A stretch of 64,000 bases of DNA, taken from positions 1 through 64,000 of the forward strand of contig NZ_AFWV01000003.1 of NCBI RefSeq assembly GCF_000223985.1, written 5' to 3'. This stretch comes from Thiocapsa marina 5811. GTDB lineage: Bacteria; Pseudomonadota; Gammaproteobacteria; Chromatiales; Chromatiaceae. Within the stretch, counting starts at the first letter, position 1, and each line of letters begins with the position of its first letter. Shown here piece after piece: positions 1 through 64,000 of this stretch. Both the position numbers and the translations under genes were made by a program. The notes under the pieces are model-generated. The model made no database searches, was not told the origin of the DNA, and was given only the letters and a program-made list of their open reading frames with translations.

Positions 1-91
1 CGTAGCGGCGGCGATGGTCCTCGTCCAAGGTGCGCGAGAACATCCGCATCGTCTCCTCGTGCGCTGCGCCGTAGCCCGGAAATTCGTTCAT
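1..91 (-). CDS. Transposase N-terminus, ISAzo13-like, cut by window edge
   Basis: On the minus strand an ATG at 91-89 opens a frame that runs off the left edge after 30 codons. The residues (MNEFPGYGAAHEETMRMFSR, then a stretch LDEDHRRRY) resemble the N-terminus of ISAzo13-type transposases, in which a 'L-x-E-x-x-R-R-R-Y-A' element precedes the DNA-binding part. Only about 30 residues are visible, so the family call is tentative. Its place at the edge of an island full of broken genes supports a mobile element. Confidence 0.4.
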   Translation of the reverse strand, partial: MNEFPGYGAAHEETMRMFSRTLDEDHRRRY

Positions 92-193
92 GCGGCAACC
101 ACTCCCGTTCGGATCATCGGGAGCGATGCTCGCAGCACGTCGATTCTTTTTCAAGTCGCTAACGCACTTTTCATACAAGATGGCTGAGGTAAA

Positions 194-1288
194 ATGCCTT
201 ACTTGTTAGTGAATCGTTACCTAGAGCAATACCAGCTGGCTTTTTGTGTTGAACATAGGCAAGCCGCTATCATGCTTCCAAATAATTCTGCTTTAGTGTT
301 TAGCACCGAAGTGAGTGGGTTAAAGAAGCAAACGTCATTCCCCAGTTCTCGGTATGCGTTGAGCAAACGGCAAGGGGTTGACTTGTTTTCCTTCCTTCAC
401 CTATTGGACAGGGAAGGGAGCGACAGATCACCTTCTTGGTTTGATAATTTTGACGATTTTTTTCTTGAGGCCGTGAGGTATCTTTCTTATTCGCCTGGCG
501 AGCCATGTGCTACGTTTGAGATCTCCGAGGATGGCGGCGGTTTCTTCGAAGTGGCACGATTCGATATCGGCGGTGGCGCAGGCAAGTTCATCAGTCTAAA
601 TTTTTCGCACTGCCATGACCACGAATCGTTCCAAAGAATGTGCTTGGAGGTAATGAAACAAGTTGGGCTCGAAATGTTCGGCGCTTGTGGGCGTTCACTT
701 TCGGAAGCATCATGGGCTTGTGTTACGCTTGGTGACTGCGCCCACCTCATGCTTCGTGGACTAGTAAGGCAAATCTTGAGTATTGTCTGGGGCTTTGTCC
801 CGCAATCGTTTAGCAGAGTGGTATGGCGTAACCTTCATAAACGCCACTCGGGGTCAGAACAAATTTTTGAATGCCAACCGAAACGCGAACGCATTGAAGT
901 CGTGCGCTTTGACCGTGATCGAGAACCCCGGGAATTCACAAAGGCCCTCTATGACGACTGCTGCCAGGCGTGCGGGTACAGGATCATTAGCCCCAACGAA
1001 ACCGGGTGCTCTGAAGTTCACCATATCCGACCCTTGAGCGAAAGCGGTCCGGATATGGTTGGTAACATGCTGGTGCTATGCCCTACGCATCACAAGGAAT
1101 TCGACTTGTCGATTCTGGCTATTGATCCTGATTCTTTCCGTATTTCTTCGCTTGCCTCCTCGCATCCTTTGCATGACCAGCCTCTTCGCATTTGCAGCGA
1201 ACATCGGCTTGACCTTCAATGTCTCACATGGGCAAGGGAACGCCAAGAGGCTTTCGCCCAACAAATGCCCAAGCCGGTCGAGCGCTGA
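194..1288 (+). CDS. HNH endonuclease domain protein
   Basis: This 364-residue protein ends in a clear HNH nuclease domain. C257xxC260 and C296xxH299 form the zinc-finger frame, the catalytic V-H-H-I (H276, H277) lies between them, and N291 follows. The first 250 residues match nothing I recognise and may recognise the target or partner. The ATG at 194 is preceded by GAGG at a normal distance. The coding sequence is visibly richer in A and T than the rest of the window, with runs such as TTTTGACGATTTTTTT, which suggests recent acquisition. It lies among toxin-antitoxin and restriction remnants, so a defence nuclease is plausible but not shown. Cleavage specificity cannot be read from the sequence. 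Confidence 0.75.
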   Translation: MPYLLVNRYLEQYQLAFCVEHRQAAIMLPNNSALVFSTEVSGLKKQTSFPSSRYALSKRQGVDLFSFLHLLDREGSDRSPSWFDNFDDFFLEAVRYLSYSPGEPCATFEISEDGGGFFEVARFDIGGGAGKFISLNFSHCHDHESFQRMCLEVMKQVGLEMFGACGRSLSEASWACVTLGDCAHLMLRGLVRQILSIVWGFVPQSFSRVVWRNLHKRHSGSEQIFECQPKRERIEVVRFDRDREPREFTKALYDDCCQACGYRIISPNETGCSEVHHIRPLSESGPDMVGNMLVLCPTHHKEFDLSILAIDPDSFRISSLASSHPLHDQPLRICSEHRLDLQCLTWARERQEAFAQQMPKPVER

Positions 1289-1519
1289 CGGGGTCAGGTC
1301 GTGTTTAAAAGGGGCCTGGCTCAATTCCTGGGGTTGTCGCAACGTTGAGTGGGGCTTCCTCGTAACTTCGGCCATCGTGGCTCGTGGCGCAGAGCGCCAG
1401 GGGCATGCGTGATACCTCAGCGCGGGTGTCACGAGCGATACGGTCTTTTGGGTGGCCGGTCTTACGAGCGAGGAAGTTGAGGCTTGCTCATGAACCCGTC
1501 CACGTCGCTGATCGGAGCC
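1289..1519. other. Non-coding stretch after HNH gene
   Basis: No convincing gene is seen here. The last part (about 1487-1519) is similar to the sequence just before the REP pair at 4811, so a unit somewhat larger than the REP itself has been copied at both places. Confidence 0.5.
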
Positions 1520-1592
1520 GTCGGGTGGACAAGCGCAGCGCTGTCCACCAGCGTTGGCGCGGGGCTCGGTGGACTTCGCTCTCGCTTGTCCA
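1520..1592. repeat. REP pair (head to head), right half truncated
   Basis: Two hairpin units face each other. The left one (1520-1549) is GTCGGGTGGAC...GTCCACC and the right one (from 1568) is GGTGGAC...GTCC. The right unit stops at about 1592 before its expected outer CCACCCTAC, so the copy is broken there. It is the same family as 4811-4889 and 35111-35189. Confidence 0.75.
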
Positions 1593-1595
1593 TAT

Positions 1596-1618
1596 ATGAA
1601 GATAACCGTGGTACGTCC
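1596..1618 (+). repeat. Short junction repeat, copy 1
   Basis: The sequence ATGAAGATAACCGTGG then TACGTCC recurs with three mismatches at 3617-3639. Both copies lie exactly where another feature is cut off: here a REP pair on the left and a vapB fragment on the right. It may be an end of a lost mobile element. Confidence 0.45.
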
Positions 1619-1631
1619 AGGGGTTTCCCGC

Positions 1632-1812
1632 GATCTCCGATGTGCTGAAACGCGGCCTGCAAGCCCATGCGGCAGGCGGCGGAACAAGTCGACGTAAGCC
1701 CGATGACATCTACCGTGAGCTGGATCTCGGCCGGAGCGGCGATGCGGGCGCACCGGCGCGTGAGGTCAAGGCCGCCATGGCGCATCTGATCCGCAGGAAG
1801 CACCAGTGGTGA
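1632..1812 (+). pseudogene. Decayed vapB-like antitoxin fragment
   Basis: The DNA is closely similar to the central and 3' part of the intact antitoxin gene at 3984-4244, from the 'ISEVLKRGLQAYA' region to the final 'RRKHQ'. The start codon and the N-terminal ribbon-helix-helix strand are missing. Small insertions or deletions around 1670-1690 break the reading frame. The stop overlaps the start of the vapC remnant exactly as in the intact pair, so this was once a second copy of the same module. Confidence 0.75.
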
Positions 1813-1942
1813 ACACGGTCGACACCGCGCCACTGGTCGCCCTGTTCGATCGCTGCGGATGGTGACCACGAGAGATGTTTTCGATTCGTTGCGCAGATTG
1901 AATCTCGTGCAACGCTCGCCCGCAAGAGCATTCGGGCCGGGG
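1809..1942 (+). pseudogene. Decayed PIN-domain (vapC) toxin fragment
   Basis: It starts GTG-AAC and reads MNTVDTAPLVALFDRC, matching the first residues of the intact PIN toxin at 4241 (MILVDTGPLVALFDP). A frameshift follows, after which another frame continues 'GDHERCFRFVAQIES', again like the intact toxin. The remaining two thirds, including the later catalytic acidic residues, are gone. It cannot encode an active toxin. Confidence 0.7.
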
Positions 1943-2044
1943 TCGCGCACCACGGCCTGCGAGCGAACTGCGACACATATCCCCTCCGACCTTGCCCCGT
2001 CGTCTTGGCTTGCCGCCTATGCGCCAATGGCGTATGCTCGGAGG

Positions 2045-2365
2045 ATGCTGACGATCATTGAGTCTCCGCTGTTCACAAGGCTCTGGCCGGACTATTGGTC
2101 AGAAGAAGAGCGAGCCGATTTCGCGAGCTATGTTGCTGCCAGTCCAGATGCGGGCGATGTTGTGCCTGGCTCCGGTGGCTGTCGAAAAATCCGTTGGGGA
2201 AGGCCGGGGACCGGGAAGCGCGGCGGAGTCAGAGTCATCTATACCACGCGGCTTTCGAGCGGTGCTGTCGTGCTGCTCATCATGTATGCCAAGAGTGCCG
2301 AGGGCACGATTCCTTCTCACGTATTACGGCAAATTGCAGAGGAGATGGGATATGCCACTCACTGA
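2045..2365 (+). CDS. RelE/HigB-family toxin
   Basis: About 106 residues starting MLTIIESPLF at the ATG at 2045. The order of features fits HigB/RelE-fold mRNA interferases: an early 'LFTRLWPDYWSEEE' helix, a central basic stretch with 'RKIRWGRPGTGKRGG', then 'VRVIYTTRL' and 'LLIMYAKSAEG', ending with a helix. The gene overlaps the next, an XRE-type antitoxin, by 14 bases. That toxin-first order is typical of HigBA. Longer in-frame starts exist upstream, but they run through the vapC remnant and are unlikely. Confidence 0.8.
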   Translation: MLTIIESPLFTRLWPDYWSEEERADFASYVAASPDAGDVVPGSGGCRKIRWGRPGTGKRGGVRVIYTTRLSSGAVVLLIMYAKSAEGTIPSHVLRQIAEEMGYATH

Positions 2366-2657
2366 AAAAGAACTCCTTGAGCGCGATGCCAAGCGCAATA
2401 TTGGCGAGGAACTGCTGCAAGCTATTCGCGACGTGAAGGCGGGGCGTCATGGCGCCGTCTATGAGGTCGAACCTAACGAGGTTGCGGCGACACGCTTGCG
2501 CTGCGGTCTGTCGCAGGCACAGTTTGCAGCTGCCCTTCGTATCTCGCCGCGTACCTTGCAGCAGTGGGAGCAAGGGCGCCGCAGGCCGTCCGGAGCGGCT
2601 GAAACCTTATTGAAGATCGTTGCCCGCCATCCCGAGATTCTGCGCGAAGTCATTTGA
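2352..2657 (+). CDS. XRE-family antitoxin (HigA-like)
   Basis: 101 residues, start MPLTEKELLE. The C-terminal half is a helix-turn-helix of the Cro/CI type: 'ATRLRCGLSQAQFAAALRIS' then 'PRTLQQWEQGRRRPSGAAET'. The N-terminal helices probably bind and block the toxin encoded just upstream. In such pairs the antitoxin also represses its own promoter. The 14-base overlap with the toxin gene implies coupled translation. Confidence 0.85.
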   Translation: MPLTEKELLERDAKRNIGEELLQAIRDVKAGRHGAVYEVEPNEVAATRLRCGLSQAQFAAALRISPRTLQQWEQGRRRPSGAAETLLKIVARHPEILREVI

Positions 2658-2765
2658 AGCACGAGAGCAGCGATAAAAGGGGAATGGCTCGAATGGCGCG
2701 CCGCTTCCGTTTTGCGTGGGTGACCCCGCTGCCCCAGCTTTCGACGTTGCCCGGTCATTGCCTCG

Positions 2766-2984
2766 ATCTCTGCAGAAGCCGTCCTGCGGGGGCTCATTCT
2801 CGAATTGCGCGCCCTGCGCCCCTTTACGGCCGCCGAGCTCTGCAATGTGATCGGACGCAGTGACCCACGGGAACTGTCACGCAGCCGCTTGAAACCGATG
2901 CGGGAGGCTGGGCAAATCGAACTGCGCTACCCGGAAAGCGTCAAGCACCCACACCAAGCCTATTTGGTTCCTGGAAATGCCCAT
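2766..2984 (+). pseudogene. Fragment of a winged-helix C-terminus (AlbA_2/RecG-like ATP-binding family)
   Basis: One frame reads through about 70 residues, including 'EAVLRGLILELRALRPFTAA', 'LSRSRLKPMREAGQIELRYP' and 'KHPHQAYLVP'. That pattern fits the C-terminal winged helix of ATP-binding regulators of the AlbA_2/RecG-like type, which often end in 'hP-x-Q-x-Y'. No start codon or ATP-binding part is present, so this is a leftover piece. The match is from memory of the family and moderately uncertain. The rest of 2658-3019 shows nothing else. Confidence 0.4.
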
Positions 2985-3019
2985 TTGAAAGGGATGCCAT
3001 TCAATCGAGGAGATTTCCC

Positions 3020-3316
3020 ATGTCTATCGCGACCGTCATCATCAACCAGGGGCAGATTGAAATTCCCAAGCACATTCGCGACGAGATGCATTGGGAAAGC
3101 GGCCATGCCCTGATTCTCGAAACCACCGACGCAGGCGTTCTGTTGCGAGCGCAAACGGCGAAAAAGCCGCTGCGACTCGAGGCACTGCGCGGCTTCCTCA
3201 AGCAGGACGGCCCGCCGGTATCCACCGACGACCTGTGCGCGCCGGTCGATGCCGGCGTCGACTGGGATGCGGCGGAACGGCGCAGCCGACCTTGCGCATG
3301 CAACCTTGTCGCATGA
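3020..3316 (+). CDS. AbrB/MazE-type antitoxin, orphan
   Basis: 98 residues. The N-terminus 'TVIINQGQIEIPKHIRDEMH' and 'ILETTDAGVLLRA' is a swapped-hairpin AbrB DNA-binding domain. The tail 'DWDAAERRSR' is typical of VapB antitoxins of this class. The ATG at 3020 follows GGAG. The C-terminus has an odd extra 'PCACNLVA'. No toxin gene follows: the next sequence is a restriction-system remnant, so the partner seems to have been lost or replaced. Confidence 0.75.
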   Translation: MSIATVIINQGQIEIPKHIRDEMHWESGHALILETTDAGVLLRAQTAKKPLRLEALRGFLKQDGPPVSTDDLCAPVDAGVDWDAAERRSRPCACNLVA

Positions 3317-3349
3317 GCGTGCAACCCAGACAGCACAGGAAGACCGGCA

Positions 3350-3621
3350 TGAGTGAGGGACTCAACCGAACCAGGCTGGCGGCGCGTCAAGTTCGGCGAG
3401 GTCGTCCATCTCTCAACAAGGACACCAGCAAGAATCCCCAGGCCGATGGACTCAACCGCTATGTGGGTCTGGAACACCTGGAGCCGGGCGATCTGCGGAT
3501 TCGGACCTGGGGCAACATCGCCTACGGGATCACTTTCACGAACCGTTTCCGGGCGGGGCAAGTGCTGCTCGGCAAGCGCCGAGCCTGTCAGCGCAAGGTC
3601 GCCGTCGCTGATTTCGATGGA
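3350..3621 (+). pseudogene. Type I restriction specificity subunit (hsdS) fragment, frameshifted
   Basis: The start of an HsdS subunit can be read in two frames. One gives 'GWRRVKFGEVVHLS'. Near 3412 the match moves to another frame and continues 'NKDTSKNPQADG', 'NRYVGLEHLEPGDLRIRTWG' and 'GKRRACQRKVAVADFDG'. It then stops abruptly at 3621, inside the junction repeat. Only the first target-recognition domain is represented. No hsdM or hsdR gene is present in the window, so no working system remains here. Confidence 0.75.
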
Positions 3622-3639
3622 AATAACCGTGGTGCGTCC
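3617..3639 (+). repeat. Short junction repeat, copy 2
   Basis: ATGGAAATAACCGTGG then TGCGTCC, nearly the same as 1596-1618. It starts within the last readable codons of the hsdS fragment, so it marks the break point. Confidence 0.45.
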
Positions 3640-3983
3640 CCGGTTTCCCGTTCTGGGTCCATCCGCGGGACGCGATGATGGCGGCCTCCGCCGGGGTGTC
3701 GGCGATGGCATCCCAGACGCTGGTATGAGTTTCGACGCTGCCGTCATTCCCAAGGTCGCCGGCTCTTGGATCTGGCGAATCTCTCAAGCCCCATCGAGAT
3801 GTTGTAGACGCTGTCTGCCGAATCCCTGTTCGCCGATCCTTTCTCCTACCCGGGGCGTTGCCCTGGCCTCGCCGTTTTAATACCGTCCGTATTTGCAGGC
3901 CGCTGGAGCGGCGTGTGAGGGGTGCCAGCGATCGCGACCGGTGCCACGCGGCATGATCCACACGACCAGGAAAGAGAGTCAAC
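3640..3983. other. Non-coding stretch, nothing recognised
   Basis: No reading frame here looks like a real protein, and no repeat or hairpin stands out. It probably consists of debris between the hsdS fragment and the vapBC pair, and it should hold the vapBC promoter at its right end. Confidence 0.4.
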
Positions 3984-4244
3984 ATGGGTACCAGAACCGT
4001 CCGGCTCGACGATGAGGCTGAAAAGACCTTGGGGCATCTGCGCACCCTCACCGGGCTTTCGATCTCCGAGGTGCTGAAGCGCGGCCTGCAAGCCTACGCG
4101 GCACAGGCCGCGGAACAAGCCGACCGCAAGCCCTATGACATCTACTGTGACCTGGATCTTGGCCAGGGCGGCTATGCGGGCGTACCGGCACGCGAGGCCA
4201 AGACAGCGGTCGCGGATCTGATCCGCCGGAAGCACCAGCGGTGA
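3984..4244 (+). CDS. Ribbon-helix-helix antitoxin (VapB-like)
   Basis: 86 residues. The first strand 'GTRTVRLDDEAEKTL' and helix 'LTGLSISEVLKRGLQAYA' form a ribbon-helix-helix DNA-binding domain. The remainder ends in a basic 'LIRRKHQR' tail and probably wraps the toxin. It overlaps the PIN toxin start by 4 bases (GTGA), giving translational coupling. A decayed copy of the same pair lies at 1632-1942, so the module has been duplicated within the island. Confidence 0.85.
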   Translation: MGTRTVRLDDEAEKTLGHLRTLTGLSISEVLKRGLQAYAAQAAEQADRKPYDIYCDLDLGQGGYAGVPAREAKTAVADLIRRKHQR

Positions 4245-4663
4245 TCCTGGTGGATACCGGGCCGCTGGTCGCGCTTTTCGATCCCGCCGATGGCGACCAC
4301 AATGGGTGCGTTCGAGTCCTTGCAGAAATCGAAGAGCCCTTATCCACCACAGTCCCGGTGTTGACCGAGGCGTTTCATCTGCTCGGTCCGGGTCGCATCG
4401 GCTCACAACGGCTGATGGACTTTGTGCCCCGCCAAGGTTTGCAGGTTCATTTCCTCGACGATCGGGCGCTGGTGCGGACCTTTGAGCTGATGCTCCGTTA
4501 TGCCGACCAGCCCATGGACTTGGCAGACGCATCGCTCGTGGTGCTGGCGGAGACCTTAGGTCTGCGTCGGGTTTTCACCATTGATCGCCGGGATTTCGCA
4601 ACCTATCGCATCCGGCAAGGGCATCGCCACCTCGCCTTCGACGCGCTCTCGGGGGCGTCCTGA
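4241..4663 (+). CDS. PIN-domain toxin (VapC-like ribonuclease)
   Basis: 140 residues starting at a GTG. The acidic residues of a PIN nuclease are in place: D5 in 'VDTGPLVALFD', E43 in 'LTEAFHLLG', D93 and D96 in 'MDLADASLV', and D115 in 'FTIDRRDF'. Such toxins cut structured RNA such as initiator tRNA or rRNA until bound by the cognate VapB. The antitoxin lies directly upstream with overlap. Intact by length and motifs. Confidence 0.88.
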   Translation: MILVDTGPLVALFDPADGDHNGCVRVLAEIEEPLSTTVPVLTEAFHLLGPGRIGSQRLMDFVPRQGLQVHFLDDRALVRTFELMLRYADQPMDLADASLVVLAETLGLRRVFTIDRRDFATYRIRQGHRHLAFDALSGAS

Positions 4664-4810
4664 TGCCCGGTCGGTACACGGATCCTGCGCCTTGTGCGCG
4701 GCGTACTTCGAGGCCGCGTCTGCGTTGAATCCGGAGCTGGTGGCACATTGTGAGGGCGATGACGGCGAAAGGACTCGCTCATAAACCCGGCTACGTCGCT
4801 GATCGTAGCT

Positions 4811-4889
4811 GTAGGGTGGACAAGCGCAGCGCAGTCCACCAGCGCCGGCGCGGGGTTCGGTGGACTTCGCTCTCGCTCGTCCACCCTAC
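4811..4889. repeat. REP pair, head to head (GTAG type)
   Basis: The left unit at 4811-4840 is GTAGGGTGGAC...GTCCACC. The right unit at 4859-4889 is its inverted partner, ending GTCCACCCTAC. Each is a GTAG tetranucleotide plus a hairpin, the classic REP layout that RAYT transposases act on. It occupies most of the gene-free interval 4664-5023, where nothing else is recognised. Confidence 0.85.
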
Positions 4890-5023
4890 GGCCGGGATGA
4901 TGAACAACGCCCGGCGAAACTATCCGCGGTGCGGCTGAGAGGATCCGGCGTATACGCTGCAACGCCCATCATGCAGAACGATCCGGCGAATCATCCATCA
5001 ACGAAAAGCCACAAGGACCATCT

Positions 5024-5653
5024 ATGGCGCTCGATCAAAAGGCATTGCAGAAGAAGCGGGCCAAACGTGAGCTGAAACGCAGGCAAACCAAGCCGGCGTC
5101 TTCAGTGCTGCCGGGCGCCCTGTCGGCGGCGCGGGTCTGGGCCAACGTGGGCCGGGCACCGATCGCGGATATCTTTGTCCCGTCGAACCTCTTCGAGCTG
5201 GGCATCGGCACCGTCTGGGTGAGCCGGATTCTTCCGGATGGACGCTATGCCGTAGCCGGGATTGTCGTGGATGTTTTTTGTTTGGGTATCAAGAACGCCT
5301 TGTACAAGATTGTCGATGCGGCCGAGTATCCGACCGTCCTGGCTCGCATCCAAGGGAATACGACGGAGTCGTTCGAGGTCCAGCATCCGAGCTATGCGCG
5401 CAAGCTGGTCGAGGACGCATTGGCCTATGCCAAGGACCTCGGCTTCGAGCCGCACCCGGACTACCGGATTGCCCGGTTGATCTTCGGCGACATCGATGCC
5501 GGCGCCTGCCCGGTGTCCTTCACCTTCGGGAAGGACGGCAAGCCCTTCTATATCAACGGGCCGAACGAAAACCTTGCGATGCAGCGGCGCATCGTCAATC
5601 AGCTGGAGCGTCGCTGTGGTCCGGGGGCATACGACTATCTCGTGATGGCTTGA
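5024..5653 (+). CDS. Conserved hypothetical protein, 209 residues
   Basis: I do not recognise a named family. The first 25 residues are very basic (K/R-rich, with 'KKRAKRELKRRQ'), like a nucleic-acid-binding or disordered tail. The middle is a mixed alpha/beta domain containing 'YAVAGIVVDVFCLGIKNALY'. The C-terminal part holds 'GDIDAGACPVSFTFGKDGKP' and 'FYINGPNE', which look conserved. There is no signal peptide or membrane segment. The ATG at 5024 is the first plausible start; genes on both sides are unrelated. Confidence 0.6.
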   Translation: MALDQKALQKKRAKRELKRRQTKPASSVLPGALSAARVWANVGRAPIADIFVPSNLFELGIGTVWVSRILPDGRYAVAGIVVDVFCLGIKNALYKIVDAAEYPTVLARIQGNTTESFEVQHPSYARKLVEDALAYAKDLGFEPHPDYRIARLIFGDIDAGACPVSFTFGKDGKPFYINGPNENLAMQRRIVNQLERRCGPGAYDYLVMA

Positions 5654-5851
5654 TGGCGTGGCGGCGTCGGATCAGCCTTCGGGGTGAATCGACGCTGTTG
5701 GTCTCGAGGTCGATACTCTGACTTCTGCGGTTGGTTATTCGTGCGTAAGAGACTGATGGAAAGCGAGTCTTTGGCTTGAGTCAGTCGCCGGATGGCCGGT
5801 CGACAGCATCGGATCAAGTACCACCGAAGAGGCGAGGTCATCACAACAACG

Positions 5852-6273
5852 ATGAAGAATATCGAGCTGGCGTCCTTCGACGATTTTCTGCACCTGGCTC
5901 GGCGGCAGCCCGACCCCAGCAATTGCTGTTCGTGTTCACGCGCAACGAGCTTCCGGAGGGTCATACGCCCGAGCAGGCGGAGCACTACAAGGCCGGCCAA
6001 GGCGGGCACCTGGCGCCGGTCGTTTGCGTGGACAAGGTGCCGCATGAGATCGGCGGTTTTTCGGCCTTTGTGGAGGAGGCCGACGGAAATATCGACGACT
6101 GGGCGGTGTTCTTCGTGGCCGCCCTGCCCGGGGTCGCGAATCGCGAGCCGACCCCGCTCGCGGTGGAGGAGGCGCTCGATCGGATGGTCGAGTCCGTGCG
6201 GATCGGGCAGGTCGGCACCTATCTGGCGTTCGATCGCTCGGGTGCGCCTTTGCAGTTTGCCTCGGTCAATTGA
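5852..6273 (+). pseudogene. Conserved small protein, frameshifted
   Basis: Two frames together give one protein. From the ATG at 5852 the frame reads MKNIELASFDDFLHLARRQP. Near 5912 the match shifts by one base and continues 'QQLLFVFTRNELPEGHTPEQ', 'GGHLAPVVCVDKVPHEIGGF' and 'VGTYLAFDRSGAPLQFASVN'. The combined product (about 140 residues) resembles short conserved proteins sometimes labelled, probably wrongly, as ribonucleotide reductase subunits. The single-base slip in a C-rich run may be real decay or a sequencing error. Confidence 0.6.
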
Positions 6274-6281
6274 CGTGCGCT

Positions 6282-6310
6282 CGGCGGGATGTCGGGACGA
6301 CACCCCGCCG
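6282..6310. terminator. Hairpin between convergent genes
   Basis: CGGCGGG at 6282 pairs with CCCGCCG ending at 6310. The stem extends inward to 13 pairs with one mismatch and a 3-base loop. It sits between the 3' end of the frameshifted gene and the 3' end of nosY. There is no clear T run, so its role as a two-way terminator is inferred. Confidence 0.5.
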
Positions 6311-6340
6311 TACCGGCTCGAATCCCTTGTGCGATGGGGG

Positions 6341-7168
6341 TTAGGGTAGGTCGCCCCGACGGAAGAGCAGATACCCACCGAAGGCACACGCGGTGCCGAC
6401 CAGCATCGGGTAGACAATGGCATAGGCCATGTACCCGGCCTGCCCGAAGTTGTCGAGGATGACGTAGGCGGAGGGGCCGAGCATGACCAGCTGCGAATCG
6501 AGCAGGAGCATGGCCGCGGTGCGGAAGACCTGCATGGGGTTGGCCAGGGCGATGCCGACGACCGTCTCGGGCGGGATCTGATTGCGGATCAGGGTGCCGA
6601 GCAGGATGAGATCCAGGAACAGCAGGAGCGTCAGCCAAACGACGAAGGCGGATGCCTGGGCGACATCGGCCGAACGGCTGAGTGTGGAGAGCAGCATCCC
6701 GATGCCCAGAAAACACCAGGCGAGCGCCATCAGAAGTGCGGTGTACCAGATGAAGAGCACCCAGGGTACCTCGGCCCCTTTGACAGAGCCCCAGACGATG
6801 GCGCCGACCATTGCGAGGAACACGGGCAGGAAGACGACCAGGAAACGGCCGGCGAGCTTGCCCCAGTACCAGGGCGCCAGACCGATGGGCAGCGAGAGCA
6901 GATATTCGTAGACGCCGGCCTCGCGGTCGCCGGCCACCGAGCGGACCGTGGTGATGAGCACGAAGACCGGCAGGATGGCCATGGCGAGCTGGATATAGGT
7001 CACCATCAGGCGGGACAGCCCGGTAAAACCCATGATCCGCGACTCGGTCAGCCCGAAGGCGAACAGCAGGACCACCAGCCCGCCGAAGACCAGCGTGTAG
7101 GCGACGAACCACTTGGCCCGGAACGACTCGAGGAGATCGGTTTGGGCGGTCAGCCAGAATTCACGCAT
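6341..7168 (-). CDS. nosY: NosY, ABC-type permease for NosZ maturation
   Basis: 275 residues with six hydrophobic segments and the ABC-2 permease look: an N-terminal 'MREFWLTAQTDLLESFRAKW', then 'LLSLPIGLAPWYWGKLAGRF', ending with a short basic tail. With the ATPase NosF it forms the transporter that supplies NosD with what is needed to build the Cu-S site of N2O reductase. It is the last gene of the nos cluster and follows nosL by 23 bases. Confidence 0.92.
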   Translation of the reverse strand: MREFWLTAQTDLLESFRAKWFVAYTLVFGGLVVLLFAFGLTESRIMGFTGLSRLMVTYIQLAMAILPVFVLITTVRSVAGDREAGVYEYLLSLPIGLAPWYWGKLAGRFLVVFLPVFLAMVGAIVWGSVKGAEVPWVLFIWYTALLMALAWCFLGIGMLLSTLSRSADVAQASAFVVWLTLLLFLDLILLGTLIRNQIPPETVVGIALANPMQVFRTAAMLLLDSQLVMLGPSAYVILDNFGQAGYMAYAIVYPMLVGTACAFGGYLLFRRGDLP

Positions 7169-7191
7169 GGTCTCGGGACTCCATCAAGGGT

Positions 7192-7794
7192 TCACTCGGC
7201 GTGGTCATGCGGCTTCTGGGTCGGCTGGACCTGATTCGCCGGCGGGATCTGATCCGAGGCCGCGCCGGGCGACGCCGGGTTGGCATCCAGATGTCCGCCG
7301 TGGACATTGAAGCGGGCTTCGACGTCGAAGATGTGCGCCTTGGCCTGCCCGAAGTCGAGTCCGTCCGGCGCGGGCTCGGGTTGGGCACCGAGGCCGTATT
7401 CCATCGGCGTGACCTGGCCGCGCAGATAGGTCGCGGTGCGCGCATCGATCCAGTCGCCGGTGCGCCAGTCGTTCACCCAGATCTCGGTGGCGGGATCGTC
7501 GCGCTCGGCACGCTCTTCGAGCCAGATCAGCGCGCACCCGATATCGTCGAAGCGATAGACGCGCGAGCGACCGTCCGGTGTCGGGACACGCACCTGAGCG
7601 GAGTGCAGACGGTCCGAGAGGACCATGCGACAGCGCCCGCAGGCATCACGGTCCCATTTCACCTCGCCAGGTCCCTGACCCGGATCACCGCCGCAGGCGG
7701 CGAGCAGAAGCGCAAGCACAACCACCAACAAGGCGCTGAACCGCGACGAGAGTGATGAAGGGAGGCTCGGCGGTTCACTCTCCGACCCGTACAC
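7192..7794 (-). CDS. nosL: NosL, copper chaperone lipoprotein
   Basis: The mature part starts after a lipobox ('LLLAAC'). Next comes 'CGRCRMVL', the Cu(I)-binding C-x-x-C-x-M of NosL, then 'FDDIGCALIWLEER', and a His-rich C-terminus ('HGGHLD', 'HDHAE') that may add metal binding. NosL delivers copper to apo-NosZ in the periplasm. The start is uncertain: no ATG lies close to the signal peptide. I chose GTG at 7794, which gives a 20-residue n-region; longer frames run into the repeat upstream. It is separated from nosF by 133 bases that hold the repeat at 7845. Confidence 0.85.
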   Translation of the reverse strand: MYGSESEPPSLPSSLSSRFSALLVVVLALLLAACGGDPGQGPGEVKWDRDACGRCRMVLSDRLHSAQVRVPTPDGRSRVYRFDDIGCALIWLEERAERDDPATEIWVNDWRTGDWIDARTATYLRGQVTPMEYGLGAQPEPAPDGLDFGQAKAHIFDVEARFNVHGGHLDANPASPGAASDQIPPANQVQPTQKPHDHAE

Positions 7795-7844
7795 CCCAAG
7801 CGACCCGAGCTCGACGCGCTTCAGAAAAAGAAACAAAGAATCTC

Positions 7845-7930
7845 TGAACCGCGTCGACTGCGACGCCTGTTGATCGCCGCGGACGAAGCGCCCGTGCGAA
7901 ACCGATCCATATTCTGCCGGACGCGGTTCA
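7845..7930. repeat. AACCGCG element A (86 bp)
   Basis: Ends TGAACCGCGTC and GACGCGGTTCA form inverted termini. Oriented on the minus strand it reads TGAACCGCGTCCGGC, then about five bases, then a TATGG motif, as in the other copies. The last three bases (7928-7930) are the TGA stop codon of nosF. Confidence 0.8.
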
Positions 7931-8812
7931 CGCATACCGCACCTCGGCCAATTCCGGCCCTCTCGCCGCATCCAACCGAATGGAATCAAGCAGCGCCGCA
8001 TACCTCGACAAGAGCCCGAGGAAGCGCAGGCGATCCGCCCCGGCGACCCAGCCGTCCCATGTGATGCCCTGATCTGCACTGCGCAGACCCCAAGGGGTGA
8101 CCGCCCGCGCGAAGGCGTCGTCCGCACGCGTCAGGACCAGACGGCAGCGCAGACGGCTGGTGAGATCCACCAGGTCCGCGACACGATCGTCGAGGACCAC
8201 CAGACCTTGGTCCATCTCGATGACCCGGTTCACGAGTGCGGCGACCTCGTCGAGCCGGTGACTGGAGATGAGCATGGCGACCTGCTCCTGGCGTTCGGCC
8301 AGCAGCTCGAAGAAGATGTGGCGCGCGTCGGGATCCAGGTTGGCGGCGGGTTCGTCCATGACCAGCAGCTCGGTATCCCGACCCAGGGCGATGCTGATCA
8401 AGAGCTTCTGTTTTTGGCCGCCCGAGAGCTTCACGAAGGGCTGGTGCCGAAACGCCTTCGCATCCAACCCGAGCCGTGTCGCGACCGCTTCCATGCGGCG
8501 TGGATCCGCGCCGCAGACCCCGGAGGCAAACTGAATCAATTGCCCGACCGGCATCTTGAGCGGCGGCGGCAGCTGCGGCACGAAGCCGATCTTGCCGAGC
8601 ACCTCGCGCCGGTGCTCGCGCGGGTCCAGATCATCGACGCGGACCTTGCCCTGACACACATACTCCCCGAGCAGACAGCGGATGAGCGTGGTCTTGCCAG
8701 CCCCGTTGGAGCCGACCAGGGCGACCCGGTGTCCGCGCTCGATGACGAGGTCGATCCCCTTCAGAACGGTCTGGCGACGAAAGCGTTTGCTGACCTGCTC
8801 GAAACGGATCAT
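7928..8812 (-). CDS. nosF: NosF, ABC-type ATPase
   Basis: 294 residues. Walker A 'GSNGAGKTT', signature 'LSGGQKQK', Walker B 'LLVMDEP' and the switch His in 'ISSHRLDE' are all present. It powers NosY in copper/sulfur site assembly of N2O reductase. The start MIRFEQVSKRF overlaps the nosH stop by 4 bases (ATGA). The stop codon TGA is contributed by the end of repeat element A, which lies between nosF and nosL. Confidence 0.93.
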   Translation of the reverse strand: MIRFEQVSKRFRRQTVLKGIDLVIERGHRVALVGSNGAGKTTLIRCLLGEYVCQGKVRVDDLDPREHRREVLGKIGFVPQLPPPLKMPVGQLIQFASGVCGADPRRMEAVATRLGLDAKAFRHQPFVKLSGGQKQKLLISIALGRDTELLVMDEPAANLDPDARHIFFELLAERQEQVAMLISSHRLDEVAALVNRVIEMDQGLVVLDDRVADLVDLTSRLRCRLVLTRADDAFARAVTPWGLRSADQGITWDGWVAGADRLRFLGLLSRYAALLDSIRLDAARGPELAEVRYA

Positions 8813-9786
8813 AGGGCCTTCTCCAGTCCCTTGAAGGTGTAGCTCAGCGAGCCGGTCGGACAGATGTCGACGCAGAGACCGCAGCGGGTGCAATCGGCGC
8901 CGATGTCGGTGGTGAGTCCTTGCGCACGGCCGCGAATGGTGACGTCGAGCACATGCGGCACCATGCAGATCTTCCGACAGTCGCCCTCGTGGTGGCAGCT
9001 GCGCATGTTGTACTGCACGCGCAGCGGCGAGATGACACCGACGAGACCGTAGGTGATGCCGATCGGGCAGACATAGCGACACCAGGCCCGGCGCGAGAGC
9101 AGCACCTCGAAGGCCAGCAGGGCGAGGATCCAGAGCAGCGCCAGGCCGGGACCGTAGATGAGCGCGCGGCTGAGGATCCCGGTCGGGGAGATGGTCTCGA
9201 AGACGGTATAGCCGGTCAGCAGGGCAAGCAGGGCGAAGATGACGTAGAAGACCGCCCGCACGGTGCGATGGAACTGGATGTCGATCGCCCAGCCGCGCTT
9301 GGCGAGCCACAGGTGCAGCGATTCGGCCCATTCGGCGACCAGATGATAGGGACAGACCCAGGAGCAGAAGGTCCGCCCGCCGAGCAGGATCCAGAGCACC
9401 AGGACGGTCAGTGTACCGATCAGCAGGTTAACCACGATGTGCTTGTAGGCGAGCGTGACCTGCAGCGCCGAGTTCAGATCGGCCAGGTGGAAGCCGATGA
9501 CGCGCGAGGCGGTCAGCGCGCCCTCGACCAACTGCACGTCGAGCACGTAGGACAGGACGAACAGCAGATTCACCACGATCAAGGTGATCCAGCGGCGATT
9601 GCGCCATTTGTGGCGGTTCGCGCTGCGTGCGTGACCCGCTTCGACGGCGTGCAGCGCCTCGCGGGTCAGAGGCGTCTTGCGCTTCTCTTTATAGATCGCC
9701 TGGACCGGGATGGGGATCTGCTCGGGCGTCGGCTTGACCGGTTTGAGCCCGAGCAACTGGCGCAGCGATTCGACGAAATAGCTCAT
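8809..9786 (-). CDS. nosH: NosH, NapH-like quinol dehydrogenase, iron-sulfur membrane protein
   Basis: 325 residues. Four or more membrane helices carry two C-x3-C-P motifs at their ends ('CSWVCPYH', 'CRYVCPIG'). Two [4Fe-4S] motifs follow in the C-terminal part ('CHHEGDCRKICMVP' and 'CTRCGLCVDICP'). NapH-type proteins take electrons from quinol and, with NosG, pass them towards the periplasm. The start MSYFVESLRQ overlaps the nosG stop by 4 bases. In clade II nos clusters this NosG/NosH pair and c-type cytochromes stand in for NosR of clade I. Confidence 0.88.
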   Translation of the reverse strand: MSYFVESLRQLLGLKPVKPTPEQIPIPVQAIYKEKRKTPLTREALHAVEAGHARSANRHKWRNRRWITLIVVNLLFVLSYVLDVQLVEGALTASRVIGFHLADLNSALQVTLAYKHIVVNLLIGTLTVLVLWILLGGRTFCSWVCPYHLVAEWAESLHLWLAKRGWAIDIQFHRTVRAVFYVIFALLALLTGYTVFETISPTGILSRALIYGPGLALLWILALLAFEVLLSRRAWCRYVCPIGITYGLVGVISPLRVQYNMRSCHHEGDCRKICMVPHVLDVTIRGRAQGLTTDIGADCTRCGLCVDICPTGSLSYTFKGLEKAL

Positions 9787-10634
9787 TGGAAGTCGGCGCT
9801 CCGATGGATGTCCACCACGATGGCGGCGGGCTCGGCGGGACAGACCATCTCGCAGACGCCGCATCCGACACAGCCGTCTTCGACGACCGGTGTCGCGGTG
9901 CGTCCGTCCGGCATTGGTTGCATCCGGATGGCGTGCAAGGGTGGGCACTGATTGGGATCGCCCGAGGGCGGGGTGCCGGCCTCGCATTGGGCGATCCGGA
10001 TCTCGATCGGGCAGAGTCGGACACACAGATCGCACAGCGGCAGGTCGAACGGATGCTCGGCCAAGCGGATCGGATTCCAGCGGTCGACGGACTCGAAGCG
10101 CAGCAATGCGGGGTGATCCGTGCCGCGCGCAGCACCCTTGAAGGGCTGACCGCGCACGGCAAGACAGCGGCAGGGCCGGGCGAGCCGCGCAAATCCCATC
10201 CGCGTCTCGGCGGGGTAGTCGATGTCGTGCGTCAGTGCCCCGGTGGGACAGGCCAGCACGCATTGCAGCCCGTCGCAGGAGAAGTCGCAGGCCTGGTCGC
10301 GCGCCTCGATGTAGGGCACGCCGAGGCCGACGCCGTCGTTGATGTCGGCCAGCTTGATCGCTTCGACCGGACAGACTTGTACGCACTGGCCGCATTTGAT
10401 GCAGGCCGAGAGAAATTCCTGCTCGTCGAGCCGATCCTTGAGCGCGCCCGGTGGACGCAGACGCGCGTTGGCCTGTCCAATCAGCGGGATGAGTCCGACG
10501 AGCGAGGCCCCGACCATCCCGACGAGGAGGGCGGTGCTGCGCAGAAACTCGCGTCGTCCCTGCTCGCGCAGCTTCTTGGTCTTGCGCTTCGGTTTCGGCT
10601 TCGTCTTCGGTTGGGCGTTCGGTTTCTCTTTCAT
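9783..10634 (-). CDS. nosG: NosG, NapG-like ferredoxin-type protein, Tat-exported
   Basis: 283 residues. The N-terminus is very basic (K/R-rich), followed by the twin-arginine signal 'GRREFLRST' and a hydrophobic stretch. Four [4Fe-4S] cluster motifs follow, the first being 'CIKCGQCVQVCP' and the last 'CVGCGVCEMVCP'. It should accept electrons from NosH on the outer side of the membrane. I chose the ATG at 10634 over a TTG at 10652 because GAGGTGA lies 7 bases before it. Confidence 0.88.
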   Translation of the reverse strand: MKEKPNAQPKTKPKPKRKTKKLREQGRREFLRSTALLVGMVGASLVGLIPLIGQANARLRPPGALKDRLDEQEFLSACIKCGQCVQVCPVEAIKLADINDGVGLGVPYIEARDQACDFSCDGLQCVLACPTGALTHDIDYPAETRMGFARLARPCRCLAVRGQPFKGAARGTDHPALLRFESVDRWNPIRLAEHPFDLPLCDLCVRLCPIEIRIAQCEAGTPPSGDPNQCPPLHAIRMQPMPDGRTATPVVEDGCVGCGVCEMVCPAEPAAIVVDIHRSADFQ

Positions 10635-10648
10635 GTTCGCTTCACCTC

Positions 10649-12052
10649 TCAATCCCTCCCGAGCGAGCGACGCAACGCCTCGTAGGCGTCATAGCCACCC
10701 GGTGCAGCATCCGGGGCGGGCGCCTCGGACTCCGCGTCCGGATCCAGCTCCCAATCAGAACCGCCCGCCAATCCGGCTTGCGGTACGGCGAGCACGACCT
10801 CGGTATCGGCGGCCCAGAGCGGATGCTCGTCGCGCACCAGAAGATCCGGCGTCGTGAAGGGGGCGAGGCGCTCGAGGAAATCGATGACCTCGAGCATCGG
10901 GGAGCCCTTGAAGAACTGCGCCGGAGGCACGTCCATCCAGAGCCGGTCGGCGAAGGCTTGAATGACGTGCGGCGAGTCGCCGACGCCGTCGTCGTCTCGG
11001 TCGAATCCCTCGTAGTCGTCCCAGTAATTGCCGTCCCAGGTGTTGCGGTTGGCGGTCTTGCCGCCCTCGACCACCACCTGCGTGGTGTTGCCCTTGAAGC
11101 GATTTCCGGTCAGGACGTTGCCCTGCCAATCATTGATGAAACGGATCCCGATACCGTTGTAGGCGATCAGGTTGTCGCGAAAATAATTGAGGCTGCCGGG
11201 TTGGTAGGGCGAGACGTCCAGATACAGGCCCTCGGCGCAATAGAGGATGCGGTTGCCTTCGATGACGACGTCCGAGGTCTCCTTGAAGCCGATCCCGATG
11301 CCGGTCGTGCCGGTGGCGTTGGCGATCAGGTTGTTGCGTACGACGATACCGTCGCTGTACATGAGGAAGATCCCGACCGTGTTGTTCTCGTAATGGTTGC
11401 CCTCGACCCGGTTGGTCTGGGAGTACATGAAGTGCAGCGAATAGCGGCCGCCGCGCGCGTCGTTGCGGGCGATCAGGTTGTTGCGCGAATACCAGACCAC
11501 GGTGTCGCGCGCGTCGCGGATGATGTTGTCCGTGACCTGGTTGTCGAAGCTGTACCAGAGCCGGATCGCATCGCCCCGCACACCGAGATCGACCGGCTTG
11601 GACGAGATGTGGTTTCGCCGCACGATGTTGTTCTCGGACTGCTGCAGGTCGACGCCGAACAGGGCGTTGTCGATACGGCTGTCCGTAATCACGTTGAACT
11701 TACCTCGAACCTGCACGCCCGAGTCCAGATCGTTGTGCGAGCTGCCCGAGTTGGTGAGATGCAGGTTCCGAAGCGTCGCCCCGTCGGTCTCGAGCAGGAC
11801 CACGGTGCCTTTGCCGCCGCCGTCGATCGTCACCTCATCGCGACCGTCGATGGTCAAGGGCTTGTCCACGCGCACGGGCCCGGCGTAGATGCCGGGCTCC
11901 GGCATCAGTACCGAACCCGCTTCGGCGGCATCGACCAGAGGCTGCAGCGGCGGGTAGGCCGCCCCGGCCAATGCGGGGATCAGGAGCAGTGCAGCGCAAG
12001 CAAGTCGGCTGGACTCAAGCCGTAGGATGGGTAGAGCGAGAGCGAAACCCAT
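10649..12052 (-). CDS. nosD: NosD, periplasmic copper-sulfur site assembly protein
   Basis: A right-handed beta-helix built of short repeats ('NNLIARNDARGG', 'NRVEGNHYENNTVGIFLMYS', 'VVRNNLIANATGTTG'), followed by 'NTWDGNYWDDYEGFDRDDDG', typical of NosD. The start is unusual. The hydrophobic signal core ('LACAALLLIPALAGA') is close to position 11990. The only in-frame initiators before it are an ATG inside a REP hairpin (12052, chosen here) and an ATG at 12154 that overlaps the nosB stop (ATGA). With 12154 the protein gains 34 residues, including 'VGWVERSETHPP', a well-known read-through of this REP. Which start is used cannot be told from sequence. Confidence 0.85.
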   Translation of the reverse strand: MGFALALPILRLESSRLACAALLLIPALAGAAYPPLQPLVDAAEAGSVLMPEPGIYAGPVRVDKPLTIDGRDEVTIDGGGKGTVVLLETDGATLRNLHLTNSGSSHNDLDSGVQVRGKFNVITDSRIDNALFGVDLQQSENNIVRRNHISSKPVDLGVRGDAIRLWYSFDNQVTDNIIRDARDTVVWYSRNNLIARNDARGGRYSLHFMYSQTNRVEGNHYENNTVGIFLMYSDGIVVRNNLIANATGTTGIGIGFKETSDVVIEGNRILYCAEGLYLDVSPYQPGSLNYFRDNLIAYNGIGIRFINDWQGNVLTGNRFKGNTTQVVVEGGKTANRNTWDGNYWDDYEGFDRDDDGVGDSPHVIQAFADRLWMDVPPAQFFKGSPMLEVIDFLERLAPFTTPDLLVRDEHPLWAADTEVVLAVPQAGLAGGSDWELDPDAESEAPAPDAAPGGYDAYEALRRSLGRD

Positions 12053-12136
12053 CCGGCCCGCGCCAATGGCATCGGGCCGAAACCCGGCAACGCGGCGGTT
12101 TGGAGGATGGGTTTCGCTGCGCTCTACCCATCCTAC
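12022..12136. repeat. REP pair, second GTAG family, inside nosD start region
   Basis: The left unit at 12022-12054 is GTAGGATGGGTAG...ACCCATCC. The right unit at 12105-12136 is its inverted partner, ending CCCATCCTAC. The whole pair is open in the nosD frame. The flanks share TGGACTCA on both sides, which could be a target duplication. Confidence 0.85.
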
Positions 12137-12150
12137 GGTTGAGCTTGGAC

Positions 12151-13353
12151 TCATGGGGACGACTTAAGCTGCTTGCGTCGCAGCAGGGTCGCCGCCGCCA
12201 GCACGACCGAGAGCAGCAGCATCAGCCCGAAGCCCCAATAGGGATAGGAATGGGTCCCGAATTGGGCAACCTTGCCGTCGCCGAAGACGGTCGGCATGAA
12301 GGGCTTCACCGTGAAGGCGCCCATCGCATTCATGTTGTGGCCGTACCACCAGAGCCAGGCGGAATAGTCCAGGATGAAGATCAGGGGCAGGGCAAGCGGT
12401 GCGATGATCAAGAGCCAATAGAGCGGACCTTGCGTGCGGCGCGCACCCCAGAGCAGCAGCAGCATGGCCCCGATGATCCCCCAGAAAACGACATGGGCGG
12501 CCGTGCTCATGATGCCGACCATGGGCCGGATCTCTTCGGGATTGTTGAAGTAGCGCCCGAGGCTCTTGCCGTAGTGCCAGGTGAGCAACTGATGGCCGCT
12601 GCCGGTCCACTCCAAGCGCTCGCCGGCCGGCTGTTTGGCCTGATCGCGCTCGAAGGCACCGCGCAGGCTTGCGGCAAGTGCGGCCTTGTCCGGTTCGCCG
12701 GCGATGTCGATGTCCGGAACACCCGAGTCGGCCCCCGGTTCCGCATCCCCCTCCAGCGACGCCTTCATCTGGGCGATCAGTGCCTCGGCCGGTGACAGGC
12801 CCTTTTCGGCTTCGGGTGTCGCACTCTCTTGATCGAGTGCGAACGCCAGTGCGCTCAGATAGCCTTGGCTGTTCAGCTTGAGCCCATCGGCCGTGTAGAG
12901 GGTCATGGTCATCCAGCCGACGATGAGCGCAAACCCCGCGCCCATGACCGCCAATCGGGTCTTGGAGCCGGGGATGGCGAATCCGACGATCATGACGCCG
13001 AGCATCGACAGCAGAAATGGCGCGAAGGCCCGCTCGACCACGCCGCCGGCCGAGATGGGATACATGCCGACATAGTGATTGATGGTGTCCATCTCGTGGA
13101 CACAATTGAGCGCCTCGTCCTCGGTGATCTCCGACTTCTCGACCTTTTGGCAGCCGTTGAAGACGCCGTTCATATGGAAATGGATGCGAACGCCGTCCGG
13201 AAAGGATTCGGGCGGATAGTTGGGTGCGGTCAACGAGACCCACCAGACGGGAACGAAATAGATGGCGCCGAGCAGGATCAGTCCGATCAGGCTCAGACCG
13301 AAGATCAACGGCGTGCGCCGATCCGAAAAGGAGAGAGTCGATGTATTGCTCAT
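12151..13353 (-). CDS. nosB: NosB-like membrane protein of clade II nos cluster
   Basis: About 400 residues. A membrane helix near the N-terminus ('LIFGLSLIGLILLGAIYFVP') is followed by a periplasmic segment with 'HMNGVFNGCQKVE'. Three or more central helices, a charged loop (about 150 residues) and four more helices come next, with conserved 'WWYGHNMN' and 'SYPYWGFG' near the C-terminus. This fits NosB, a membrane protein found only in clade II nos clusters, whose function is not settled. The start MSNTSTLSF at 13353 was preferred to MAVSI at 13368; neither has a strong ribosome site. Confidence 0.75.
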   Translation of the reverse strand: MSNTSTLSFSDRRTPLIFGLSLIGLILLGAIYFVPVWWVSLTAPNYPPESFPDGVRIHFHMNGVFNGCQKVEKSEITEDEALNCVHEMDTINHYVGMYPISAGGVVERAFAPFLLSMLGVMIVGFAIPGSKTRLAVMGAGFALIVGWMTMTLYTADGLKLNSQGYLSALAFALDQESATPEAEKGLSPAEALIAQMKASLEGDAEPGADSGVPDIDIAGEPDKAALAASLRGAFERDQAKQPAGERLEWTGSGHQLLTWHYGKSLGRYFNNPEEIRPMVGIMSTAAHVVFWGIIGAMLLLLWGARRTQGPLYWLLIIAPLALPLIFILDYSAWLWWYGHNMNAMGAFTVKPFMPTVFGDGKVAQFGTHSYPYWGFGLMLLLSVVLAAATLLRRKQLKSSP

Positions 13354-13447
13354 GATGGATACGGCCATGCGCGTGCGTTGCGTGGAGGAGCCTTCAGCAT
13401 CGGTCCGGCCGGCGACAGCTGAAGTGAGGAGCGTCGAGCCGATACGC

Positions 13448-13467
13448 GACACCGCCGCAGCGGTGTC
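13448..13467. promoter_or_regulatory. Hairpin between nosC and nosB
   Basis: GACACCGC and GCGGTGTC form a perfect 8-pair stem with a 4-base loop, in the 210-base gap downstream of the diheme cytochrome gene. It has no T run. It may stabilise or attenuate the nos transcript. Confidence 0.4.
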
Positions 13468-13563
13468 ACGCGATCGGAATCAGGCTGCGGATCTCGGGAT
13501 CCGGAATGCGCCGTATCGATGCTTTCCGTCAAACGCCGGATCCGAACCGTGATCCTCTCCGGA

Positions 13564-14325
13564 TTACTCGAAGTCCGGGTTCTTCCAATCCGCCGAGTCG
13601 GCCAACTGCTCCTCGGGGACCGGTTGCCAAGAGGTGTAGCTGATGACCGCCTGCATGTCCTTGTCCGAGAAATTCTTGATCTGCTCGACCATCTCCGGAT
13701 TGGCATTGCGCCGCTTATGGTCGCGGATCCATTCGAACTGGCGAACCATGTATTCGTAATGTTGGCCGTTGATGCGCGGATAGAATTTTTCCACGTCGCC
13801 CATCCCGACCTCGCCGTGGCATTTCACGCAGTTGTCCTTGTAGAGCTGCTCGCCCAGCGCATACTCCTCGGTTCCGGGTCCATACGGCCCTTTGCCCCAC
13901 GCCGGGTTCATCGGCAGGCTTTCGATATAGGCCACCACATCGGCCAGCGCCTGTGCGTCGCCGATCGACTGCGGGAGCGAGAAGGGATACATGGTCGGGT
14001 TGTCGCGGTTCTGGGCGCGGATGTCCGCCATTTGCTTGATCAGCACACCACGATGCTGGCCTGCCAATTGCGGGAAGGTTCCGTCAGGCGTGCCCCAGCC
14101 TTCGGGCAAATGGCAGGCAGCACACACCTCGTAAACATCCATGCCGTTCTCGATGTCGGGCTCGAGATGCAAGGCTGCGTCCTGCTCGCCTCCGCCTTGG
14201 TTCCAATCGACGGGCTCGGCGCGATGGACGCGGTCGGCGTCGCTCGCCTCTTCTGCCCAGAGTGTTCCGGCTGTTCCGACGGCAGCAGCCAGGATTGCGA
14301 CCTGAAAAAGATGACGTTGATTCAT
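13564..14325 (-). CDS. Diheme cytochrome c of the nos cluster (NosC2-like)
   Basis: 253 residues with a Sec signal peptide ('FQVAILAAAVGTAGTLWA'). There are two heme c sites, C-A-A-C-H near residue 68 and C-V-K-C-H near residue 166. Each is followed by a cytochrome-c4-like domain with a possible Met ligand. Its position between nosZ and nosB matches the NosC1/NosC2 cytochromes of clade II clusters, which carry electrons from NosG/NosH to NosZ. Confidence 0.88.
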   Translation of the reverse strand: MNQRHLFQVAILAAAVGTAGTLWAEEASDADRVHRAEPVDWNQGGGEQDAALHLEPDIENGMDVYEVCAACHLPEGWGTPDGTFPQLAGQHRGVLIKQMADIRAQNRDNPTMYPFSLPQSIGDAQALADVVAYIESLPMNPAWGKGPYGPGTEEYALGEQLYKDNCVKCHGEVGMGDVEKFYPRINGQHYEYMVRQFEWIRDHKRRNANPEMVEQIKNFSDKDMQAVISYTSWQPVPEEQLADSADWKNPDFE

Positions 14326-14485
14326 GATGGACTCCGAATCGAGCTCGAACGACTTCCACTACGGCGCAAGGCGGCATGAGTCGTTTCGATGTTTTGTGTG
14401 TTGAGATGAAACATGTTCGCACTGCGAGGAGACACGCGCTCCGGACAAACGATCGATGATGCGAGTGACGCTGAACGGCGCGCGT

Positions 14486-14809
14486 TTAATTCAGCGTGCC
14501 CAGCCAGTTCGCGATGGCTCGCATCTCTTCCTCGTTGACGAGATGCATAACACCCTTCATCGCCGCGGTCATGCCGTTGCTGCGGGCGCCGCTTTTGATG
14601 TCCACCATTTGATTGTAGGCGTAATCCGGACTTTGGCCCGCGAGCTTCGGATAGATGGGCAGAATGGGTGTTTTGGCGTCTTTGCCGTGACAGGCGACAC
14701 AGGTCTTGGTGACGTAGAGCTCGGCGCCGTCCATCGCGAGAATGGGCAAGGATGCCGTTGTCGCCGCGGCGATCGAGATCGAGATTAGAACGGACTTCAA
14801 GGCGTTCAT
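14486..14809 (-). CDS. Monoheme cytochrome c of the nos cluster (NosC1-like)
   Basis: 107 residues. A signal peptide of about 25 residues ('VLISISIAAATTASLPILA') is followed by C-V-A-C-H at residues 36-40. A likely Met axial ligand lies in 'NGMTAAMKGVM'. It is a class I periplasmic cytochrome. It directly follows nosZ and the hairpin at 14854, and should be an electron donor to N2O reductase. Confidence 0.88.
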   Translation of the reverse strand: MNALKSVLISISIAAATTASLPILAMDGAELYVTKTCVACHGKDAKTPILPIYPKLAGQSPDYAYNQMVDIKSGARSNGMTAAMKGVMHLVNEEEMRAIANWLGTLN

Positions 14810-14853
14810 CGTGGACTCTCCGGCGATTGGCCGATTGCGGATGTCGAGAGGCT

Positions 14854-14887
14854 GTCATTGACCGGGATCGGGATCCCGGTCAATGAC
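14854..14887 (-). promoter_or_regulatory. Strong hairpin after nosZ
   Basis: GTCATTGACCGGGATC and GATCCCGGTCAATGAC make a perfect 16-pair stem with a 2-base loop, starting 6 bases after the nosZ stop. It has no T run, so full termination is unlikely. Such a stem at an operon's first gene often protects the upstream message, and would give more NosZ than downstream proteins. Confidence 0.65.
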
Positions 14888-14893
14888 GCGACT

Positions 14894-17206
14894 TCACTTG
14901 TTGACCGTCGCGCCCTCCTCGTCCAGGAGGTTCTTCGCCCGCAGGCCCAGGTCGGCGGCCTTCACCTGGTATTGCCACCACTGATTGGCCCAGAGCATGG
15001 CGTTCTGCCAGTCGGCCTTGGCGGCGGCGTCCTCGGATTTCTTCTTGGACTCCTGAGCGAAGCCGAGCTGGTCGGTGGCGTCCTCGACGAGCGCGACCGC
15101 GGTCGGGAAATCCTGGAAGTTCCGAGCCGTGATATAGGCGACGACCTGATCGATGACGCCTTGGGTCTCGAGGTTGGTCTTCACCTGGGTGTCGTAATCG
15201 GCTTGCGAATACAGCGTCCCTTCGACCATCGCGACCTCGGTCGCCTGGTAGCCCTTCGGACGGACGAGCAGGTAGCCCTGCATCTCCAGATGCAACGCGG
15301 AGCAGAACTCCGTGCAGTAGTAGGGGAAGACGCCTTCCTCGTCGGCGACGAAGCTGAACGACACGGTCTTGCCGGGCTCGATCGAGAGGTTCACGTTTTG
15401 CCCGTAAAGTGCGAATCCATGGACCTGATCTTGAGCGCGCTCGAGGTTGGTGAGATGCAGATGGACCTCGTCGCCGACCTCTGCCTCGATGATCTCGGGG
15501 GTGATGTGCGAGCGAATCACGGTACCCATCACACGGGTGGTGCACTTACCGTCGGCATCGCAGGTCCGCTCGGTCGTCTCGCGGCCGGCGCGGGTCCGAT
15601 TCGGGTGCTGTTCATCGGTCCGACTGTTCCAGCCGGATTTGTAGCGCACGGCGGGTTGCAGCTTCTCGGCGCGAATGGCGGCGGCATAGTGGGGCTCGCC
15701 GAGGGGCAGGGGCATGTCGTAGATGAGCTGCATCTTGTCGCCGCTGATGTCGATCAGCTGATGGTTCTGCGGATGCAGCGGGCCGACGGGCTGATGACGA
15801 TCGATCGAGAGCTTGTTCAGGGCGACCAGATATTTGCCCTGCGGGTTGACCGTGTCGCCCTCCATCGTCATGAGATGACCGATGTTGTAATGGATCGACA
15901 GCTTGTCGAGGACCTTGCCTTCGCAGTAGTCATACTTCGCGACCTGCGAGTCCACATACAGAGAGGTATAGGCGATGCAGGGCTTGGAGTCGAACTGGGT
16001 GTGCAGCGGACCCAGCCCGAGATTGACCTGCGTATGGAGCGCATCCTGCATCGGGATGATCGGCACACCGTAGGGATCCTTGCCCTCGAAATTGCCATCC
16101 GCGATGGCCTTCATGATCTTCTCGACACTGTAGACCGAGACATGGCTGTCGAGCTTGCCGGCGACGATGATGAATTTGCCGTCCGGCGTGACATCCACGC
16201 CGTGCGGACTCTTGGGCTCCGGCACCAGGTAGAGCAGACCTTCGGCGATCGCCTGCTCCAACGGGATGAAGTACATCCCCTTTTCCTTTTTCACCTTGCC
16301 GGCCTTGACCAGCTCCTCGGCCTTCTTCCAATGGGTGACATGCAGATAATCGGTGTCCTTGGAGGAGCATCCGGCCTCGAAGGGTGGGCGTCCGCGCTCG
16401 ATGCCGCCGACATAGCGCTCGGTACAGAAAGAGTTTGTGAAGCCCCAGCCGTAACTGTCCTTCTTGCCTGCGTCGGAAAGATCTTGGCTATAGGGGCCGA
16501 GCTCGAGCGTAAAGGAGTTTTCGGGCTCGATGCGGCCTTTTTCCTTATTGAAGCTCCAATAGGTCAAGCCGCCGCGGTATTTGTCGTTGAACTCCTCGAG
16601 GGGCACGAAGCCGTCGTCGAGGAGCGGGGCCGCGTATTGCGCTGCTTCCATGACATACTCGGTATTGGGCGTCACGAACGCACCGCCGTGCGATGATTTG
16701 AAGAAGGGATTGACGACGATCTGCTTGGTTTCGAAGTCATGCAGATCGATCACCGCGATACGCGGGTTTGCCTTGTCGTTGATGAAGACGTATTTGGCGT
16801 CGTAATCGCCGTCGGTCTCGGATATCGCCGGGTGATGGGTGTCGCCGTAGACCAGATCCTTGCCGCGTGTACGGCCCTGCTCGAGGACCGCCTTGGACTC
16901 GTCGTCGAAGCCGTAGCCCTGCCAGGGCTCGGGCGTGAAGACGCCGATATATTTAAGCAACCGCATCGAGGGGATGCCGTAGACGATGACCTGTCCGGAC
17001 TGTCCTCCGGACGCGAAGACCACGAACTCGTCGCGCCCGCCCGTGGGGACATAGGTCTTGGCCGCGGCGAGAAGATCCTTTTCGGTGAGGCCGCGTCGGT
17101 CCATGACGTCCTTCAGTGTGTCTTCGGACCAGGCGGCCCCCGCGGCCCCCAGTCCGAGGACGACTCCCGTGGCCAGGGTCGTCAGACGTTGCGCGCTTTT
17201 ATTCAT
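14894..17206 (-). CDS. nosZ: NosZ, nitrous oxide reductase, clade II (Sec-dependent)
   Basis: 770 residues. It reduces N2O to N2 in the periplasm. The signal peptide (MNKSAQRLTTLATGVVLGLG) has no twin arginines and ends in 'AAWS', so it is Sec type, the mark of clade II. The beta-propeller holds His ligands for CuZ ('YGDTHHPAISETDG', 'GEPHYAAAI' among others). The cupredoxin domain has the CuA motif C-T-E-F-C-S-A-L-H-x-x-M. After CuA about 115 helical residues follow with no heme motif, making it longer than clade I enzymes (about 640). The ATG at 17206 has GGAGGAG in front; an upstream in-frame start at 17278 lacks this. Confidence 0.95.
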   Translation of the reverse strand: MNKSAQRLTTLATGVVLGLGAAGAAWSEDTLKDVMDRRGLTEKDLLAAAKTYVPTGGRDEFVVFASGGQSGQVIVYGIPSMRLLKYIGVFTPEPWQGYGFDDESKAVLEQGRTRGKDLVYGDTHHPAISETDGDYDAKYVFINDKANPRIAVIDLHDFETKQIVVNPFFKSSHGGAFVTPNTEYVMEAAQYAAPLLDDGFVPLEEFNDKYRGGLTYWSFNKEKGRIEPENSFTLELGPYSQDLSDAGKKDSYGWGFTNSFCTERYVGGIERGRPPFEAGCSSKDTDYLHVTHWKKAEELVKAGKVKKEKGMYFIPLEQAIAEGLLYLVPEPKSPHGVDVTPDGKFIIVAGKLDSHVSVYSVEKIMKAIADGNFEGKDPYGVPIIPMQDALHTQVNLGLGPLHTQFDSKPCIAYTSLYVDSQVAKYDYCEGKVLDKLSIHYNIGHLMTMEGDTVNPQGKYLVALNKLSIDRHQPVGPLHPQNHQLIDISGDKMQLIYDMPLPLGEPHYAAAIRAEKLQPAVRYKSGWNSRTDEQHPNRTRAGRETTERTCDADGKCTTRVMGTVIRSHITPEIIEAEVGDEVHLHLTNLERAQDQVHGFALYGQNVNLSIEPGKTVSFSFVADEEGVFPYYCTEFCSALHLEMQGYLLVRPKGYQATEVAMVEGTLYSQADYDTQVKTNLETQGVIDQVVAYITARNFQDFPTAVALVEDATDQLGFAQESKKKSEDAAAKADWQNAMLWANQWWQYQVKAADLGLRAKNLLDEEGATVNK

Positions 17207-17289
17207 ATGTTCTCCTCCGGTGCCATTGAACGAGATCTCGAACCGGTCTCTCGACCGGTTCAAGCTAGCAAAAGGCACCGGGGAGGAAC

Positions 17290-17303
17290 TTGATCTATGT
17301 TAA
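17290..17303 (-). promoter_or_regulatory. FNR/DNR-like box before nosZ
   Basis: TTGAT-CTAT-GTTAA matches the FNR/DNR consensus TTGAT-N4-RTCAA at nine of ten fixed positions. It lies 84 bases before the nosZ start, suiting an activator site for low oxygen or nitrogen oxides. Confidence 0.55.
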
Positions 17304-17462
17304 ATCCGATAGTGAGCGTGTGATATCGCACATTCTCGGTGATGACGGACCGCATGATCCCGAGCGCGGGGCGGCCTGGCCGTGGCGGGCTTCGGGTCAG
17401 CAAAAATAGTAGAAGACGCTAATATTCTAAGTAAGACCATGCCTAATGCGGAGGTTTCGGCA

Positions 17463-17936
17463 ATGTCCACGCGATACAATCCGTCTGTCTCCTTCGTTGT
17501 TTTGTTCATGCTGCTGGGCGGCTGCTCGATGGGCTCCCTGTTCATTCATGAGCAGCGCAGTCCTTACGACTTCGATACTACGGTGGCGAAGGTCGTGGAG
17601 AACGCACAAGCGGAAGGTTGGATCGTTCCCAAAATATTCGACTTTCAGAAGTCTCTGGTGGACCATCGTCAGCGGGACCCCGGACGGATGAAGGTCATCA
17701 AGATCTGCTCGCCCGAGCTGGCGTCGCGGATGTTCGCCGATGACGACTCGAAATTTGTATCCGTGATGGCGCCCTGCTCCATCTCCGTGTACGAAAAGGC
17801 CGATGGTTCCACCTATCTCGCGGCCATGGATATGGCTCTGATGTCGAAGCTCATGGGTGGAAATGTCGGGCCGGTACTTGCCGACATCGCGGCTGAAGAC
17901 GCCGCAATCCTTCGCTTCGCTTCGGGCGATCCATAA
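17463..17936 (+). CDS. DUF302-domain lipoprotein
   Basis: 157 residues. The signal peptide ends in the lipobox 'LLGGC', so the protein is lipid-anchored. The rest is one DUF302 domain: 'SPYDFDTTVAKVVENAQAEG', 'KVIKICSPELAS' and 'VMAPCSISVYEKADGSTYLA'. Such domains occur in periplasmic or secreted proteins of unclear function in sulfur-oxidising and related bacteria. GGAGG stands 8 bases before the ATG at 17463. It is transcribed away from nosZ. Confidence 0.85.
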   Translation: MSTRYNPSVSFVVLFMLLGGCSMGSLFIHEQRSPYDFDTTVAKVVENAQAEGWIVPKIFDFQKSLVDHRQRDPGRMKVIKICSPELASRMFADDDSKFVSVMAPCSISVYEKADGSTYLAAMDMALMSKLMGGNVGPVLADIAAEDAAILRFASGDP

Positions 17937-17976
17937 CAGGAAAAAGCTCGCCTAGGGTGCTATGGTTTTTCGATCC

Positions 17977-17996
17977 GGGCTGCTGTCAGGCAGCCC
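17977..17996. terminator. Hairpin between convergent genes
   Basis: GGGCTGC and GCAGCCC form a perfect 7-pair stem with a 6-base loop, midway between the DUF302 gene and the 3' end of cbiX. It is followed only by TT on the plus strand, so it is a weak candidate for a shared terminator. Confidence 0.45.
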
Positions 17997-18005
17997 TTAC
18001 CATCC

Positions 18006-18887
18006 CTATTCCTTCAAGGTCATCTCGGCGAGGTCAGCTGTTGTGGCAGGCTCGGTCCTCATCTCGCTAACCCGCGCTGCAAGGATGTCGAGCAGTCGAG
18101 GATGAGCGCCGACCAGCGCGGATGGGTGGATGCGAAAGCCCGGATGATCGCGTTCGACCGACGCGCAGATCTCGGTGATATCGCCGCCCGGTCCGGCGTG
18201 TCGCCCGGGCGAGAGGAACAACATCGAGAGGATGACCGGGGTCGAGGCGTCATCCGCGGCGAGCGTGCGCAGCCGGTCCTCCAGAAGTTCTCCGTTGAAG
18301 TCGTATTCCGCCCCGGAGCGCCGCTCCATGACGGCCTCGCCGAGCTCGATGCCAGGGCCGGAGTCCTCGGCAAGCCGTCGCGCCAGCTGTCGCGCAAGCC
18401 ACTGCCGGACCTCGGTGACGGCGGGGATGGGCGAGCCGTGGTCGACCAGCAGGATCCGGCTCGGCGCGATGCCCTGCTCGCAGGCGGTGCCGCGAATCTG
18501 CTCCAGAAGGATCTCGACTAGATCAGGCTCGCCCTCCGGTAGCGGGCAGAGTGCTCGCGCAACCCGGACCTCGAACGGGCCGAAATCGCCTCGCAGGGCC
18601 GCGATGCGTTCCGGGACGTAGTCGCTGATCGCACGGCTCGCGCCGAAGAAGAGCGGGAGGATCAAAAAACGCCGAGCGTCCTCGTTCAGGCGACGACGCA
18701 GAAAGGACTCGAAGGTGTCGGCGGGTTGTCCGTGCAGCTCGCTCGCCGGGATACCGTCGGAGTGCAGCAGGGAGACGGGATGGACGGTCTCGCCGAGACG
18801 CTCGGCGAGACCGCTCGCGATCCGTCTCAGGCTCAGCGTGGCGTCGGCTCGCTTGGAGCCGTTGTCGATCAGCAGGATGTCGCGCAT
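18006..18887 (-). CDS. CbiX-like sirohydrochlorin chelatase
   Basis: 293 residues, two CbiX-type halves. Such enzymes insert cobalt or nickel/iron into sirohydrochlorin or related tetrapyrroles. The second half has the usual start 'LLVDHGSP' with its metal-handling His. The first half has 'LLIDNGSK', where that His is Asn, so only the second half is likely catalytic. The start MRDILLID at 18887 gives the normal N-terminal strand; ATG at 18932 would add 15 residues. Nearby genes give no further clue to the metal. Confidence 0.75.
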   Translation of the reverse strand: MRDILLIDNGSKRADATLSLRRIASGLAERLGETVHPVSLLHSDGIPASELHGQPADTFESFLRRRLNEDARRFLILPLFFGASRAISDYVPERIAALRGDFGPFEVRVARALCPLPEGEPDLVEILLEQIRGTACEQGIAPSRILLVDHGSPIPAVTEVRQWLARQLARRLAEDSGPGIELGEAVMERRSGAEYDFNGELLEDRLRTLAADDASTPVILSMLFLSPGRHAGPGGDITEICASVERDHPGFRIHPSALVGAHPRLLDILAARVSEMRTEPATTADLAEMTLKE

Positions 18888-19220
18888 GGCATGCTCTTGG
18901 TCGTCGCTGTTTGACAGTGTTGTATGAGCCATGAGATGGGGTGGCGTAGGGTTACGCACAAACAGGAACCGCGCGCGGTATGCGCCGCAGATCCGTGCCG
19001 TGCGTCGCGAGGGACAACGGGATCTCAATGAGTGCGATCGCGTCGATTTTGCGACTGAGCTCACGGTTTCCGCATCGCTCTGCATCCGGCTCTGATCATT
19101 GCCCGAGGCTGCATTACACTCCTTATCATGCAGCTTCATCGAGACGTGTGTTGGCCGGCACCTCTCGAGATGCTTGGCAAGGTCGCCCCCGAGCCTTGTC
19201 GCAATAGGGGAGAAGGATCG
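18888..19220. other. Divergent intergenic region, nothing recognised
   Basis: About 330 bases between cbiX and the GGDEF/EAL gene, which should carry promoters for both. I see no clear operator, RNA gene or repeat. Confidence 0.4.
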
Positions 19221-19241
19221 ATGCGTTGGGAACATCCGTGA
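19221..19241 (+). promoter_or_regulatory. Six-codon upstream reading frame overlapping the next start
   Basis: ATG CGT TGG GAA CAT CCG TGA encodes MRWEHP. It follows GGGGAGAAGGATCG, a very good ribosome site. Its TGA overlaps the GTG start of the GGDEF/EAL gene (GTGA), which suggests coupled translation. It could also be chance. Confidence 0.4.
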
Positions 19242-21529
19242 AGGCCGATCCGCAGGGCAAGAAGGTCCGCAGCCGACGCTGGTTGCCTGCGTCGACGGTT
19301 GCCGGCGGCGTCGCAGTGGTCGTCTATCTTGCCATCCTGCTCGTGACCACCTGGGTCGCGCAGGACCGCTTGAGTCACTCCACTGCGGCCCGGCGCGCGC
19401 TCGATGCACAGCTTCACGCCAACGCCTTGAGCTATTTCTACGCCGAGCGTCTCGGCGATCTGGCGAATCTTCGTCGTGATCAGGCGGTTCAGTCCTTTTT
19501 CGTGAATCGCGACCTGGGCATGTCGATGAAGTACGGACTGCAAGCAAGCTTGGTTTCGATCCGAGCGGCCCTGATCGAACGCGTCGGCGAGAAGCGGGTC
19601 GATTCGGGGCCGTTCTTCGATCGAATCGCCCTGTTCGATGCCGACGGTACAATCCTGGTCGATACCGCGACCGATCCGCCGTCGGCGGAGCCTCGGGCGC
19701 CGCTGGATCCCGGCGCTCAGGCCCATGTCCGGTTGGTTGTCGATGCGCCCGGGCACCCGGATGCTGTTCTCGTCGAAGCGCCGATCGTCATGGCGGCGCG
19801 CGCGCGCGGGACATTGGTTGCCTGGGTCAACGAGCGGACGACCCTCGCTGCTCTGGTCGGGTTGGATCCGTCTGGCAGTGGATTCGCTCGTTATCGATTG
19901 CTGCGCTCGGCGGCGGAGCTTGCCGACGTCGAGGACGCTGCCGGAGCGCCGGTCGAGGTGTCCGGAACCCCCTTCTTCTTGGTCGACCGTAAGCCGACCT
20001 CGCTCGACGAGCGCCTCCTGACATCGCGTTGGTTCTTGTTCGCACTCGTCCTGCTGGCCTTCGCCTTGTTGGTCGGGGGTTGGATGCTCCTCGGGGCGCA
20101 GCGGGAGAACTTGGTGCTGCAGACGCGGATGGATGTTGCGCGACTCCAGCGGCGCAAGCTCAGCGAGCACAACGAGCGTTTGCGCGAAGAGATCAAGAAG
20201 CGGAAGGAATACGAGCGCCGTCTGGTCTATCAGGCCAATTACGATGCCCTGACGGGGCTTCCGAATCGTGCCTTGGCAATGGATCGCCTCGAGCAGAGCC
20301 TGATGATCGCGGCGCGCGAGGGGCATCGGGTCTTGGTCTTTTATTTGGATATCGACCACTTCAAACGGGTCAACGACAGCCTAGGCCACGCCGCCGGCGA
20401 CGAGGTCCTGATTCAGACGGCCGAGCGGGTAAGCGCGCTCGTCTCGGCGGGCGATACCTTGGCGCGCCTGGCAGCCGACGAGTTCCTCGTCATCTATCCG
20501 GACCTTCGCGAACCTGTCGATGCTGCGGAGCGTGCTCGGGCGCTACTGGGACTTTTCGCAGCACCCTTTTCGATCGAGGGTCGAGAGCTCTTTTTGACGG
20601 GAACCCTGGGTATCGCCGTGAGCCCTTGCGACGGGAAGAGCGCGGAGGATCTGCTCAAGAATGCGGACTTGGCGATGAAGGAGGCCAAGGACGGTGGGCG
20701 GGCCCGCTACAGCTTCTATGTCCCCGGGCTCGATGTGCAGATCCGCGAGCGGTTGTCGATGGCAAACCTCCTTCGACACGCCGCCGAACGCGGAGAGCTC
20801 ACCCTCTTGTACCAGCCTTTGATCGATCTGCGCAGCGGGCGTGTCGTGGCCGCGGAGGCACTGCTGCGCTGGAACAGCGAGGAGCTCGGCGCCGTGGCCC
20901 CGGACCTTCTCGTCCCGGTGGCCGAAGACGCCGGGTTGATCCCTCAGATCGGCGGATGGGTGCTCGAGCGCGCCTGTGCGACGGCGGCGCGATGGCAGGC
21001 GATCGCGCCGTGCAGGGTTGCCGTGAACGTGTCGTCCTTGCAGCTCCAAGCGCCGGAATCCTTTTCGGAACAGGTCGATCTGGCCTTGAAACGCTCGGGT
21101 TTGAGTGCGGGGCTTCTGGAGCTGGAGATCACCGAAGGGGTATTGCTGCGTGACCGCCCCACCATCGGTGCCCTGCTGGCAGACCTGGATCGCCGGGGCA
21201 TTCGGCTATCGCTCGACGATTTCGGGACCGGCTACTCGGCACTGAGCTATCTGCGGCGGTTTCCGTTCCATGTCCTCAAGATCGACCGGAGCTTCATCGC
21301 GGGCATACCCGACAACCAGGAGGATGCCGAGCTGACCCGTGCCATCATCGCGATGGCCCAAGCGCTCGACCTGAGCGTGCTCGCGGAGGGGGTTGAACGG
21401 CCGGAGCAACGCGCCTTTCTACTCGAGCAGCGCTGCGATCTTGCGCAGGGGTATCTGTTCAGCCGACCGATCGACGCCGATGCCTTGGGGGCGATGCTGG
21501 CCCGTCAAGGCGAAGTGACGCGAGGGTGA
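19238..21529 (+). CDS. GGDEF/EAL membrane protein, probable c-di-GMP phosphodiesterase
   Basis: About 763 residues. TM1 (about 20-40) and TM2 (about 265-287) flank a periplasmic sensor domain. A short coiled coil ('RRKLSEHNERLREEIKKRKE') leads into GGDEF, then EAL. The GGDEF signature reads 'LAADEF' (about residue 414), missing both glycines, so cyclase activity is unlikely. The EAL part keeps what is needed: 'AEALLRW', 'NVSSLQ', 'LEITEG', 'LDDFGTGYS', 'KIDRSF' and 'LAEGVE'. It should break down c-di-GMP in response to an outside signal. The start is GTG 19238 or TTG 19226. Confidence 0.88.
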   Translation: MKADPQGKKVRSRRWLPASTVAGGVAVVVYLAILLVTTWVAQDRLSHSTAARRALDAQLHANALSYFYAERLGDLANLRRDQAVQSFFVNRDLGMSMKYGLQASLVSIRAALIERVGEKRVDSGPFFDRIALFDADGTILVDTATDPPSAEPRAPLDPGAQAHVRLVVDAPGHPDAVLVEAPIVMAARARGTLVAWVNERTTLAALVGLDPSGSGFARYRLLRSAAELADVEDAAGAPVEVSGTPFFLVDRKPTSLDERLLTSRWFLFALVLLAFALLVGGWMLLGAQRENLVLQTRMDVARLQRRKLSEHNERLREEIKKRKEYERRLVYQANYDALTGLPNRALAMDRLEQSLMIAAREGHRVLVFYLDIDHFKRVNDSLGHAAGDEVLIQTAERVSALVSAGDTLARLAADEFLVIYPDLREPVDAAERARALLGLFAAPFSIEGRELFLTGTLGIAVSPCDGKSAEDLLKNADLAMKEAKDGGRARYSFYVPGLDVQIRERLSMANLLRHAAERGELTLLYQPLIDLRSGRVVAAEALLRWNSEELGAVAPDLLVPVAEDAGLIPQIGGWVLERACATAARWQAIAPCRVAVNVSSLQLQAPESFSEQVDLALKRSGLSAGLLELEITEGVLLRDRPTIGALLADLDRRGIRLSLDDFGTGYSALSYLRRFPFHVLKIDRSFIAGIPDNQEDAELTRAIIAMAQALDLSVLAEGVERPEQRAFLLEQRCDLAQGYLFSRPIDADALGAMLARQGEVTRG

Positions 21530-21562
21530 GGGCCGCCGGGCGCGCGGGTCTCGCCCGACGCG

Positions 21563-22315
21563 TCAGTGGCCGCGCAGCAGGAATTCCTCGAAGGATGCGG
21601 GATCGATCGCGGCGGCGAGCTGTGCGAGCGGAATTGCGGGCGGAGGGATCAGAGGATCCAGGGCGTTTCGAGTCTCGCACGCCTGAACGGCATATCGTCG
21701 CACACCCTGTTGCGCGAGTAGCGCGGCGAGCGTCGCGAGATCAGATGCAGTCCAGTGCGGCATGGCCGTGGTGCGGACCTCCAGCGGAACGCCGGACGCC
21801 TGGACCAGCGACAGGCTCTGCCAGGCAGCCGCGCCGGATCGCGGAATGCCGGTGATCGTGGGATAGTCTTCGGGTAGCGCCTTGATGTCCAGGGCCACCC
21901 AATCCAGCAAGGGTAAGAGCCGCGCCAAGCGCCTCGGCGCGGGCCCCGCCGTGTGCAGGCCGACCTTGAACCCGAGCCCCCGCACCTCGCTCATGGCTGC
22001 GGGCAGCGCTGACTGAAGGGTCGGCTCGCCGCCGCTGAAGACGACGGCATCGAGCAGCCCACGACGACGCTCGAGGAATTCGCGGATCTGCGACCAGTCG
22101 ATGACCGGGGTGGCGCTCGGGTCGATCAAGGCGCCGTTCTGGCAATAGCGACAACGCCAAGGACAGCCTTGCAGGAAGATCACCGCGGCGAGCTCGCCGG
22201 GGTAGTCGATCGTCGTGAGCGGAACGAAGCCGCCGATACGCAAGCGCTCTGCGCTTGCCGAGGCTGCCGCGGTCGGCCGATCGAGATTGCTCGGGCAGGG
22301 CATCTTTCGAGACAT
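21563..22315 (-). CDS. nrdG: NrdG, anaerobic ribonucleotide reductase activase (radical SAM)
   Basis: 250 residues. The radical-SAM motif C-P-W-R-C-R-Y-C (C-x3-C-x2-C) lies near residue 51-58, with 'VVFSGGEPTLQ' following as the SAM-binding element. The N-terminal 'GGFVPLTTIDYPGELAAVIF' is usual for this family. It puts the glycyl radical on the class III ribonucleotide reductase. It is the last gene of the nrdD operon, 34 bases after the small glycyl-radical gene. Confidence 0.9.
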   Translation of the reverse strand: MSRKMPCPSNLDRPTAAASASAERLRIGGFVPLTTIDYPGELAAVIFLQGCPWRCRYCQNGALIDPSATPVIDWSQIREFLERRRGLLDAVVFSGGEPTLQSALPAAMSEVRGLGFKVGLHTAGPAPRRLARLLPLLDWVALDIKALPEDYPTITGIPRSGAAAWQSLSLVQASGVPLEVRTTAMPHWTASDLATLAALLAQQGVRRYAVQACETRNALDPLIPPPAIPLAQLAAAIDPASFEEFLLRGH

Positions 22316-22349
22316 GGGAGCAGCGCTTCGATCGGCTCGGCGCGCAGAC

Positions 22350-22541
22350 CTAGGCGGCGGCGCGGCGCTCTTGGCTGATCGCGGATCCGGTCGGCGTCTC
22401 GGTGAAGTAGCAGCGCTCGGCGTGCTCGGCGCGCTTGCCGGCGTTGAAGGCCGAAACCGGGCGGTGGTAGCCCATCACGCGGGTCCAGACCTCGCAACGG
22501 GTGCGTTCTTCGGTCTTCAGCTCGATGGTTTGCTGGGTCAT
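22350..22541 (-). CDS. Small protein carrying the NrdD glycyl-radical tail
   Basis: 63 residues. The core 'CEVWTRVMGYHRP' followed by 'FNAGKRAEHAER' matches the C-terminal end of class III NrdD, where E. coli has 'RRVCGYLGS' and 'FNAGKQEEVKRR'. The Gly in 'RVMGY' corresponds to the residue that carries the radical. The large subunit encoded 61 bases upstream lacks this segment, so the enzyme appears to be split. I chose the second ATG (22541) because AGGAG lies 7 bases before it; 22547 is the other candidate. Confidence 0.8.
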   Translation of the reverse strand: MTQQTIELKTEERTRCEVWTRVMGYHRPVSAFNAGKRAEHAERCYFTETPTGSAISQERRAAA

Positions 22542-22602
22542 GGTCATGCTCCTGATTTCGGTTGATGATGTTGTCTGTGGATGACGATGGCGCCGATTCG
22601 AC

Positions 22603-25581
22603 CTACGCGGGCGTCTCTTCGAGCGCAGCGGACTTGCGTGCGATCAGCTCGCGGTCGCAGACCGGGCAGAATTCGTGCTCGCCCGCGATGTAGCCGTGTT
22701 TGGGGCAGATCGAGAACACCGGCGTCACCGTGATGTAGGGCTGACGGAAGTTCTCCAGTGCCCGTCGAACCAGCCGTTTGCACGCGTCGGTCGTGGAGAT
22801 CTGCTCGCTCATGTAGAGATGCAACACCGTGCCGCCCGTGTATTTGGTCTGCAGCGCCTCCTGCATGGCGAGCGCCTCGAAGGGGTCGTCCGTGTAGCCC
22901 ACCGGCAGCTGCGAGCTGTTGGTGTAGTAGGGCGTCTCGGTCGTTCCGGCCTGCAGGATGTCCGGGAAGCGCTTCTTGTCCTCGCGGGCAAAGCGGTAGG
23001 TCGTGCCCTCCGCGGGCGTGGCCTCCAGGTTGTACATGCTGCCGGTTGATTCCTGAAACTCGACCATCCGAGCACGGACATGATCCAGGATCCGGCAGGC
23101 CATCGCGTGCCCCCATGCGGTCGTGATGTCCTCGGCATCGTTGGTGAAGTTGCGGATCAGCTCGTTGATCCCGTTCACCCCGATGGTCGAGAAATGGTTG
23201 CGAAGCGTGCCCAGATACCGCTTGGTATAGGGGAAGAGCCCTGCATCCATGTGGCGCTGGATGACCTTGCGTTTGATCTCGAGACTGTTGCGCGAGAGGT
23301 TCAGAAGGGTGTCTAGCCGCGCCAGCAGCCCGGCCTCGTCGCCGCGATGGGTGTATCCGAGGCGCGCGCAGTTGATGGTCACGACGCCGAGCGAGCCGGT
23401 CTGCTCGGCCGAGCCGAAGAGCCCGTTGCCGCGCTTCAGAAGCTCGCGCAGGTCCAGCTGGAGCCGACAGCACATGGACCGCACCATGTTCGGGGAGAGC
23501 TCGGAGTTCAGGAAGTTCTGGAAGTAAGGCAGGCCGTACTTCGCCGTCATCTCGAACAGGTGCTCCGCGTTCTCGCTGTCCCACGGGAAATCGGAGGTAA
23601 TGTTGTAGGTGGGGATCGGGAAGGTGAAGATCCGCCCCTTGGCATCGCCCTCGGTCATCACCTCGATATAGGCCCGATTGATCAGGTCCATCTCGGCCTG
23701 GAGATCGCCGTAGGTGAAGGCTTGCTCCACGCCCGCGATCACCGGCACCTGCTCGCGCAGATCCTCGGGGCAGACCCAGTCGAAGGTGAGATTCGTGAAG
23801 GGCGTGTTGCCGGTGACGAAGGTCTTGCCGCGACGGCGTGCGACGAAGGTGCCGTTGCGGGTAGTCGGGCACCAGACCAGGCCCTTGTAAGCCTTGCGCT
23901 CGATGAGCTGGATATAGGTGTCGCGGTTGCGGATGATGTTGAGGACATGCACGCCGGAGTCCTTGCGCGTGAAGACCGTGCTGCCGTAGCCGGCCAATGC
24001 ACACAACTCCTGCAGGGCGTCGAGATTCTCCCGGTCGTTGGTGTAGATCCGGACGCGTCCGCTCTCCTCGATGCTGCCGTCGCCCTTCACATAGGTGTCC
24101 AGGAAGAGTCGGATCTGCCGAACCGACAGGGTGCGGATGAATCCGGGGACACACTTGCGCTCGAGATACCCGAGCACGAAGTCGCTCGCGTCCCGGTTCA
24201 GGCGATAGCGGCAAACGGGATAATTGGCGTAGGTCCCGGTGTGCTCGTAGCGATGCCAGCTCAGATCGAGCTCGTGCAACAGCCACTCGATCTCGGCGGC
24301 GTTTTCGGGGTTTCCAGTCGACTGATAGAGGGCAACCCGGCGGCGACCGTCGCTGAAGTCGAAATTGCCCTCGGCGACCACCCAGGCCATCAGCATCACG
24401 AGCTTGTCGTCGACCTCGAGCGTCGACGTGGTCTCCCAGGCATTGGGAACGATCACCGGGGACTTCAGCTCCGCAACGGTTTCGATGTCTTCCAGCACCC
24501 AGCGGTCGTCGCTGTTGAAGACCTTGCGCAGGATCTTGTGCCGTGGCGTGACCCATTGCTCCTGCGTGCGGTTGCGCAGGACGTACATGTCGCCGTCGAA
24601 GTCGTAGGCGGTAATCGCCAGCGGCTCCAGGTATTCAAGCTGATTGGTGCGCCAGTCGATTGTGGCGATCTTCTCGCCCGGGGCAATTTGGTCGTGTCGC
24701 TTCCAGCCGTTCTCGGTCAGGCACTCGGTCTCTTCATCGACACACTGACAGCCCCAGCGCGAAGGCACGTTCAGGTTGTAGATCAGCTCCTGGATGGCCT
24801 GCTTGACATGCGGATAATCCAGCCCGTCGACGCGCACGAAGGGTGCCATGTAGGTATCGAAGCTGGAAAACGCCTGGGCGCCGGCCCACTCGTTCTGAAG
24901 CGTGCCCAGGAAATTCACGATCTGCCCGATCGCCGAGGACATGTGCTTGGGCGGGCCGGCCTCGACCTTGCCCGGAACACCGTTCAGTCCCTCGTTGAGT
25001 AGGGTGCGCAGCGACCAGCCCGCGCAGTAGCCGGAGAGCATGTCCAGATCGTGGATATGGATGTCGCCGTCGCGATGCGCCTGGCCGATCTCGGGTGGGT
25101 AGACGTGGCTGAGCCAGTAGTTGGCGATCATCTTGCCCGAGGTATTGAGGATCAGGCCGCCGAGCGAGTAGCCCTGATTGGCATTGGCCGCGACGCGCCA
25201 GTCCGAGCGGTCGAGATATTCGTTGATGGAGCCGCCGACATCGACCAGCGTTCGATGCTCGTCGCGCAGCTTTTTGTGCTGCTCGCGATAGACGATGTAG
25301 CTGCGGGCGGTCTCGAAATGGTTGGCGCTGATCAGCGTCTGCTCGACGACATCCTGGATGCCCTCGATGTCGGGCAGGCGGTCGGCTCCGTAGCGATGGG
25401 CCAGCACCTTGACCACCTGTGCAGTCAGCAGACTCGCCTCGGGCGCACCGAACTCGCCGCTCGCCTGTCCCGCGCGTTGGATCGCCGACTCGATCTTGGC
25501 GGCATCGAAACGCACCTCGACGCCGTCGCGCTTGCGGATCCGCAAGGGCAGAGTCGACAGGTTGTTTTGCTGGTGTCCCAT
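22603..25581 (-). CDS. nrdD: NrdD, class III anaerobic ribonucleotide reductase, with intein
   Basis: 992 residues as read. The N-terminal ATP-cone ('LPLRIRKRDGVEVRFDAAKI') is followed by the catalytic barrel, and the C-terminal zinc site is 'CPKHGYIAGEHEFCPVC'. Residues 280-592 are an intein; splicing leaves 679 residues joined as 'RWGCQ/TPFTNLTFDW'. The protein converts ribonucleoside triphosphates to deoxy forms without oxygen. The usual glycyl-radical tail after the zinc site is absent and is found in the next gene. NrdR and Anr-type boxes lie upstream. The start at 25581 gives the normal N-terminus. Confidence 0.93.
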   Translation of the reverse strand: MGHQQNNLSTLPLRIRKRDGVEVRFDAAKIESAIQRAGQASGEFGAPEASLLTAQVVKVLAHRYGADRLPDIEGIQDVVEQTLISANHFETARSYIVYREQHKKLRDEHRTLVDVGGSINEYLDRSDWRVAANANQGYSLGGLILNTSGKMIANYWLSHVYPPEIGQAHRDGDIHIHDLDMLSGYCAGWSLRTLLNEGLNGVPGKVEAGPPKHMSSAIGQIVNFLGTLQNEWAGAQAFSSFDTYMAPFVRVDGLDYPHVKQAIQELIYNLNVPSRWGCQCVDEETECLTENGWKRHDQIAPGEKIATIDWRTNQLEYLEPLAITAYDFDGDMYVLRNRTQEQWVTPRHKILRKVFNSDDRWVLEDIETVAELKSPVIVPNAWETTSTLEVDDKLVMLMAWVVAEGNFDFSDGRRRVALYQSTGNPENAAEIEWLLHELDLSWHRYEHTGTYANYPVCRYRLNRDASDFVLGYLERKCVPGFIRTLSVRQIRLFLDTYVKGDGSIEESGRVRIYTNDRENLDALQELCALAGYGSTVFTRKDSGVHVLNIIRNRDTYIQLIERKAYKGLVWCPTTRNGTFVARRRGKTFVTGNTPFTNLTFDWVCPEDLREQVPVIAGVEQAFTYGDLQAEMDLINRAYIEVMTEGDAKGRIFTFPIPTYNITSDFPWDSENAEHLFEMTAKYGLPYFQNFLNSELSPNMVRSMCCRLQLDLRELLKRGNGLFGSAEQTGSLGVVTINCARLGYTHRGDEAGLLARLDTLLNLSRNSLEIKRKVIQRHMDAGLFPYTKRYLGTLRNHFSTIGVNGINELIRNFTNDAEDITTAWGHAMACRILDHVRARMVEFQESTGSMYNLEATPAEGTTYRFAREDKKRFPDILQAGTTETPYYTNSSQLPVGYTDDPFEALAMQEALQTKYTGGTVLHLYMSEQISTTDACKRLVRRALENFRQPYITVTPVFSICPKHGYIAGEHEFCPVCDRELIARKSAALEETPA
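23806..24744 (-). mobile_element. Intein with LAGLIDADG homing endonuclease, in nrdD
   Basis: 313 residues inside NrdD. It begins with Cys ('CVDEETECLTENGWKRHDQI', block A). Block B is 'WVTPRHKIL' with the T-x-x-H pattern. The two endonuclease motifs are 'LMAWVVAEGNFDF' and 'LFLDTYVKGDGSIE', both with the acidic residue present. It ends 'GKTFVTGN' before the extein Thr. The penultimate residue is Gly in place of the usual His. All splicing and nuclease blocks look intact. Confidence 0.93.
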
Positions 25582-25602
25582 GGAGGCGTCTCTTGTCCAT
25601 TT

Positions 25603-25618
25603 CCACTATATCTTGTGG
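25603..25618 (-). promoter_or_regulatory. nrdD: NrdR box 1
   Basis: CCACTATATCTTGTGG is a close palindromic match to the NrdR box (consensus near ACACTATATATAGTGT). It lies 22 bases before the nrdD start. NrdR represses ribonucleotide reductase genes when dATP is plentiful. Confidence 0.75.
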
Positions 25619-25633
25619 TGCGGACTATAGCGT

Positions 25634-25649
25634 CAACTAGATGCTGTGT
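25634..25649 (-). promoter_or_regulatory. nrdD: NrdR box 2
   Basis: CAACTAGATGCTGTGT matches ten of sixteen NrdR box positions and is centred 31 bases from box 1, the usual three-turn spacing of paired boxes. Confidence 0.6.
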
Positions 25650-25668
25650 CGAAGAGTTTGAGGGGAAG

Positions 25669-25682
25669 TTGATCGGCGTCAA
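25669..25682 (-). promoter_or_regulatory. Anr/FNR box upstream of nrdD
   Basis: TTGAT-CGGC-GTCAA matches the Anr/FNR consensus at all fixed positions. It lies behind the NrdR boxes relative to nrdD, suiting activation at low oxygen. It could also act on miaB, which is transcribed the other way. Confidence 0.7.
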
Positions 25683-25877
25683 CCCGAGTGCATTCGCCGG
25701 TTGCGTTCCGGGCAGCGCCGGACGTGCGTGTGCGGAGCCAACGGCGGCTTGACACCCGCACACCGAAGCCGGACGATGCGGTGCTGCTCGGCCGGCCGCA
25801 CGACGGCCGGGGGTTGTGGATTGATTCTCCTCGCCCCATCCCTCTGGTCTACTGCGCGATCGCGCCCCCTCTCTCTC

Positions 25878-27263
25878 ATGCCTTCGATGCCTCGCAAGCT
25901 TTTTATCCAGACCCACGGCTGTCAGATGAACGAGTACGACTCGGCGCGCATGGCGGATGTCCTGCAGGCTTCGGCAGGTCTGGAGCGCACGGAGCGGGCC
26001 GAGGACGCGGATGTCCTGCTGCTCAACACCTGCTCCATCCGCGAGAAGGCGCAGGAGAAGGTCTTCTCGCAGCTCGGGCGGTGGCGCGCGTTGAAGCTCG
26101 AGAACCCGAACCTGGTGATCGGTGTGGGCGGCTGCGTGGCGAGCCAGGAAGGCGACGCCATTCGCGCCCGTGCACCCTATGTCGACATCGTATTCGGGCC
26201 TCAGACGCTGCACCGTTTGCCCGAGATGCTCAGCAACCTCGGGGAACGACACTTGCCCCAGGTGGATGTGTCCTTTCCGGAGATCGAAAAATTCGATTGC
26301 CTGCCGGCACCCCGGGCCGAGGGGCCGACCGCCTTCGTGTCCGTGATGGAAGGCTGCTCGAAATACTGCACCTACTGCGTCGTCCCCTACACGCGCGGGG
26401 AGGAGATCAGTCGGCCCTTCGACGACGTGATCGCCGAGGTTGCCGCCTTGGCCGAGCAGGGCGTACGCGAGGTCACCCTGCTGGGGCAAAACGTCAATGC
26501 CTATCGCGGCGCTTTGGCCGAAGAGGCCGGCGAGGGCGATGCCGCGGATCTCGCCCTCCTGATCCGCTATGTCGCCGCGATCGACGGCATCGACCGTATC
26601 CGTTTCACGACCAGCCATCCGGTGGAGTTTTCGGAGAGCTTGATCGAGGTCTATGCGGATGTTCCGGAGCTCGTCGGTTTCGTGCACCTGCCGGTCCAGT
26701 CGGGCTCGGATCGCATCCTCGCCGCCATGAAGCGCGGGCATACGGCCTTGGAGTATCGCTCCAAGATCCGTCGACTGCGCCAGGCCCGGCCGGGAATCGG
26801 CATCTCGAGCGATTTCATCGTGGGTTTTCCGGGCGAGACCGAGAGCGACTTTGCCGCAACCATGGATCTGATCGAGGAAATCGGATTCGATCAGAGCTTC
26901 AGCTTCATCTTCAGCCGGCGTCCCGGCACGCCCGCGGCCGACTATCCGGACGATGTGCCGCTTGCCGACAAGAAGGCTCGGTTGGAGCGGCTGCAGACGC
27001 GCATCAACGAGAATGCCCGGCACTACAGCCAGGCGATGGTCGGCACCATTCAGCGGGTGTTGGTCGAGCGGCCCTCGCGCAAGGATCCGGCCCGGCTCGC
27101 CGGTCGGACCGAAAACAATCGCGTCGTCAACTTCGCCGGTTCGCCCGAGCTGATCGGTGATTTCGTCGACATCGAGATCACCGAAGCGCTGCCCAATTCG
27201 CTGCGCGGTCGTCTGATTGCCGCTGAGCCTGCCCGCGCGGCAATGTGCGGGATCGGCGCTTGA
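25878..27263 (+). CDS. miaB: MiaB, tRNA 2-methylthio-N6-isopentenyladenosine synthase
   Basis: 461 residues. It is a radical-SAM methylthiotransferase that modifies A37 of tRNAs reading UNN codons. The N-terminal cluster cysteines lie in '[13 protein letters not shown]', '[10 protein letters not shown]' and 'VGGCVAS'. The SAM cluster motif is C-S-K-Y-C-T-Y-C. The C-terminal TRAM domain covers '[20 protein letters not shown]'. I chose the ATG at 25878; ATG 25887 is equally possible. Longer frames to 25701 run through the nrdD control region. It heads miaB-ybeZ-ybeY-corC. Confidence 0.95.
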
Positions 27264-27277
27264 GCTCCGCCGGCGGC

Positions 27278-28276
27278 GTGTCGACCCAACCGCAAACACT
27301 GGATCTGGAGCTCGAGCCTGCCGACAACGTGCGGCTCGCCAACCTCTGCGGCCAGCTCGATCAGCATCTGCGCCAGTTGGAGCGTCGACTCGGCATCGAG
27401 ATCAGCAATCGCGGTGTCAACTTCCGTCTGATCGGGGATCCCGAAGGCGTGCGGCTCGGGGAGCAGATGCTCCGGGATCTCTATACCGAGACCGCGGTCG
27501 AGGTTCTCACGCCCGAGACGATCCATCTTTGGCTTCAAGAGTCCGGGGCCGACGCGCTTCTGGAATCGGCCGAGGATCGCCTGCCCGATGTCGTCATCAA
27601 GACCAAGCGCGGCCTGATCCGAGCGCGCGGACCCAATCAGCAAAGCTATCTTCACGCCATGCTGAAGTACGACATCAACTTCGGCGTCGGTCCGGCCGGC
27701 ACCGGCAAGACCTATCTCGCCGTGGCCTGCGCGGTCGAGGCACTCGAGTCCGACCGCGTGCGCCGCCTCTTGCTGGTGCGGCCGGCGGTCGAGGCCGGCG
27801 AGCGCCTGGGATTTCTGCCCGGCGATCTGGCCCAAAAGATCGATCCCTATCTGCGTCCGCTCTACGATGCGCTCTTCGAGATGCTCGGTTTCGAGAAGGT
27901 CACCAAGCTCCTCGAGCGCAACGTCATAGAGGTTGCCCCGTTGGCCTACATGCGCGGGCGCACGCTCAACGACTCCTTCATCATCCTCGACGAGGCCCAA
28001 AACACGACGCCCGAGCAGATGAAGATGTTCCTGACCCGCATCGGCTTCGGCTCGACAGCCGTGATTACGGGCGATGTCACCCAAGTGGATTTGCCGCGCG
28101 GGCAACCCTCGGGGTTGCGTCAGGCGGTCGAGATCCTCAAGGACGTCGAGGGCATCAGCTTCACCTTCTTCAGCGCGCGCGACGTGGTGCGCCATGCACT
28201 GGTTCAGCGCATCGTCAATGCCTACGATGCCTTCGAGCAGCCGGTTCCTCTGCGAGGGCGGGCGCCGCAGGTATGA
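27278..28276 (+). CDS. ybeZ: PhoH-like ATPase (YbeZ)
   Basis: About 332 residues. An N-terminal KH-like part is followed by a PhoH ATPase domain with Walker A 'GPAGTGKT' and Walker B '[10 protein letters not shown]', then '[11 protein letters not shown]'. YbeZ works with YbeY in rRNA maturation and ribosome quality control; the ybeY gene overlaps its stop. Start codons are GTG only: I chose 27278, 14 bases after the miaB stop, giving [17 protein letters not shown] 27245 overlaps miaB and would add 11 residues. Confidence 0.92.
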
Positions 28277-28800
28277 GCGGCGAGCAGCCCTTGACGCTGG
28301 ACCTGGATCTCCAGATCGCCTGCACGGCACCGGACATCCCGCCTCCGGCCGACTTCGAGCGCTGGGCGGCGGCCGCCTTGGCCGGTCGGCGCGAGCGTGC
28401 GGCCCTGACCATTCGCCTCGTGGATACCGAGGAGGGCGCTGCCCTGAACGGGACCTATCGCGGACGTGAAGGTCCGACCAACGTCCTGTCCTTTCCGTTC
28501 GACCTGCCGCCCGAGCTGGGGGTCGGTCTCGATCCGCGGGATCCGATCGCCGATCTGCTCGGCGACCTGGTGATTTGCGCCGATGTGGTGCAGCGCGAAG
28601 CACGCGAACAGTGCAAGACGGCTCAAGCCCACTGGGCCCATATGGTCGTGCACGGCGTCCTGCATCTGCTTGATTACGATCATCTTACCGAGAGCGATGC
28701 CGAGGAGATGGAAACCCTGGAATCCGGTATCCTCCGCGCATTGGGATTTCCTTCACCTTACGAGGATCAAACAGCACACGATGGCCAACGATCGATCTAG
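28273..28800 (+). CDS. ybeY: YbeY, endoribonuclease/rRNA maturation factor
   Basis: 175 residues. The zinc-binding motif [11 protein letters not shown] (three His) is at about residue 132-142, preceded by 'TNVLSFPFD', both typical of the family. In place of the usual Gly in 'HLxGYDH' there is Asp. It takes part in 16S rRNA 3'-end maturation with YbeZ. It overlaps ybeZ by 4 bases and corC by 20 bases, so the three are translated together. Confidence 0.93.
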
Positions 28801-29671
28801 CGAGGGCTCGCGTTCACGTAACTGGTTCGAACGGATCGGCCAGATGCTCGGGGGCGAGCCACAAGACAAGGAGCAGCTCCTGGAGGTGCTCAAAGATGCC
28901 AAGGAGCGCGAGCTGCTCGATACGGATGCCTTGAGCATGATCGAAGGTGTCTTGCAGGTCTCTGATCTGCGGGTGCGCGATATCATGATTCCGCGTGCCG
29001 AGATGGTCTATCTCAGGCGCGACGACCCGCTTGAAAAGATCCTCGAGATCGCCGTCAAATCGGCACACTCCCGTTTTCCCGTGACCGGCGACGACAAGGG
29101 GGAGGTTGTCGGCATCCTGCTCGCCAAGGACCTGCTGTCCTTCTGCCGAGACCACGGAGGGCGCGCCTTCAACATCCGCGATCTGTTGCGTTCGGCAGTC
29201 TTCGTGCCCGAGAGCAAGCGCCTGAATGTCCTGCTCAAGGAGTTTCGTTCCAGCCGCAACCACATGGCGATCGTGATCGACGAGTACGGCAGCGCCGGCG
29301 GACTCGTGACCATCGAGGACGTGCTCGAGCAGATCGTCGGGGAGATCGACGACGAGCACGACTACGACGAAGGCCCGGGCATCTTCCGCCGCGGCAAGAA
29401 CGAGTTCAGCGCCAAGGCGCGAACGACCATCGAAGACTTCAACGAGTATTTCGGGAGCGACTTCTCGGACGAGGAGTTCGACACGATCGGCGGTCTCGTC
29501 GTGAACGCATTGGGCCATCTCCCCAAGAAAGGCGAGTCGGTCGAGCTCGGCCGTTTCCGCTTCACGGTGATGCGTGCCGACAGCCGCCGGGTCCACCTCG
29601 TGAGCGTCGAGGCGCTGGATGACGCCGAGAACCCACCCGATCTCTCTGAGGATGCCGCGCGTCCATCCTGA
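28781..29671 (+). CDS. corC: CorC/YbeX, CBS-domain and CorC_HlyC protein
   Basis: 296 residues. Two CBS domains ('[20 protein letters not shown]' and '[16 protein letters not shown]') come first. A CorC_HlyC transporter-associated domain follows ('[20 protein letters not shown]', '[11 protein letters not shown]'). There is no membrane helix, as usual for CorC. It is tied to magnesium/cobalt resistance and, with YbeY/YbeZ, to ribosome homeostasis. In E. coli the next gene is lnt; here it is an RNase T2. Confidence 0.93.
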
Positions 29672-29692
29672 AGCCGAAGGCAGGAGGGAGGA

Positions 29693-30724
29693 GTGAAGAG
29701 ACGGGAAACAAGGGCACCGAAGCCGCTACGCCTGTGCGGATTCCTGTCGTTCGTGTTCGTTCTGCTGTGGCCGTCGGCACCCTTCGCCGAGCGGCTGGAC
29801 GCCATTCTGATCGCCGAGCAACCCTGCCCTGCGACGGTCTCGATCAAGCGACCGGACAACCCCGGCTCGATCCGGCTTGTCCCCGGCCAAGGGTATAGGG
29901 TCGTCGGGACCAATCGGGCGGATCCGAGCCACTATCGACTCAGGTTCGAGGACGCGAACCCGAAGGAGCGCTGGGTCGAGATCCGATGCGGTCATCTTGA
30001 GGACGCCCCCGCGACCGCAGCGGCTGCGGACGCGCGGCAGGGGCCGCCGACGTCCGCGCGTGCGGGCTCGATGGATGGCCAGCTCGTGCTGGCGGCCAGT
30101 TGGCAGCCGGCCTTCTGCGAGTTGCGCACGACGCGTCCCGAGTGCCGCGACCAGACCCCCGAGCGTCCGGATGCACGGCGCTTCTCTCTCCACGGTCTCT
30201 GGCCTCAACCCATCGGCAACAGCTATTGCGGTGTCGGTGAGCGGGAGCGGACACTTTCCAGCTCGGGCCAGTGGCGCCGCCTGCCCGCACTGGATCTGGA
30301 TGCGACGACCCGCGCGCGCCTGAACGCCTTGATGCCCGGAACCCTGTCGGATCTGCAGCGGCATGAGTGGTTCAAGCACGGAACCTGTTACGGCACGGAT
30401 GCGGACACCTATTTCGACTATTCCCTGTTGCTGCTCGAGCAGCTCAATGCCTCCGGCGTGCGTGCTTTGTTCGAGGAGAATATCGGCAAGCGCCTGAGCG
30501 CGACCCGGGTGCGTGCGGCCTTCGACGACGCCTTCGGCAAGGGGGCGGGCGAGCGGGTTCGTCTGAGCTGTTCCGAGGGTCTGATCGAGGAGCTGAGAAT
30601 CGGTCTGGCGGGCGTCGTCGACGACACCGCCGAGCTGGGCGAGTTGATCCTTGCCGCGCCCAAGCGGAGCCCCGACTGCCGCGGTGGATGGGTCGATCGA
30701 GCGGGCGTCGATACAGCGCGTTGA
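29693..30724 (+). CDS. Ribonuclease T2 family protein, secreted
   Basis: 343 residues with a signal peptide ('LCGFLSFVFVLLWPSAPFA'). The C-terminal two thirds is an RNase T2 domain with both active-site motifs, 'SLHGLWPQ' and 'HEWFKHGTCYG'. These hold the catalytic His residues and Glu. Between signal and enzyme lie about 100 residues of unknown function ('CPATVSIKRPDNPGSIRLVP'). It should degrade RNA in the periplasm or outside. The start is GTG 29693 directly after GGAGGGAGGA. It follows corC by 21 bases, so it may be co-transcribed with the rRNA-maturation genes. Confidence 0.85.
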   Translation: MKRRETRAPKPLRLCGFLSFVFVLLWPSAPFAERLDAILIAEQPCPATVSIKRPDNPGSIRLVPGQGYRVVGTNRADPSHYRLRFEDANPKERWVEIRCGHLEDAPATAAAADARQGPPTSARAGSMDGQLVLAASWQPAFCELRTTRPECRDQTPERPDARRFSLHGLWPQPIGNSYCGVGERERTLSSSGQWRRLPALDLDATTRARLNALMPGTLSDLQRHEWFKHGTCYGTDADTYFDYSLLLLEQLNASGVRALFEENIGKRLSATRVRAAFDDAFGKGAGERVRLSCSEGLIEELRIGLAGVVDDTAELGELILAAPKRSPDCRGGWVDRAGVDTAR

Positions 30725-30755
30725 CTCGGAAGAGCAGATGAATCCGTGCGGCGGT

Positions 30756-31604
30756 CTAAATCCGCTCGATTGTCCATGAGGGTACCGATCGCCCCGTCTC
30801 CTCAATGGCGAGCGTATCGGCGAGTCGCGGCAGCAGGTCCCCGAGCCGCTCTTCCAGGCGCCAAGGCGGGTTGAGAATCAGCATCCCGGAACCGTGCATC
30901 CCGAAGTCGTCGACCTGCCGCCGCACCCTCAACTCGCACAGCAGTCCGTCCGAGACGGATCGCCGGATGCTCCCGATCAGGTCAGCGGAACGATCGCGCT
31001 GCAGCCCCAGACGCGGGAACCAGAGTGCGTAGACCCCGGTCGGCCAGCGGGCATGCGCTGCGAGGAGTGCCTCTGCAACGCGCCTGTACTCGGAGACCTG
31101 CTCGTATGGCGGGTCGATCAAGACCAGCCCGCGTGCGGGCTTCGGCGGCAAGAGTGCGGTCAATCCTTCGAGCCCGTCGCGACGGTGGATGCCGATCCGG
31201 GGGTCGCCGCCGAGATGGCGACGCAGCGTCTGCGACTCGGTCGGATGAAGCTCCATCAGGATCAGCCGATCCTGCGCGCGCAGCAGGTGCGCCGCGAGAG
31301 CGGGTGAGCCCGGATAGACCGAAAAGCCTCCGCTCGGGTTCAGCGAGGAGATGGCCCCGAGATAGGCCGACAGCTCCGGAAAGACATCACGCTGCTCCCA
31401 GAGTCGTGCGATCCCGAGCCGATATTCCGCGGTCTTGAGCGCCTGCTCGGCGCCGAGATCGTACCGACCGGCCCCGGCGTGCGATTCGACGTAGACCAGG
31501 GGTTTAGGCTTGGCCAGGAGTGACTCCAGCACGAGGCCGAGAACCGCGTGCTTGAAGACGTCTGCATGATTACCGGCGTGGAAGCCGTGAAGGTAGCTTA
31601 ACAG
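30756..31604 (-). CDS. rlmJ: RlmJ, 23S rRNA adenine-2030 N6-methyltransferase
   Basis: 282 residues. The N-terminus 'SYLHGFHAGNHADVFKH' and the catalytic 'LIDPPYE' are typical of RlmJ, which methylates A2030 of 23S rRNA. Homologues start MLSY-x-HGFHAGNHAD. Here the first codon of that block is CTG, with AGGAG exactly 7 bases before it, and no ATG, GTG or TTG lies at a sensible place. CTG is therefore the likely start. The next in-frame ATG upstream (31730) would add 42 unrelated residues. Confidence 0.88.
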   Translation of the reverse strand: MLSYLHGFHAGNHADVFKHAVLGLVLESLLAKPKPLVYVESHAGAGRYDLGAEQALKTAEYRLGIARLWEQRDVFPELSAYLGAISSLNPSGGFSVYPGSPALAAHLLRAQDRLILMELHPTESQTLRRHLGGDPRIGIHRRDGLEGLTALLPPKPARGLVLIDPPYEQVSEYRRVAEALLAAHARWPTGVYALWFPRLGLQRDRSADLIGSIRRSVSDGLLCELRVRRQVDDFGMHGSGMLILNPPWRLEERLGDLLPRLADTLAIEETGRSVPSWTIERI

Positions 31605-31749
31605 GCCGGTGCTCCTCTCGGATCGATTGCCTTCGATGCGGCGACCGCAATCGAAGCAGGGTCCGGCACGCGTCGAGCAACACGACGACGGCGCGCCGAT
31701 GAGTCCCCTTGCGGGTGAGCTCACCCGCAAGGTGGATTCTCGCGCGCGA

Positions 31750-32640
31750 TCAGACCCTGCGCGCGTCCATCATGCGTTCGATGATGGGCTGGAGGACAAC
31801 CTCCATCGCCATCCCCATCTTGCCTCCCGGCACGACCATGGTGTTGCGCCGCGACATGAAGGAGTCGTGGATCATCGACAAGAGATACGGGAAATCGATC
31901 TGGAGCCGCTCGGGATCCTTGAAGCGGATGATCACGAAGCTCTCGTCGGGTGTCGGGATGTCGCGGGCGATGAAGGGATTGGAGGTGTCGACCGTCGCGA
32001 CACGCTGGAAGTTGATGTCGGTCAGCGAGAACTGGGGCGTGACGTGGCGGATGTAGTCCGGCATGCGGCGCATGATGGTGTCCACGATCGCCTCGGCCGA
32101 ATAGCCGCGCTCGGCGTTGTCGCGGAAGATCTTTTGGATCCACTCCAGGTTGATGATCGGGACCACGCCGACGCCGAGATCGACGTGTTGGGCGACATTG
32201 TCCTCCTCCGTCACGACCAACCCGTGGAGGCCCTCGTAGAAGAGCACGTCGGTGCCCTCGGGCAGATCTTCCCAGGGCGTAAACTGGCCGGCTTTGAGCT
32301 GGGTCCCGAGGCGCGCATTATGGTGATCGGCCTCCGAGTCGCTGTGGATGTAGTAGCGTTGCTTGCCGGTACCGCTCTCGCCGTAATTGCGAAAGAGCTC
32401 CTCGAGGAGGTCGAACCGATTGGCCTCGGGACCGAAATGGCTGAGGTTGCGGTGGGTCTCGGCGGCGCGTGCCATCTCGGCCTTCATCTCGACACGGTCG
32501 TAGCGGTGGAAACTGTCACCCTCGATCACGGCGGCCTTGATGCCGTCGCGATAAAAGATGTGCTCGAAGGCGCGCTTGACGGTGGTCGTACCGGCACCCG
32601 AGGAACCGGTTACCGCAACGATCGGATGCTTCTTGGACAT
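31750..32640 (-). CDS. prk: Phosphoribulokinase
   Basis: 296 residues. The P-loop is 'GSSGAGTTTV' near residue 12. Other family marks are 'VIEGDSFHRYDR', 'YEGLHG' and 'FRDNAERGYSAEAIVDTIMR'. It phosphorylates ribulose-5-phosphate with ATP to make the RuBisCO substrate, so the organism probably fixes CO2 by the Calvin cycle. The length fits the proteobacterial (class I) enzyme. The ATG at 32640 follows GAGGAG. No other Calvin-cycle gene is adjacent. Confidence 0.95.
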   Translation of the reverse strand: MSKKHPIVAVTGSSGAGTTTVKRAFEHIFYRDGIKAAVIEGDSFHRYDRVEMKAEMARAAETHRNLSHFGPEANRFDLLEELFRNYGESGTGKQRYYIHSDSEADHHNARLGTQLKAGQFTPWEDLPEGTDVLFYEGLHGLVVTEEDNVAQHVDLGVGVVPIINLEWIQKIFRDNAERGYSAEAIVDTIMRRMPDYIRHVTPQFSLTDINFQRVATVDTSNPFIARDIPTPDESFVIIRFKDPERLQIDFPYLLSMIHDSFMSRRNTMVVPGGKMGMAMEVVLQPIIERMMDARRV

Positions 32641-32912
32641 AGTCTTCTCCTCGTTCTCTTGAGCTGAGGGCCTCGTCGCGCCCGGTGTTGATCGGGCTGC
32701 GATCGGGCTTGCGATCGGTCCGGGGGCGGATCGGGGATCGAACCCGGAATCGGAATGGATGCGCGCGGGCCGGTCAATCTCGTTTCGCGGCTCGGGATCG
32801 GCGAAGGGCCGAAATGCGCGAAACGATTCGCTAATATACCATGATCGATCCGTGCGGCAGCGATCGCGCAAGCGCGCCTCTGGCGTTCCGACGCAGGCTT
32901 GGAGGGAAGGGA

Positions 32913-35045
32913 ATGAATGGACTGACGAGGCGTCTCGGTGTGTCGAAGGAGCTCACGGGTAACCCCGAGTTTCAGTCGGCTTTGGTGCGTATAACCGCTT
33001 GCCTCCTGGGTGCGCTCTACATCGCCGTCGGCGCCCTGACGCAATACTACCGTGTCGATGTTCCCTACTATCTCACGCTGTTCGCGATCTATCTGGTCTC
33101 GAACGTCGGGTTTCTGATCAGTATCGTGTTGCGCCGGGAATGGCCTGCGCGGGTTTACCTCGGGATCTGTCTGGATGTGGTCGCCATCAGTCTGGCGATC
33201 TTCATCACCCGCGAGGCAATCAGCCCCTTTTACCTGCTCTATATCCTCGTCTTTATCTCCGCCGGGACGCGATTCGGCAAGCATCATCTCGTGGTGGCCT
33301 CGCTGGCGGCTGTCTTCGGCTACAACGTCGTACTGATCGCGCTCGACGAATGGCGTCTGCACACCTTCGAGGCGACCTTTTTCCTGGCGCTCCTCGTGCT
33401 GTTGCCCTTGTATCAGTATTCCTTGCTGCGCAAGGTCCAGGATGCGCGGGACGAGGCCGAAAGGGCCAATCAAGCGAGAGGGGATTTTCTGGCCTTCATG
33501 ACGCACGAGCTGCGCACCCCCTTGACCGGCGTCGTCGGGATGACCGAGCTTTTGCGAGGAACCCGGCTGGATGACGAGCAACGCGACTATGTCCAGGCGA
33601 TCGCCAACTCGGCGGATATCCTCGGCGCGCTGATCGGCGACATTCTGGACCTGTCGAAGATCGATGCGCGTCGTATCGTGATCGAACGCATCCCCTTCGA
33701 TCCCCGCAGTCTGGTGCGCGAAGTCTCCGATGCACTCGCGACGCGGGCGCATTCGGCCGGGCTCGAGCTGATTGCCGACGTGGAGCCCGAGGTCCCGCCT
33801 CGGTTGATCGGCGATCCGCTGCGGTTGCGCCAAATCCTTTTCAATCTGATGGGGAATGCCGTGAAGTTCACGTCGGCGGGCGAGGTTCGGGTTCGCCTGA
33901 GCGTTCGGCCACCCGAGGCCGAGCAGAGCCGCCCGCACCTGCTCTTCGAGGTCCTCGACACCGGGATCGGCATTCCGCCCGAGAAGCTCCCGCGTCTCTT
34001 CGAGCGCTTTCGCCAGGCGGACGAGTCGACCACGCGACGCTTCGGCGGGACCGGTCTCGGGACGACCATCTCGCGCGAGCTGACCCTTTTGATGGGCGGG
34101 GCGATCGGCGTGGAGAGTGCGGAGGGCCGCGGGAGTCGGTTCTGGATTCGTCTGCCCTTGATCGAGGATGCCGCGGCGGTGCCGAGCGCACCCGACGGTG
34201 GGCTCCGCGGTACGAGGATACTGATCCTGGAGCCGAATCCCACTTGTCGCGGTTTGGCTTGTGCCGCCTTCGGTCGCGAGGGCGCGCTCTGCGAGACGCC
34301 TGTCGAGCCTGTCGATGTCGGCTCCGAGCAGATCCGCGGGCACCGTTTCGATCTACTCGTGATCGCCGACCACCCGCAGGGCCGGGATCTCAATGCGGTG
34401 CGGGACCGGGTCAAAACGGCCCTCGGCGAGGCGGTGCCCTGCCTCTTTCTGGTTTATCCCGGACGACGCCCCGCGCTCGAGGAGACGACGGATGCCTGTC
34501 TGGCGAAGCCCTATCTGCGGGAGGATCTCACCGCCGCGGCCGAGTCGCTCTTGGGGCGCGCCGGCACGTCGATGGATGGACAACGGCGAGCCGTGCGGTC
34601 CTCGTCGTCGCTCGGTTTGGAGCCGATACCGGATGCAGCGCGGATGCGTGTCCTCGTTGCCGAGGACAACGAGATCGCCGCCAAGGTGATCACCCGCTTT
34701 CTGGGTAAGATGGGCTTCGAGCTTACCCGGGTCGCGGACGGGGAGGCGGCCTTGGCCGAAGCGCTCGGCGGCGACTACGGGATCGCGATCGTCGATCTGC
34801 GGATGCCCAAGCTCGACGGGATCGGCTTCGCTCGGCGCTACCGCGAGCAGGTGCGCCATCGACCGATCCCGATCGTTGCATTGACCGCCAACGCCTCCGA
34901 GGACGTGAAGCGCGACTGCTTATCGGCCGGTATGGATGACTTTTTGTCGAAACCGGTCAAGCCCGACGAGCTGCGGCGGGTGCTTGAAGCGGCGCTTCGC
35001 GGGCTCCCTGCCGCCCGCCACCGGCCTCCAGGCATCAGCCGATAG
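32913..35045 (+). CDS. Hybrid sensor histidine kinase, RpfC-like
   Basis: About 710 residues. Five to six membrane helices fill the first 180 residues, without a large outside domain. A histidine kinase follows, with H-box 'FMTHELRTPLTGVVG', N-box 'LMGNAVKFT', and G-boxes 'DTGIGIPPEK' and 'FGGTGLGTTIS'. Next is a degenerate receiver lacking a clear phosphate-accepting Asp. A good receiver comes last ('VAEDNEIAAKV', 'IVDLRMPKLDG', 'SKPVKP'). The layout resembles RpfC, the receptor for diffusible fatty-acid signals, but no rpfF or rpfG neighbour is seen. The ATG at 32913 follows GGAGGGAAGG. Confidence 0.85.
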   Translation: MNGLTRRLGVSKELTGNPEFQSALVRITACLLGALYIAVGALTQYYRVDVPYYLTLFAIYLVSNVGFLISIVLRREWPARVYLGICLDVVAISLAIFITREAISPFYLLYILVFISAGTRFGKHHLVVASLAAVFGYNVVLIALDEWRLHTFEATFFLALLVLLPLYQYSLLRKVQDARDEAERANQARGDFLAFMTHELRTPLTGVVGMTELLRGTRLDDEQRDYVQAIANSADILGALIGDILDLSKIDARRIVIERIPFDPRSLVREVSDALATRAHSAGLELIADVEPEVPPRLIGDPLRLRQILFNLMGNAVKFTSAGEVRVRLSVRPPEAEQSRPHLLFEVLDTGIGIPPEKLPRLFERFRQADESTTRRFGGTGLGTTISRELTLLMGGAIGVESAEGRGSRFWIRLPLIEDAAAVPSAPDGGLRGTRILILEPNPTCRGLACAAFGREGALCETPVEPVDVGSEQIRGHRFDLLVIADHPQGRDLNAVRDRVKTALGEAVPCLFLVYPGRRPALEETTDACLAKPYLREDLTAAAESLLGRAGTSMDGQRRAVRSSSSLGLEPIPDAARMRVLVAEDNEIAAKVITRFLGKMGFELTRVADGEAALAEALGGDYGIAIVDLRMPKLDGIGFARRYREQVRHRPIPIVALTANASEDVKRDCLSAGMDDFLSKPVKPDELRRVLEAALRGLPAARHRPPGISR

Positions 35046-35110
35046 GTTCTTGACGGTTGCGCCTGTCATGAAGACAGAGCGGACACCGGGGCCTCGCGCA
35101 AGACCTGCCG

Positions 35111-35189
35111 GTAGGGTGGACGAGCGAGAGCGAAGTTCACCAAGCACCGCGCCGACGCTGGTGGACTGCGCTGCGCTTGTCCACCCTAC
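35111..35189. repeat. REP pair, head to head (GTAG type)
   Basis: The left unit at 35111-35141 is GTAGGGTGGACGAGC...GTTCACC. The right unit at 35160-35189 is inverted and ends GTCCACCCTAC. It is the same family as 4811-4889 and lies between convergent 3' ends (kinase and rnfE). Confidence 0.85.
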
Positions 35190-35228
35190 CGATCAGATCC
35201 CCCGGCGCTCCGATCAGCGAATCGTTCC

Positions 35229-35951
35229 TCAGCCCGCCGCCGGTGCCGCCACGCCCCCTGAGGATTGCGGCGCTGGTGCGGCCTTGGCCGCCCGCACAGA
35301 TGCACGCCGCTTGACGCGCTTGTCGATCAGGTTTTTCAGAGCGATTAAGAGGCCGAGCCCAATGAAGGCGCCGGGGGGCAGAATAGCGATCAGTGCACCC
35401 TGGAATCCCTCGCCCAGGCTGAGGCTGAGGCCGGTCGCGGCGTCCCCGAGCAGAAGGTTGGCCTGGTAGAAAAGGGTGCCTTGCCCGATGAATTCACGCA
35501 TTCCCCCCAGTACGACCAAGACCAGCGTAAAGCCGAGCCCCATGGCGATCCCGTCGAGCAGGGCACGGTCGACACGATTCTTGGAGGCGAAGGCCTCGGC
35601 TCGGCCGATGATGGCGCAGTTGGTCACGATGAGCGGAATGAAGAGCCCCAGCACGAGATAGAGCTCGTAGAAATAGGCTTGGACGGTGAGCTCGACCGCT
35701 GTGACGAAGGAGGCGATCACCAGCACGAAGACGGGCAAGCGGACCTCGGGGCGCACCAGGTCGCGGATGAGGGAGACGGTCACGTTGGACAGGACGAGGA
35801 CCGCCGTCGTGGCCAGGCCCATGCCCAAACCGTTGGTGGCGCTCGTGGTCGTTGCGAGCAAGGGACACAGCCCCAGCAGCGCGACGAGGGCTTGGTTGTT
35901 GTTCCAGAATCCGTCGCCGATGATGCTGCCGTAGGGTTGGGGTGCCGCCAT
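35229..35951 (-). CDS. rnfE: RnfE, Rnf complex membrane subunit
   Basis: 240 residues with six membrane helices. It shares with RnfA the conserved Cys motifs ('GLCPLLATT' and '[10 protein letters not shown]') that hold an iron-sulfur cluster in the membrane. Rnf couples electron flow between ferredoxin and NADH to ion movement. The C-terminus is a long Ala/Pro-rich tail. It is the last gene of rnfABCDGE; its start overlaps the end of rnfG by one base. Confidence 0.95.
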
Positions 35952-36598
35952 CAGCCCGCCCCTTTTGCCGCGGTCGTCACGCCTTCGGCGGGTTCGAAGA
36001 GGGTCTCGCCCTGTTGTTGGACGTAGATGAGCGTGTTCTTCACCGCCTGGACGATCGCGCGGGGTGTGATGGTCGCGCCGGTGAACTGATCGAATTCGCC
36101 GCCGTCGCGCTTCACCGCCCAGCCCTCGGGCGTCGGGTTCGACAGTGACTTGCCGTCGAAGCTCAACACCCAGTCGGACTTGCGCTCCTCGATCTTGTCG
36201 CCCAGCCCCGGGGTTTCGTGGTGGTACAGCACCCGCACCCCGCCGACGCTGCCGTCGCGCAGCACCGACACCAGCAGTTGGATCGGACCGGCGTAGCCGT
36301 CTGGCACGACCGGGTCGAGGATGACCGCGGTGGGTTCGCCGGCCTTGCGCACGCGATAGACGCGCGTGTTCTCGGCGCCGAGCAGGTCACGCGCACTCAC
36401 TTGGATCAAGTCTTCGAGCGGTTCGTTGTCGAACTGTCCATCCGGGATGATCGACTCGAGCTTGCTTTGCATCGCAATCCGTTGGTTCTCGGCGATGCGC
36501 CCGTCCATCAGGTGGTGGGTTACCGCGACGAGTGCGACACCGGTGACGGAGAAGGCGCTCAGGACGACAGCGGCTAGAATGATCGGTGCTTTCTTCAT
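35951..36598 (-). CDS. rnfG: RnfG, flavoprotein subunit
   Basis: 215 residues. One N-terminal membrane helix leads to a periplasmic FMN-binding domain. FMN attaches covalently to a Thr in the motif 'FTGATITP' near residue 174, and the motif is intact. The start at 36598 overlaps the rnfD stop by 4 bases, and its stop touches the rnfE start. Confidence 0.93.
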
Positions 36599-37641
36599 GG
36601 GTTTGCTCGGTTTCCGGTGTGCCCGAAGACCCTGGGCTGGGTGTAGTGGTCGATCGTCGGGGCGGCGATGTTCATCAACAAGACCGCGAAGGCGACGGCG
36701 TCCGGATAGCCGCCCCAGGTGCGGATCACGAACACCAGCAACCCGATCGAGGCGCCGAAGATAAGCTGCCCCGTCTTGGTCGTGCAGGCGCTCACCGGAT
36801 CCGTCGCGATGAAGAAGGCCCCTAAGATGGCCGCTCCGCTGAACAGGTGGAAGGCCGGGAAGGGGTGGGTCGTCGGGTCGAGCAGCCAGAATGCACCTGC
36901 CGCGACGGCCAGCGCCGCCAGCATTGAGACCGGGATGTGCCACGTAATAATGCGCCGCCACAGCAGGTAGACCCCGCCGAGCAGGAACCCGTTCGCAACC
37001 CATTCCCAGCCGCGCCCGCCGAAGTCGCCCCACAGCGGACTGAGGCGGATCTCCGCGATGAGCATGCCTTGATCGAGCTTGCCGCGCATCTCGTCGAGCG
37101 GTGTCGCGGCGGAGATGGCGTCCCACTCGACACCGCTCGGCAGGGCGCCTGCAAAGATCAGTCGCAGCGACTCCGTGAAGGAGACCGCGTGCTCGGCCAG
37201 CATGTCCGGCGCCAGCCAGGTGGTCATGGCGACCGGGTAGGACACGAGCAGGAAGACGTAAGCGGCCATCGCCGGGTTGAAGGGGTTGTAGCCGATGCCG
37301 CCGTACAACTGCTTGACCAGGACGATGGCGAAGAGCATGCCGAGCAGGGTCATCCACCAGGGCAAGGTCGGCGGGACCGAGATAGCGAAGAGCACGGCCG
37401 TGACGACGGCGCTGTAGTCGCCGACCGCGGGTCCGATCGGGCGCCGGCGCAAGCCCATGACCGCCGCCTCGGCGGCCACGGCCACCGTCACGGCGAGCGC
37501 GATGTTGATGAGTACGCCCCAGCCGAAGAACCAGATCATCGCCAGCACGCCGGGCACCAAGGCGAGCAGGACCTCCTGCATGACCCGGTCGACCCGGTTC
37601 GGCCGAGACCCGTGGGGCGAGGAGACGAGCGCGGCGCTCAT
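36595..37641 (-). CDS. rnfD: RnfD, membrane flavoprotein subunit
   Basis: 348 residues with about nine or ten membrane helices. 'YGGIGYNPFNPAMAAYVFLL' and the covalent-FMN region 'DPVSACTTKTGQ' (Thr acceptor) are typical. It forms part of the membrane path for electrons and ions. It starts MSAALVSSP, 111 bases after the rnfC stop, the largest gap in the operon. Confidence 0.93.
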   Translation of the reverse strand: MSAALVSSPHGSRPNRVDRVMQEVLLALVPGVLAMIWFFGWGVLINIALAVTVAVAAEAAVMGLRRRPIGPAVGDYSAVVTAVLFAISVPPTLPWWMTLLGMLFAIVLVKQLYGGIGYNPFNPAMAAYVFLLVSYPVAMTTWLAPDMLAEHAVSFTESLRLIFAGALPSGVEWDAISAATPLDEMRGKLDQGMLIAEIRLSPLWGDFGGRGWEWVANGFLLGGVYLLWRRIITWHIPVSMLAALAVAAGAFWLLDPTTHPFPAFHLFSGAAILGAFFIATDPVSACTTKTGQLIFGASIGLLVFVIRTWGGYPDAVAFAVLLMNIAAPTIDHYTQPRVFGHTGNRANP

Positions 37642-37752
37642 GCATGCACCTTCGGCGACGGACCCGTATCGACCGATCCGGTCGGCGAGGCCGGCGCTCG
37701 GCGGGGCCGCTCGGCTCGGGAGGCGGTCTTGCGGCCATTGTGCCGGCTTCTC

Positions 37753-39351
37753 TCAGGCGTCATCGGTCTCCTCCGCCTTGGCGGCCGCGGCCTTCTTGGC
37801 CGCCGCGCGTTGTTTGGCTGCCTCGATCGCGGCCTTCTTCGCGTCTTGATCGGTCTGACTCTTTCCGGGGCTCGCCTCGAGCGATTCCTTCTTCCGGCGA
37901 AGGCGGGCCTTGCGCTCGCGCTCTTGGCGCTCGAGTCGCGTTTGCTTGGCCTCGTGACGCGTGCGCGCCAGCTCCGCCTTGCGCTTCTCCTCTTCGCGTG
38001 CCCAGACCTCGTTCTTGGCGTATCGATAATATTGAACGAGGGGGATATGGCTGGGACAAACCTGAGCACAGCATCCGCACTCGATGCAGTCGAAGAGGTT
38101 GTAGTCCTGGACCCGATCGAGATCCTTCGCCCGTGCGTGCCAGTAGAGCTGTTGCGGCAGGAGCTTGGCCGGACAGACCTCGGCACAGCGACCGCAGCGG
38201 ATACAGGCGAGCGCGGGCCCGGGGTCGGGGGCTTCCGCCTCGGTCAAGGCCAGTACGCAGTTGGCGGGCTTGGTGACCGGGATCTCGGGATGTGCGATCT
38301 CGAAACCCATCATGGGTCCGCCGCAGACGAGTTTGCGCGGGCGCTCGCGATAGCCGCCGCAGTGTGCGATCAGGTCCGAGACGGGCGTGCCGATACGCAC
38401 CTCGAGGTTGCGCGGCTCGGCGATCGCCCGTCCGGTGACGGCGACGACGCGCGAGATCAGCGGGCGACCTTCGAGCACGGCTTCGGCGACCGCGGCCGCG
38501 GACCCGACGTTCTGACAGACGATGCCGATCCGCGCCGGAATGGCATGCGTGGGCACCTCTTCGCCGGTCAGGATGCGGATCAACTGCTTCTCCCCGCCGC
38601 TCGGGTAGAGGGTCGGGATGGAGCGTATCTCCGTGTGGCTGCGCATGTCCGTCTCGGCGAGGGCGAAGCGCATGGCTTCGAACGCCTCGGGCTTGTTGTC
38701 CTCGATCCCGATCAGGATCCGCGGACCGCCGAGCAGGTGATGCATGATCCGTGCGCCCGCGAGGATGTCGCCGGCGCGCTCGCGCATCAGCAGATCGTCG
38801 CAGGTGATGTAGGGCTCGCACTCGGCCCCGTTGATGATCAAGGTACGGATGCGTTGATCCGGGCCGGGGTTGAGCTTGACGCTGGTCGGAAACGAGGCGC
38901 CGCCGAGTCCGACGACGCCGGCCCAGCGGATGCGCTCGCGAATCTCGGACGGGTCCAGCTGCGCGTATTGCGTCATCGGCTCCGGCAGCTCGCACCAGGT
39001 ATCCTCGCCGTCGGTCTCGATGACGGCGCAGAGCGCGGAGAGCCCGGACGGGTGCGGCACCGGATGGGGCTCGATCGCGACCAGGGTTCCCGAGCTCGAG
39101 GCATGGATGCAGGCGCTGACATAGCCTTCGGCCTGCGCCAACAGCTGACCCTTGAGAATGCGTTCGCCAACGTTGACGACCGGCCGCGCGGTCGCCCCGA
39201 TATGCTGCTGCAGCGGGATCACGAGGCGTTCGGGAAGGGGCATCATCTCCACGGCGCGGCCGTTCGAGAGCGCCTTCTCGTCGGGCACATGGATCCCGCC
39301 GTGGAATGTCCACAGGCGGTCGCGGCGCAGGAGTGATTGGATGGCTGCCAT
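37753..39351 (-). CDS. rnfC: RnfC, NADH/FMN-binding subunit
   Basis: 532 residues. Flavin/NADH-binding part: 'GLGGASFPTSVKL' and 'INGAECEPYITCD'. Two [4Fe-4S] motifs: C-I-R-C-G-R-C-A-E-V-C-P and C-I-E-C-G-C-C-A-Q-V-C-P. The last 100 residues are a highly charged K/E/A-rich tail with coiled-coil character, as in many gammaproteobacterial RnfC. It is the peripheral entry point for NADH. Confidence 0.94.
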   Translation of the reverse strand: MAAIQSLLRRDRLWTFHGGIHVPDEKALSNGRAVEMMPLPERLVIPLQQHIGATARPVVNVGERILKGQLLAQAEGYVSACIHASSSGTLVAIEPHPVPHPSGLSALCAVIETDGEDTWCELPEPMTQYAQLDPSEIRERIRWAGVVGLGGASFPTSVKLNPGPDQRIRTLIINGAECEPYITCDDLLMRERAGDILAGARIMHHLLGGPRILIGIEDNKPEAFEAMRFALAETDMRSHTEIRSIPTLYPSGGEKQLIRILTGEEVPTHAIPARIGIVCQNVGSAAAVAEAVLEGRPLISRVVAVTGRAIAEPRNLEVRIGTPVSDLIAHCGGYRERPRKLVCGGPMMGFEIAHPEIPVTKPANCVLALTEAEAPDPGPALACIRCGRCAEVCPAKLLPQQLYWHARAKDLDRVQDYNLFDCIECGCCAQVCPSHIPLVQYYRYAKNEVWAREEEKRKAELARTRHEAKQTRLERQERERKARLRRKKESLEASPGKSQTDQDAKKAAIEAAKQRAAAKKAAAAKAEETDDA

Positions 39352-39364
39352 GGCAGGGCTCCGG

Positions 39365-39937
39365 TCAGGCTGCCTCGGTCTCCCGCTCGGGCGACGCCGT
39401 GCGGGAGGCGGGCTCGCTGGACGGATAAGGCCAGCGCCAATGGGGGATGTCGGTGGCGATCGGCACCATGTGGATGCACTCCACCGGGCAAGGCGGCAGG
39501 CAGAGCTCGCAGCCGGTGCATTCGGCGGCGATGATGCCGTGGAGTTGCTTGGCAGCGCCGACGATGGCATCGACCGGGCAGGCTTGCAGACACAGCGTGC
39601 AGCCGATGCAGGTCTCGGCGTCGATCACGGCGACCGAGGGCGGCTTCTCCTCGACTTCGAGTGCGGCAGGCTCGCGCCCGAGCAGATCGGCCAAGGCGAG
39701 CAGGGTTGCTTCCCCGCCGGGGATGCACTTGTTGATCTCGTCCTCGCCGCGGGCCAGGGCCTCGGCATAGGGTCGGCATCCGGGGTGGCCGCATTGGCCG
39801 CACTGGGTTTGCGGCAGGAGCGCGTCGATCTGATCGGCGATCGGGTTGCCTTCGACTCGAAAGCGGATGGCCGAATAGCCGAGCAGGAGTCCGAGGACGG
39901 CGGACAGCCCGGTCATGGCGAGGATGGCGGTCAACAT
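39365..39937 (-). CDS. rnfB: RnfB, ferredoxin-like subunit
   Basis: 190 residues. An N-terminal membrane helix is followed by the four-cysteine motif C-G-Q-C-G-H-P-G-C. Two bacterial ferredoxin motifs come next: '[12 protein letters not shown]' and '[12 protein letters not shown]'. It is the contact point for soluble ferredoxin. It lies 13 bases after rnfA. Confidence 0.94.
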
Positions 39938-39950
39938 GTCGATTGTCCCT

Positions 39951-40532
39951 TCAACTCGACACGAGCCCGGCGAAACCCATGAAGGCCAGAGACATCAGGC
40001 CCGCGGTGATCAGGGCGATGGCGCTGCCTTGGAAAGGCTCCGGGACATCGCCGACCGCGACACGCTCGCGCACCGCGGCGAACAGCGTCAGCACGAGCGA
40101 GAAGCCGACCGCGGCACCGAAACCGTAAAGCGTCGCCTCGACCAGGCTGCGCTCGGCCTGCAGGTTCAGTAAGGCCACTCCGAGCACGGCACAGTTGGTG
40201 GTGATGAGCGGCAAGAAGATCCCGAGCACCTGATAGAGCAAGGGACTGGTCTTGCGCATGATCGTCTCGGTGAACTGCACCACGGCCGCGATGACCACGA
40301 TGAAGGCGATGATGCGCAGATACTCGATGCCGAGCGGCACCAGCATGTATTCGTTCACCAGCCAGGAGGTCACCGAGGAGAGCGTCATCACGAAGGTCGT
40401 TGCCAGACCCATGCCCGCGGCGGTCTCGAGCTTCTTCGAGACGCCCATAAAGGGGCAGAGTCCGAGAAACTTCACCAGCACGAAGTTGTTGACCAACACG
40501 GTGCCGATCAGGATGAGCGCGTATTCAGTCAT
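39951..40532 (-). CDS. rnfA: RnfA, membrane subunit
   Basis: 193 residues, six membrane helices, with the Cys motifs 'GLCPFMGVS' and 'TNCAVLG' that pair with those of RnfE. It is the first gene of the rnf operon. The start [10 protein letters not shown] at 40532 matches homologues; the frame extends upstream to 40616 without a match. The 265-base gap to metG should hold the rnf promoter, but no clear operator was seen. Confidence 0.94.
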
Positions 40533-40797
40533 GCTCTCTTTGGCTTCGGGGCGTGCGATGGGCGCTTGCTGCGCTCTCGGGTCTCGGGTCTCGGAACGAG
40601 CCGCGAAATGCTGCAAGCGCGAAATCGCCGAAGGATACGCCTCGGGGGCGGTTTGCTACAACACCGGGACTGAAGGGTTATCGGGGAATCGCCTCCGGCC
40701 TCCGGCCTTCAGCCTTTAGCGCAACTGGTGCCTTCTATCGTCGGCACAACCGGGCTGCCCTCGGTCCACAGGCTGCGCTATCCGGTTCATTTTACTC

Positions 40798-42879
40798 TCA
40801 TTTTACCCTCATCCCCGGCTGCGCCCCGGCGTCCGGGCTCAGGATAAAGATGTCCTTTCCGCCGGGACCGGCGGCCAGCACCATCCCTTCGGAGACGCCG
40901 AAGCGCATCTTGCGCGGGGCGAGATTGGCGACCATGACGGTCAATCGGCCCTCCAGGTCGCTCGGGTCGTAGGCCGAGCGGATGCCGGCGAAGACGGTGC
41001 GGGTCTCGCCGCCGAGATCCAGCTCCAGCTTCAGGAGTTTGTCGGCGCCTTCCACCAGGGCGGCCGAGCGTATGCGCGCGATGCGCAGATCGAGTTTGCC
41101 GAAGGTCTCGATGTCGATCGTCTCGGCAATCGGCTGCCCGCTCAGGTGTTTGCTCGACTCATCCGCGGCCGCCGGCGGCGGTGCCGTCGTGCTCAGATCT
41201 TCCTTGGACGCCTCCAGCATGGCCTCGATATGGGCCGGCTCGACGCGGGTCATCAAAGGTTTGAAGGGGGCGATCTCATGGTTGAGCAGCGGCTCGGCGA
41301 TCGCGTCCCAGGTCAGCGGCTCGATCCGCATGAAGGCTTCCGAATCGGCGGCGGTGCCCGGCAGGATCGGGCGCAGATAACCGATCAGGATCCGGAAGAG
41401 GTTGATGCCCATCGAGCACACCGCGTGAAGGTCGGCCTCTCGCGCCGGGTCTTTGGCGATCACCCAGGGCGCCTGCTCGTCGATGTATTGGTTGGCGCGG
41501 TCGGCCAGCGCCATGATCTCGCGCACGGCGCGGCTGAGCTCGCGTCGCTCGTAGGCGCCGGCGATGGATTCGCCGGCCTGCACGAAGTCGGCCTGGAGCT
41601 GCGGATCGGCCAGGGTCGGGGAGAGTCTGCCGGCGAAACGCTTGGCGATGAACCCGGCGCTGCGGCTGGCGATGTTCACGACCTTGCCGACCAGATCCGA
41701 GTTCACGCGGGCGGTGAAGTCCTGGAGGCTCAGATCGATGTCGTCGACGCCCGGTCCCAGCTTGGCCGCGAAGTAGTAGCGTAGATACTCGGGATTGAGA
41801 TGGTCCAGATAGGTGCGGGCCTTGATGAAGGTCCCGCGCGACTTGGACATCTTCTGTCCGTCGACCGTCAGGAACCCGTGTGCGAAGACCGCGGACGGTG
41901 TGCGGAAATCGGCGCCGTGGAGCATCGCCGGCCAAAAGAGGGCATGGAAATAGATGATGTCCTTGCCGATGAAGTGATACAGCTCCGCGGTCGACTCCTT
42001 GGCCCAGAACCGATCGAAATCCAATCCGGCGTCGCGCCCGTGTGGGCTTTCGCAAAGATTCAGGAAGCTCGCCATGTAGCCGATCGGAGCATCGAGCCAG
42101 ACATAGAAGAACTTGCCCGGATGGTCCGGAATCTCGAAGCCGAAATAGGGTGCGTCGCGCGAGATGTCCCACTCCTGCAGGCCGGCATCGAACCACTCGT
42201 CGAGCTTGTTCGCGACCTGGGCCTGCAGGCCGCCGCCGCGGGTCCAGTCGCGCAGCATCGGCTCGAAGTCGCCGAGGCGGAAGAAATAGTGGTCCGATTC
42301 GCGCTGCTCGGGCACGGCGCCCGAGACCGCCGAGCGCGGGTTTTTGAGCTCGTTCGGTGAATAACTCGCCCCGCAGACCTCGCAGTTGTCGCCGTACTGG
42401 TCAGGCGCGCCGCACTTTGGACACTCGCCCTTGATGAAGCGGTCGGGCAGGAACATCTGCTCGACCGGGTCGTAGGCCTGGGTGATGGTGCGCTTGCTGA
42501 TGTGACCCTTGTCGCGGTTGCGGCTGTAGATCAGATTCGCGAAGTGGCGGTTTTCCTCGGAGTGCGTCGAGTGATAGTTGTCGAAGCCCACCCGGAAGGC
42601 CGCAAAATCGGACCTGTGCTCCTGCGCGACCCGCGCGATCAGCGCCTCGGGCGTGATGCCTTCCTGACGCGCTCGCAACATGATGGGCGTACCGTGGGCG
42701 TCGTCCGCGCACACGTACCAGCAGGCGTGACCGCGCATCTTCTGGAAGCGCACCCAGATATCGGTCTGGATGTATTCGACCAAATGGCCGATGTGAATCG
42801 GCCCGTTGGCATAGGGCAGTGCGCTGGTGACCAGAATCTCTCGAGGGCTGGCGCCCGGGATGTCGCGGGTTTGACTCAT
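40798..42879 (-). CDS. metG: MetG, methionyl-tRNA synthetase
   Basis: 693 residues. The ATP-binding 'HIGH' is at residues 29-32 ('[10 protein letters not shown]') and 'KMSKSRGTF' is the second signature. Zinc cysteines sit in '[18 protein letters not shown]'. The C-terminus carries the extra tRNA-binding EMAP/Trbp111 domain ('[20 protein letters not shown]'), needed for the dimeric form. The start [10 protein letters not shown] at 42879 was chosen over a TTG at 42891. It is followed by the rnf operon, a frequent order in gammaproteobacteria. Confidence 0.95.
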
Positions 42880-43124
42880 GGATGGGCTCAAGTGGATCGG
42901 CTTTCGGGTCTCGAACGATGCCCCAGTATCTCACGGGCCGTCCCGGTGCGGACAGCGCGGTCCCCGTCTGGTCTTTCGAGTCCGGACTTGATTTAAGGCA
43001 TCTCCACACCAAAACTCTGCGGGAACTTTTCCGACCCCCGGTTGCAGCGTTCCGGTCCATCGAAAAGCATCGATCTCGTGCGATCCGGCTGCGCCGGGCG
43101 CATCCATTTATCTTGGAGTACCTC

Positions 43125-44216
43125 ATGTCCGAACCCACGAAAGAAGCCGTCGAAGCCGCCATCAAGGGCTACAAGGAACCACACCTCGGGCGCGATCTGG
43201 TGGCGGCGCATTCGATCAAGGGCATCGAGATCGAGGGCGGTCAGGTGCGCATCAAGGTCGTCTTGGGCTTCCCGGCCAAGACCATCTGCGCGGGCATCGC
43301 CAAGACGCTCGAGGAGGCCGTTCTCGCCGTCGAGGGTGTCGAGATGGTACAGGTCGACGTGACCTGGGAGATCAAGTCGCACTCGGTTCAGAAATCGCTC
43401 AAGCCGATCGACAACATCAAGAACATTATCGCCGTGGCCTCGGGCAAGGGCGGCGTCGGCAAGTCGACGACCGCCGTCAACCTGGCGCTCGCCTTGTCGG
43501 CCGAGGGCGCGCGCGTCGGCATCCTGGACGCCGATATCTATGGCCCGTCCCAGCCGCGTATGCTCGGGATCTCGGGCAAACCCGAGTCCAAGGACGGCAA
43601 GAGTCTCGAGCCGATGAGCAGCTACGACCTCCAGGCGATGTCCATCGGCTTTCTGATCGACGAAGAAACGCCCATGATCTGGCGCGGCCCGATGGTCACA
43701 CAGGCCCTGGAGCAGTTGCTGAACGACACCAACTGGTCGGATCTGGATTATCTGGTCATCGACCTTCCGCCGGGTACGGGCGATACGCAATTGACCCTCG
43801 CGCAGAAGGTGCCGGTGTCGGGTGCGGTCATCGTCACTACCCCCCAGGACATCGCCCTGCTCGATGCGCGCAAGGGTTTGAAGATGTTCCAAAAGGTCGA
43901 GGTGCCGGTGCTGGGTGTCGTCGAGAACATGAGCACTCACATCTGCTCGGCCTGCGGCCACGAAGAGCACATCTTCGGCGAAGGCGGCGGACAGAAGATG
44001 TCCGAGCAGTACGGGATCGATCTCCTCGGCTCGCTCCCCCTGAACGGCCATATCCGCGAGGAGACCGACAACGGAAAGCCGACCGTGGTGGCCCAACCGG
44101 ATTCGCGTGTCGCGGAGATCTACCGCGAGATCGCCCGCAAGACCGCGGCGAAGCTCTCTCTGCAAGCCAAGGATTATGCTTCGAAATTCCCGCGGATCGT
44201 GATCCAAAACAACTAA
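43125..44216 (+). CDS. apbC: Mrp/ApbC, iron-sulfur cluster carrier ATPase
   Basis: 363 residues. An N-terminal MIP18-like domain is followed by a deviant Walker A 'GKGGVGKST', 'VIDLPPGTGD' and the cluster-binding C-x-x-C in 'ICSACGHEE'. It carries [4Fe-4S] clusters to client proteins; the neighbourhood has many (Rnf, MiaB, NrdG, NosG/H). The ATG at 43125 has GGAG upstream. It is divergent from metG. Confidence 0.95.
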   Translation: MSEPTKEAVEAAIKGYKEPHLGRDLVAAHSIKGIEIEGGQVRIKVVLGFPAKTICAGIAKTLEEAVLAVEGVEMVQVDVTWEIKSHSVQKSLKPIDNIKNIIAVASGKGGVGKSTTAVNLALALSAEGARVGILDADIYGPSQPRMLGISGKPESKDGKSLEPMSSYDLQAMSIGFLIDEETPMIWRGPMVTQALEQLLNDTNWSDLDYLVIDLPPGTGDTQLTLAQKVPVSGAVIVTTPQDIALLDARKGLKMFQKVEVPVLGVVENMSTHICSACGHEEHIFGEGGGQKMSEQYGIDLLGSLPLNGHIREETDNGKPTVVAQPDSRVAEIYREIARKTAAKLSLQAKDYASKFPRIVIQNN

Positions 44217-44463
44217 ATTGCGCCTTTTGGAGTCTGCGACGGCCGAGTTAGTTTGGGCCTCGCAGGCTCCCATGAGTGTCGTGCCGGGCCCAGTTTAGGG
44301 CTTTTCGCGCCTTCGATTCGGGCCAGAGCCTCTGGAGCGGTCGTGGGATTGCGATCACCTGTTCGGGAACGTCCGGGTGGCCGTTGTCGATCACTCGTCG
44401 GCTTGTTGTGCTCGGCTCCGCGGTGTAGCCTTTTCGGCTTTGCGCGCACACCGAGATTTCCTG

Positions 44464-45030
44464 ATGGCCATCAAGTCCGACCGTTGGATCCGCCGTATGG
44501 CCGAAGAAGGCGGCATGATCGATCCGTTCGAGCCGGTTCAGGTCCGCGAGGGCGAGCAGGGACGAGTCATCTCCTACGGAACGTCGAGCTACGGCTACGA
44601 CGTGCGGTGTGCCGACGAGTTCAAGATCTTCACCAACATCAACTCGGCCATCGTCGATCCGAAGAACTTCGACTCCAACGGCTTTGTCGACCTCAAGTCC
44701 GACGTCTGCATCATCCCGCCGAACTCGTTTGCACTGGCGCGCACCGTCGAATATCTCCGCATTCCGCGGAATGTCCTCACGATTTGCCTCGGAAAAAGCA
44801 CGTACGCGCGTTGCGGCATCATTGTGAATGTCACGCCGTTGGAGCCTGAATGGGAAGGCCACGTGACCCTTGAGTTCTCCAACACCACGCCTCTGCCGGC
44901 GAAGATCTACGCGAACGAGGGCGTGGCACAGATCCTCTTCTTCGAGTCGGACGAGGTCTGCGAGACCTCGTACAAGGACCGCGGCGGGAAGTATCAGGGC
45001 CAGCGTGGTGTGACTCTGCCGAAGTCGTGA
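44464..45030 (+). CDS. dcd: Dcd, dCTP deaminase
   Basis: 188 residues. The signature runs from '[20 protein letters not shown]' to 'WEGHVTLE', with the catalytic Glu. It turns dCTP into dUTP for dTTP synthesis. The start [10 protein letters not shown] is conserved in the family. The 247-base gap after apbC holds no recognised feature. Repeat element B1 begins 8 bases after the stop codon. Confidence 0.95.
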
Positions 45031-45037
45031 TGTCCGC

Positions 45038-45121
45038 TGAACCGCGTCCAGACCGACATACTGACTTTCGAGCGAGCGCGACCTTTGGTGCATCCACGGC
45101 CCTTGGCAGAGACGCGGTTTA
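45038..45121. repeat. AACCGCG element B1 (84 bp)
   Basis: Ends TGAACCGCGTC and GACGCGGTTTA. It reads TGAACCGCGTCC, then a CATA motif about 20 bases in. First of a tandem pair between the convergent dcd and glycosyltransferase genes. Confidence 0.8.
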
Positions 45122-45144
45122 AAACCATTTATTCTTCAAGACCC

Positions 45145-45229
45145 TAAACCGCGCCGGTTCCGGCGGTCGTCGAGTCTGCCCGGGCCGATCCCGTCTGAGC
45201 ACATTCCATACTGCGCCGGGCGCGGTTTA
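45145..45229. repeat. AACCGCG element B2 (85 bp)
   Basis: Ends TAAACCGCGCC and GGCGCGGTTTA. In the opposite orientation it reads TAAACCGCGCCCGGC, then TATGG, as element A does. Positions 45227-45229 are the TAA stop of the glycosyltransferase gene. It is 23 bases from B1. Confidence 0.8.
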
Positions 45230-46453
45230 GACGACGTCGTCGGTTTTCGGGGTCGGGTCGAGCGCGGGATCCGTCGCCTGATTGCGCACCCGCCGTGCGA
45301 TAACCTGTGCGTAGAACTGCAACATCCGCTCCGCGAGGACGGGTGCCGACCAGGATCTTGCGTGCTCGACCGCCTCGACGGCGAGTCGCGCCCGCAGTGC
45401 CGGATCCGTGAGGACTCGGACCGCCTTGTCCGCGAAGTCGGTCTCGTCGTCCTCCGCGATGAGCGATCCGCCGCCGCCCGCCAGCACCTCCTTGGTTCCC
45501 ATCACGGCCGTCGAGACTACCGGCACCCCGAGCGCCATTGCCTCCAGGAGCACGAGCCCTTGCGTCTCGGTCTTCGAGGCGAAGACGAAGGCAGCGCCCG
45601 CGCAGTAGCAGTCCTCGAGGGAGCCGTCACGCTCCAGATAGCCCGTGAACAAGGTGTTGTCGGCCAGCCCGAGATGGTTCGCCAGGGTCTGAAGCCGACG
45701 GTGTGCCGGGCCCTCCCCGGCGATGACCAGGAGCACATCCGGGACCTGCGTCTTCACGCGCACGAGCATCCGCAGGATGAAGTCGATGTTCTTCTCGAAG
45801 GCGAGACGGCTGACGTGCACCAGAACGGGACGCCCGGGCGGGATGCCCCGACTGTTGCGGAAACGAGCACCGTCGCCCTGGCTGAACTGGACGAGCTCGA
45901 TCCCGGTCGGGATGACCGTCGCGGGCGTCTTCACACCGTAGCTCTTCAAGACCTCGAGCATGGCGTGCGAGGGCACCGCCAGCGCATCGACAGCGTTGCA
46001 CTGGGCCGTCGAGAAGTCGCGTGCCAGCCGCTGCATCCAGGCGGTCGGGACGAAAGGCACATAGTGATGGAGATACTGCTCGAAGAAGGTGTGGTAGCTC
46101 TCGACCACCGGGACACCCAATCGCTTGGCGATCCCGAGGCCGAGATAGTGCGCGAAGAAAGGGGTCTGGATATGCACCAGATCGTACCCGCGGCTTGCCA
46201 GCATGCCATCGAGGCGACGGATCTCGCGGGGGCGCAGCATGCGGTCCTCGGGATCGATGACCAGATAGCGCGACGGGATGCGTAGAACCTCGAAGGGCTC
46301 GGGCGCGGACTCGCCGCCGGCCGCCGAGTAATCCGGCGCGATCAGGGTAAGCTCATGTCCTTTTGCGACGAACTCCCGCGCAAACGTCTGGATCGACGTC
46401 GATACGCCCGTGATGCGAGGGAAGTAGACGTCGGAGATCATCAGGATGCGCAT
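45227..46453 (-). CDS. Glycosyltransferase, GT4 family
   Basis: 408 residues. The GT-B fold N-terminus 'RILMISDVYFPRITGVSTSI' and the sugar-nucleotide-binding C-terminal motif 'ASKTETQGLVLLEAMALGVP' (E-x7-E type) mark a retaining GT4 enzyme. It resembles glycosyltransferases that act on diacylglycerol or other lipid carriers ('HTFFEQYLHHYVPFVPTAWM'), but the acceptor cannot be fixed. The start MRILMISDV at 46453 fits the fold; longer frames add non-matching residues. The stop TAA comes from repeat B2. Confidence 0.85.
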   Translation of the reverse strand: MRILMISDVYFPRITGVSTSIQTFAREFVAKGHELTLIAPDYSAAGGESAPEPFEVLRIPSRYLVIDPEDRMLRPREIRRLDGMLASRGYDLVHIQTPFFAHYLGLGIAKRLGVPVVESYHTFFEQYLHHYVPFVPTAWMQRLARDFSTAQCNAVDALAVPSHAMLEVLKSYGVKTPATVIPTGIELVQFSQGDGARFRNSRGIPPGRPVLVHVSRLAFEKNIDFILRMLVRVKTQVPDVLLVIAGEGPAHRRLQTLANHLGLADNTLFTGYLERDGSLEDCYCAGAAFVFASKTETQGLVLLEAMALGVPVVSTAVMGTKEVLAGGGGSLIAEDDETDFADKAVRVLTDPALRARLAVEAVEHARSWSAPVLAERMLQFYAQVIARRVRNQATDPALDPTPKTDDVV

Positions 46454-46537
46454 GACGATGGACTTGCGGGCTGTCGGCAAATCGGCGAATCATACCTTCT
46501 GTCGATCACTAAGCCCATCCAATGAAGGACTCATGAC

Positions 46538-46936
46538 ATGATTGATCTCTCGAGCCGGCGGTTGCACCGCGGACCGATGTTTTCGATGCTCCTCGGCGCT
46601 GCACTGACCGTCGGACCGCTCGGGAGCGCCTTCGCGGCGGGGGCGCCCGTGCTGTGGGGTGCGGGGGTGACGGGGTGCTCGGATTTTCTGGCCACCGCAC
46701 CGGCGGATCCGACCGCGCAAGCCATCGCAGGGGAGGGCTATCGTCGCTATCAGGAGTGGCTGTCCGGGCTCGTGACCGGGCTGAATCTCGCAACGGGGCG
46801 GGACGTGTTGAAAGGCGCCGAGCTCGATGCCGCCATGATCCGGATTCGGGCCAACTGCGAGCGTTACCCGAACGACGACTTCTTCAACGCCGCCATGCGT
46901 TTGGTTCGATCGCTGGGCGACCCGAACGCGAATTGA
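46538..46936 (+). CDS. Small secreted protein, HdeA-like
   Basis: 132 residues with a signal peptide ('MLLGAALTVGPLGSAFA'). The mature part is helical with two cysteines ('GCSDFLA', 'NCERYPNDDFF') and 'YRRYQEWLSGLVTGLNLATG', a pattern seen in small periplasmic proteins of the HdeA-like group. Function unknown. The start is ATG 46538; ATG 46580 would begin closer to the hydrophobic core. Confidence 0.65.
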   Translation: MIDLSSRRLHRGPMFSMLLGAALTVGPLGSAFAAGAPVLWGAGVTGCSDFLATAPADPTAQAIAGEGYRRYQEWLSGLVTGLNLATGRDVLKGAELDAAMIRIRANCERYPNDDFFNAAMRLVRSLGDPNAN

Positions 46937-46966
46937 TCGCACGCGGCCGCGCAGTGCGATCGCGCG

Positions 46967-46995
46967 TCGTCATCGTATCGTCACATGAACTTCAT
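46967..46995 (+). promoter_or_regulatory. Pho box, three half-sites, before pstS
   Basis: TCGTCAT, TCGTCAC and ACTTCAT follow each other with exact 11-base spacing (starts 46967, 46978, 46989). This is the layout of PhoB binding sites (CTGTCAT repeats). The last half-site ends 65 bases before the pstS start. Confidence 0.65.
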
Positions 46996-47060
46996 ACAAT
47001 CGGCATGATGCAAGGGCACAATTCGGGCTCGCTTATCAACGCCCTCCCGGAGGTCATGTC

Positions 47061-48104
47061 ATGAACAGAATCACTATCGCTGCCGCGGTCACACTCGCGG
47101 CGGCCTCTCTCTCGACCCAGGCGATGGCCCGTGACTCCGTCTGGATCGCCGGCTCGTCCACTGTCTTCCCCTTCTCGACCGCGGTCGCCGAGACGTTCGG
47201 TCGCGAGTCGTCCTTCCCCACGCCCAAGGTCGAGTCCCTGGGCACCGGCGGCGGCTTCAAGCTCTTCTGCTCCGGGGTCGGGGTCGACAAGTCGGACATC
47301 AGCAACGCCTCGCGTGCGATCAAGCTCTCCGAGTTCGAGCAGTGCCGGGAAAACGGCGTGACCGAGATCACCGAGGTGAAGATCGGCTACGACGGCATTG
47401 CCATTGCCAATGCGAAATCCGGCCCGGTGATCGACCTGACCCTCGGCGAGCTCTGGCAGGCCCTGGCGAAAGACGTCCCGAACGACGCCGGCGAGCTGGT
47501 TCCGAACCCCTACAAGAAATGGAGCGAGATCAACAAGGATCTGCCTGATGTCGCGATCGAGGTGCTCGGCCCGCCGCCCACCTCCGGCACCCGCGATGCG
47601 TTCGTGGAGCTGGCGATGGAAGGCGGCTGCGACAGCTTCGATTCCATCAAGGCGCTCAAGAAGACCGACAAGGACAAGCACAAGGCGGTCTGTCACGGTA
47701 TCCGCGAAGACGGCGCCTTCGTCGAGGCCGGCGAGAACGACAACCTGATCGTTCAGAAGCTGGTGGCCAACCCGAACGCCTTGGGCATCTTCGGCTATAG
47801 TTTCCTCGATCAGAACGCAGACAAGGTGCAGGGTGCGAAGATCGACGGCGTCGAGCCGACCTTCGAGACGATCGCCGACGGCTCCTATCCGGTCTCGCGC
47901 TCGATCTATTTCTATGTCAAGAACGCCCACGTCGGCACCATTCCGGGCATCCAGGAATACGTCGCCGAGTTCACCAACGACAAGGCATGGGGCCCCGAGG
48001 GTTATCTGGCCGACAAGGGTCTGATCCCGCTGCCGGACGACATGCGTGCCAGCGTGGCCGAGCAGGCGCAGGCGCTCACCCCGATGGAGGCTCCCGCCAA
48101 GTAA
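47061..48104 (+). CDS. pstS: PstS, phosphate-binding protein
   Basis: 347 residues. A signal peptide ends near 'TQAMA'. The mature start 'VWIAGSSTVFPFS' and the phosphate-binding 'SGTRDAF' are typical. It captures phosphate in the periplasm for PstCAB. It is first in pstSCAB-phoU, behind a Pho box and with GGAGG before the ATG. A strong hairpin after the gene would help make PstS the most abundant product. Confidence 0.95.
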   Translation: MNRITIAAAVTLAAASLSTQAMARDSVWIAGSSTVFPFSTAVAETFGRESSFPTPKVESLGTGGGFKLFCSGVGVDKSDISNASRAIKLSEFEQCRENGVTEITEVKIGYDGIAIANAKSGPVIDLTLGELWQALAKDVPNDAGELVPNPYKKWSEINKDLPDVAIEVLGPPPTSGTRDAFVELAMEGGCDSFDSIKALKKTDKDKHKAVCHGIREDGAFVEAGENDNLIVQKLVANPNALGIFGYSFLDQNADKVQGAKIDGVEPTFETIADGSYPVSRSIYFYVKNAHVGTIPGIQEYVAEFTNDKAWGPEGYLADKGLIPLPDDMRASVAEQAQALTPMEAPAK

Positions 48105-48137
48105 GCGGACTCGCTCGGCAGAGCGTGCCCGACCGGT

Positions 48138-48157
48138 CAGCGGCCTTCGGGCCGCTG
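48138..48157 (+). promoter_or_regulatory. UUCG-loop hairpin between pstS and pstC
   Basis: CAGCGGCC-TTCG-GGCCGCTG is a perfect 8-pair stem with the extra-stable UUCG loop, 33 bases after the pstS stop. It probably protects the pstS message or partly stops transcription. Confidence 0.65.
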
Positions 48158-48189
48158 GCGTGTTTCATCCGCCACGGCACAGCACATCC

Positions 48190-49581
48190 ATGAATCCATC
48201 GACTCTATTGATCGTTTTGCTTGGGTTGATGGCGTTTGCCTATCATTTCGGGCGCAAACGCGCCATCTCCGCCGCCGGCGGTGTCGCACGCCTCAACACA
48301 CTGCATTCGCTCCCCGCCTACTACGGGCTCTACGCGGCACTCTGGGCCGGAATCCCGGCATTGTTGCTGATGGGGCTCTGGGTCGGCTTCCAGAACGAGA
48401 TCCTCATCACGATCGTCAAATCGGAGCTGCCGCCGGAGATCCTCGACGGCATGTCTTCCGGTCAGATCGGCCTGATCGTGAACGACATCAAGAACCTCGC
48501 CTCCGGCACCATCGTCTCCGGTGTCGTGACGCCCGAGATGCAGGCCGCCGCGGATCGCTACACTCAACTCGATCAGATCGCACGCTGGGCCATGTGGCTG
48601 GCTGTCTTGGCGGTTGCGGTCGCAGGTATGGGCTACGCTTGGGCCAAGACCAAGCCGACCATGCGGGCGCGCAACCGGGTCGAGACCATTTTTATGGTCA
48701 TCCTGGTCATCTTCTCCTCGATCGCCATCCTGACGACGCTCGGGATCATCCTCTCGGTCCTGTTCGAGTCGCTGCTGTTCTTCAAATCCGTTTCGCCGCT
48801 CGAATTCTTCTTCGGCACGCTTTGGAGTCCGCAGACCGCGCTGCGGGCCGATCAGGTCGGTGCCTCGGGCGCCTTCGGTGCCGTGCCGCTCTTCACCGGG
48901 ACCCTGATGGTCTCGGCGATCGCCATGCTGGTGGCGGTGCCGATCGGGCTCATGTCGGCCATCTATCTGTCGGAGTATGCGCCGCGCCGGGTCCGCTCCT
49001 ATGCCAAGCCGACGCTCGAGGTGCTTGCGGGCGTGCCGACGGTGGTCTACGGATTCTTTGCCGCCCTGACCGTTGCGCCCGTCATTCGGGAGCTCGGAAT
49101 CTCTCTGGGCCTGGACGTTGCCTCCGAGAGCGCCTTGGCCGCGGGTTTGGTGATGGGCATCATGATCATCCCCTTCGTGTCGTCCTTGTCGGAGGACGTG
49201 ATCAATGCCGTGCCGCAGGCGATGCGCGACGGCTCCTACGCCCTCGGGGCAACCCAGTCGGAGACGATCCGGCGCGTGATCATCCCGGCGGCTCTGCCCG
49301 GGATCGTCGGCGGGATTCTGCTCGCCGTCTCGAGGGCGATCGGCGAGACCATGATCGTCGTGATGGCCGCCGGTCTCGCGGCCAATCTGACGGCCAACCC
49401 GCTCGACAGCGTCACGACCGTCACGGTCCAGATCGTCACCCTGCTCACGGGGGACCAGGAATTCGACAGCCCCAAGACCATGGCGGCCTTCGCCCTGGGT
49501 CTGACCCTGTTTGTCGTCACCCTGACGCTCAACGTGATCGCCCTTCAGATCGTGCGCAAGTATCGGGAGCAGTATGAATAA
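48190..49581 (+). CDS. pstC: PstC, phosphate transport permease
   Basis: 463 residues, longer than E. coli PstC (319). Extra helices and a periplasmic stretch precede the usual six-helix permease. The permease EAA loop is at 'DGSYALGATQSETIRRVIIP'. It pairs with PstA in the membrane. The start MNPSTLLIVL at 48190 fits the first helix. It overlaps pstA by 8 bases. Confidence 0.94.
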   Translation: MNPSTLLIVLLGLMAFAYHFGRKRAISAAGGVARLNTLHSLPAYYGLYAALWAGIPALLLMGLWVGFQNEILITIVKSELPPEILDGMSSGQIGLIVNDIKNLASGTIVSGVVTPEMQAAADRYTQLDQIARWAMWLAVLAVAVAGMGYAWAKTKPTMRARNRVETIFMVILVIFSSIAILTTLGIILSVLFESLLFFKSVSPLEFFFGTLWSPQTALRADQVGASGAFGAVPLFTGTLMVSAIAMLVAVPIGLMSAIYLSEYAPRRVRSYAKPTLEVLAGVPTVVYGFFAALTVAPVIRELGISLGLDVASESALAAGLVMGIMIIPFVSSLSEDVINAVPQAMRDGSYALGATQSETIRRVIIPAALPGIVGGILLAVSRAIGETMIVVMAAGLAANLTANPLDSVTTVTVQIVTLLTGDQEFDSPKTMAAFALGLTLFVVTLTLNVIALQIVRKYREQYE

Positions 49582-50881
49582 CGCGCGTGCGGCCGGTGCC
49601 CCGCCTCAACGCACCATCGACATCGTCAACGCCAGTCTGAAGCGGCGCTATGCCAAGGAGCGGCGTTTCCGCCTGCTCGGCCTCGGCGCCGTGGTCTTGG
49701 GCTTGTTGTTCGTCGCGCTGCTGTTCGCGGATATCGTCGGCAAAGGCTACACGGCCTTTCAGCAGACCTATATCCAGTTGCCGGTGACCTTCGATGCCTC
49801 CGTCATCGATCCCGAAGGTGCGCTCGACCCCGAGACCCTCAGGCGTGCCAACTATGCCGCGCTGATCCGAAAGGCCCAGCGCGAGGTCTTCCCCGAGGTC
49901 ACGGCGCGCCGGGATACGCGGGCACTCGGGTCCATGATCAGCGTCGGCGCTTCCTCGCATCTTCGCGACATGGTTCTGGCCGACCCCGATCTGATCGGGA
50001 CCACGAAAGAGGTTTGGCTGCTTGCCGACGACGACATCGACATGTTGGTCAAAGGGCACATCGATCGGACGCTTCCGGAGAGCGAACGCCGTGTGAAGGA
50101 CCAAACGCTCGGGTGGGTGGAACGGCTCGAGTCCGAGGGGCGCATCGAGAAGCGCTTCAACACCATCTTCTTCACGCACGGAACCTCGCGCGAGCCCGAG
50201 CTGGCCGGGATTGCGGGTGCGCTCATGGGGTCCTTCTACACCTTGGCGTTGACCCTGCTCTTCTCCTTTCCGATCGGGGTGGGCGCGGCACTCTATCTCG
50301 AGGAGTTCGCGCCCAAGAATCGCTGGACCGATCTGATCGAGGTCAACATCAACAACCTGGCGGCCGTTCCCTCGATCGTGTTCGGGCTCTTGGGGCTCGC
50401 GGTCTTTATCGGGATCTTCGGCGTGCCGCGATCGACACCCTTGATCGCGGCCTTGGTCCTGAGTTTGATGACCTTGCCGACCATCATCATCGCCAGCCGC
50501 GCGGCGCTGAAGTCGGTCCCGCCCTCCATCCGCGAGGCGGCGCTTGGCGTGGGCGCCTCGCCCCTGCAGACGCAGCTGCATCATGTGCTGCCGCTGGCGA
50601 TGCCCGGCATGTTGACAGGCACCATCATCGGGATGGCGCAGGCACTCGGCGAGACCGCGCCCTTGCTGATGATCGGTATGATCGCCTTTATCGTCGATAT
50701 TCCGAGCGGCTTCACCTCGCCCTCCACGGTGCTGCCGGTCCAGATCTTCCTCTGGGCCGACAGCCCCGAGCGCGCCTTCGTCGAGCGCACCTCCGCGGCC
50801 ATCATGGTTCTGCTCGCCTTCCTGATCCTGATGAACCTGACCGCCGTCCTGCTGCGCCGTCGCTTCGAGCGGCGCTGGTGA
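49574..50881 (+). CDS. pstA: PstA, phosphate transport permease
   Basis: 435 residues. After the first helix there is a periplasmic insertion of about 130 residues ('[20 protein letters not shown]' onward) that E. coli PstA (296) lacks. The standard permease part follows, with the EAA loop '[20 protein letters not shown]'. Enlarged PstC/PstA pairs are common in related gammaproteobacteria. Confidence 0.94.
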
Positions 50882-50945
50882 GCGCGTTTGCGAACATTTT
50901 CGATCCCACCGTCCACGGACGTTGGGTCTACACTCGAGGTCAGTC

Positions 50946-51809
50946 ATGAGCACCACGGTTGATGAGATGAGTCGACGCACCGGCGCGATGAGCTCTGCGG
51001 AGTTGTCCGGCGAGCGCGAGTCGCGCGCGACGGTCGGAGATGTCACGGTTGCGAACCCGCGCATGGTGTGTCGCGACGTCGATGTCTGGTACGGCGCCAA
51101 GCAAGCCATCAAGGGCGTCAGTCTGGATATCGGCAAGAACGAGGTCGTTTCCATGATCGGCCCCTCCGGCTGCGGGAAATCGACCTTTCTGCGCTGTCTG
51201 AACCGGATGAACGACACCATCGACGGGTGTCGCGTCACCGGGTCCATCCAGCTCGACGGTCAGGACATCTACGACAAGGGACTCGATCCGGTGCCGTTGC
51301 GCGCCCAGGTCGGGATGGTATTCCAGAAGCCGAATCCCTTCCCCAAGTCGATCTACGAGAATGTTGCTTACGGTGCGCGCATCCACGGGCTCACCAACAA
51401 CAAGGCCGAGCTCGACGAGCTGGTCTCGGCCAGTCTCCAAAAGGCCGGCCTCTGGAACGAGGTCAAGGATCGCCTGGACCAACCCGGGACCGGGCTCTCC
51501 GGCGGTCAACAGCAGCGGCTGTGCATCGCGCGCACCATCGCCGTCTCCCCCGAGGTGATCCTCATGGACGAGCCCTGCTCGGCGCTTGATCCGATCGCCA
51601 CCGCCATCATCGAGGAGCTGATCGACGAGCTGCGGGCCAACTACAGCATCGCCATCGTGACCCACTCGATGCAGCAGGCCGCGCGCGTCTCGCAGCGCAC
51701 CGCCTATTTTCATCTCGGTGATCTGATCGAGGTCGGCGAGACCAATCAGATCTTCACCAACCCCAAGCACCGGTTGACCGAGGACTATATTACCGGGCGG
51801 TTCGGCTGA
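50946..51809 (+). CDS. pstB: PstB, phosphate transport ATPase
   Basis: 287 residues. Walker A 'GPSGCGKST', signature 'LSGGQQQR', Walker B 'VILMDEP' and switch 'THSMQQ' are all present. '[18 protein letters not shown]' is a PstB mark. The ATG at 50946 follows GAGGT at 7 bases. The stop overlaps the phoU start by one base (TGATG). Confidence 0.95.
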
Positions 51810-52573
51810 TGGTCGGCGACAACACTGCTGCCCCTGTCGGCGACATTGCGGGCGGTCATACGGTTCGCCGTTACGACCAAGAGCTCGCGAAGCTGCGCGG
51901 GATCATCCTCGACATGGGGCAGCGGGTGATCGAGCAGACCCAAGCCGCCGTCGCTGCATTGGTCGACGGCAAGGACACCCAAGCCTACCGCGTGCTCGAT
52001 CGCGAGCCCCAGATCGATTTTCTCTCCCTCGACGCGGACGAAGAGATCTTCCGCGTCATCGCCCGTCGCCAGCCCACCGCGGTCGATCTGCGCATCGTGC
52101 TTGCGCTCTCGCGCATCGCCGGCGATGTCGAGCGAGCCGGCGACAAGGCCGTGCGCATCGCCCGTCAATCCTTGGCGCTGCGCGAAGGCGGCCTCATGCC
52201 GGGCGCGCTCCCGTCGGATGCACTCAAGGATCTGCTCCGTAAACTCGACGACCATGCCTGCTGTATGTTCGAGCGCAGCATCCAGGCCGTCGCCGGTTTC
52301 GACGTGGAGCTCGCACTCGGGGTCTTCGAGGACGAGCCGCGGCTCTTCGGGGCCTCCGACGAGGCCCGCGACTTCCTCGGCCAAGAAGATCTCGCCGGAT
52401 TTACGCCGCGCCAGATCGTCTGTCTCCTGACCGGCGCCCATGCCTTGGAGCGCATCGGCAACCACGCCTCCAATATCGCCGAGCAGGTCATCTACGTGTC
52501 CGAGGGCAAGGACATCCGCTACCGCAATCGCGAGATCCTGATCGAGACCCTGCGTCGCGACCGCGCCTCCTAA
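51809..52573 (+). CDS. phoU: PhoU, phosphate signalling regulator
   Basis: 254 residues, two helical PhoU repeats. 'RRQPTAVDLRIVLALSRIAG' and 'THALERIGNHASNIAE'-like residues at the end of each repeat are the metal-binding signatures. It links Pst activity to the PhoR sensor and keeps the Pho regulon off when phosphate is high. No phoB/phoR pair is in the window. Confidence 0.93.
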   Translation: MVGDNTAAPVGDIAGGHTVRRYDQELAKLRGIILDMGQRVIEQTQAAVAALVDGKDTQAYRVLDREPQIDFLSLDADEEIFRVIARRQPTAVDLRIVLALSRIAGDVERAGDKAVRIARQSLALREGGLMPGALPSDALKDLLRKLDDHACCMFERSIQAVAGFDVELALGVFEDEPRLFGASDEARDFLGQEDLAGFTPRQIVCLLTGAHALERIGNHASNIAEQVIYVSEGKDIRYRNREILIETLRRDRAS

Positions 52574-52668
52574 GTCGCGCGGTTGTGTTTCGTCGCGGCA
52601 CGTCCGACAATCGACGAAGCGCGCACGACGCGCCCGACCTGTGAACCACACGATTCGGAGAAGTGCCA

Positions 52669-52956
52669 ATGGCGAACGAGGGCTACCACGAGCCAGTCGA
52701 AGAACTGTCCGACGAGACCCGGGACATGCACCGGGCCATCATCTCGCTGATGGAAGAGCTCGAAGCGGTCGACTGGTACAACCAGCGGGTCGATGCCTGC
52801 AAGGACGGAGATCTGAAGGCGATCCTCGCGCATAATCGCGACGAGGAAAAGGAGCATGCAGCCATGGTGCTGGAATGGATCCGTCGCAAGGATCCGACCT
52901 TCGACAAGGAGCTGAAGGACTATCTCTTTACCGAAAAGCAGATCGCGCATCACTAA
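52669..52956 (+). CDS. Encapsulated-ferritin-like protein (EncFtn), orphan
   Basis: 95 residues. The helix pair 'IISLMEELEAVDWYNQRVDA' and 'LAHNRDEEKEHAAMVLEWIR' closely follows the encapsulin-cargo ferritin of Rhodospirillum rubrum. E30, E60 and H63 fit the ferroxidase iron ligands, and E29, E32 and W36 the entry site. This family dimerises into a ten-membered ring that oxidises Fe(II) and depends on an encapsulin shell for storage. Here no shell gene is near, and the usual C-terminal docking peptide is missing (the protein ends 'TEKQIAHH'). The ATG at 52669 follows CGGAGAAG. The TAA stop is part of repeat C1. Confidence 0.88.
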   Translation: MANEGYHEPVEELSDETRDMHRAIISLMEELEAVDWYNQRVDACKDGDLKAILAHNRDEEKEHAAMVLEWIRRKDPTFDKELKDYLFTEKQIAHH

Positions 52957-53037
52957 ACCGCGTCCGTGGGTTCATGTTCGGGGCGGCGTGATCCGCACCG
53001 TCGACCCGGCTACACACCTTGGCGTTGACGCGGTTCA
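52954..53037. repeat. AACCGCG element C1 (84 bp)
   Basis: Ends TAAACCGCGTC and TGACGCGGTTCA. It reads TAAACCGCGTCCGTGG, then CATG. The first three bases are the stop codon of the EncFtn gene. Confidence 0.8.
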
Positions 53038-53082
53038 GATGAGCAATATCAGGCGTTTTTGATTTGGACGCTCACCACCTCT

Positions 53083-53167
53083 TGAATCGTGTCGGCTCAA
53101 ACCTTTCGGGATTGACGTGAAGCGCCACAGTTCCTGGAGCCGTCCATGTCGTGCCGGGCGCGGTTCA
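53083..53167. repeat. AACCGCG element C2 (85 bp)
   Basis: The right end GGCGCGGTTCA is exact. The left end TGAATCGTGTC is diverged by two bases. On the minus strand it reads TGAACCGCGCCCGGC, then CATGG. It is 45 bases from C1 and ends 2 bases before the ATG of the next gene. Confidence 0.75.
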
Positions 53168-53169
53168 AC

Positions 53170-53472
53170 ATGAGCCGCGCCAAGCTCGATACCGAATCGA
53201 TCGCGAAGGCGCTCTCGGAGCTCAATGCCGAGGCCGTGTCGCCGTGGAGTCTAGTCGACGGTAAGCTTCACAAGGCATTCCGGTTCCGGGACTTCGTCGA
53301 GGCGTTCGGATTCATGAGTCGGGTCGCCCTGGTGGCCGAGTCGATGGATCATCATCCCGAGTGGAGCAACGTCTACGACCGGGTCGTTGTCGATCTCTCG
53401 ACCCACGACGCGGGCGGGATCACGACGTTGGATTTTATCTTGGCGAATCGGATCGAGGGCCTCGGCAGCTAG
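53170..53472 (+). CDS. phhB: Pterin-4a-carbinolamine dehydratase
   Basis: 100 residues. The signature '[20 protein letters not shown]' followed by 'STHDAGGIT' holds the active-site His pair. The enzyme dehydrates 4a-hydroxytetrahydropterin, regenerating cofactor for aromatic amino acid hydroxylases. The frame extends upstream into repeat C2; ATG 53170 ([10 protein letters not shown]) is the natural start. A PTPS/SDR operon lies 2.5 kb downstream, so a pterin link is possible. Confidence 0.9.
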
Positions 53473-53620
53473 CGCCGCACCGCGGACGTCTCGATGCCGC
53501 CTCTCGGGTACGCCGACGTCAGCCGGCACGCGGGGGAGGCGGACGTCAGGTCGCCGTGGATCCATGCGCGAATGGCCTCGGAGATTGCGCGGCGGGGTAC
53601 TAGGACGTCCGGAGAGACCC

Positions 53621-54880
53621 ATGCCCATCCTGATCCTGGCCTGGAAGAGCCTCCTGAATCGCCGCGGCACGGCGCTGCTCACGGTCCTGTCGATCGGTCT
53701 GAGCGTTGCGCTGTTGGTCGGTGTCGAGCGCCTGCGCACCGAGACGCGTGCGAGCTTCGCCAATACCATCTCGGGTACCGACCTGATCGTCGGCGCGCGG
53801 ACCGGACCGGTCCAGCTGCTGCTCTACGCGGTCTTCCGAATCGGTCAGGCCACCAACAACATCTCGTGGGACTCCTATCTGGAGATCGCGGCCCACCCGC
53901 GCGTCGCCTGGGCCATTCCGATCTCTCTGGGTGACTCGCACCGCGGCTACCCGGTGCTCGGGACCACCTCGGCCTATTTCGAGCACTATCGCTACGGCCG
54001 CGGTGATGGGCTCGTCCTGGCCGAGGGTGCGCCCTTCTTCGACCTCTATGACGCCGTACTCGGGGCCGATGTGGCGAGGGCGCTGGGCTATGGGTTGGGC
54101 GATGCCGTCGTGATTGCGCACGGGGCCTCGGATGTCGCCTTCGCGCGTCATGACGAGCATCCATTCCGCGTTGTCGGGGTCCTCGCGCCGACCGGCACCC
54201 CGGTCGATCGCACGGTGCATGTGAGCCTGGAGGGTATCGAGGCGATCCATGTCGGCTGGGATGGCGGGGCGCCCTTGCCCGGCCGGGTCGTCGATGCCGA
54301 TGCGGCGCGAGCCATGGATCTTGCCCCCAAAGCCATCACGGCGGCCTTGCTGGGCCTGACCTCGCGGATCTCGACCTTCCAGGTGCAACGTTTCGTCAAC
54401 GACTACCGAGCGGAACCGCTGACGGCCATCCTGCCCGGCGTGGCACTCGCGGAGCTGTGGGGCCTGATTGCAGTCGGGGAGCGGGCCTTGCTCCTGGTCT
54501 CGGGATTCGTGGTCGTCGTGGGCCTCTTCGGGCTCTTGACCGCGCTGCTGACGAGTCTCGGCGAGCGCCGGCGCGAGATGTCGATCCTGCGCTCGGTCGG
54601 TGCCCGTCCGAGCCACGTCTTCGCGCTGATCCTGGGCGAGGCGCTCGTGCTGACCCTGCTCGGTATCCTCGTCGGCCTCGGGGTTCTCTACGCGGCGCTG
54701 TTTGTGGCCCAGCCGCTCATTCTGTCCGAGATGGGTATCTTCGTTGCTGTCGGAACCCTCTCGGCTCGTGAGATGATGTTGCTGGCGCTGGTGCTCGCCG
54801 CGGGTGTCCTGGTCGGTCTGATCCCGAGTTATCGCGCCTATCGGCTGTCTTTGGCTGACGGGCTGTCGATTCGCGTGTGA
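53621..54880 (+). CDS. MacB/FtsX-type ABC transporter permease
   Basis: 419 residues. An N-terminal helix ('TALLTVLSIGLSVALLVGVE') is followed by a large periplasmic domain with 'IVGARTGPVQLLLYAVFRIG'. Three C-terminal helices of the FtsX type come last, with 'LGERRREMSILRSVGA' between. Such permeases move lipoproteins or act mechanically and need an ATPase partner; none is adjacent. A permease of this kind beside a DUF3299 lipoprotein is a recurring pair, usually with the ATPase gene. The ATG at 53621 follows GGAGAG. Repeat D starts 5 bases after the stop. Confidence 0.82.
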   Translation: MPILILAWKSLLNRRGTALLTVLSIGLSVALLVGVERLRTETRASFANTISGTDLIVGARTGPVQLLLYAVFRIGQATNNISWDSYLEIAAHPRVAWAIPISLGDSHRGYPVLGTTSAYFEHYRYGRGDGLVLAEGAPFFDLYDAVLGADVARALGYGLGDAVVIAHGASDVAFARHDEHPFRVVGVLAPTGTPVDRTVHVSLEGIEAIHVGWDGGAPLPGRVVDADAARAMDLAPKAITAALLGLTSRISTFQVQRFVNDYRAEPLTAILPGVALAELWGLIAVGERALLLVSGFVVVVGLFGLLTALLTSLGERRREMSILRSVGARPSHVFALILGEALVLTLLGILVGLGVLYAALFVAQPLILSEMGIFVAVGTLSAREMMLLALVLAAGVLVGLIPSYRAYRLSLADGLSIRV

Positions 54881-54885
54881 GTCAT

Positions 54886-54976
54886 TAAACCGCGCCCGAT
54901 GCGGCATGCGTCCCTTGTTGGATGGGATTGGATCGGCCGCGCCAGCTCCGACAGCTGTCGGAGCTGGCGCGGCTGG
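54886..54976. repeat. AACCGCG element D (about 91 bp, right end diverged)
   Basis: It starts TAAACCGCGCCCGATG, then GGCATGCG, like the other copies. The right end GGCGCGGCTGG matches only GGCGCGG-T. Its right part is a 38-base palindrome, listed separately. The first base is 6 bases after the permease stop. Confidence 0.65.
54936..54973. repeat. Perfect 38-base palindrome
   Basis: GCCGCGCCAGCTCCGACAG is followed at once by its exact reverse complement, ending at 54973, with no loop. A second inverted pair, GTTGTCGT (54993-55000) and ACGACAAC (55023-55030), follows. It may terminate the permease transcript, although no T run follows. Confidence 0.8.
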
Positions 54977-55107
54977 TCGAAGGCTCTTGTTCGTTGTCGT
55001 GTTCGTCGTCCGGAGTCCGATTACGACAACGACAGGACATGGAGAGGTTCTGCGACGGTTCGTCCAAGACTTGCGGCGTAAAGGGCTAAATCCTGAGAAT
55101 CAAGACG

Positions 55108-55689
55108 ATGAGACTATTTGTGCGGCTGTTCCCGGTGATTCTCGCCCTGGGGCTTGTGGGTTGCGGCGAAGAATCGTCCGAACCCGAGTCAGCGATTTCA
55201 GGCGCGATGCAAGTCGAGGAGATCGATTGGGACCGCTTGATCCCGGTCGAGTGGCAGCCCGAGACCCTGCTCGAGGGCTTCGACCTCGACGCGTTCGATG
55301 CGATGGACGACGACGATCCCCGTGCGACCGCGCTGATGGACAAGCTCATGGCGCTCTGGGCCGATGCACCGGTCGTGGAGGAGCTCGACGGGCTCAGGGT
55401 CCGTCTACCCGGCTTCGTCGTGCCGTTGGAGCTGGATGCGCAAAAGATGTCCGAGTTCCTCCTGGTGCCATACTACGGAGCTTGCATTCATGTCCCGCCG
55501 CCGCCCGCAAACCAGACCGTTCATGTGGTTGCGCCCGAGGGGCGCGAGTATGTCGGCGAGCTGTTCGATACCGTTTGGGTGACCGGGACCCTTCGGGTGA
55601 TCCGCTCCAGCAGCGAGCTGGCCGACGCCGGCTACCGGATCGACCTGACCGAGATCGAGCCCTACGACGGCGAGTTGGAGCCCCTTTAA
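55108..55689 (+). CDS. DUF3299 lipoprotein
   Basis: 193 residues. The lipobox 'LGLVGC' gives a lipid-anchored protein. The DUF3299 domain includes 'RLPGFVVPLELDAQKMSEFL' and 'VPYYGACIHVPPPPANQTVH', with one conserved Cys and His that look like a metal or thiol site. Family function is unknown; it often accompanies a MacB-like ABC transporter, as here (permease 230 bases upstream). Its TAA stop is the first three bases of repeat E1. Confidence 0.88.
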   Translation: MRLFVRLFPVILALGLVGCGEESSEPESAISGAMQVEEIDWDRLIPVEWQPETLLEGFDLDAFDAMDDDDPRATALMDKLMALWADAPVVEELDGLRVRLPGFVVPLELDAQKMSEFLLVPYYGACIHVPPPPANQTVHVVAPEGREYVGELFDTVWVTGTLRVIRSSSELADAGYRIDLTEIEPYDGELEPL

Positions 55690-55771
55690 ACCGCGCCTCC
55701 GCACGACAGGCACCGTCGTGCCTTGAATCGGTCTCGCAGGAATCAATGACCCTTTCAGCAGGCGCGGTTTA
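55687..55771. repeat. AACCGCG element E1 (85 bp)
   Basis: Ends TAAACCGCGCC and GGCGCGGTTTA. It contains an internal perfect inverted repeat GCACGAC...GTCGTGC. The first three bases are the stop of the DUF3299 gene. Confidence 0.82.
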
Positions 55772-55790
55772 AGTCTTTCAATTTTTAATC

Positions 55791-55874
55791 TAAACCGCGT
55801 CGACTCCAACCTTGTAGGTGTCCTCGAAGTTGAGGGTGCGCTCGAACGTCATCATGCACCGCGGACGCGGTTCA
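55791..55874. repeat. AACCGCG element E2 (84 bp)
   Basis: Ends TAAACCGCGTC and GACGCGGTTCA, 19 bases after E1. On the minus strand it reads TGAACCGCGTCCGC, then GCATG. With E1 it fills most of the gap between the DUF3299 and PTPS genes. Confidence 0.82.
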
Positions 55875-55995
55875 GCTTGGATTCGGCCGAGTGACCCCAC
55901 ATCCCCCAAGTGTCGGAGGCGAGTGGCGAGCGATCGCGGACTTCACCGACAGATGCTCCGAGCCCCGGGGCACTCGATCCGCAGCGGAGACGACC

Positions 55996-56490
55996 TTGGA
56001 TACCGACATCCTCACCCGTATCGAGATCAGCAAGGAATATCTCAATTTCAGCGCCGGCCATTTCACCATCTTCTCCGCGACCGAGCGTGAGAACCTCCAT
56101 GGCCACAATTTCAGGATTCGCTGCAATGTGACGGCGCCGATCGGGGCGGACGGGATGGCGTTTGATTACGTCATGCTCAAACGGGTGCTCAAGGCGCTGT
56201 GCGACGAGCTCGACGAGCGCCTGCTGCTGCCCGAGCGCTCGCCGCATTTGCGCATCGAGCGTGTCGACCGGATGGTGATCGCCTGGTTCGGCGAGGAGCG
56301 CCTGACCTTCCTCGAGCGCGACGTGCTGCTCTTGCCCATTCGAAACGTGACGATCGAAGAGCTGGCGGAGTTGCTGCTGGCGCGGCTGCGGGTGCGACCC
56401 GAGCTGGACGGTCGAGATCTGCGCGCCATCGAGCTGGGTGTCTCGTCGGGCGACGGACAATGGGCCTTTTCGTCTTGGAGCACACCATGA
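55996..56490 (+). CDS. 6-pyruvoyl-tetrahydropterin synthase-like protein, no catalytic Cys
   Basis: 164 residues from a TTG start (55996) preceded by GGAGACGACC; an ATG at 55891 would add 35 unlike residues. The zinc His residues are present in 'NFSAGHFTIFSA' and 'LHGHNF'. The Cys that normally sits a few residues before 'HGH' in QueD/PTPS is replaced by a Glu-rich 'TEREN'. Glu-type variants of this family are known to act differently on dihydroneopterin triphosphate. It overlaps the next gene by ATGA and begins a PTPS-SDR-SDR operon, suggesting pterin side-chain chemistry rather than queuosine synthesis. Confidence 0.8.
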   Translation: MDTDILTRIEISKEYLNFSAGHFTIFSATERENLHGHNFRIRCNVTAPIGADGMAFDYVMLKRVLKALCDELDERLLLPERSPHLRIERVDRMVIAWFGEERLTFLERDVLLLPIRNVTIEELAELLLARLRVRPELDGRDLRAIELGVSSGDGQWAFSSWSTP

Positions 56491-57188
56491 ACCTACTGGT
56501 CGTCACCGGTGCGAGCGCCGGGATCGGTCGCGCCATCGCAACGCGCTTTCTGCTGGAGGGCAGCGTTGTCGTGAACCTCTCGCGCCGTCCCTGCACGGAG
56601 CGGGGCGTGGAGAATCTGGTTTGCGATCTTGCACAGCCCGACGCGATCGATCGGATCGCGGCCCCGCTTGGAGCCTGGTTGGCCGATGCCGAGCGCATCT
56701 GTTTGGTCCACAACGCCTCGATCATGCGACGCGACAGCATCGACGCCTTGCCCAGCGAGGACCTGCGTGCCGTGCTCGAGCTGAATCTGGTGGCCGCCAA
56801 CGCTCTGAATCAATTGGCTCTGCCGCACATGGGCGCCGGGTCGAGCATCATCTACATCGGGTCGACACTGGCGGAGAAGGCGGTTCCCGGGGTGGCGAGC
56901 TACGTGATCGCCAAGCATGCCTTGGCCGGGATGATGCGCTCCACCTGCCAGGATCTTGCCGGGCGCGGGATACACACCTGCATGATCTGTCCTGGTTTCA
57001 CGGATACCGAGCAGATTCGTGCCATGATCGGCGGCGATCCGGGCACCCTTGCCGCATTGACGGGGATGTCCGCGTTCGGTCGGCTGATCGAGCCGGAAGA
57101 GATCGCCGAAACCGTGGCCTTTGCGGCCCATGCCCCGGTGCTGAACGGGGCGCTCATTCACGCCAACCTCGGGCAGCGCGAGCGATGA
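56487..57188 (+). CDS. Short-chain dehydrogenase/reductase 1 (sepiapterin-reductase-like)
   Basis: 233 residues. The NAD(P)-binding 'VVTGASAGIGRAIATRFL', 'LVHNAS' and catalytic Ser with Y-x-x-x-K ('SYVIAKHA') define an SDR. Arg residues after the first strand ('NLSRRPC') favour NADPH. Compact size and its place directly behind a PTPS-like gene fit a sepiapterin- or pterin-type carbonyl reductase, which is an inference. It overlaps its neighbours by ATGA on both sides. Confidence 0.82.
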   Translation: MNLLVVTGASAGIGRAIATRFLLEGSVVVNLSRRPCTERGVENLVCDLAQPDAIDRIAAPLGAWLADAERICLVHNASIMRRDSIDALPSEDLRAVLELNLVAANALNQLALPHMGAGSSIIYIGSTLAEKAVPGVASYVIAKHALAGMMRSTCQDLAGRGIHTCMICPGFTDTEQIRAMIGGDPGTLAALTGMSAFGRLIEPEEIAETVAFAAHAPVLNGALIHANLGQRER

Positions 57189-57946
57189 CCGCGACGACGT
57201 CGCGCACCGTCTGCATCAGCGGCGGGACATCCGGGATCGGCGCGGGGCTCGTCGGCGCGTTCATCGAGGCCGGCGATCGCGTCGTGACCTTCGGGCGGGA
57301 TCCGGAGAAGGTCGCCGCACTCGCGCAGCGACGGGGTCAGGCCGTTGCCTCCGGTGCCTTGCGTCTCCTGGTGGGCGACGTGACCCATGCGGATTTCCGC
57401 GAGCAGCTCGTCGCCGAGATCCGGGACAGGGACGGGCGACTGGATGTCCTGGTGAACAATGCCGGGGTGATCTTAAGCCAAGGCGATATCGAGGAAACGG
57501 TCGAGGCATGGAGGACGACCCTCGAGGTCAACCTGATTGCGCCCTTTGCCCTGACCCAAGGTTTTCTCGGCTTGCTCGAGCAAAGCGCCGCCCCGGTCGT
57601 CATCAACATGTCGTCGGCCTGTGCGCAGCACCCCTTCGAGACCTGTACATCGACGAGCTATTCCGCCAGCAAAGCGGGTCTGGAGATGTTGACCCAGCGA
57701 CTGGCGATGGCGCTGGGGGGGCGCGGCATTCGGGTGAACGCGGTCGCTCCGGGCGTGGTGGAATCCCCGATGTGGGGCGGTGCGAGCGATCTGATCGACT
57801 CGACCGTCAAACGCCGTCACCGTTTACGCCAAGAGGCGATCGAGCCATGCGACGTGGCGCGTGCCGTCCTCTTTCTCGCCTCCGAGGACGCGCGACGGAT
57901 TACGGGCGCCTGCCTCAATGTCGATGCGGGTTATGCGCTTGGCTAA
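57185..57946 (+). CDS. Short-chain dehydrogenase/reductase 2
   Basis: 253 residues, classical SDR: 'SGGTSGIGAGLVGAFIEAGD', 'VNNAGV', a catalytic Ser ('INMSSACA') and Y-S-A-S-K. The C-terminus 'ITGACLNVDAGYALG' is standard. The substrate is unknown; being third in the PTPS-SDR-SDR operon with ATGA overlaps suggests a step on the same pathway. Repeat F starts 58 bases after the stop. Confidence 0.85.
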   Translation: MTATTSRTVCISGGTSGIGAGLVGAFIEAGDRVVTFGRDPEKVAALAQRRGQAVASGALRLLVGDVTHADFREQLVAEIRDRDGRLDVLVNNAGVILSQGDIEETVEAWRTTLEVNLIAPFALTQGFLGLLEQSAAPVVINMSSACAQHPFETCTSTSYSASKAGLEMLTQRLAMALGGRGIRVNAVAPGVVESPMWGGASDLIDSTVKRRHRLRQEAIEPCDVARAVLFLASEDARRITGACLNVDAGYALG

Positions 57947-58004
57947 TCCGAAGAGAGCCGTTATGAAGCCGAGAGGCGAAGCGCGGAAAAATCTTCAATC
58001 AACC

Positions 58005-58085
58005 TGAACCGCGTCCCGCCGAGTCGATTGTTCGAGGTGACCTCGCAGTCACCTCGACACGATTCATGTCACTGCTGGCGGTTCA
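58005..58085. repeat. AACCGCG element F (81 bp)
   Basis: Starts TGAACCGCGTCCCGCC and ends CTGGCGGTTCA. It contains an internal inverted repeat CGAGGTGAC...GTCACCTCG. It lies between the convergent SDR2 and SCP2 genes and ends 3 bases before the SCP2 stop codon. Confidence 0.75.
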
Positions 58086-58088
58086 GGT

Positions 58089-58508
58089 TCAGCCGAGCTC
58101 GTCGGTCGGGATCTGCTGCATGAGCCCGAAGCTCTTCACGAAGGGATTGGCCATGCGCGGGTCCTTCAGCATCGCCTTGTAGTCACCTTCCTTGAACTTG
58201 AGCTTGCCGGTCATGAAGGCCGTGCCCATGCCGGCCATACCGATGCCCTTCTCGACCCACTTGAGCCAATCCTTGAGATCGGCGCGCATGTCCCAGTTGG
58301 CGGGCGGATCCGTTTCCGACCAGGCGCCGGCACGCACGCATTCGCCCTTCTCGACGACGAAGACCCCGCGCGGGTTCTCCTCGTTCTTGAACCCACAATA
58401 GATGACCGAGTTGAAGTCGATCTCGGCCAGCTTGTCTTTGACCTCCGGCTCGGCGTTCCAAGCGTCCTTGAGATGGTTCATCCACTCGGCGGAAAAGAGT
58501 GCGGCCAT
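58089..58508 (-). CDS. SCP2 sterol-binding-domain protein
   Basis: 139 residues made of one SCP2-like lipid-binding domain ('SAEWMNHLKDAWNAEPEVKD', 'GVFVVEKGECVRAG', 'GMGTAFMTGKLKFKEGDYKA'). No signal peptide, so cytoplasmic. Such proteins may bind fatty-acyl or other lipids; the ligand is unknown. The ATG at 58508 follows GGAGG. It is convergent with SDR2. Confidence 0.88.
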   Translation of the reverse strand: MAALFSAEWMNHLKDAWNAEPEVKDKLAEIDFNSVIYCGFKNEENPRGVFVVEKGECVRAGAWSETDPPANWDMRADLKDWLKWVEKGIGMAGMGTAFMTGKLKFKEGDYKAMLKDPRMANPFVKSFGLMQQIPTDELG

Positions 58509-58685
58509 TGTTGTAGTCCTCCAGTTTAGCGGCGTTGGTGCCGCGCGCGAGATCGCGGCGGCGGGGAAATTCCGTTCCGGGGGGCTGCGGTGCCGAACCC
58601 CGTTCGTTGCACCCGCAATTTTACCAGGATGAGGGGAAAAGGATACGGGGCGGCGATGGATGCCGCCCGGGGGAACCCGTCAGGT

Positions 58686-60209
58686 TCAACCGAATTCCAG
58701 ACGAATCCCGGCGGAAGCAAGGCGCTCTGCCTCCTCTTCGAGCTCTAAACGGGTCAAGGGGTGATCGGCGAGCCAGTCGTCCGGGAAGCTCAGGGCGAGG
58801 TTGTCGCCGTCGGTCGCGAGCGTTGGATTGGGTTTGTTCTCCGAGGAGCGTCCGCGATGCAGCAGCACGGCAAGCCGCAGGATGACACAGAGCCTGCGTG
58901 CCGCCTCCCCGCCGCCGTGGGGCAGGGCCGCGAGCTCTTGAACGGGAAACTTTCGCCTGTGTCCGAGCACCAACGCGGCGAGCAGCATCTGCTCCGGCCG
59001 CGTGAAGCCGGCGAGATCGGCATTGCGCAGCAGATAGGCCCCGTGTTTCTGGTGTTGGCTGTGGGCGACCATGACGCCGATTTCGTGGAGTCGTGCCGCC
59101 CACGCCAGCATCAGCCCGTGGCTGGGATCCTGCAGCGACCAGGGTGCGGTGAGCCGGCGTAAGAGGGCCAAGGCCGTCGCGCGGACACGTTGGGCGTGGT
59201 CCTGGTCGATCTGAAAGTGTCGGCCGAGGGTCTCGACGGTTCGTTCCCGGACATCCACGTGTTGGCTGCGCCCCATCATCTCGTAGATCAAGCCTTCACG
59301 CAGGGCGTATTCCGAGACCTGCAGATGTTGTATCCCGAGTGTCTCGAAGACCGATCGCAGTACGGCGACACCACCGGCGAAGACCGGCTTACGCTCCTCG
59401 GCCAAGCCCTTAAGCGCAAGAGCGGAGATTCGACCCGTCTCGACGAGCACATCGCGAAGCCGCAGCAGTGCCGTTGCAGAGATCCCGTCCTCGCACCAGC
59501 CTTCGGCCGCCACGACCGCCGCGATGGATTTGATGGTCCCGGAGCTGCCGACCGCCGTTTGCCAGCCGGTGCGTCGAAACAGCTCGCGCACGGGCCGGAC
59601 CTCGAGCGCGCCGGTGAGCTCGGCCTTTTCCATCGTCCGAGCGGTGATGCGCCCGTCGGCGAAATGGCGGCGCGACATGCTGACGCAGCCCATGTGCAGG
59701 CTCTCGCGCAGGCGTGGTGAAAAACCGAGTCCGACGATGATCTCCGTGCTTCCGCCGCCGATGTCGACGACCAGGCGACGCTCGGTCCCCGCGGCCAGGT
59801 CATGGGCGACGCCGAGGTAGATGAGACGAGCCTCTTCGCGGCCTGCAATGACCTCGATCGGGTGGCCGAGCTTGGCTTCGGCAAGCGGGAGGAAATCGCT
59901 CTCCGGTGCAATCTGGCGCAGGGTGTTGGTTCCGACCGCGCGCACGCTGCCGGGAGGGAACCCGCGGAGCCGCTGGCCGAATCGTTCCAGACACGCCAAG
60001 GCGCGCTCGGCGACTTGAGGATCGAGCTGCTTGTCCTCGCCCAAGCCTTCGCCGAGCCGGACCATCTCCTTGAGGCGATCGGTCACCTGCATGTGACCGT
60101 TGCCGATGCGGGCGACGATCATGTGAAAGCTGTTGGATCCGAGATCGACGGCTGCGACAACCTCTGGCAGCATGGTCTCGACGGCGTCCTGGACGGGCTC
60201 TTCAATCAT
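58686..60209 (-). CDS. ppx: Ppx/GppA exopolyphosphatase
   Basis: 507 residues. The ASKHA ATPase motif 'AVDLGSNSFHMIVARI', 'VDIGGGSTEII' and 'AVGSSGTIKSIA' mark Ppx/GppA. The C-terminal HD-like part starts with 'RLHEIGVMVAHSQHQKHGAY'. It trims phosphate from polyphosphate and/or pppGpp. I chose ATG 60209 because the frame upstream has no match. It is divergent from recQ. Confidence 0.93.
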   Translation of the reverse strand: MIEEPVQDAVETMLPEVVAAVDLGSNSFHMIVARIGNGHMQVTDRLKEMVRLGEGLGEDKQLDPQVAERALACLERFGQRLRGFPPGSVRAVGTNTLRQIAPESDFLPLAEAKLGHPIEVIAGREEARLIYLGVAHDLAAGTERRLVVDIGGGSTEIIVGLGFSPRLRESLHMGCVSMSRRHFADGRITARTMEKAELTGALEVRPVRELFRRTGWQTAVGSSGTIKSIAAVVAAEGWCEDGISATALLRLRDVLVETGRISALALKGLAEERKPVFAGGVAVLRSVFETLGIQHLQVSEYALREGLIYEMMGRSQHVDVRERTVETLGRHFQIDQDHAQRVRATALALLRRLTAPWSLQDPSHGLMLAWAARLHEIGVMVAHSQHQKHGAYLLRNADLAGFTRPEQMLLAALVLGHRRKFPVQELAALPHGGGEAARRLCVILRLAVLLHRGRSSENKPNPTLATDGDNLALSFPDDWLADHPLTRLELEEEAERLASAGIRLEFG

Positions 60210-60267
60210 GGCAGGGTCCAACGCTGAACGGCGCGTAAATGGTACCAGAAGCCGACGCCATCGCGGG

Positions 60268-60296
60268 TGTCGCCCGTCGATGTCGCCCGTCGATGT
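60268..60296. repeat. 13-base tandem repeat
   Basis: TGTCGCCCGTCGA is repeated twice, then partly a third time, in the divergent ppx-recQ gap. Short and possibly variable in length between strains. Confidence 0.6.
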
Positions 60297-60399
60297 TTCC
60301 GTGGATGTCCGAACGCGCGAGGTCAGAAGATCGCGCGTACACGGATAGGTTAAAATGCGCATCGCAACCGATGCGGTTGCGACTGTGTGGAGTGACAGG

Positions 60400-62604
60400 A
60401 TGAACGAGACGCCACTTCAGGTGCTCAACCGTGTCTTCGGCTACGATCGTTTTCGCGGCGCCCAAGCCGAGATCATCGACCGGGTGATCGCCGGCGGAGA
60501 CGCACTGGTGTTGATGCCGACAGGCGGCGGCAAGTCGCTTTGTTATCAAATTCCGGCGCTCCTGCGGCCCGGGGTCGGCGTGGTGGTCTCGCCGCTGATC
60601 GCATTGATGCAGGATCAGGTCGACGCGTTGAGACAGCTCGGCGTGCGGGCGGCCTTTCTGAACTCGTCGCTGACATTGCAGGAGGCCCGCGCGGTCGAGG
60701 AGGCGATGCTCTCGGGCGATCTGGACCTGGTCTATGTCGCCCCGGAGCGCCTGCTGACCGAGCGTTTCCTCGCGCTGTTGGAGCGTGTCCAGGTTGCCCT
60801 GTTCGCGATCGACGAGGCCCACTGCGTCTCCCAATGGGGCCATGATTTCCGCCCCGAATACATCCAGCTCCACCTGCTGCACGAGCGCTGGCCCCGAATC
60901 CCGCGCGTTGCCCTCACCGCGACCGCCGATGCGCCGACCCGTGCGGAGATCCTGACCCGACTGGGTCTGGAGCAGGCCGGGCAGTTCGTGTCCAGCTTCG
61001 ACCGACCGAACATCCGCTATCGCATCGTCGAGAAGGCCAGCCCGCGTCAACAGCTCATCGCCTTCTTACGCACCGAGCATCCAGGCGATGCCGGAATCGT
61101 CTACTGCCTGTCGCGGCGCAAGGTCGAGGAGACGGCGGCCTATCTTGCGACCCAGGGCATCGCAGCCCTGCCGTATCACGCGGGGCTCCCGGCCGAGACG
61201 CGGCGTACGCACCAAGCGCGGTTCCTGCGCGAGGAGGGCGTGGTCATCGTTGCGACCATCGCCTTCGGGATGGGGATCGACAAGCCGGACGTTCGCTTCG
61301 TCGCCCATCTGGATCTGCCCAAAAGCCTGGAGGCCTACTACCAGGAGACCGGCCGCGCCGGCCGCGACGGCCAAGCCGCGGATGCCTGGATGACCTACGG
61401 TCTGGGCGACGTGGTGATGCTGCGTCGCATGATCGAGGACTCAGAGGCGGAGGAGCGCTTCAAACGGGTGGAGATGCAGAAGCTCGACAGCATGCTCGGA
61501 TTCTGCGAGACCACCGAATGTCGGCGTCAGGTTCTGCTCAACTACTTCGGCGAACACCTGCCCAAGCCCTGCGGCAACTGCGACACCTGCCTGGAGCCGG
61601 TCGCCACCTGGGACGGAACGCAGGCGGCACAAAAGGCGCTCTCCTGCATCTATCGTACGGGCCAGCGTTTCGGCAGCAGCTATCTGGTGGATGTCTTGCT
61701 CGGCAAGAAGAACGAGCGCATCCGCCGCTTCGGACATGACCAGGTCACGACCTTCGGCATCGGCCAAGAGCTGTCCGCGGATCAATGGAAGTCGGTCTAT
61801 CGCCAGCTCGTCGCGGCCGGGTTTATCAGGGTCGATTTCGAAGGGCACGGCGCGCTGTGCCTGACCGAACAGAGCCGGCCCCTGCTGCGCGGGGAGCGCA
61901 CCCTGCGCCTGCGCCAAGACCCGGACCGTAAGAAGTCGACCGGAGCGGGTCGCAAACCTGCCGCGGAGCTGCCGAGCGATCCCGAAGCGCTCGCCTTGTG
62001 GGAGGCCCTGCGCGACTACCGACGCCAGCTTGCCCTAGAGCAGGATGTCCCTGCCTATGTCATCTTCGGCGATGCGACCCTGCGCGAGATTCTGACCTAC
62101 CGCCCGCGCGATCGCGACGAGCTGAGCCGGATCAGCGGTGTCGGTCAGGCCAAGCTCGAGCGCTTCGGCGATGGCTTCCTGAAGCTGCTCGCCGCGCACG
62201 CGGCCAAGCACGGCCGACCCTCGACAGTACCGAAGCTGCCGGTTGCGAGATCTGCCTCGGTCGGTGCGCGCGACCGCGAGTCCGGATTGACCGACACCAT
62301 TCGAGAAACCCTCGCGCTCTTTCGCGCAGGCCAAGGTGTCGAGGCGATCGCCGAGCAGCGTGCCTTGAAGCCCAGCACCGTCTACACGCACTTGGAGCGG
62401 TGCATCGAGGAAGGGCAAGTCGCCGTGAAGGATGTCGTGCGCCTCGATCATGACACCGTCCGGGCGATCGAATTCGCCATCGAGCGACTGCCCGAGAACG
62501 CGCTCATGAGCCTCAAACCGATCTACGAAGCCTTCGAAGGCCGCTATGATTACGGCCTGCTGCGATGCGTGCGAGCCGGGATGGGCGTTTTAAGCGAAGA
62601 TTGA
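60400..62604 (+). CDS. recQ: RecQ, ATP-dependent DNA helicase
   Basis: 734 residues. Walker A '[12 protein letters not shown]', DEAH box '[19 protein letters not shown]' and motif VI '[10 protein letters not shown]' are present. Next come the zinc site ('[12 protein letters not shown]', 'CGNCDTC'), a winged helix and an HRDC domain. A final helix-turn-helix domain ('[20 protein letters not shown]') follows, seen in some RecQ. It unwinds DNA in repair and replication. The ATG at 60400 follows GGAG. Confidence 0.95.
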
Positions 62605-62698
62605 TCCGTGTTGGTTCTCGGCGAAAGATCCCGGCCAAAGCCTCCTGATCGGCTCTCTTGATATACTCCTGCCTGTGCGAGATCCATCGGAGTCCGCC

Positions 62699-63085
62699 GT
62701 GAGCTTGACCCAGCAAGACATCGATTTCATCAAATCCAACATGGCCGTTTGGCTTGCCGAGCAGAGTCTCGGCAAGCCGCCTGCGGTCTATGAGATCGAG
62801 CTGCGCGAGCGCATGGTGCGCGTCGAGGAGGAGCTCAAGCACCAGCGCGAGTTGATGCGTCAGGGCTTCGAGCAGATGGACAAGCGCTTCGAGGCGATGC
62901 AGGTCAACATGGACAAGCGCTTCGAGCAGGTCGAGCGGCGCTTCGAGCAGATCGACAAGCGCTTCGAGCAGGTCGACAAGCGCTTCGACGAGATGATCCG
63001 TCGCCACGACCGCCACTTCCTGTGGCTGATCGCGTTCATTACCACGGTCGGCGGCCTGGTCATTGCCGCCGGCAAGTTGTGGTAG
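62699..63085 (+). CDS. Coiled-coil membrane-anchored protein with 7-residue repeats
   Basis: 128 residues. The middle is a string of 'DKRFEQV/I' heptads (about six, from 21-base DNA repeats near 62876-62990), forming a long coiled coil. One membrane helix ends the chain ('LIAFITTVGGLVIAA'). GTG 62699 follows GGAG at 6 bases; GTG 62675 is possible. Similar small proteins (DUF1640- or XhlA-like) have no settled role. They often vary in repeat number. Confidence 0.75.
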   Translation: MSLTQQDIDFIKSNMAVWLAEQSLGKPPAVYEIELRERMVRVEEELKHQRELMRQGFEQMDKRFEAMQVNMDKRFEQVERRFEQIDKRFEQVDKRFDEMIRRHDRHFLWLIAFITTVGGLVIAAGKLW

Positions 63086-63288
63086 CGTGTCCGCCCCCGA
63101 ACGCGCTTGGGAACGATTCAAAAACAACCGAAACCTGTAGGCTGGGACGAGCTTGCGAACCCCGGCATCCCCGAGGGTCAAGATGTACGACTGCAATATC
63201 CCCGAGACCGGGGCCGAGACGGCCCCGCTCCACTGAAGCCGGGGCGTCCCGCCCCGAGCGACCGACATAGCCCCGGAGGCATCGAATC

Positions 63289-63834
63289 GTGGAGGCTCTG
63301 AAGCTCAAGACCGTCGCCGATCTCATCACCAGCCCCGAGGAACGCGTCGAGCTGATCGACGGCGAGATCGTACGCCGACCGATGGCGCGTATCGACCACG
63401 GCACGGCGCAGACCCACACTGCCATCGAGCTCGGCGCCTTGACCCGTCGCGGCGGCCCCGGCGGCTGGTGGATCGCCACCGAGGTCAGCGTCGCCTACGA
63501 GGCCCATCAATGCCCGAGCCACGACCTGGCCGGCTGGCGCAAGGAACGCCTGCCCGAGCGCCCGAGCGGCATCATGGAGCTGCCCCCGGATTGGGTCTGC
63601 GAGATCGTCTCCCCCGGCCACGAGCGCAAGGACACCCTCACCCTTCTGCTGCTGCTGCAACACCACAGGGTGCCGTTCTACTGGCTGCTCTGGCCCGAGG
63701 ACCGCACGCTCGTCGCCTACGCCCTCGAAGCCGGCCAATACCGCATCTGCGCCACCATCAGCGAGCCGACCAGGGTGCGTGTGCCGCCCTTCGACGAGAT
63801 CGAGCTGGACCTGGGCTATATCCTCGGGGAATGA
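63289..63834 (+). CDS. Uma2-family (DUF820) endonuclease-like protein
   Basis: 181 residues of the PD-(D/E)xK-like Uma2 fold: 'VELIDGEIVRRPMA', then 'CPSHDLAGWRKERL' and 'PPDWVCEIVSPGHERKDTLT', with Asp and Glu/Lys in the expected order. Uma2 proteins are common in cyanobacteria and some proteobacteria; their biological role is unknown. The start is GTG 63289 after GGAGG. Confidence 0.85.
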   Translation: MEALKLKTVADLITSPEERVELIDGEIVRRPMARIDHGTAQTHTAIELGALTRRGGPGGWWIATEVSVAYEAHQCPSHDLAGWRKERLPERPSGIMELPPDWVCEIVSPGHERKDTLTLLLLLQHHRVPFYWLLWPEDRTLVAYALEAGQYRICATISEPTRVRVPPFDEIELDLGYILGE

Positions 63835-64000
63835 GCCGGCGGCACCGCCAGCTACACCTGGCAACAGGCGCTGCAGCTCGCCGATAGCGCGACCGACTTC
63901 GGCCATGCCGATTGGCGCGGGCCCAACATCAAAGGGCTGTCCTCCATCGTCGAGCATGCCAGCTACCGCGCGCCCATTGACGTCGCCGTCCGCCTGGCCC
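63835..64000 (+). pseudogene. DUF1566 (Lcl) domain fragment
   Basis: Directly after the Uma2 stop, in the same frame, the sequence reads 'GGTASYTWQQALQLADSATD', 'FGHADWRGPN' and 'IKGLSSIVEHASY', a DUF1566 domain pattern (usual W-R-L-P-N is W-R-G-P-N). No start codon, signal peptide or N-terminus is present, so it is a remnant or read only in fusion. It continues past the window edge. Confidence 0.6.

Follow-up and report, generated by a model that had tools for sequence, protein, structure and literature searches.

Short elements of about 85 bp in Thiocapsa marina 5811 are non-autonomous transposons (MITEs) of IS630 type that duplicate a TA on insertion. We put at about 90% the probability that they are MITEs of an IS630-family (Tc1/mariner-type) transposon and are mobilised in trans. 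They make up a large, apparently undescribed family hopping within the purple sulfur bacteria. An earlier note on the 64-kb window (the whole stretch of DNA analysed) knew of no described family with these ends. By name this holds: the window has no Rfam match at gathering score, and no description of the family was met in the published literature searched. It does not hold for the kind, which is the known IS630-derived MITE.

The family is real, directional, genome-wide, and unlike the GTAG-type REPs, as first proposed. A strict end pattern has 313 matches in the 5.59-Mb genome against 0 for a reversed-pattern control, a large excess over chance. First-order Markov resampling, done once per stretch over 464 kb in total, yields no match at up to 2 end mismatches, and the real sequence of the same 464 kb holds 67 matches with at least 7 of 11 end pairs. 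Seven congeners carry 145–590 copies and three carry 1, 0 and 0; G006 and G009 are the genus genomes without elements. Length is 83–86 bp in 232 of 248 copies, a set picked without a pairing criterion over a search range of 79–90 bp. Scaling up from a contiguous block of 264 kb (C60), which has 40 copies under a loose definition, gives ~850 copies per genome, a large MITE population for a bacterium; density was taken from this block alone because stretches L033–L035 had been picked for their many copies.

All nine copies proposed earlier in the window are present at the stated coordinates. Inverted TRAACCGCGYC at both ends is intact or nearly so in eight of them, the ninth (54886–54976) having a decayed right end. 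Two further elements, 7737–7823 and 44214–44297, were absent from that list, and the count of three loci with two copies, true for the nine, rises to four with the former. This is a degenerate 87-bp element on the plus strand, partner of an 86-bp element at 7845–7930 (minus strand) whose outer TGA (minus strand, 7928–7930) is the stop codon of the gene at 7928–8812 (minus); a pair also occupies this place in G008. The old 84-bp element at 44214–44297 has orthologues in 6 congeners and is assigned to the plus strand because these show the ATG-bearing end; its TAA (44214–44216) is the stop codon of the gene at 42918–44216. A C/A composite consists of an 84-bp family-C element (45038–45121, plus strand) with its outer, terminal-repeat end at 45038, an AT-rich 23-bp spacer without strand (45122–45144), and an 85-bp family-A element (45145–45229, minus strand) whose outer TAA (minus strand, 45227–45229) is the stop codon of the gene at 45227–46453 (minus).

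An old 84-bp element (52954–53037, plus strand) provides the TAA (52954–52956) that is the stop codon of the gene at 52669–52956, and its partner, an old 85-bp element (53083–53167, minus strand), follows at 45-bp spacing. Likewise, the TAA (55687–55689) of an old 85-bp element (55687–55771, plus strand) is the stop codon of the gene at 55120–55689; the partner is an old 84-bp element at 19-bp spacing (55791–55874, minus strand). The degenerate A-type (86-mer-like) element at 54886–54976 (plus strand) starts 5 nt past the stop codon of the gene at 53621–54880. Its left end is intact, its right end reads GGCTGG where GGTTTA is expected, and among the congeners compared the site is filled and intact in G010 and empty in the others. 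An old element at 58005–58085 (minus strand) ends 3 nt from the stop codon of the gene at 58089–58508 (minus) and, having lost 2 bp from its stem, measures only 81 bp; most of its 7 orthologues are 83 bp long, and in G002 the element's TGA is itself the stop codon.

These window copies are mostly old and vertically inherited, and for them it is true, as first described, that interiors share little sequence. For the family it is not: 156 of 256 copies from several genomes fall into three amplified subfamilies, A, B, and C, with conserved interiors. From a separate listing of copies, two matches (L021 and L030) were dropped. Their amplification is recent enough that presence differs between species. 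Older copies have descended vertically within the genus, occupying orthologous gene ends in as many as 8 species, and retain their length and much of the stem pairing.

Each end unit has a terminal-repeat outer end (TRAACCGCGYCCRGNGCGRYATGCG...) and an inner inverted copy of its first 11 bp, and can therefore fold on itself. End units are found singly, as 84–86-bp elements, or in modular pairs of about 190–194 bp, where one A end and one B or C end of 84–86 bp each flank an AT box of ~23 bp, terminal repeats outward. This orientation is seen in 73 of 77 pairs, a count that includes orthologous loci in several genomes and hence is not of independent cases; in the remaining 4, one end lacks a call. 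Where both members belong to A, B, or C, the pair is A+C (31) or A+B (19), and no other combination occurs. We did not meet such an IS630-type MITE variant, modular and with inner terminal-repeat half-copies, in the literature searched. This build has a bearing on the persistence of large MITE populations for which no close partner transposase can be found.

In congeners, 6 independent sites have an empty allele with exactly one TA left. Another 6 close empty sites are left with CA (two), TG, AA, T or a 1-base overlap, and overlaps of 3 and 10 bases are seen at two more. This comparison covers sites with at most 25 unaligned flank bases, 44 of the 84 loci with an empty comparison, and several of the 44 are uninformative on duplication, with 12–55 other bases or element remnants between the flanks. 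The target is Y-TA-R in 160 of 177 clusters, orthologues included and so not independent, after dropping clusters within 30 bases of the end of a fetched stretch (250 bases in another cluster count). Of 354 outer ends, 95% are followed outward by a purine at +1. In G001, one composite sits at CTAG inside the end of an IS630 remnant. Units of 83–86 bp and composites of about 190–194 bp are too small to encode a transposase. Integron attC-type or other site-specific recombination sites would share the imperfect inverted structure, constant length, and conserved ends, but we give this reading practically no weight, since the copies are dispersed at gene ends and their insertion duplicates TA. Nor do the TRAACCGCGYC-type ends appear to read as attC core sites.

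The more conserved "CATG" end links the family to IS630 transposons of G006 and related genera, whose ~34-bp ends it matches. Over 34 bases, the family-B end is identical to the right ends of L235 and L236 at 28 and 30 positions, and families A, C, and the 86-mers at 22–27 over eight transposon ends. Beyond position 11, the family-B end has 20 of 23 bases in common with the L236 right end and family-A ends match moderately (13–16 of 23, their inner ends 5–8); inner ends have 5–9 of 23 in common with any of the eight transposon ends compared. Transposons with TAAACC... at both ends measure 1274–1277 bp in G006, G126, G054, G165, and G078, and shorter ones 944 and 1031 bp in G131 and G162, in a scan that dropped clusters within 400 bases of a stretch end and whose orthologous loci are not independent. 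Against the transposon reading, the inner 11-bp half-copy is absent from the five full-length IS630 copies (best 3–5 mismatches). The transposase of L212, a 317-aa frame, matches NF033545 (IS630) with E 3e-45, and G165 has an intact 405-aa frame 71% identical to it. Among 30 loci inspected of the ~47 listed for DDE_3, matching ends (at most 1 mismatch) lie on both sides in L212 alone.

Across the order, elements occur in 9 of 16 genomes with a listed close transposase match versus 20 of 194 without (Fisher p 3e-5); the 16, read from the matches listed at 54% identity or above with short fragments included, are at least 16. Also against that reading, no close transposase was found in element-rich Thiocapsa: the best matches to the L212 protein are 28% identical in G000 and 40% in G001, the latter a decayed fragment; G003 and G007 show no match, and matching ends are missing from the IS630 loci fetched in G000. 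The partner transposase has probably been lost from these genomes.

We regard as extremely unlikely a REP/REPIN system, in which short palindromic ends are moved by a RAYT (Y1_Tnp) transposase. The inverted ends, variable middle, and hundreds of copies do look REPIN-like, and Y1_Tnp genes occur in 11 of 11 genus genomes; these include the element-free G006 and G009, however, and neither TA duplications nor ~34-bp IS630-like ends are REP features. REP, BIME, and REPIN sequences resemble the present elements in being palindromic, present in many copies, close to gene 3' ends, and frequently paired in inverted orientation; REPs are described as 20–40-bp palindromes with GTAG or CGTC tags (PMC3733652). 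Here the conserved end is TRAACCGCGYC without such a tag, and paired ends span 83–86 bp. The linked RAYT suggested earlier was not found: of 100 Y1_Tnp matches, 30 were fetched with their surroundings, and none of these 30 has a complete element closer than about 480 bp. Elements are ~0.5–1.4 kb away at 8 Y1_Tnp loci, five of them probably one orthologous place; nearer are single end-like 11-mers (1 mismatch) in L047, L056, and L064.

Under the transposon reading, the full element would be a composite of an A end and a B or C end around the AT-rich box. An IS630-family transposase acting in trans, a role proposed from sequence comparison, would cut at the TRAACCGCG ends, join them to the TA inside Y-TA-R, and duplicate the TA. 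In this GC-rich genome many Y-TA-R sites outside coding sequence are stop codons, so insertion would often fall at a stop. The element would then restore the stop as TAA, TGA ends presumably arising by later mutation, and the outcome would be a hairpin at the 3' end of the gene.

In the 264-kb block, the mobile element itself supplies the stop codon, as its own TAA or TGA, at 17 of 29 loci. With gene calls from a simple codon-usage caller and element interiors unmasked, the element's TRA coincides exactly with 30 of 70 incoming stop codons. The earlier note missed this common use of TRA ends as stop codons, as it did the IS630-type MITE nature of the elements and their TA duplication. Candidate Y-TA-R sites within 15 nt of a stop are 33–52% occupied versus about 15% further off, counting orthologous loci from several genomes that are not independent. 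Special targeting of stop codons was rejected, because occupancy at Y-TA-R stop codons (97/293, 33%) is not above that 1–15 nt downstream (31/60, 52%).

Such occupancy speaks for selfish MITEs without any host role, a view to which we give roughly even odds and which agrees with the preferred explanation on the transposon part. Gene-end location and apparent stem conservation would then follow from the choice of target, the purging of insertions that do harm, and the spread by transposition of copies able to pair. RUP, SPRITE, and IS elements show a similar excess between convergent genes and have been read as parasites tolerated there (PMC3049150). Stem identities speak on both sides. Among orthologues whose intervening length is within 25 bases of that in G000, A/B/C stems are barely better kept than interiors (0.86 vs 0.81, 19 comparisons), whereas old-copy stems have changed less (mean identity 0.87 vs 0.76, 55 comparisons, found by flanks and not by ends), a contrast biased by the choice of the G000 copy by its stem.

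Covariation is similarly divided. The filter for a first set had partly demanded pairing, and we recounted on 248 copies picked without it: terminal-stem pairing exceeds all 2000 shuffles at positions 2, 4, 5, 6, and 10, and a comparable signal is absent at positions 1, 3, 7, 8, 9, and 11. Nine orthologue-like sets contain 32 variable stem columns: 19 include unpaired states, 8 show two Watson-Crick pairs, the compensatory changes that the earlier note proposed to look for, and 5 show wobble pairs. Unpaired states occur in three of those 8 as well, in one case in 5 of 8 copies. Confined to the seven sets that have a single copy from each genome, the count is 6 compensatory, 3 wobble, and 17 broken-pair columns. 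The compensatory columns argue against a purely selfish family and the many broken pairs for it.

Could the elements instead be a structured noncoding or cis-regulatory RNA family, maintained by selection and spread by recombination? The covarying terminal stem, the constant length, and the old copies at orthologous gene ends speak for this, but clean empty alleles with a TA duplication and a matching transposon make it very unlikely as an origin; for the old copies it can hold in addition to a transposon origin. Whole elements fold with family-average z of -1.9 to -4.5, and interiors alone with z near 0 except in the 86-mers (-2.3); only the 86-mers and about a quarter of old copies have interiors that fold better than their shuffles. 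A common interior structure was rejected: RNAalifold, run on A, B, C, and the 86-mers, finds the terminal stem as the feature common to A, B, and C, while the 86-mers prefer an internal hairpin. Of the proposal that constant length with a free interior suggests selection on structure, the involvement of structure is borne out by the covarying stem, and the free interior does not hold in the amplified subfamilies.

Terminal-stem covariation suggests that retained copies may act as RNA structures at 3' ends, perhaps insulating translation termination, or protecting or ending transcripts. We consider it possible, though rather doubtful, that the family is a portable gene-end module: the ends bring a stop codon and a self-folding hairpin, an insertion at a stop puts a standard termination context in place of the native one, and old copies that were retained with compensatory changes serve translation termination or mRNA 3' ends at many genes of the genus. 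Related species that have the same stop codon with and without an element offer natural pairs that could gauge the effect of a hairpin at the stop on termination, read-through, re-initiation, and transcript ends.

By analogy, the nearest kin appears to be the pneumococcal RUP, present in about 110 copies and proposed to be mobilised by IS630-Spn1; it too is described as a short MITE with IS630-like terminal repeats, a TA target, and an excess between convergent genes (PMC3049150, PMC2229807). Compared by description only, RUP is a single 107-bp AT-rich unit with high copy-to-copy conservation, whereas the Chromatiaceae family has 84–86-bp end units in several sequence families, single or as A+B or A+C composites; its length classes (83–86 bp and pairs of about 190–194 bp) include no 107-bp unit. 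The Correia/NEMIS elements of Neisseria are also MITEs with TA termini and terminal repeats, at which RNase III is reported to cut transcripts (PMC10969869), a model for an RNA role. As far as the cited parts describe them, they differ in their 24-bp terminal repeats, lengths of ~107 and ~155 bp, promoters, and IHF site (PMC2229807), and in lying mainly upstream of genes (PMC10969869).

The present structures lie at or just after stop codons, their fold being predicted. Stable mRNA structure in this position is shared with the ribosome termination structure (RTS), given a role in re-initiation (PMC7518266), and with REPs within 15 nt of a stop, cited as stalling ribosomes (PMC12306157); those passages do not describe them as MITEs bringing their own stop codon, and for the present family the function is a candidate one. 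The TAACTGA repeats of marine Beggiatoaceae are likewise abundant, intergenic, and found in sulfur bacteria, but are described there as short direct repeats in sets and not as inverted-end elements (PMC4679880).

The interspersed repeats of about 85 bp bounded by TRAACCGCGYC inverted ends are mobile, TA-duplicating elements with IS630-like ends; they form modular composites and accumulate at gene ends. Each of the nine copies claimed for the window by the earlier note is confirmed, position included, and two that it overlooked lie at 7737-7823 and 44214-44297. The family also extends far beyond the window: a search of the Thiocapsa marina genome (G000, 5.59 Mb, 62 contigs) for TRAACCGCGYC-N45..75-GRCGCGGTTYA returns 313 matches, versus 0 for the reversed-pattern control. 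The end-pattern search finds 486, 293, 351, 218, and 1 copies in congeners G001 to G005, and 0, 185, 145, 0, and 590 in G006 to G010. Across the order, 29 of 210 genomes, counting T. marina, have a match. In a draw of 369 genomes from the class, where its family was otherwise represented by just three genomes, a slightly stricter pattern matched T. marina alone. Length is tightly held: of 248 copies in a set chosen without a pairing criterion (search range 79-90 bp), 232 measure 83-86 bp.

Evidence for mobility comes from empty and filled sites in aligned orthologous stretches of ten congeners. Near window position 52571, G003 carries a 193-bp composite (two elements facing outward) and G010 a partly deleted one, each at precisely the point where others have a stop codon alone, TAG or TAA. 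Systematic comparison identifies six independent sites where the empty allele retains exactly TA: G000#19/G010#6, G000#21/G001#0/G004#3/G010#1, G001#4, G001#5 (a single), G003#4, and G010#9. At six other sites, -1 to 2 bases lie between the flanks (CA at two sites, TG, AA, T, and a 1-base overlap), and at two more the flanks overlap by 3 and 10 bases. One composite of G001 (L259:1304-1494) is nested at the CTAG within a terminus of a degraded IS630 relative and has TA on each side. Flanks read Y-TA-R at 160 of 177 clusters, orthologues included; across 354 ends, 95% have a purine as the base outside the TA. Remnants such as TAAACCGCGGTTTA reveal internal deletion as a route of loss. Near window position 50890, a single element is present in G010 and G001 only, among the ten congeners compared; it sits between genes 49574-50881 and 50946-51809, which we take, judging by eye, to be parts of a pst-like phosphate-transport operon.

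DDE_3 (PF13358) transposases occur in 9 of the 11 genus genomes. Among 30 such loci fetched, only L212, in G006, is bounded on each side by a matching end. This element spans 1277 bp between ends TAAACCGAGCCTAGCCCGAGATACGTAATTTTTCC and TAAACCCCGCCCAGAGCGGGATACGTAATTTTCATG, and its protein belongs to the IS630 family (NF033545, E 3e-45). Close relatives of the transposase, 68-88% identical across most of its length, reside in G126, G054, G165 (three full copies), G043, and G078. Matching-end spans measure 1274-1277 bp in G006, G126, G054, G165, and G078, whereas G131 and G162 have decayed copies of 944 and 1031 bp; just one end is recognised in five further loci, including L239 of G043. The outer end of element family B shares 30 of 34 bases with the right end of L236, including 20 of the 23 that follow the 11-bp stem; the inner ends of all families agree with the transposon ends at 5-9 of 23. 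Of the 16 genomes that have a close match to the transposase, 9 carry elements, versus 20 of the 194 others in the order (Fisher p 3e-5), where the 16 come from among the matches listed, and so number at least 16, with transposase fragments counted. We infer that an IS630 transposase mobilises the elements in trans and that singles use the inner 11-bp end, G001#5 being the one clean single site. No close transposase was found in element-rich Thiocapsa: the best identity is 28% in T. marina and 40%, to a decayed fragment, in G001, with no match in G003 or G007. The partner appears to have been lost from these genomes.

The elements fall into subfamilies. We gathered 256 copies from stretches of 11 genomes, and three amplified families account for 156 of them: A has 89 members, chiefly of 85 or 86 bp, C has 39, and B has 28. 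A further nine families, with 4-8 members each, consist mostly of old, vertically inherited insertions, found once in a genome and at orthologous positions; the remainder are smaller groups and singletons. The earlier claim that interiors share little thus holds for the window's many old copies, which gave the impression of free interiors, and fails for A, B, and C.

Elements occur singly (A 36, B 9, C 7, old 20, other 27) or in clusters, 77 of two elements and 1 of three; the sole triple lies in the G001 block, near position 40582 of the concatenated 200 kb. Both members of a pair direct their CATG ends outward in 73 of 77 cases, with one end uncalled in the other 4, and the gap is most often 23 bp (33/77). 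Pairs consist of A+C (31), A+B (19), old+old (20), or include unclassified members (7); A+A, B+B, and B+C are missing from the 77. Between A and B or C, the spacer has an A+T content of 83%, and 33 spacers of 23 bp give a consensus near AGATATTAAAAAATATATAATTT. From family make-up and spacer, therefore, pairs are composites with distinct halves.

Where do these insertions accumulate? Codon-usage gene calls over the first 464 kb include 70 genes that run into the outer end of an element at a distance of up to 400 bp. For 30 of them the TAA or TGA at that end (TRA) is the exact stop codon, the next most frequent offset, seen in 5 genes, being 6 nt; 3 genes end within the element and another 2 read across it. 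Across all stretches, TRA serves as a gene stop in 52 of 77 pairs and 45 of 98 singles, and in a contiguous 264-kb block of contig C60 it does so for 17 of 29 clusters. Each of the 7 window loci is at most 6 nt from a stop codon, 5 of them coinciding with it exactly, and outgroups place an ancestral stop at the same codon for 52954 and 55687. That stops are themselves the target is not borne out, given a candidate-site occupancy of 97/293 at stops versus 31/60 at 1-15 nt; occupancy is 13/83 at 16-50 nt and 27/184 at 51-150 nt. The build-up lies within 15 nt of the gene end, a stretch in which the Y-TA-R sites are mostly stop codons, and for that reason stops predominate. Element loci comprise 37 co-directional, 18 convergent, and 3 divergent gaps, compared with 225, 64, and 52 of all intergenic gaps.

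Pairing at stem positions 2, 4, 5, 6, and 10 exceeds all 2000 shuffles of 248 copies; positions 1, 3, 7, 8, 9, and 11 fall short of that level, and bases past position 11 do not pair. Since shuffles leave relatedness in place, we read nine small sets separately. Their 99 stem columns comprise 67 invariant, 8 with two different Watson-Crick pairs, 5 with wobble, and 19 with unpaired states, mostly confined to one genome; 3 of the 8 two-pair columns also hold unpaired states, one of them in 5 of 8 copies. Without two sets having a same-genome second copy, the respective counts are 51, 6, 3, and 17 of 77. In old and unclassified copies, with orthologues located by their flanks, mean identity is 0.87 for stems (lowered by three comparisons with element-less outgroup DNA and several misalignments), 0.76 for interiors, and about 0.89 for flanks (55 comparisons, 12 elements); for A, B, and C it is 0.86 for stems and 0.81 for interiors (19 comparisons). 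Whole-element mean fold z ranges from -1.9 to -4.5 by family. Interior values are near 0, except in the 86-bp forms (-2.3) and old copies (-0.7), and a search for an interior structure shared across families found none. Retained copies may act as 3'-end RNA structures. Two papers describe related effects, for structures just 3' of stop codons (PMC7518266) and for REPs up to 15 nt from a stop (PMC12306157).

In the literature searched, with ISfinder and most subscription papers outside its scope, there is no published description of this family, and the literal 11-base ends turn up in 10 papers titled on unrelated subjects. Among the kinds described there, the nearest is RUP of Streptococcus pneumoniae, 107 bp long, with IS630-Spn1-like ends, a TA target, and a surplus between convergent genes (PMC3049150, PMC2229807). 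Correia elements are likewise TA-type MITEs, with RNA-level effects (PMC10969869); MITEs of a Thiomargarita genome are likened to them, with no parental IS (PMC4853749).

A palindromic stretch at window ~35112-35185, TAGGGTGGACGAGCGAGAGCGAAG...GTCCACCCTAC, looks like another interspersed repeat, since similar sequence recurs beside a T. marina element at ~82 kb of C60 and in G004 and G008. A short intergenic inverted repeat of the GCACAAC/GTTGTGC type, at window ~40719-40752, has related places in G001, G002, and G008; the same intergenic place holds a composite in G004 and G007. The G004 orthologue (L068) of window ~30720-30768 carries an insertion of a few hundred bp with CGCTTCTCGCCTCGCTGAGCACGCA repeated inside, possibly another mobile or repeat element. 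Finally, T. marina has eight Y1_Tnp (RAYT/IS200-like) matches; contig C39 carries two of these, separated by about 1.8 kb, and an element lies about 2 kb from the nearer one.
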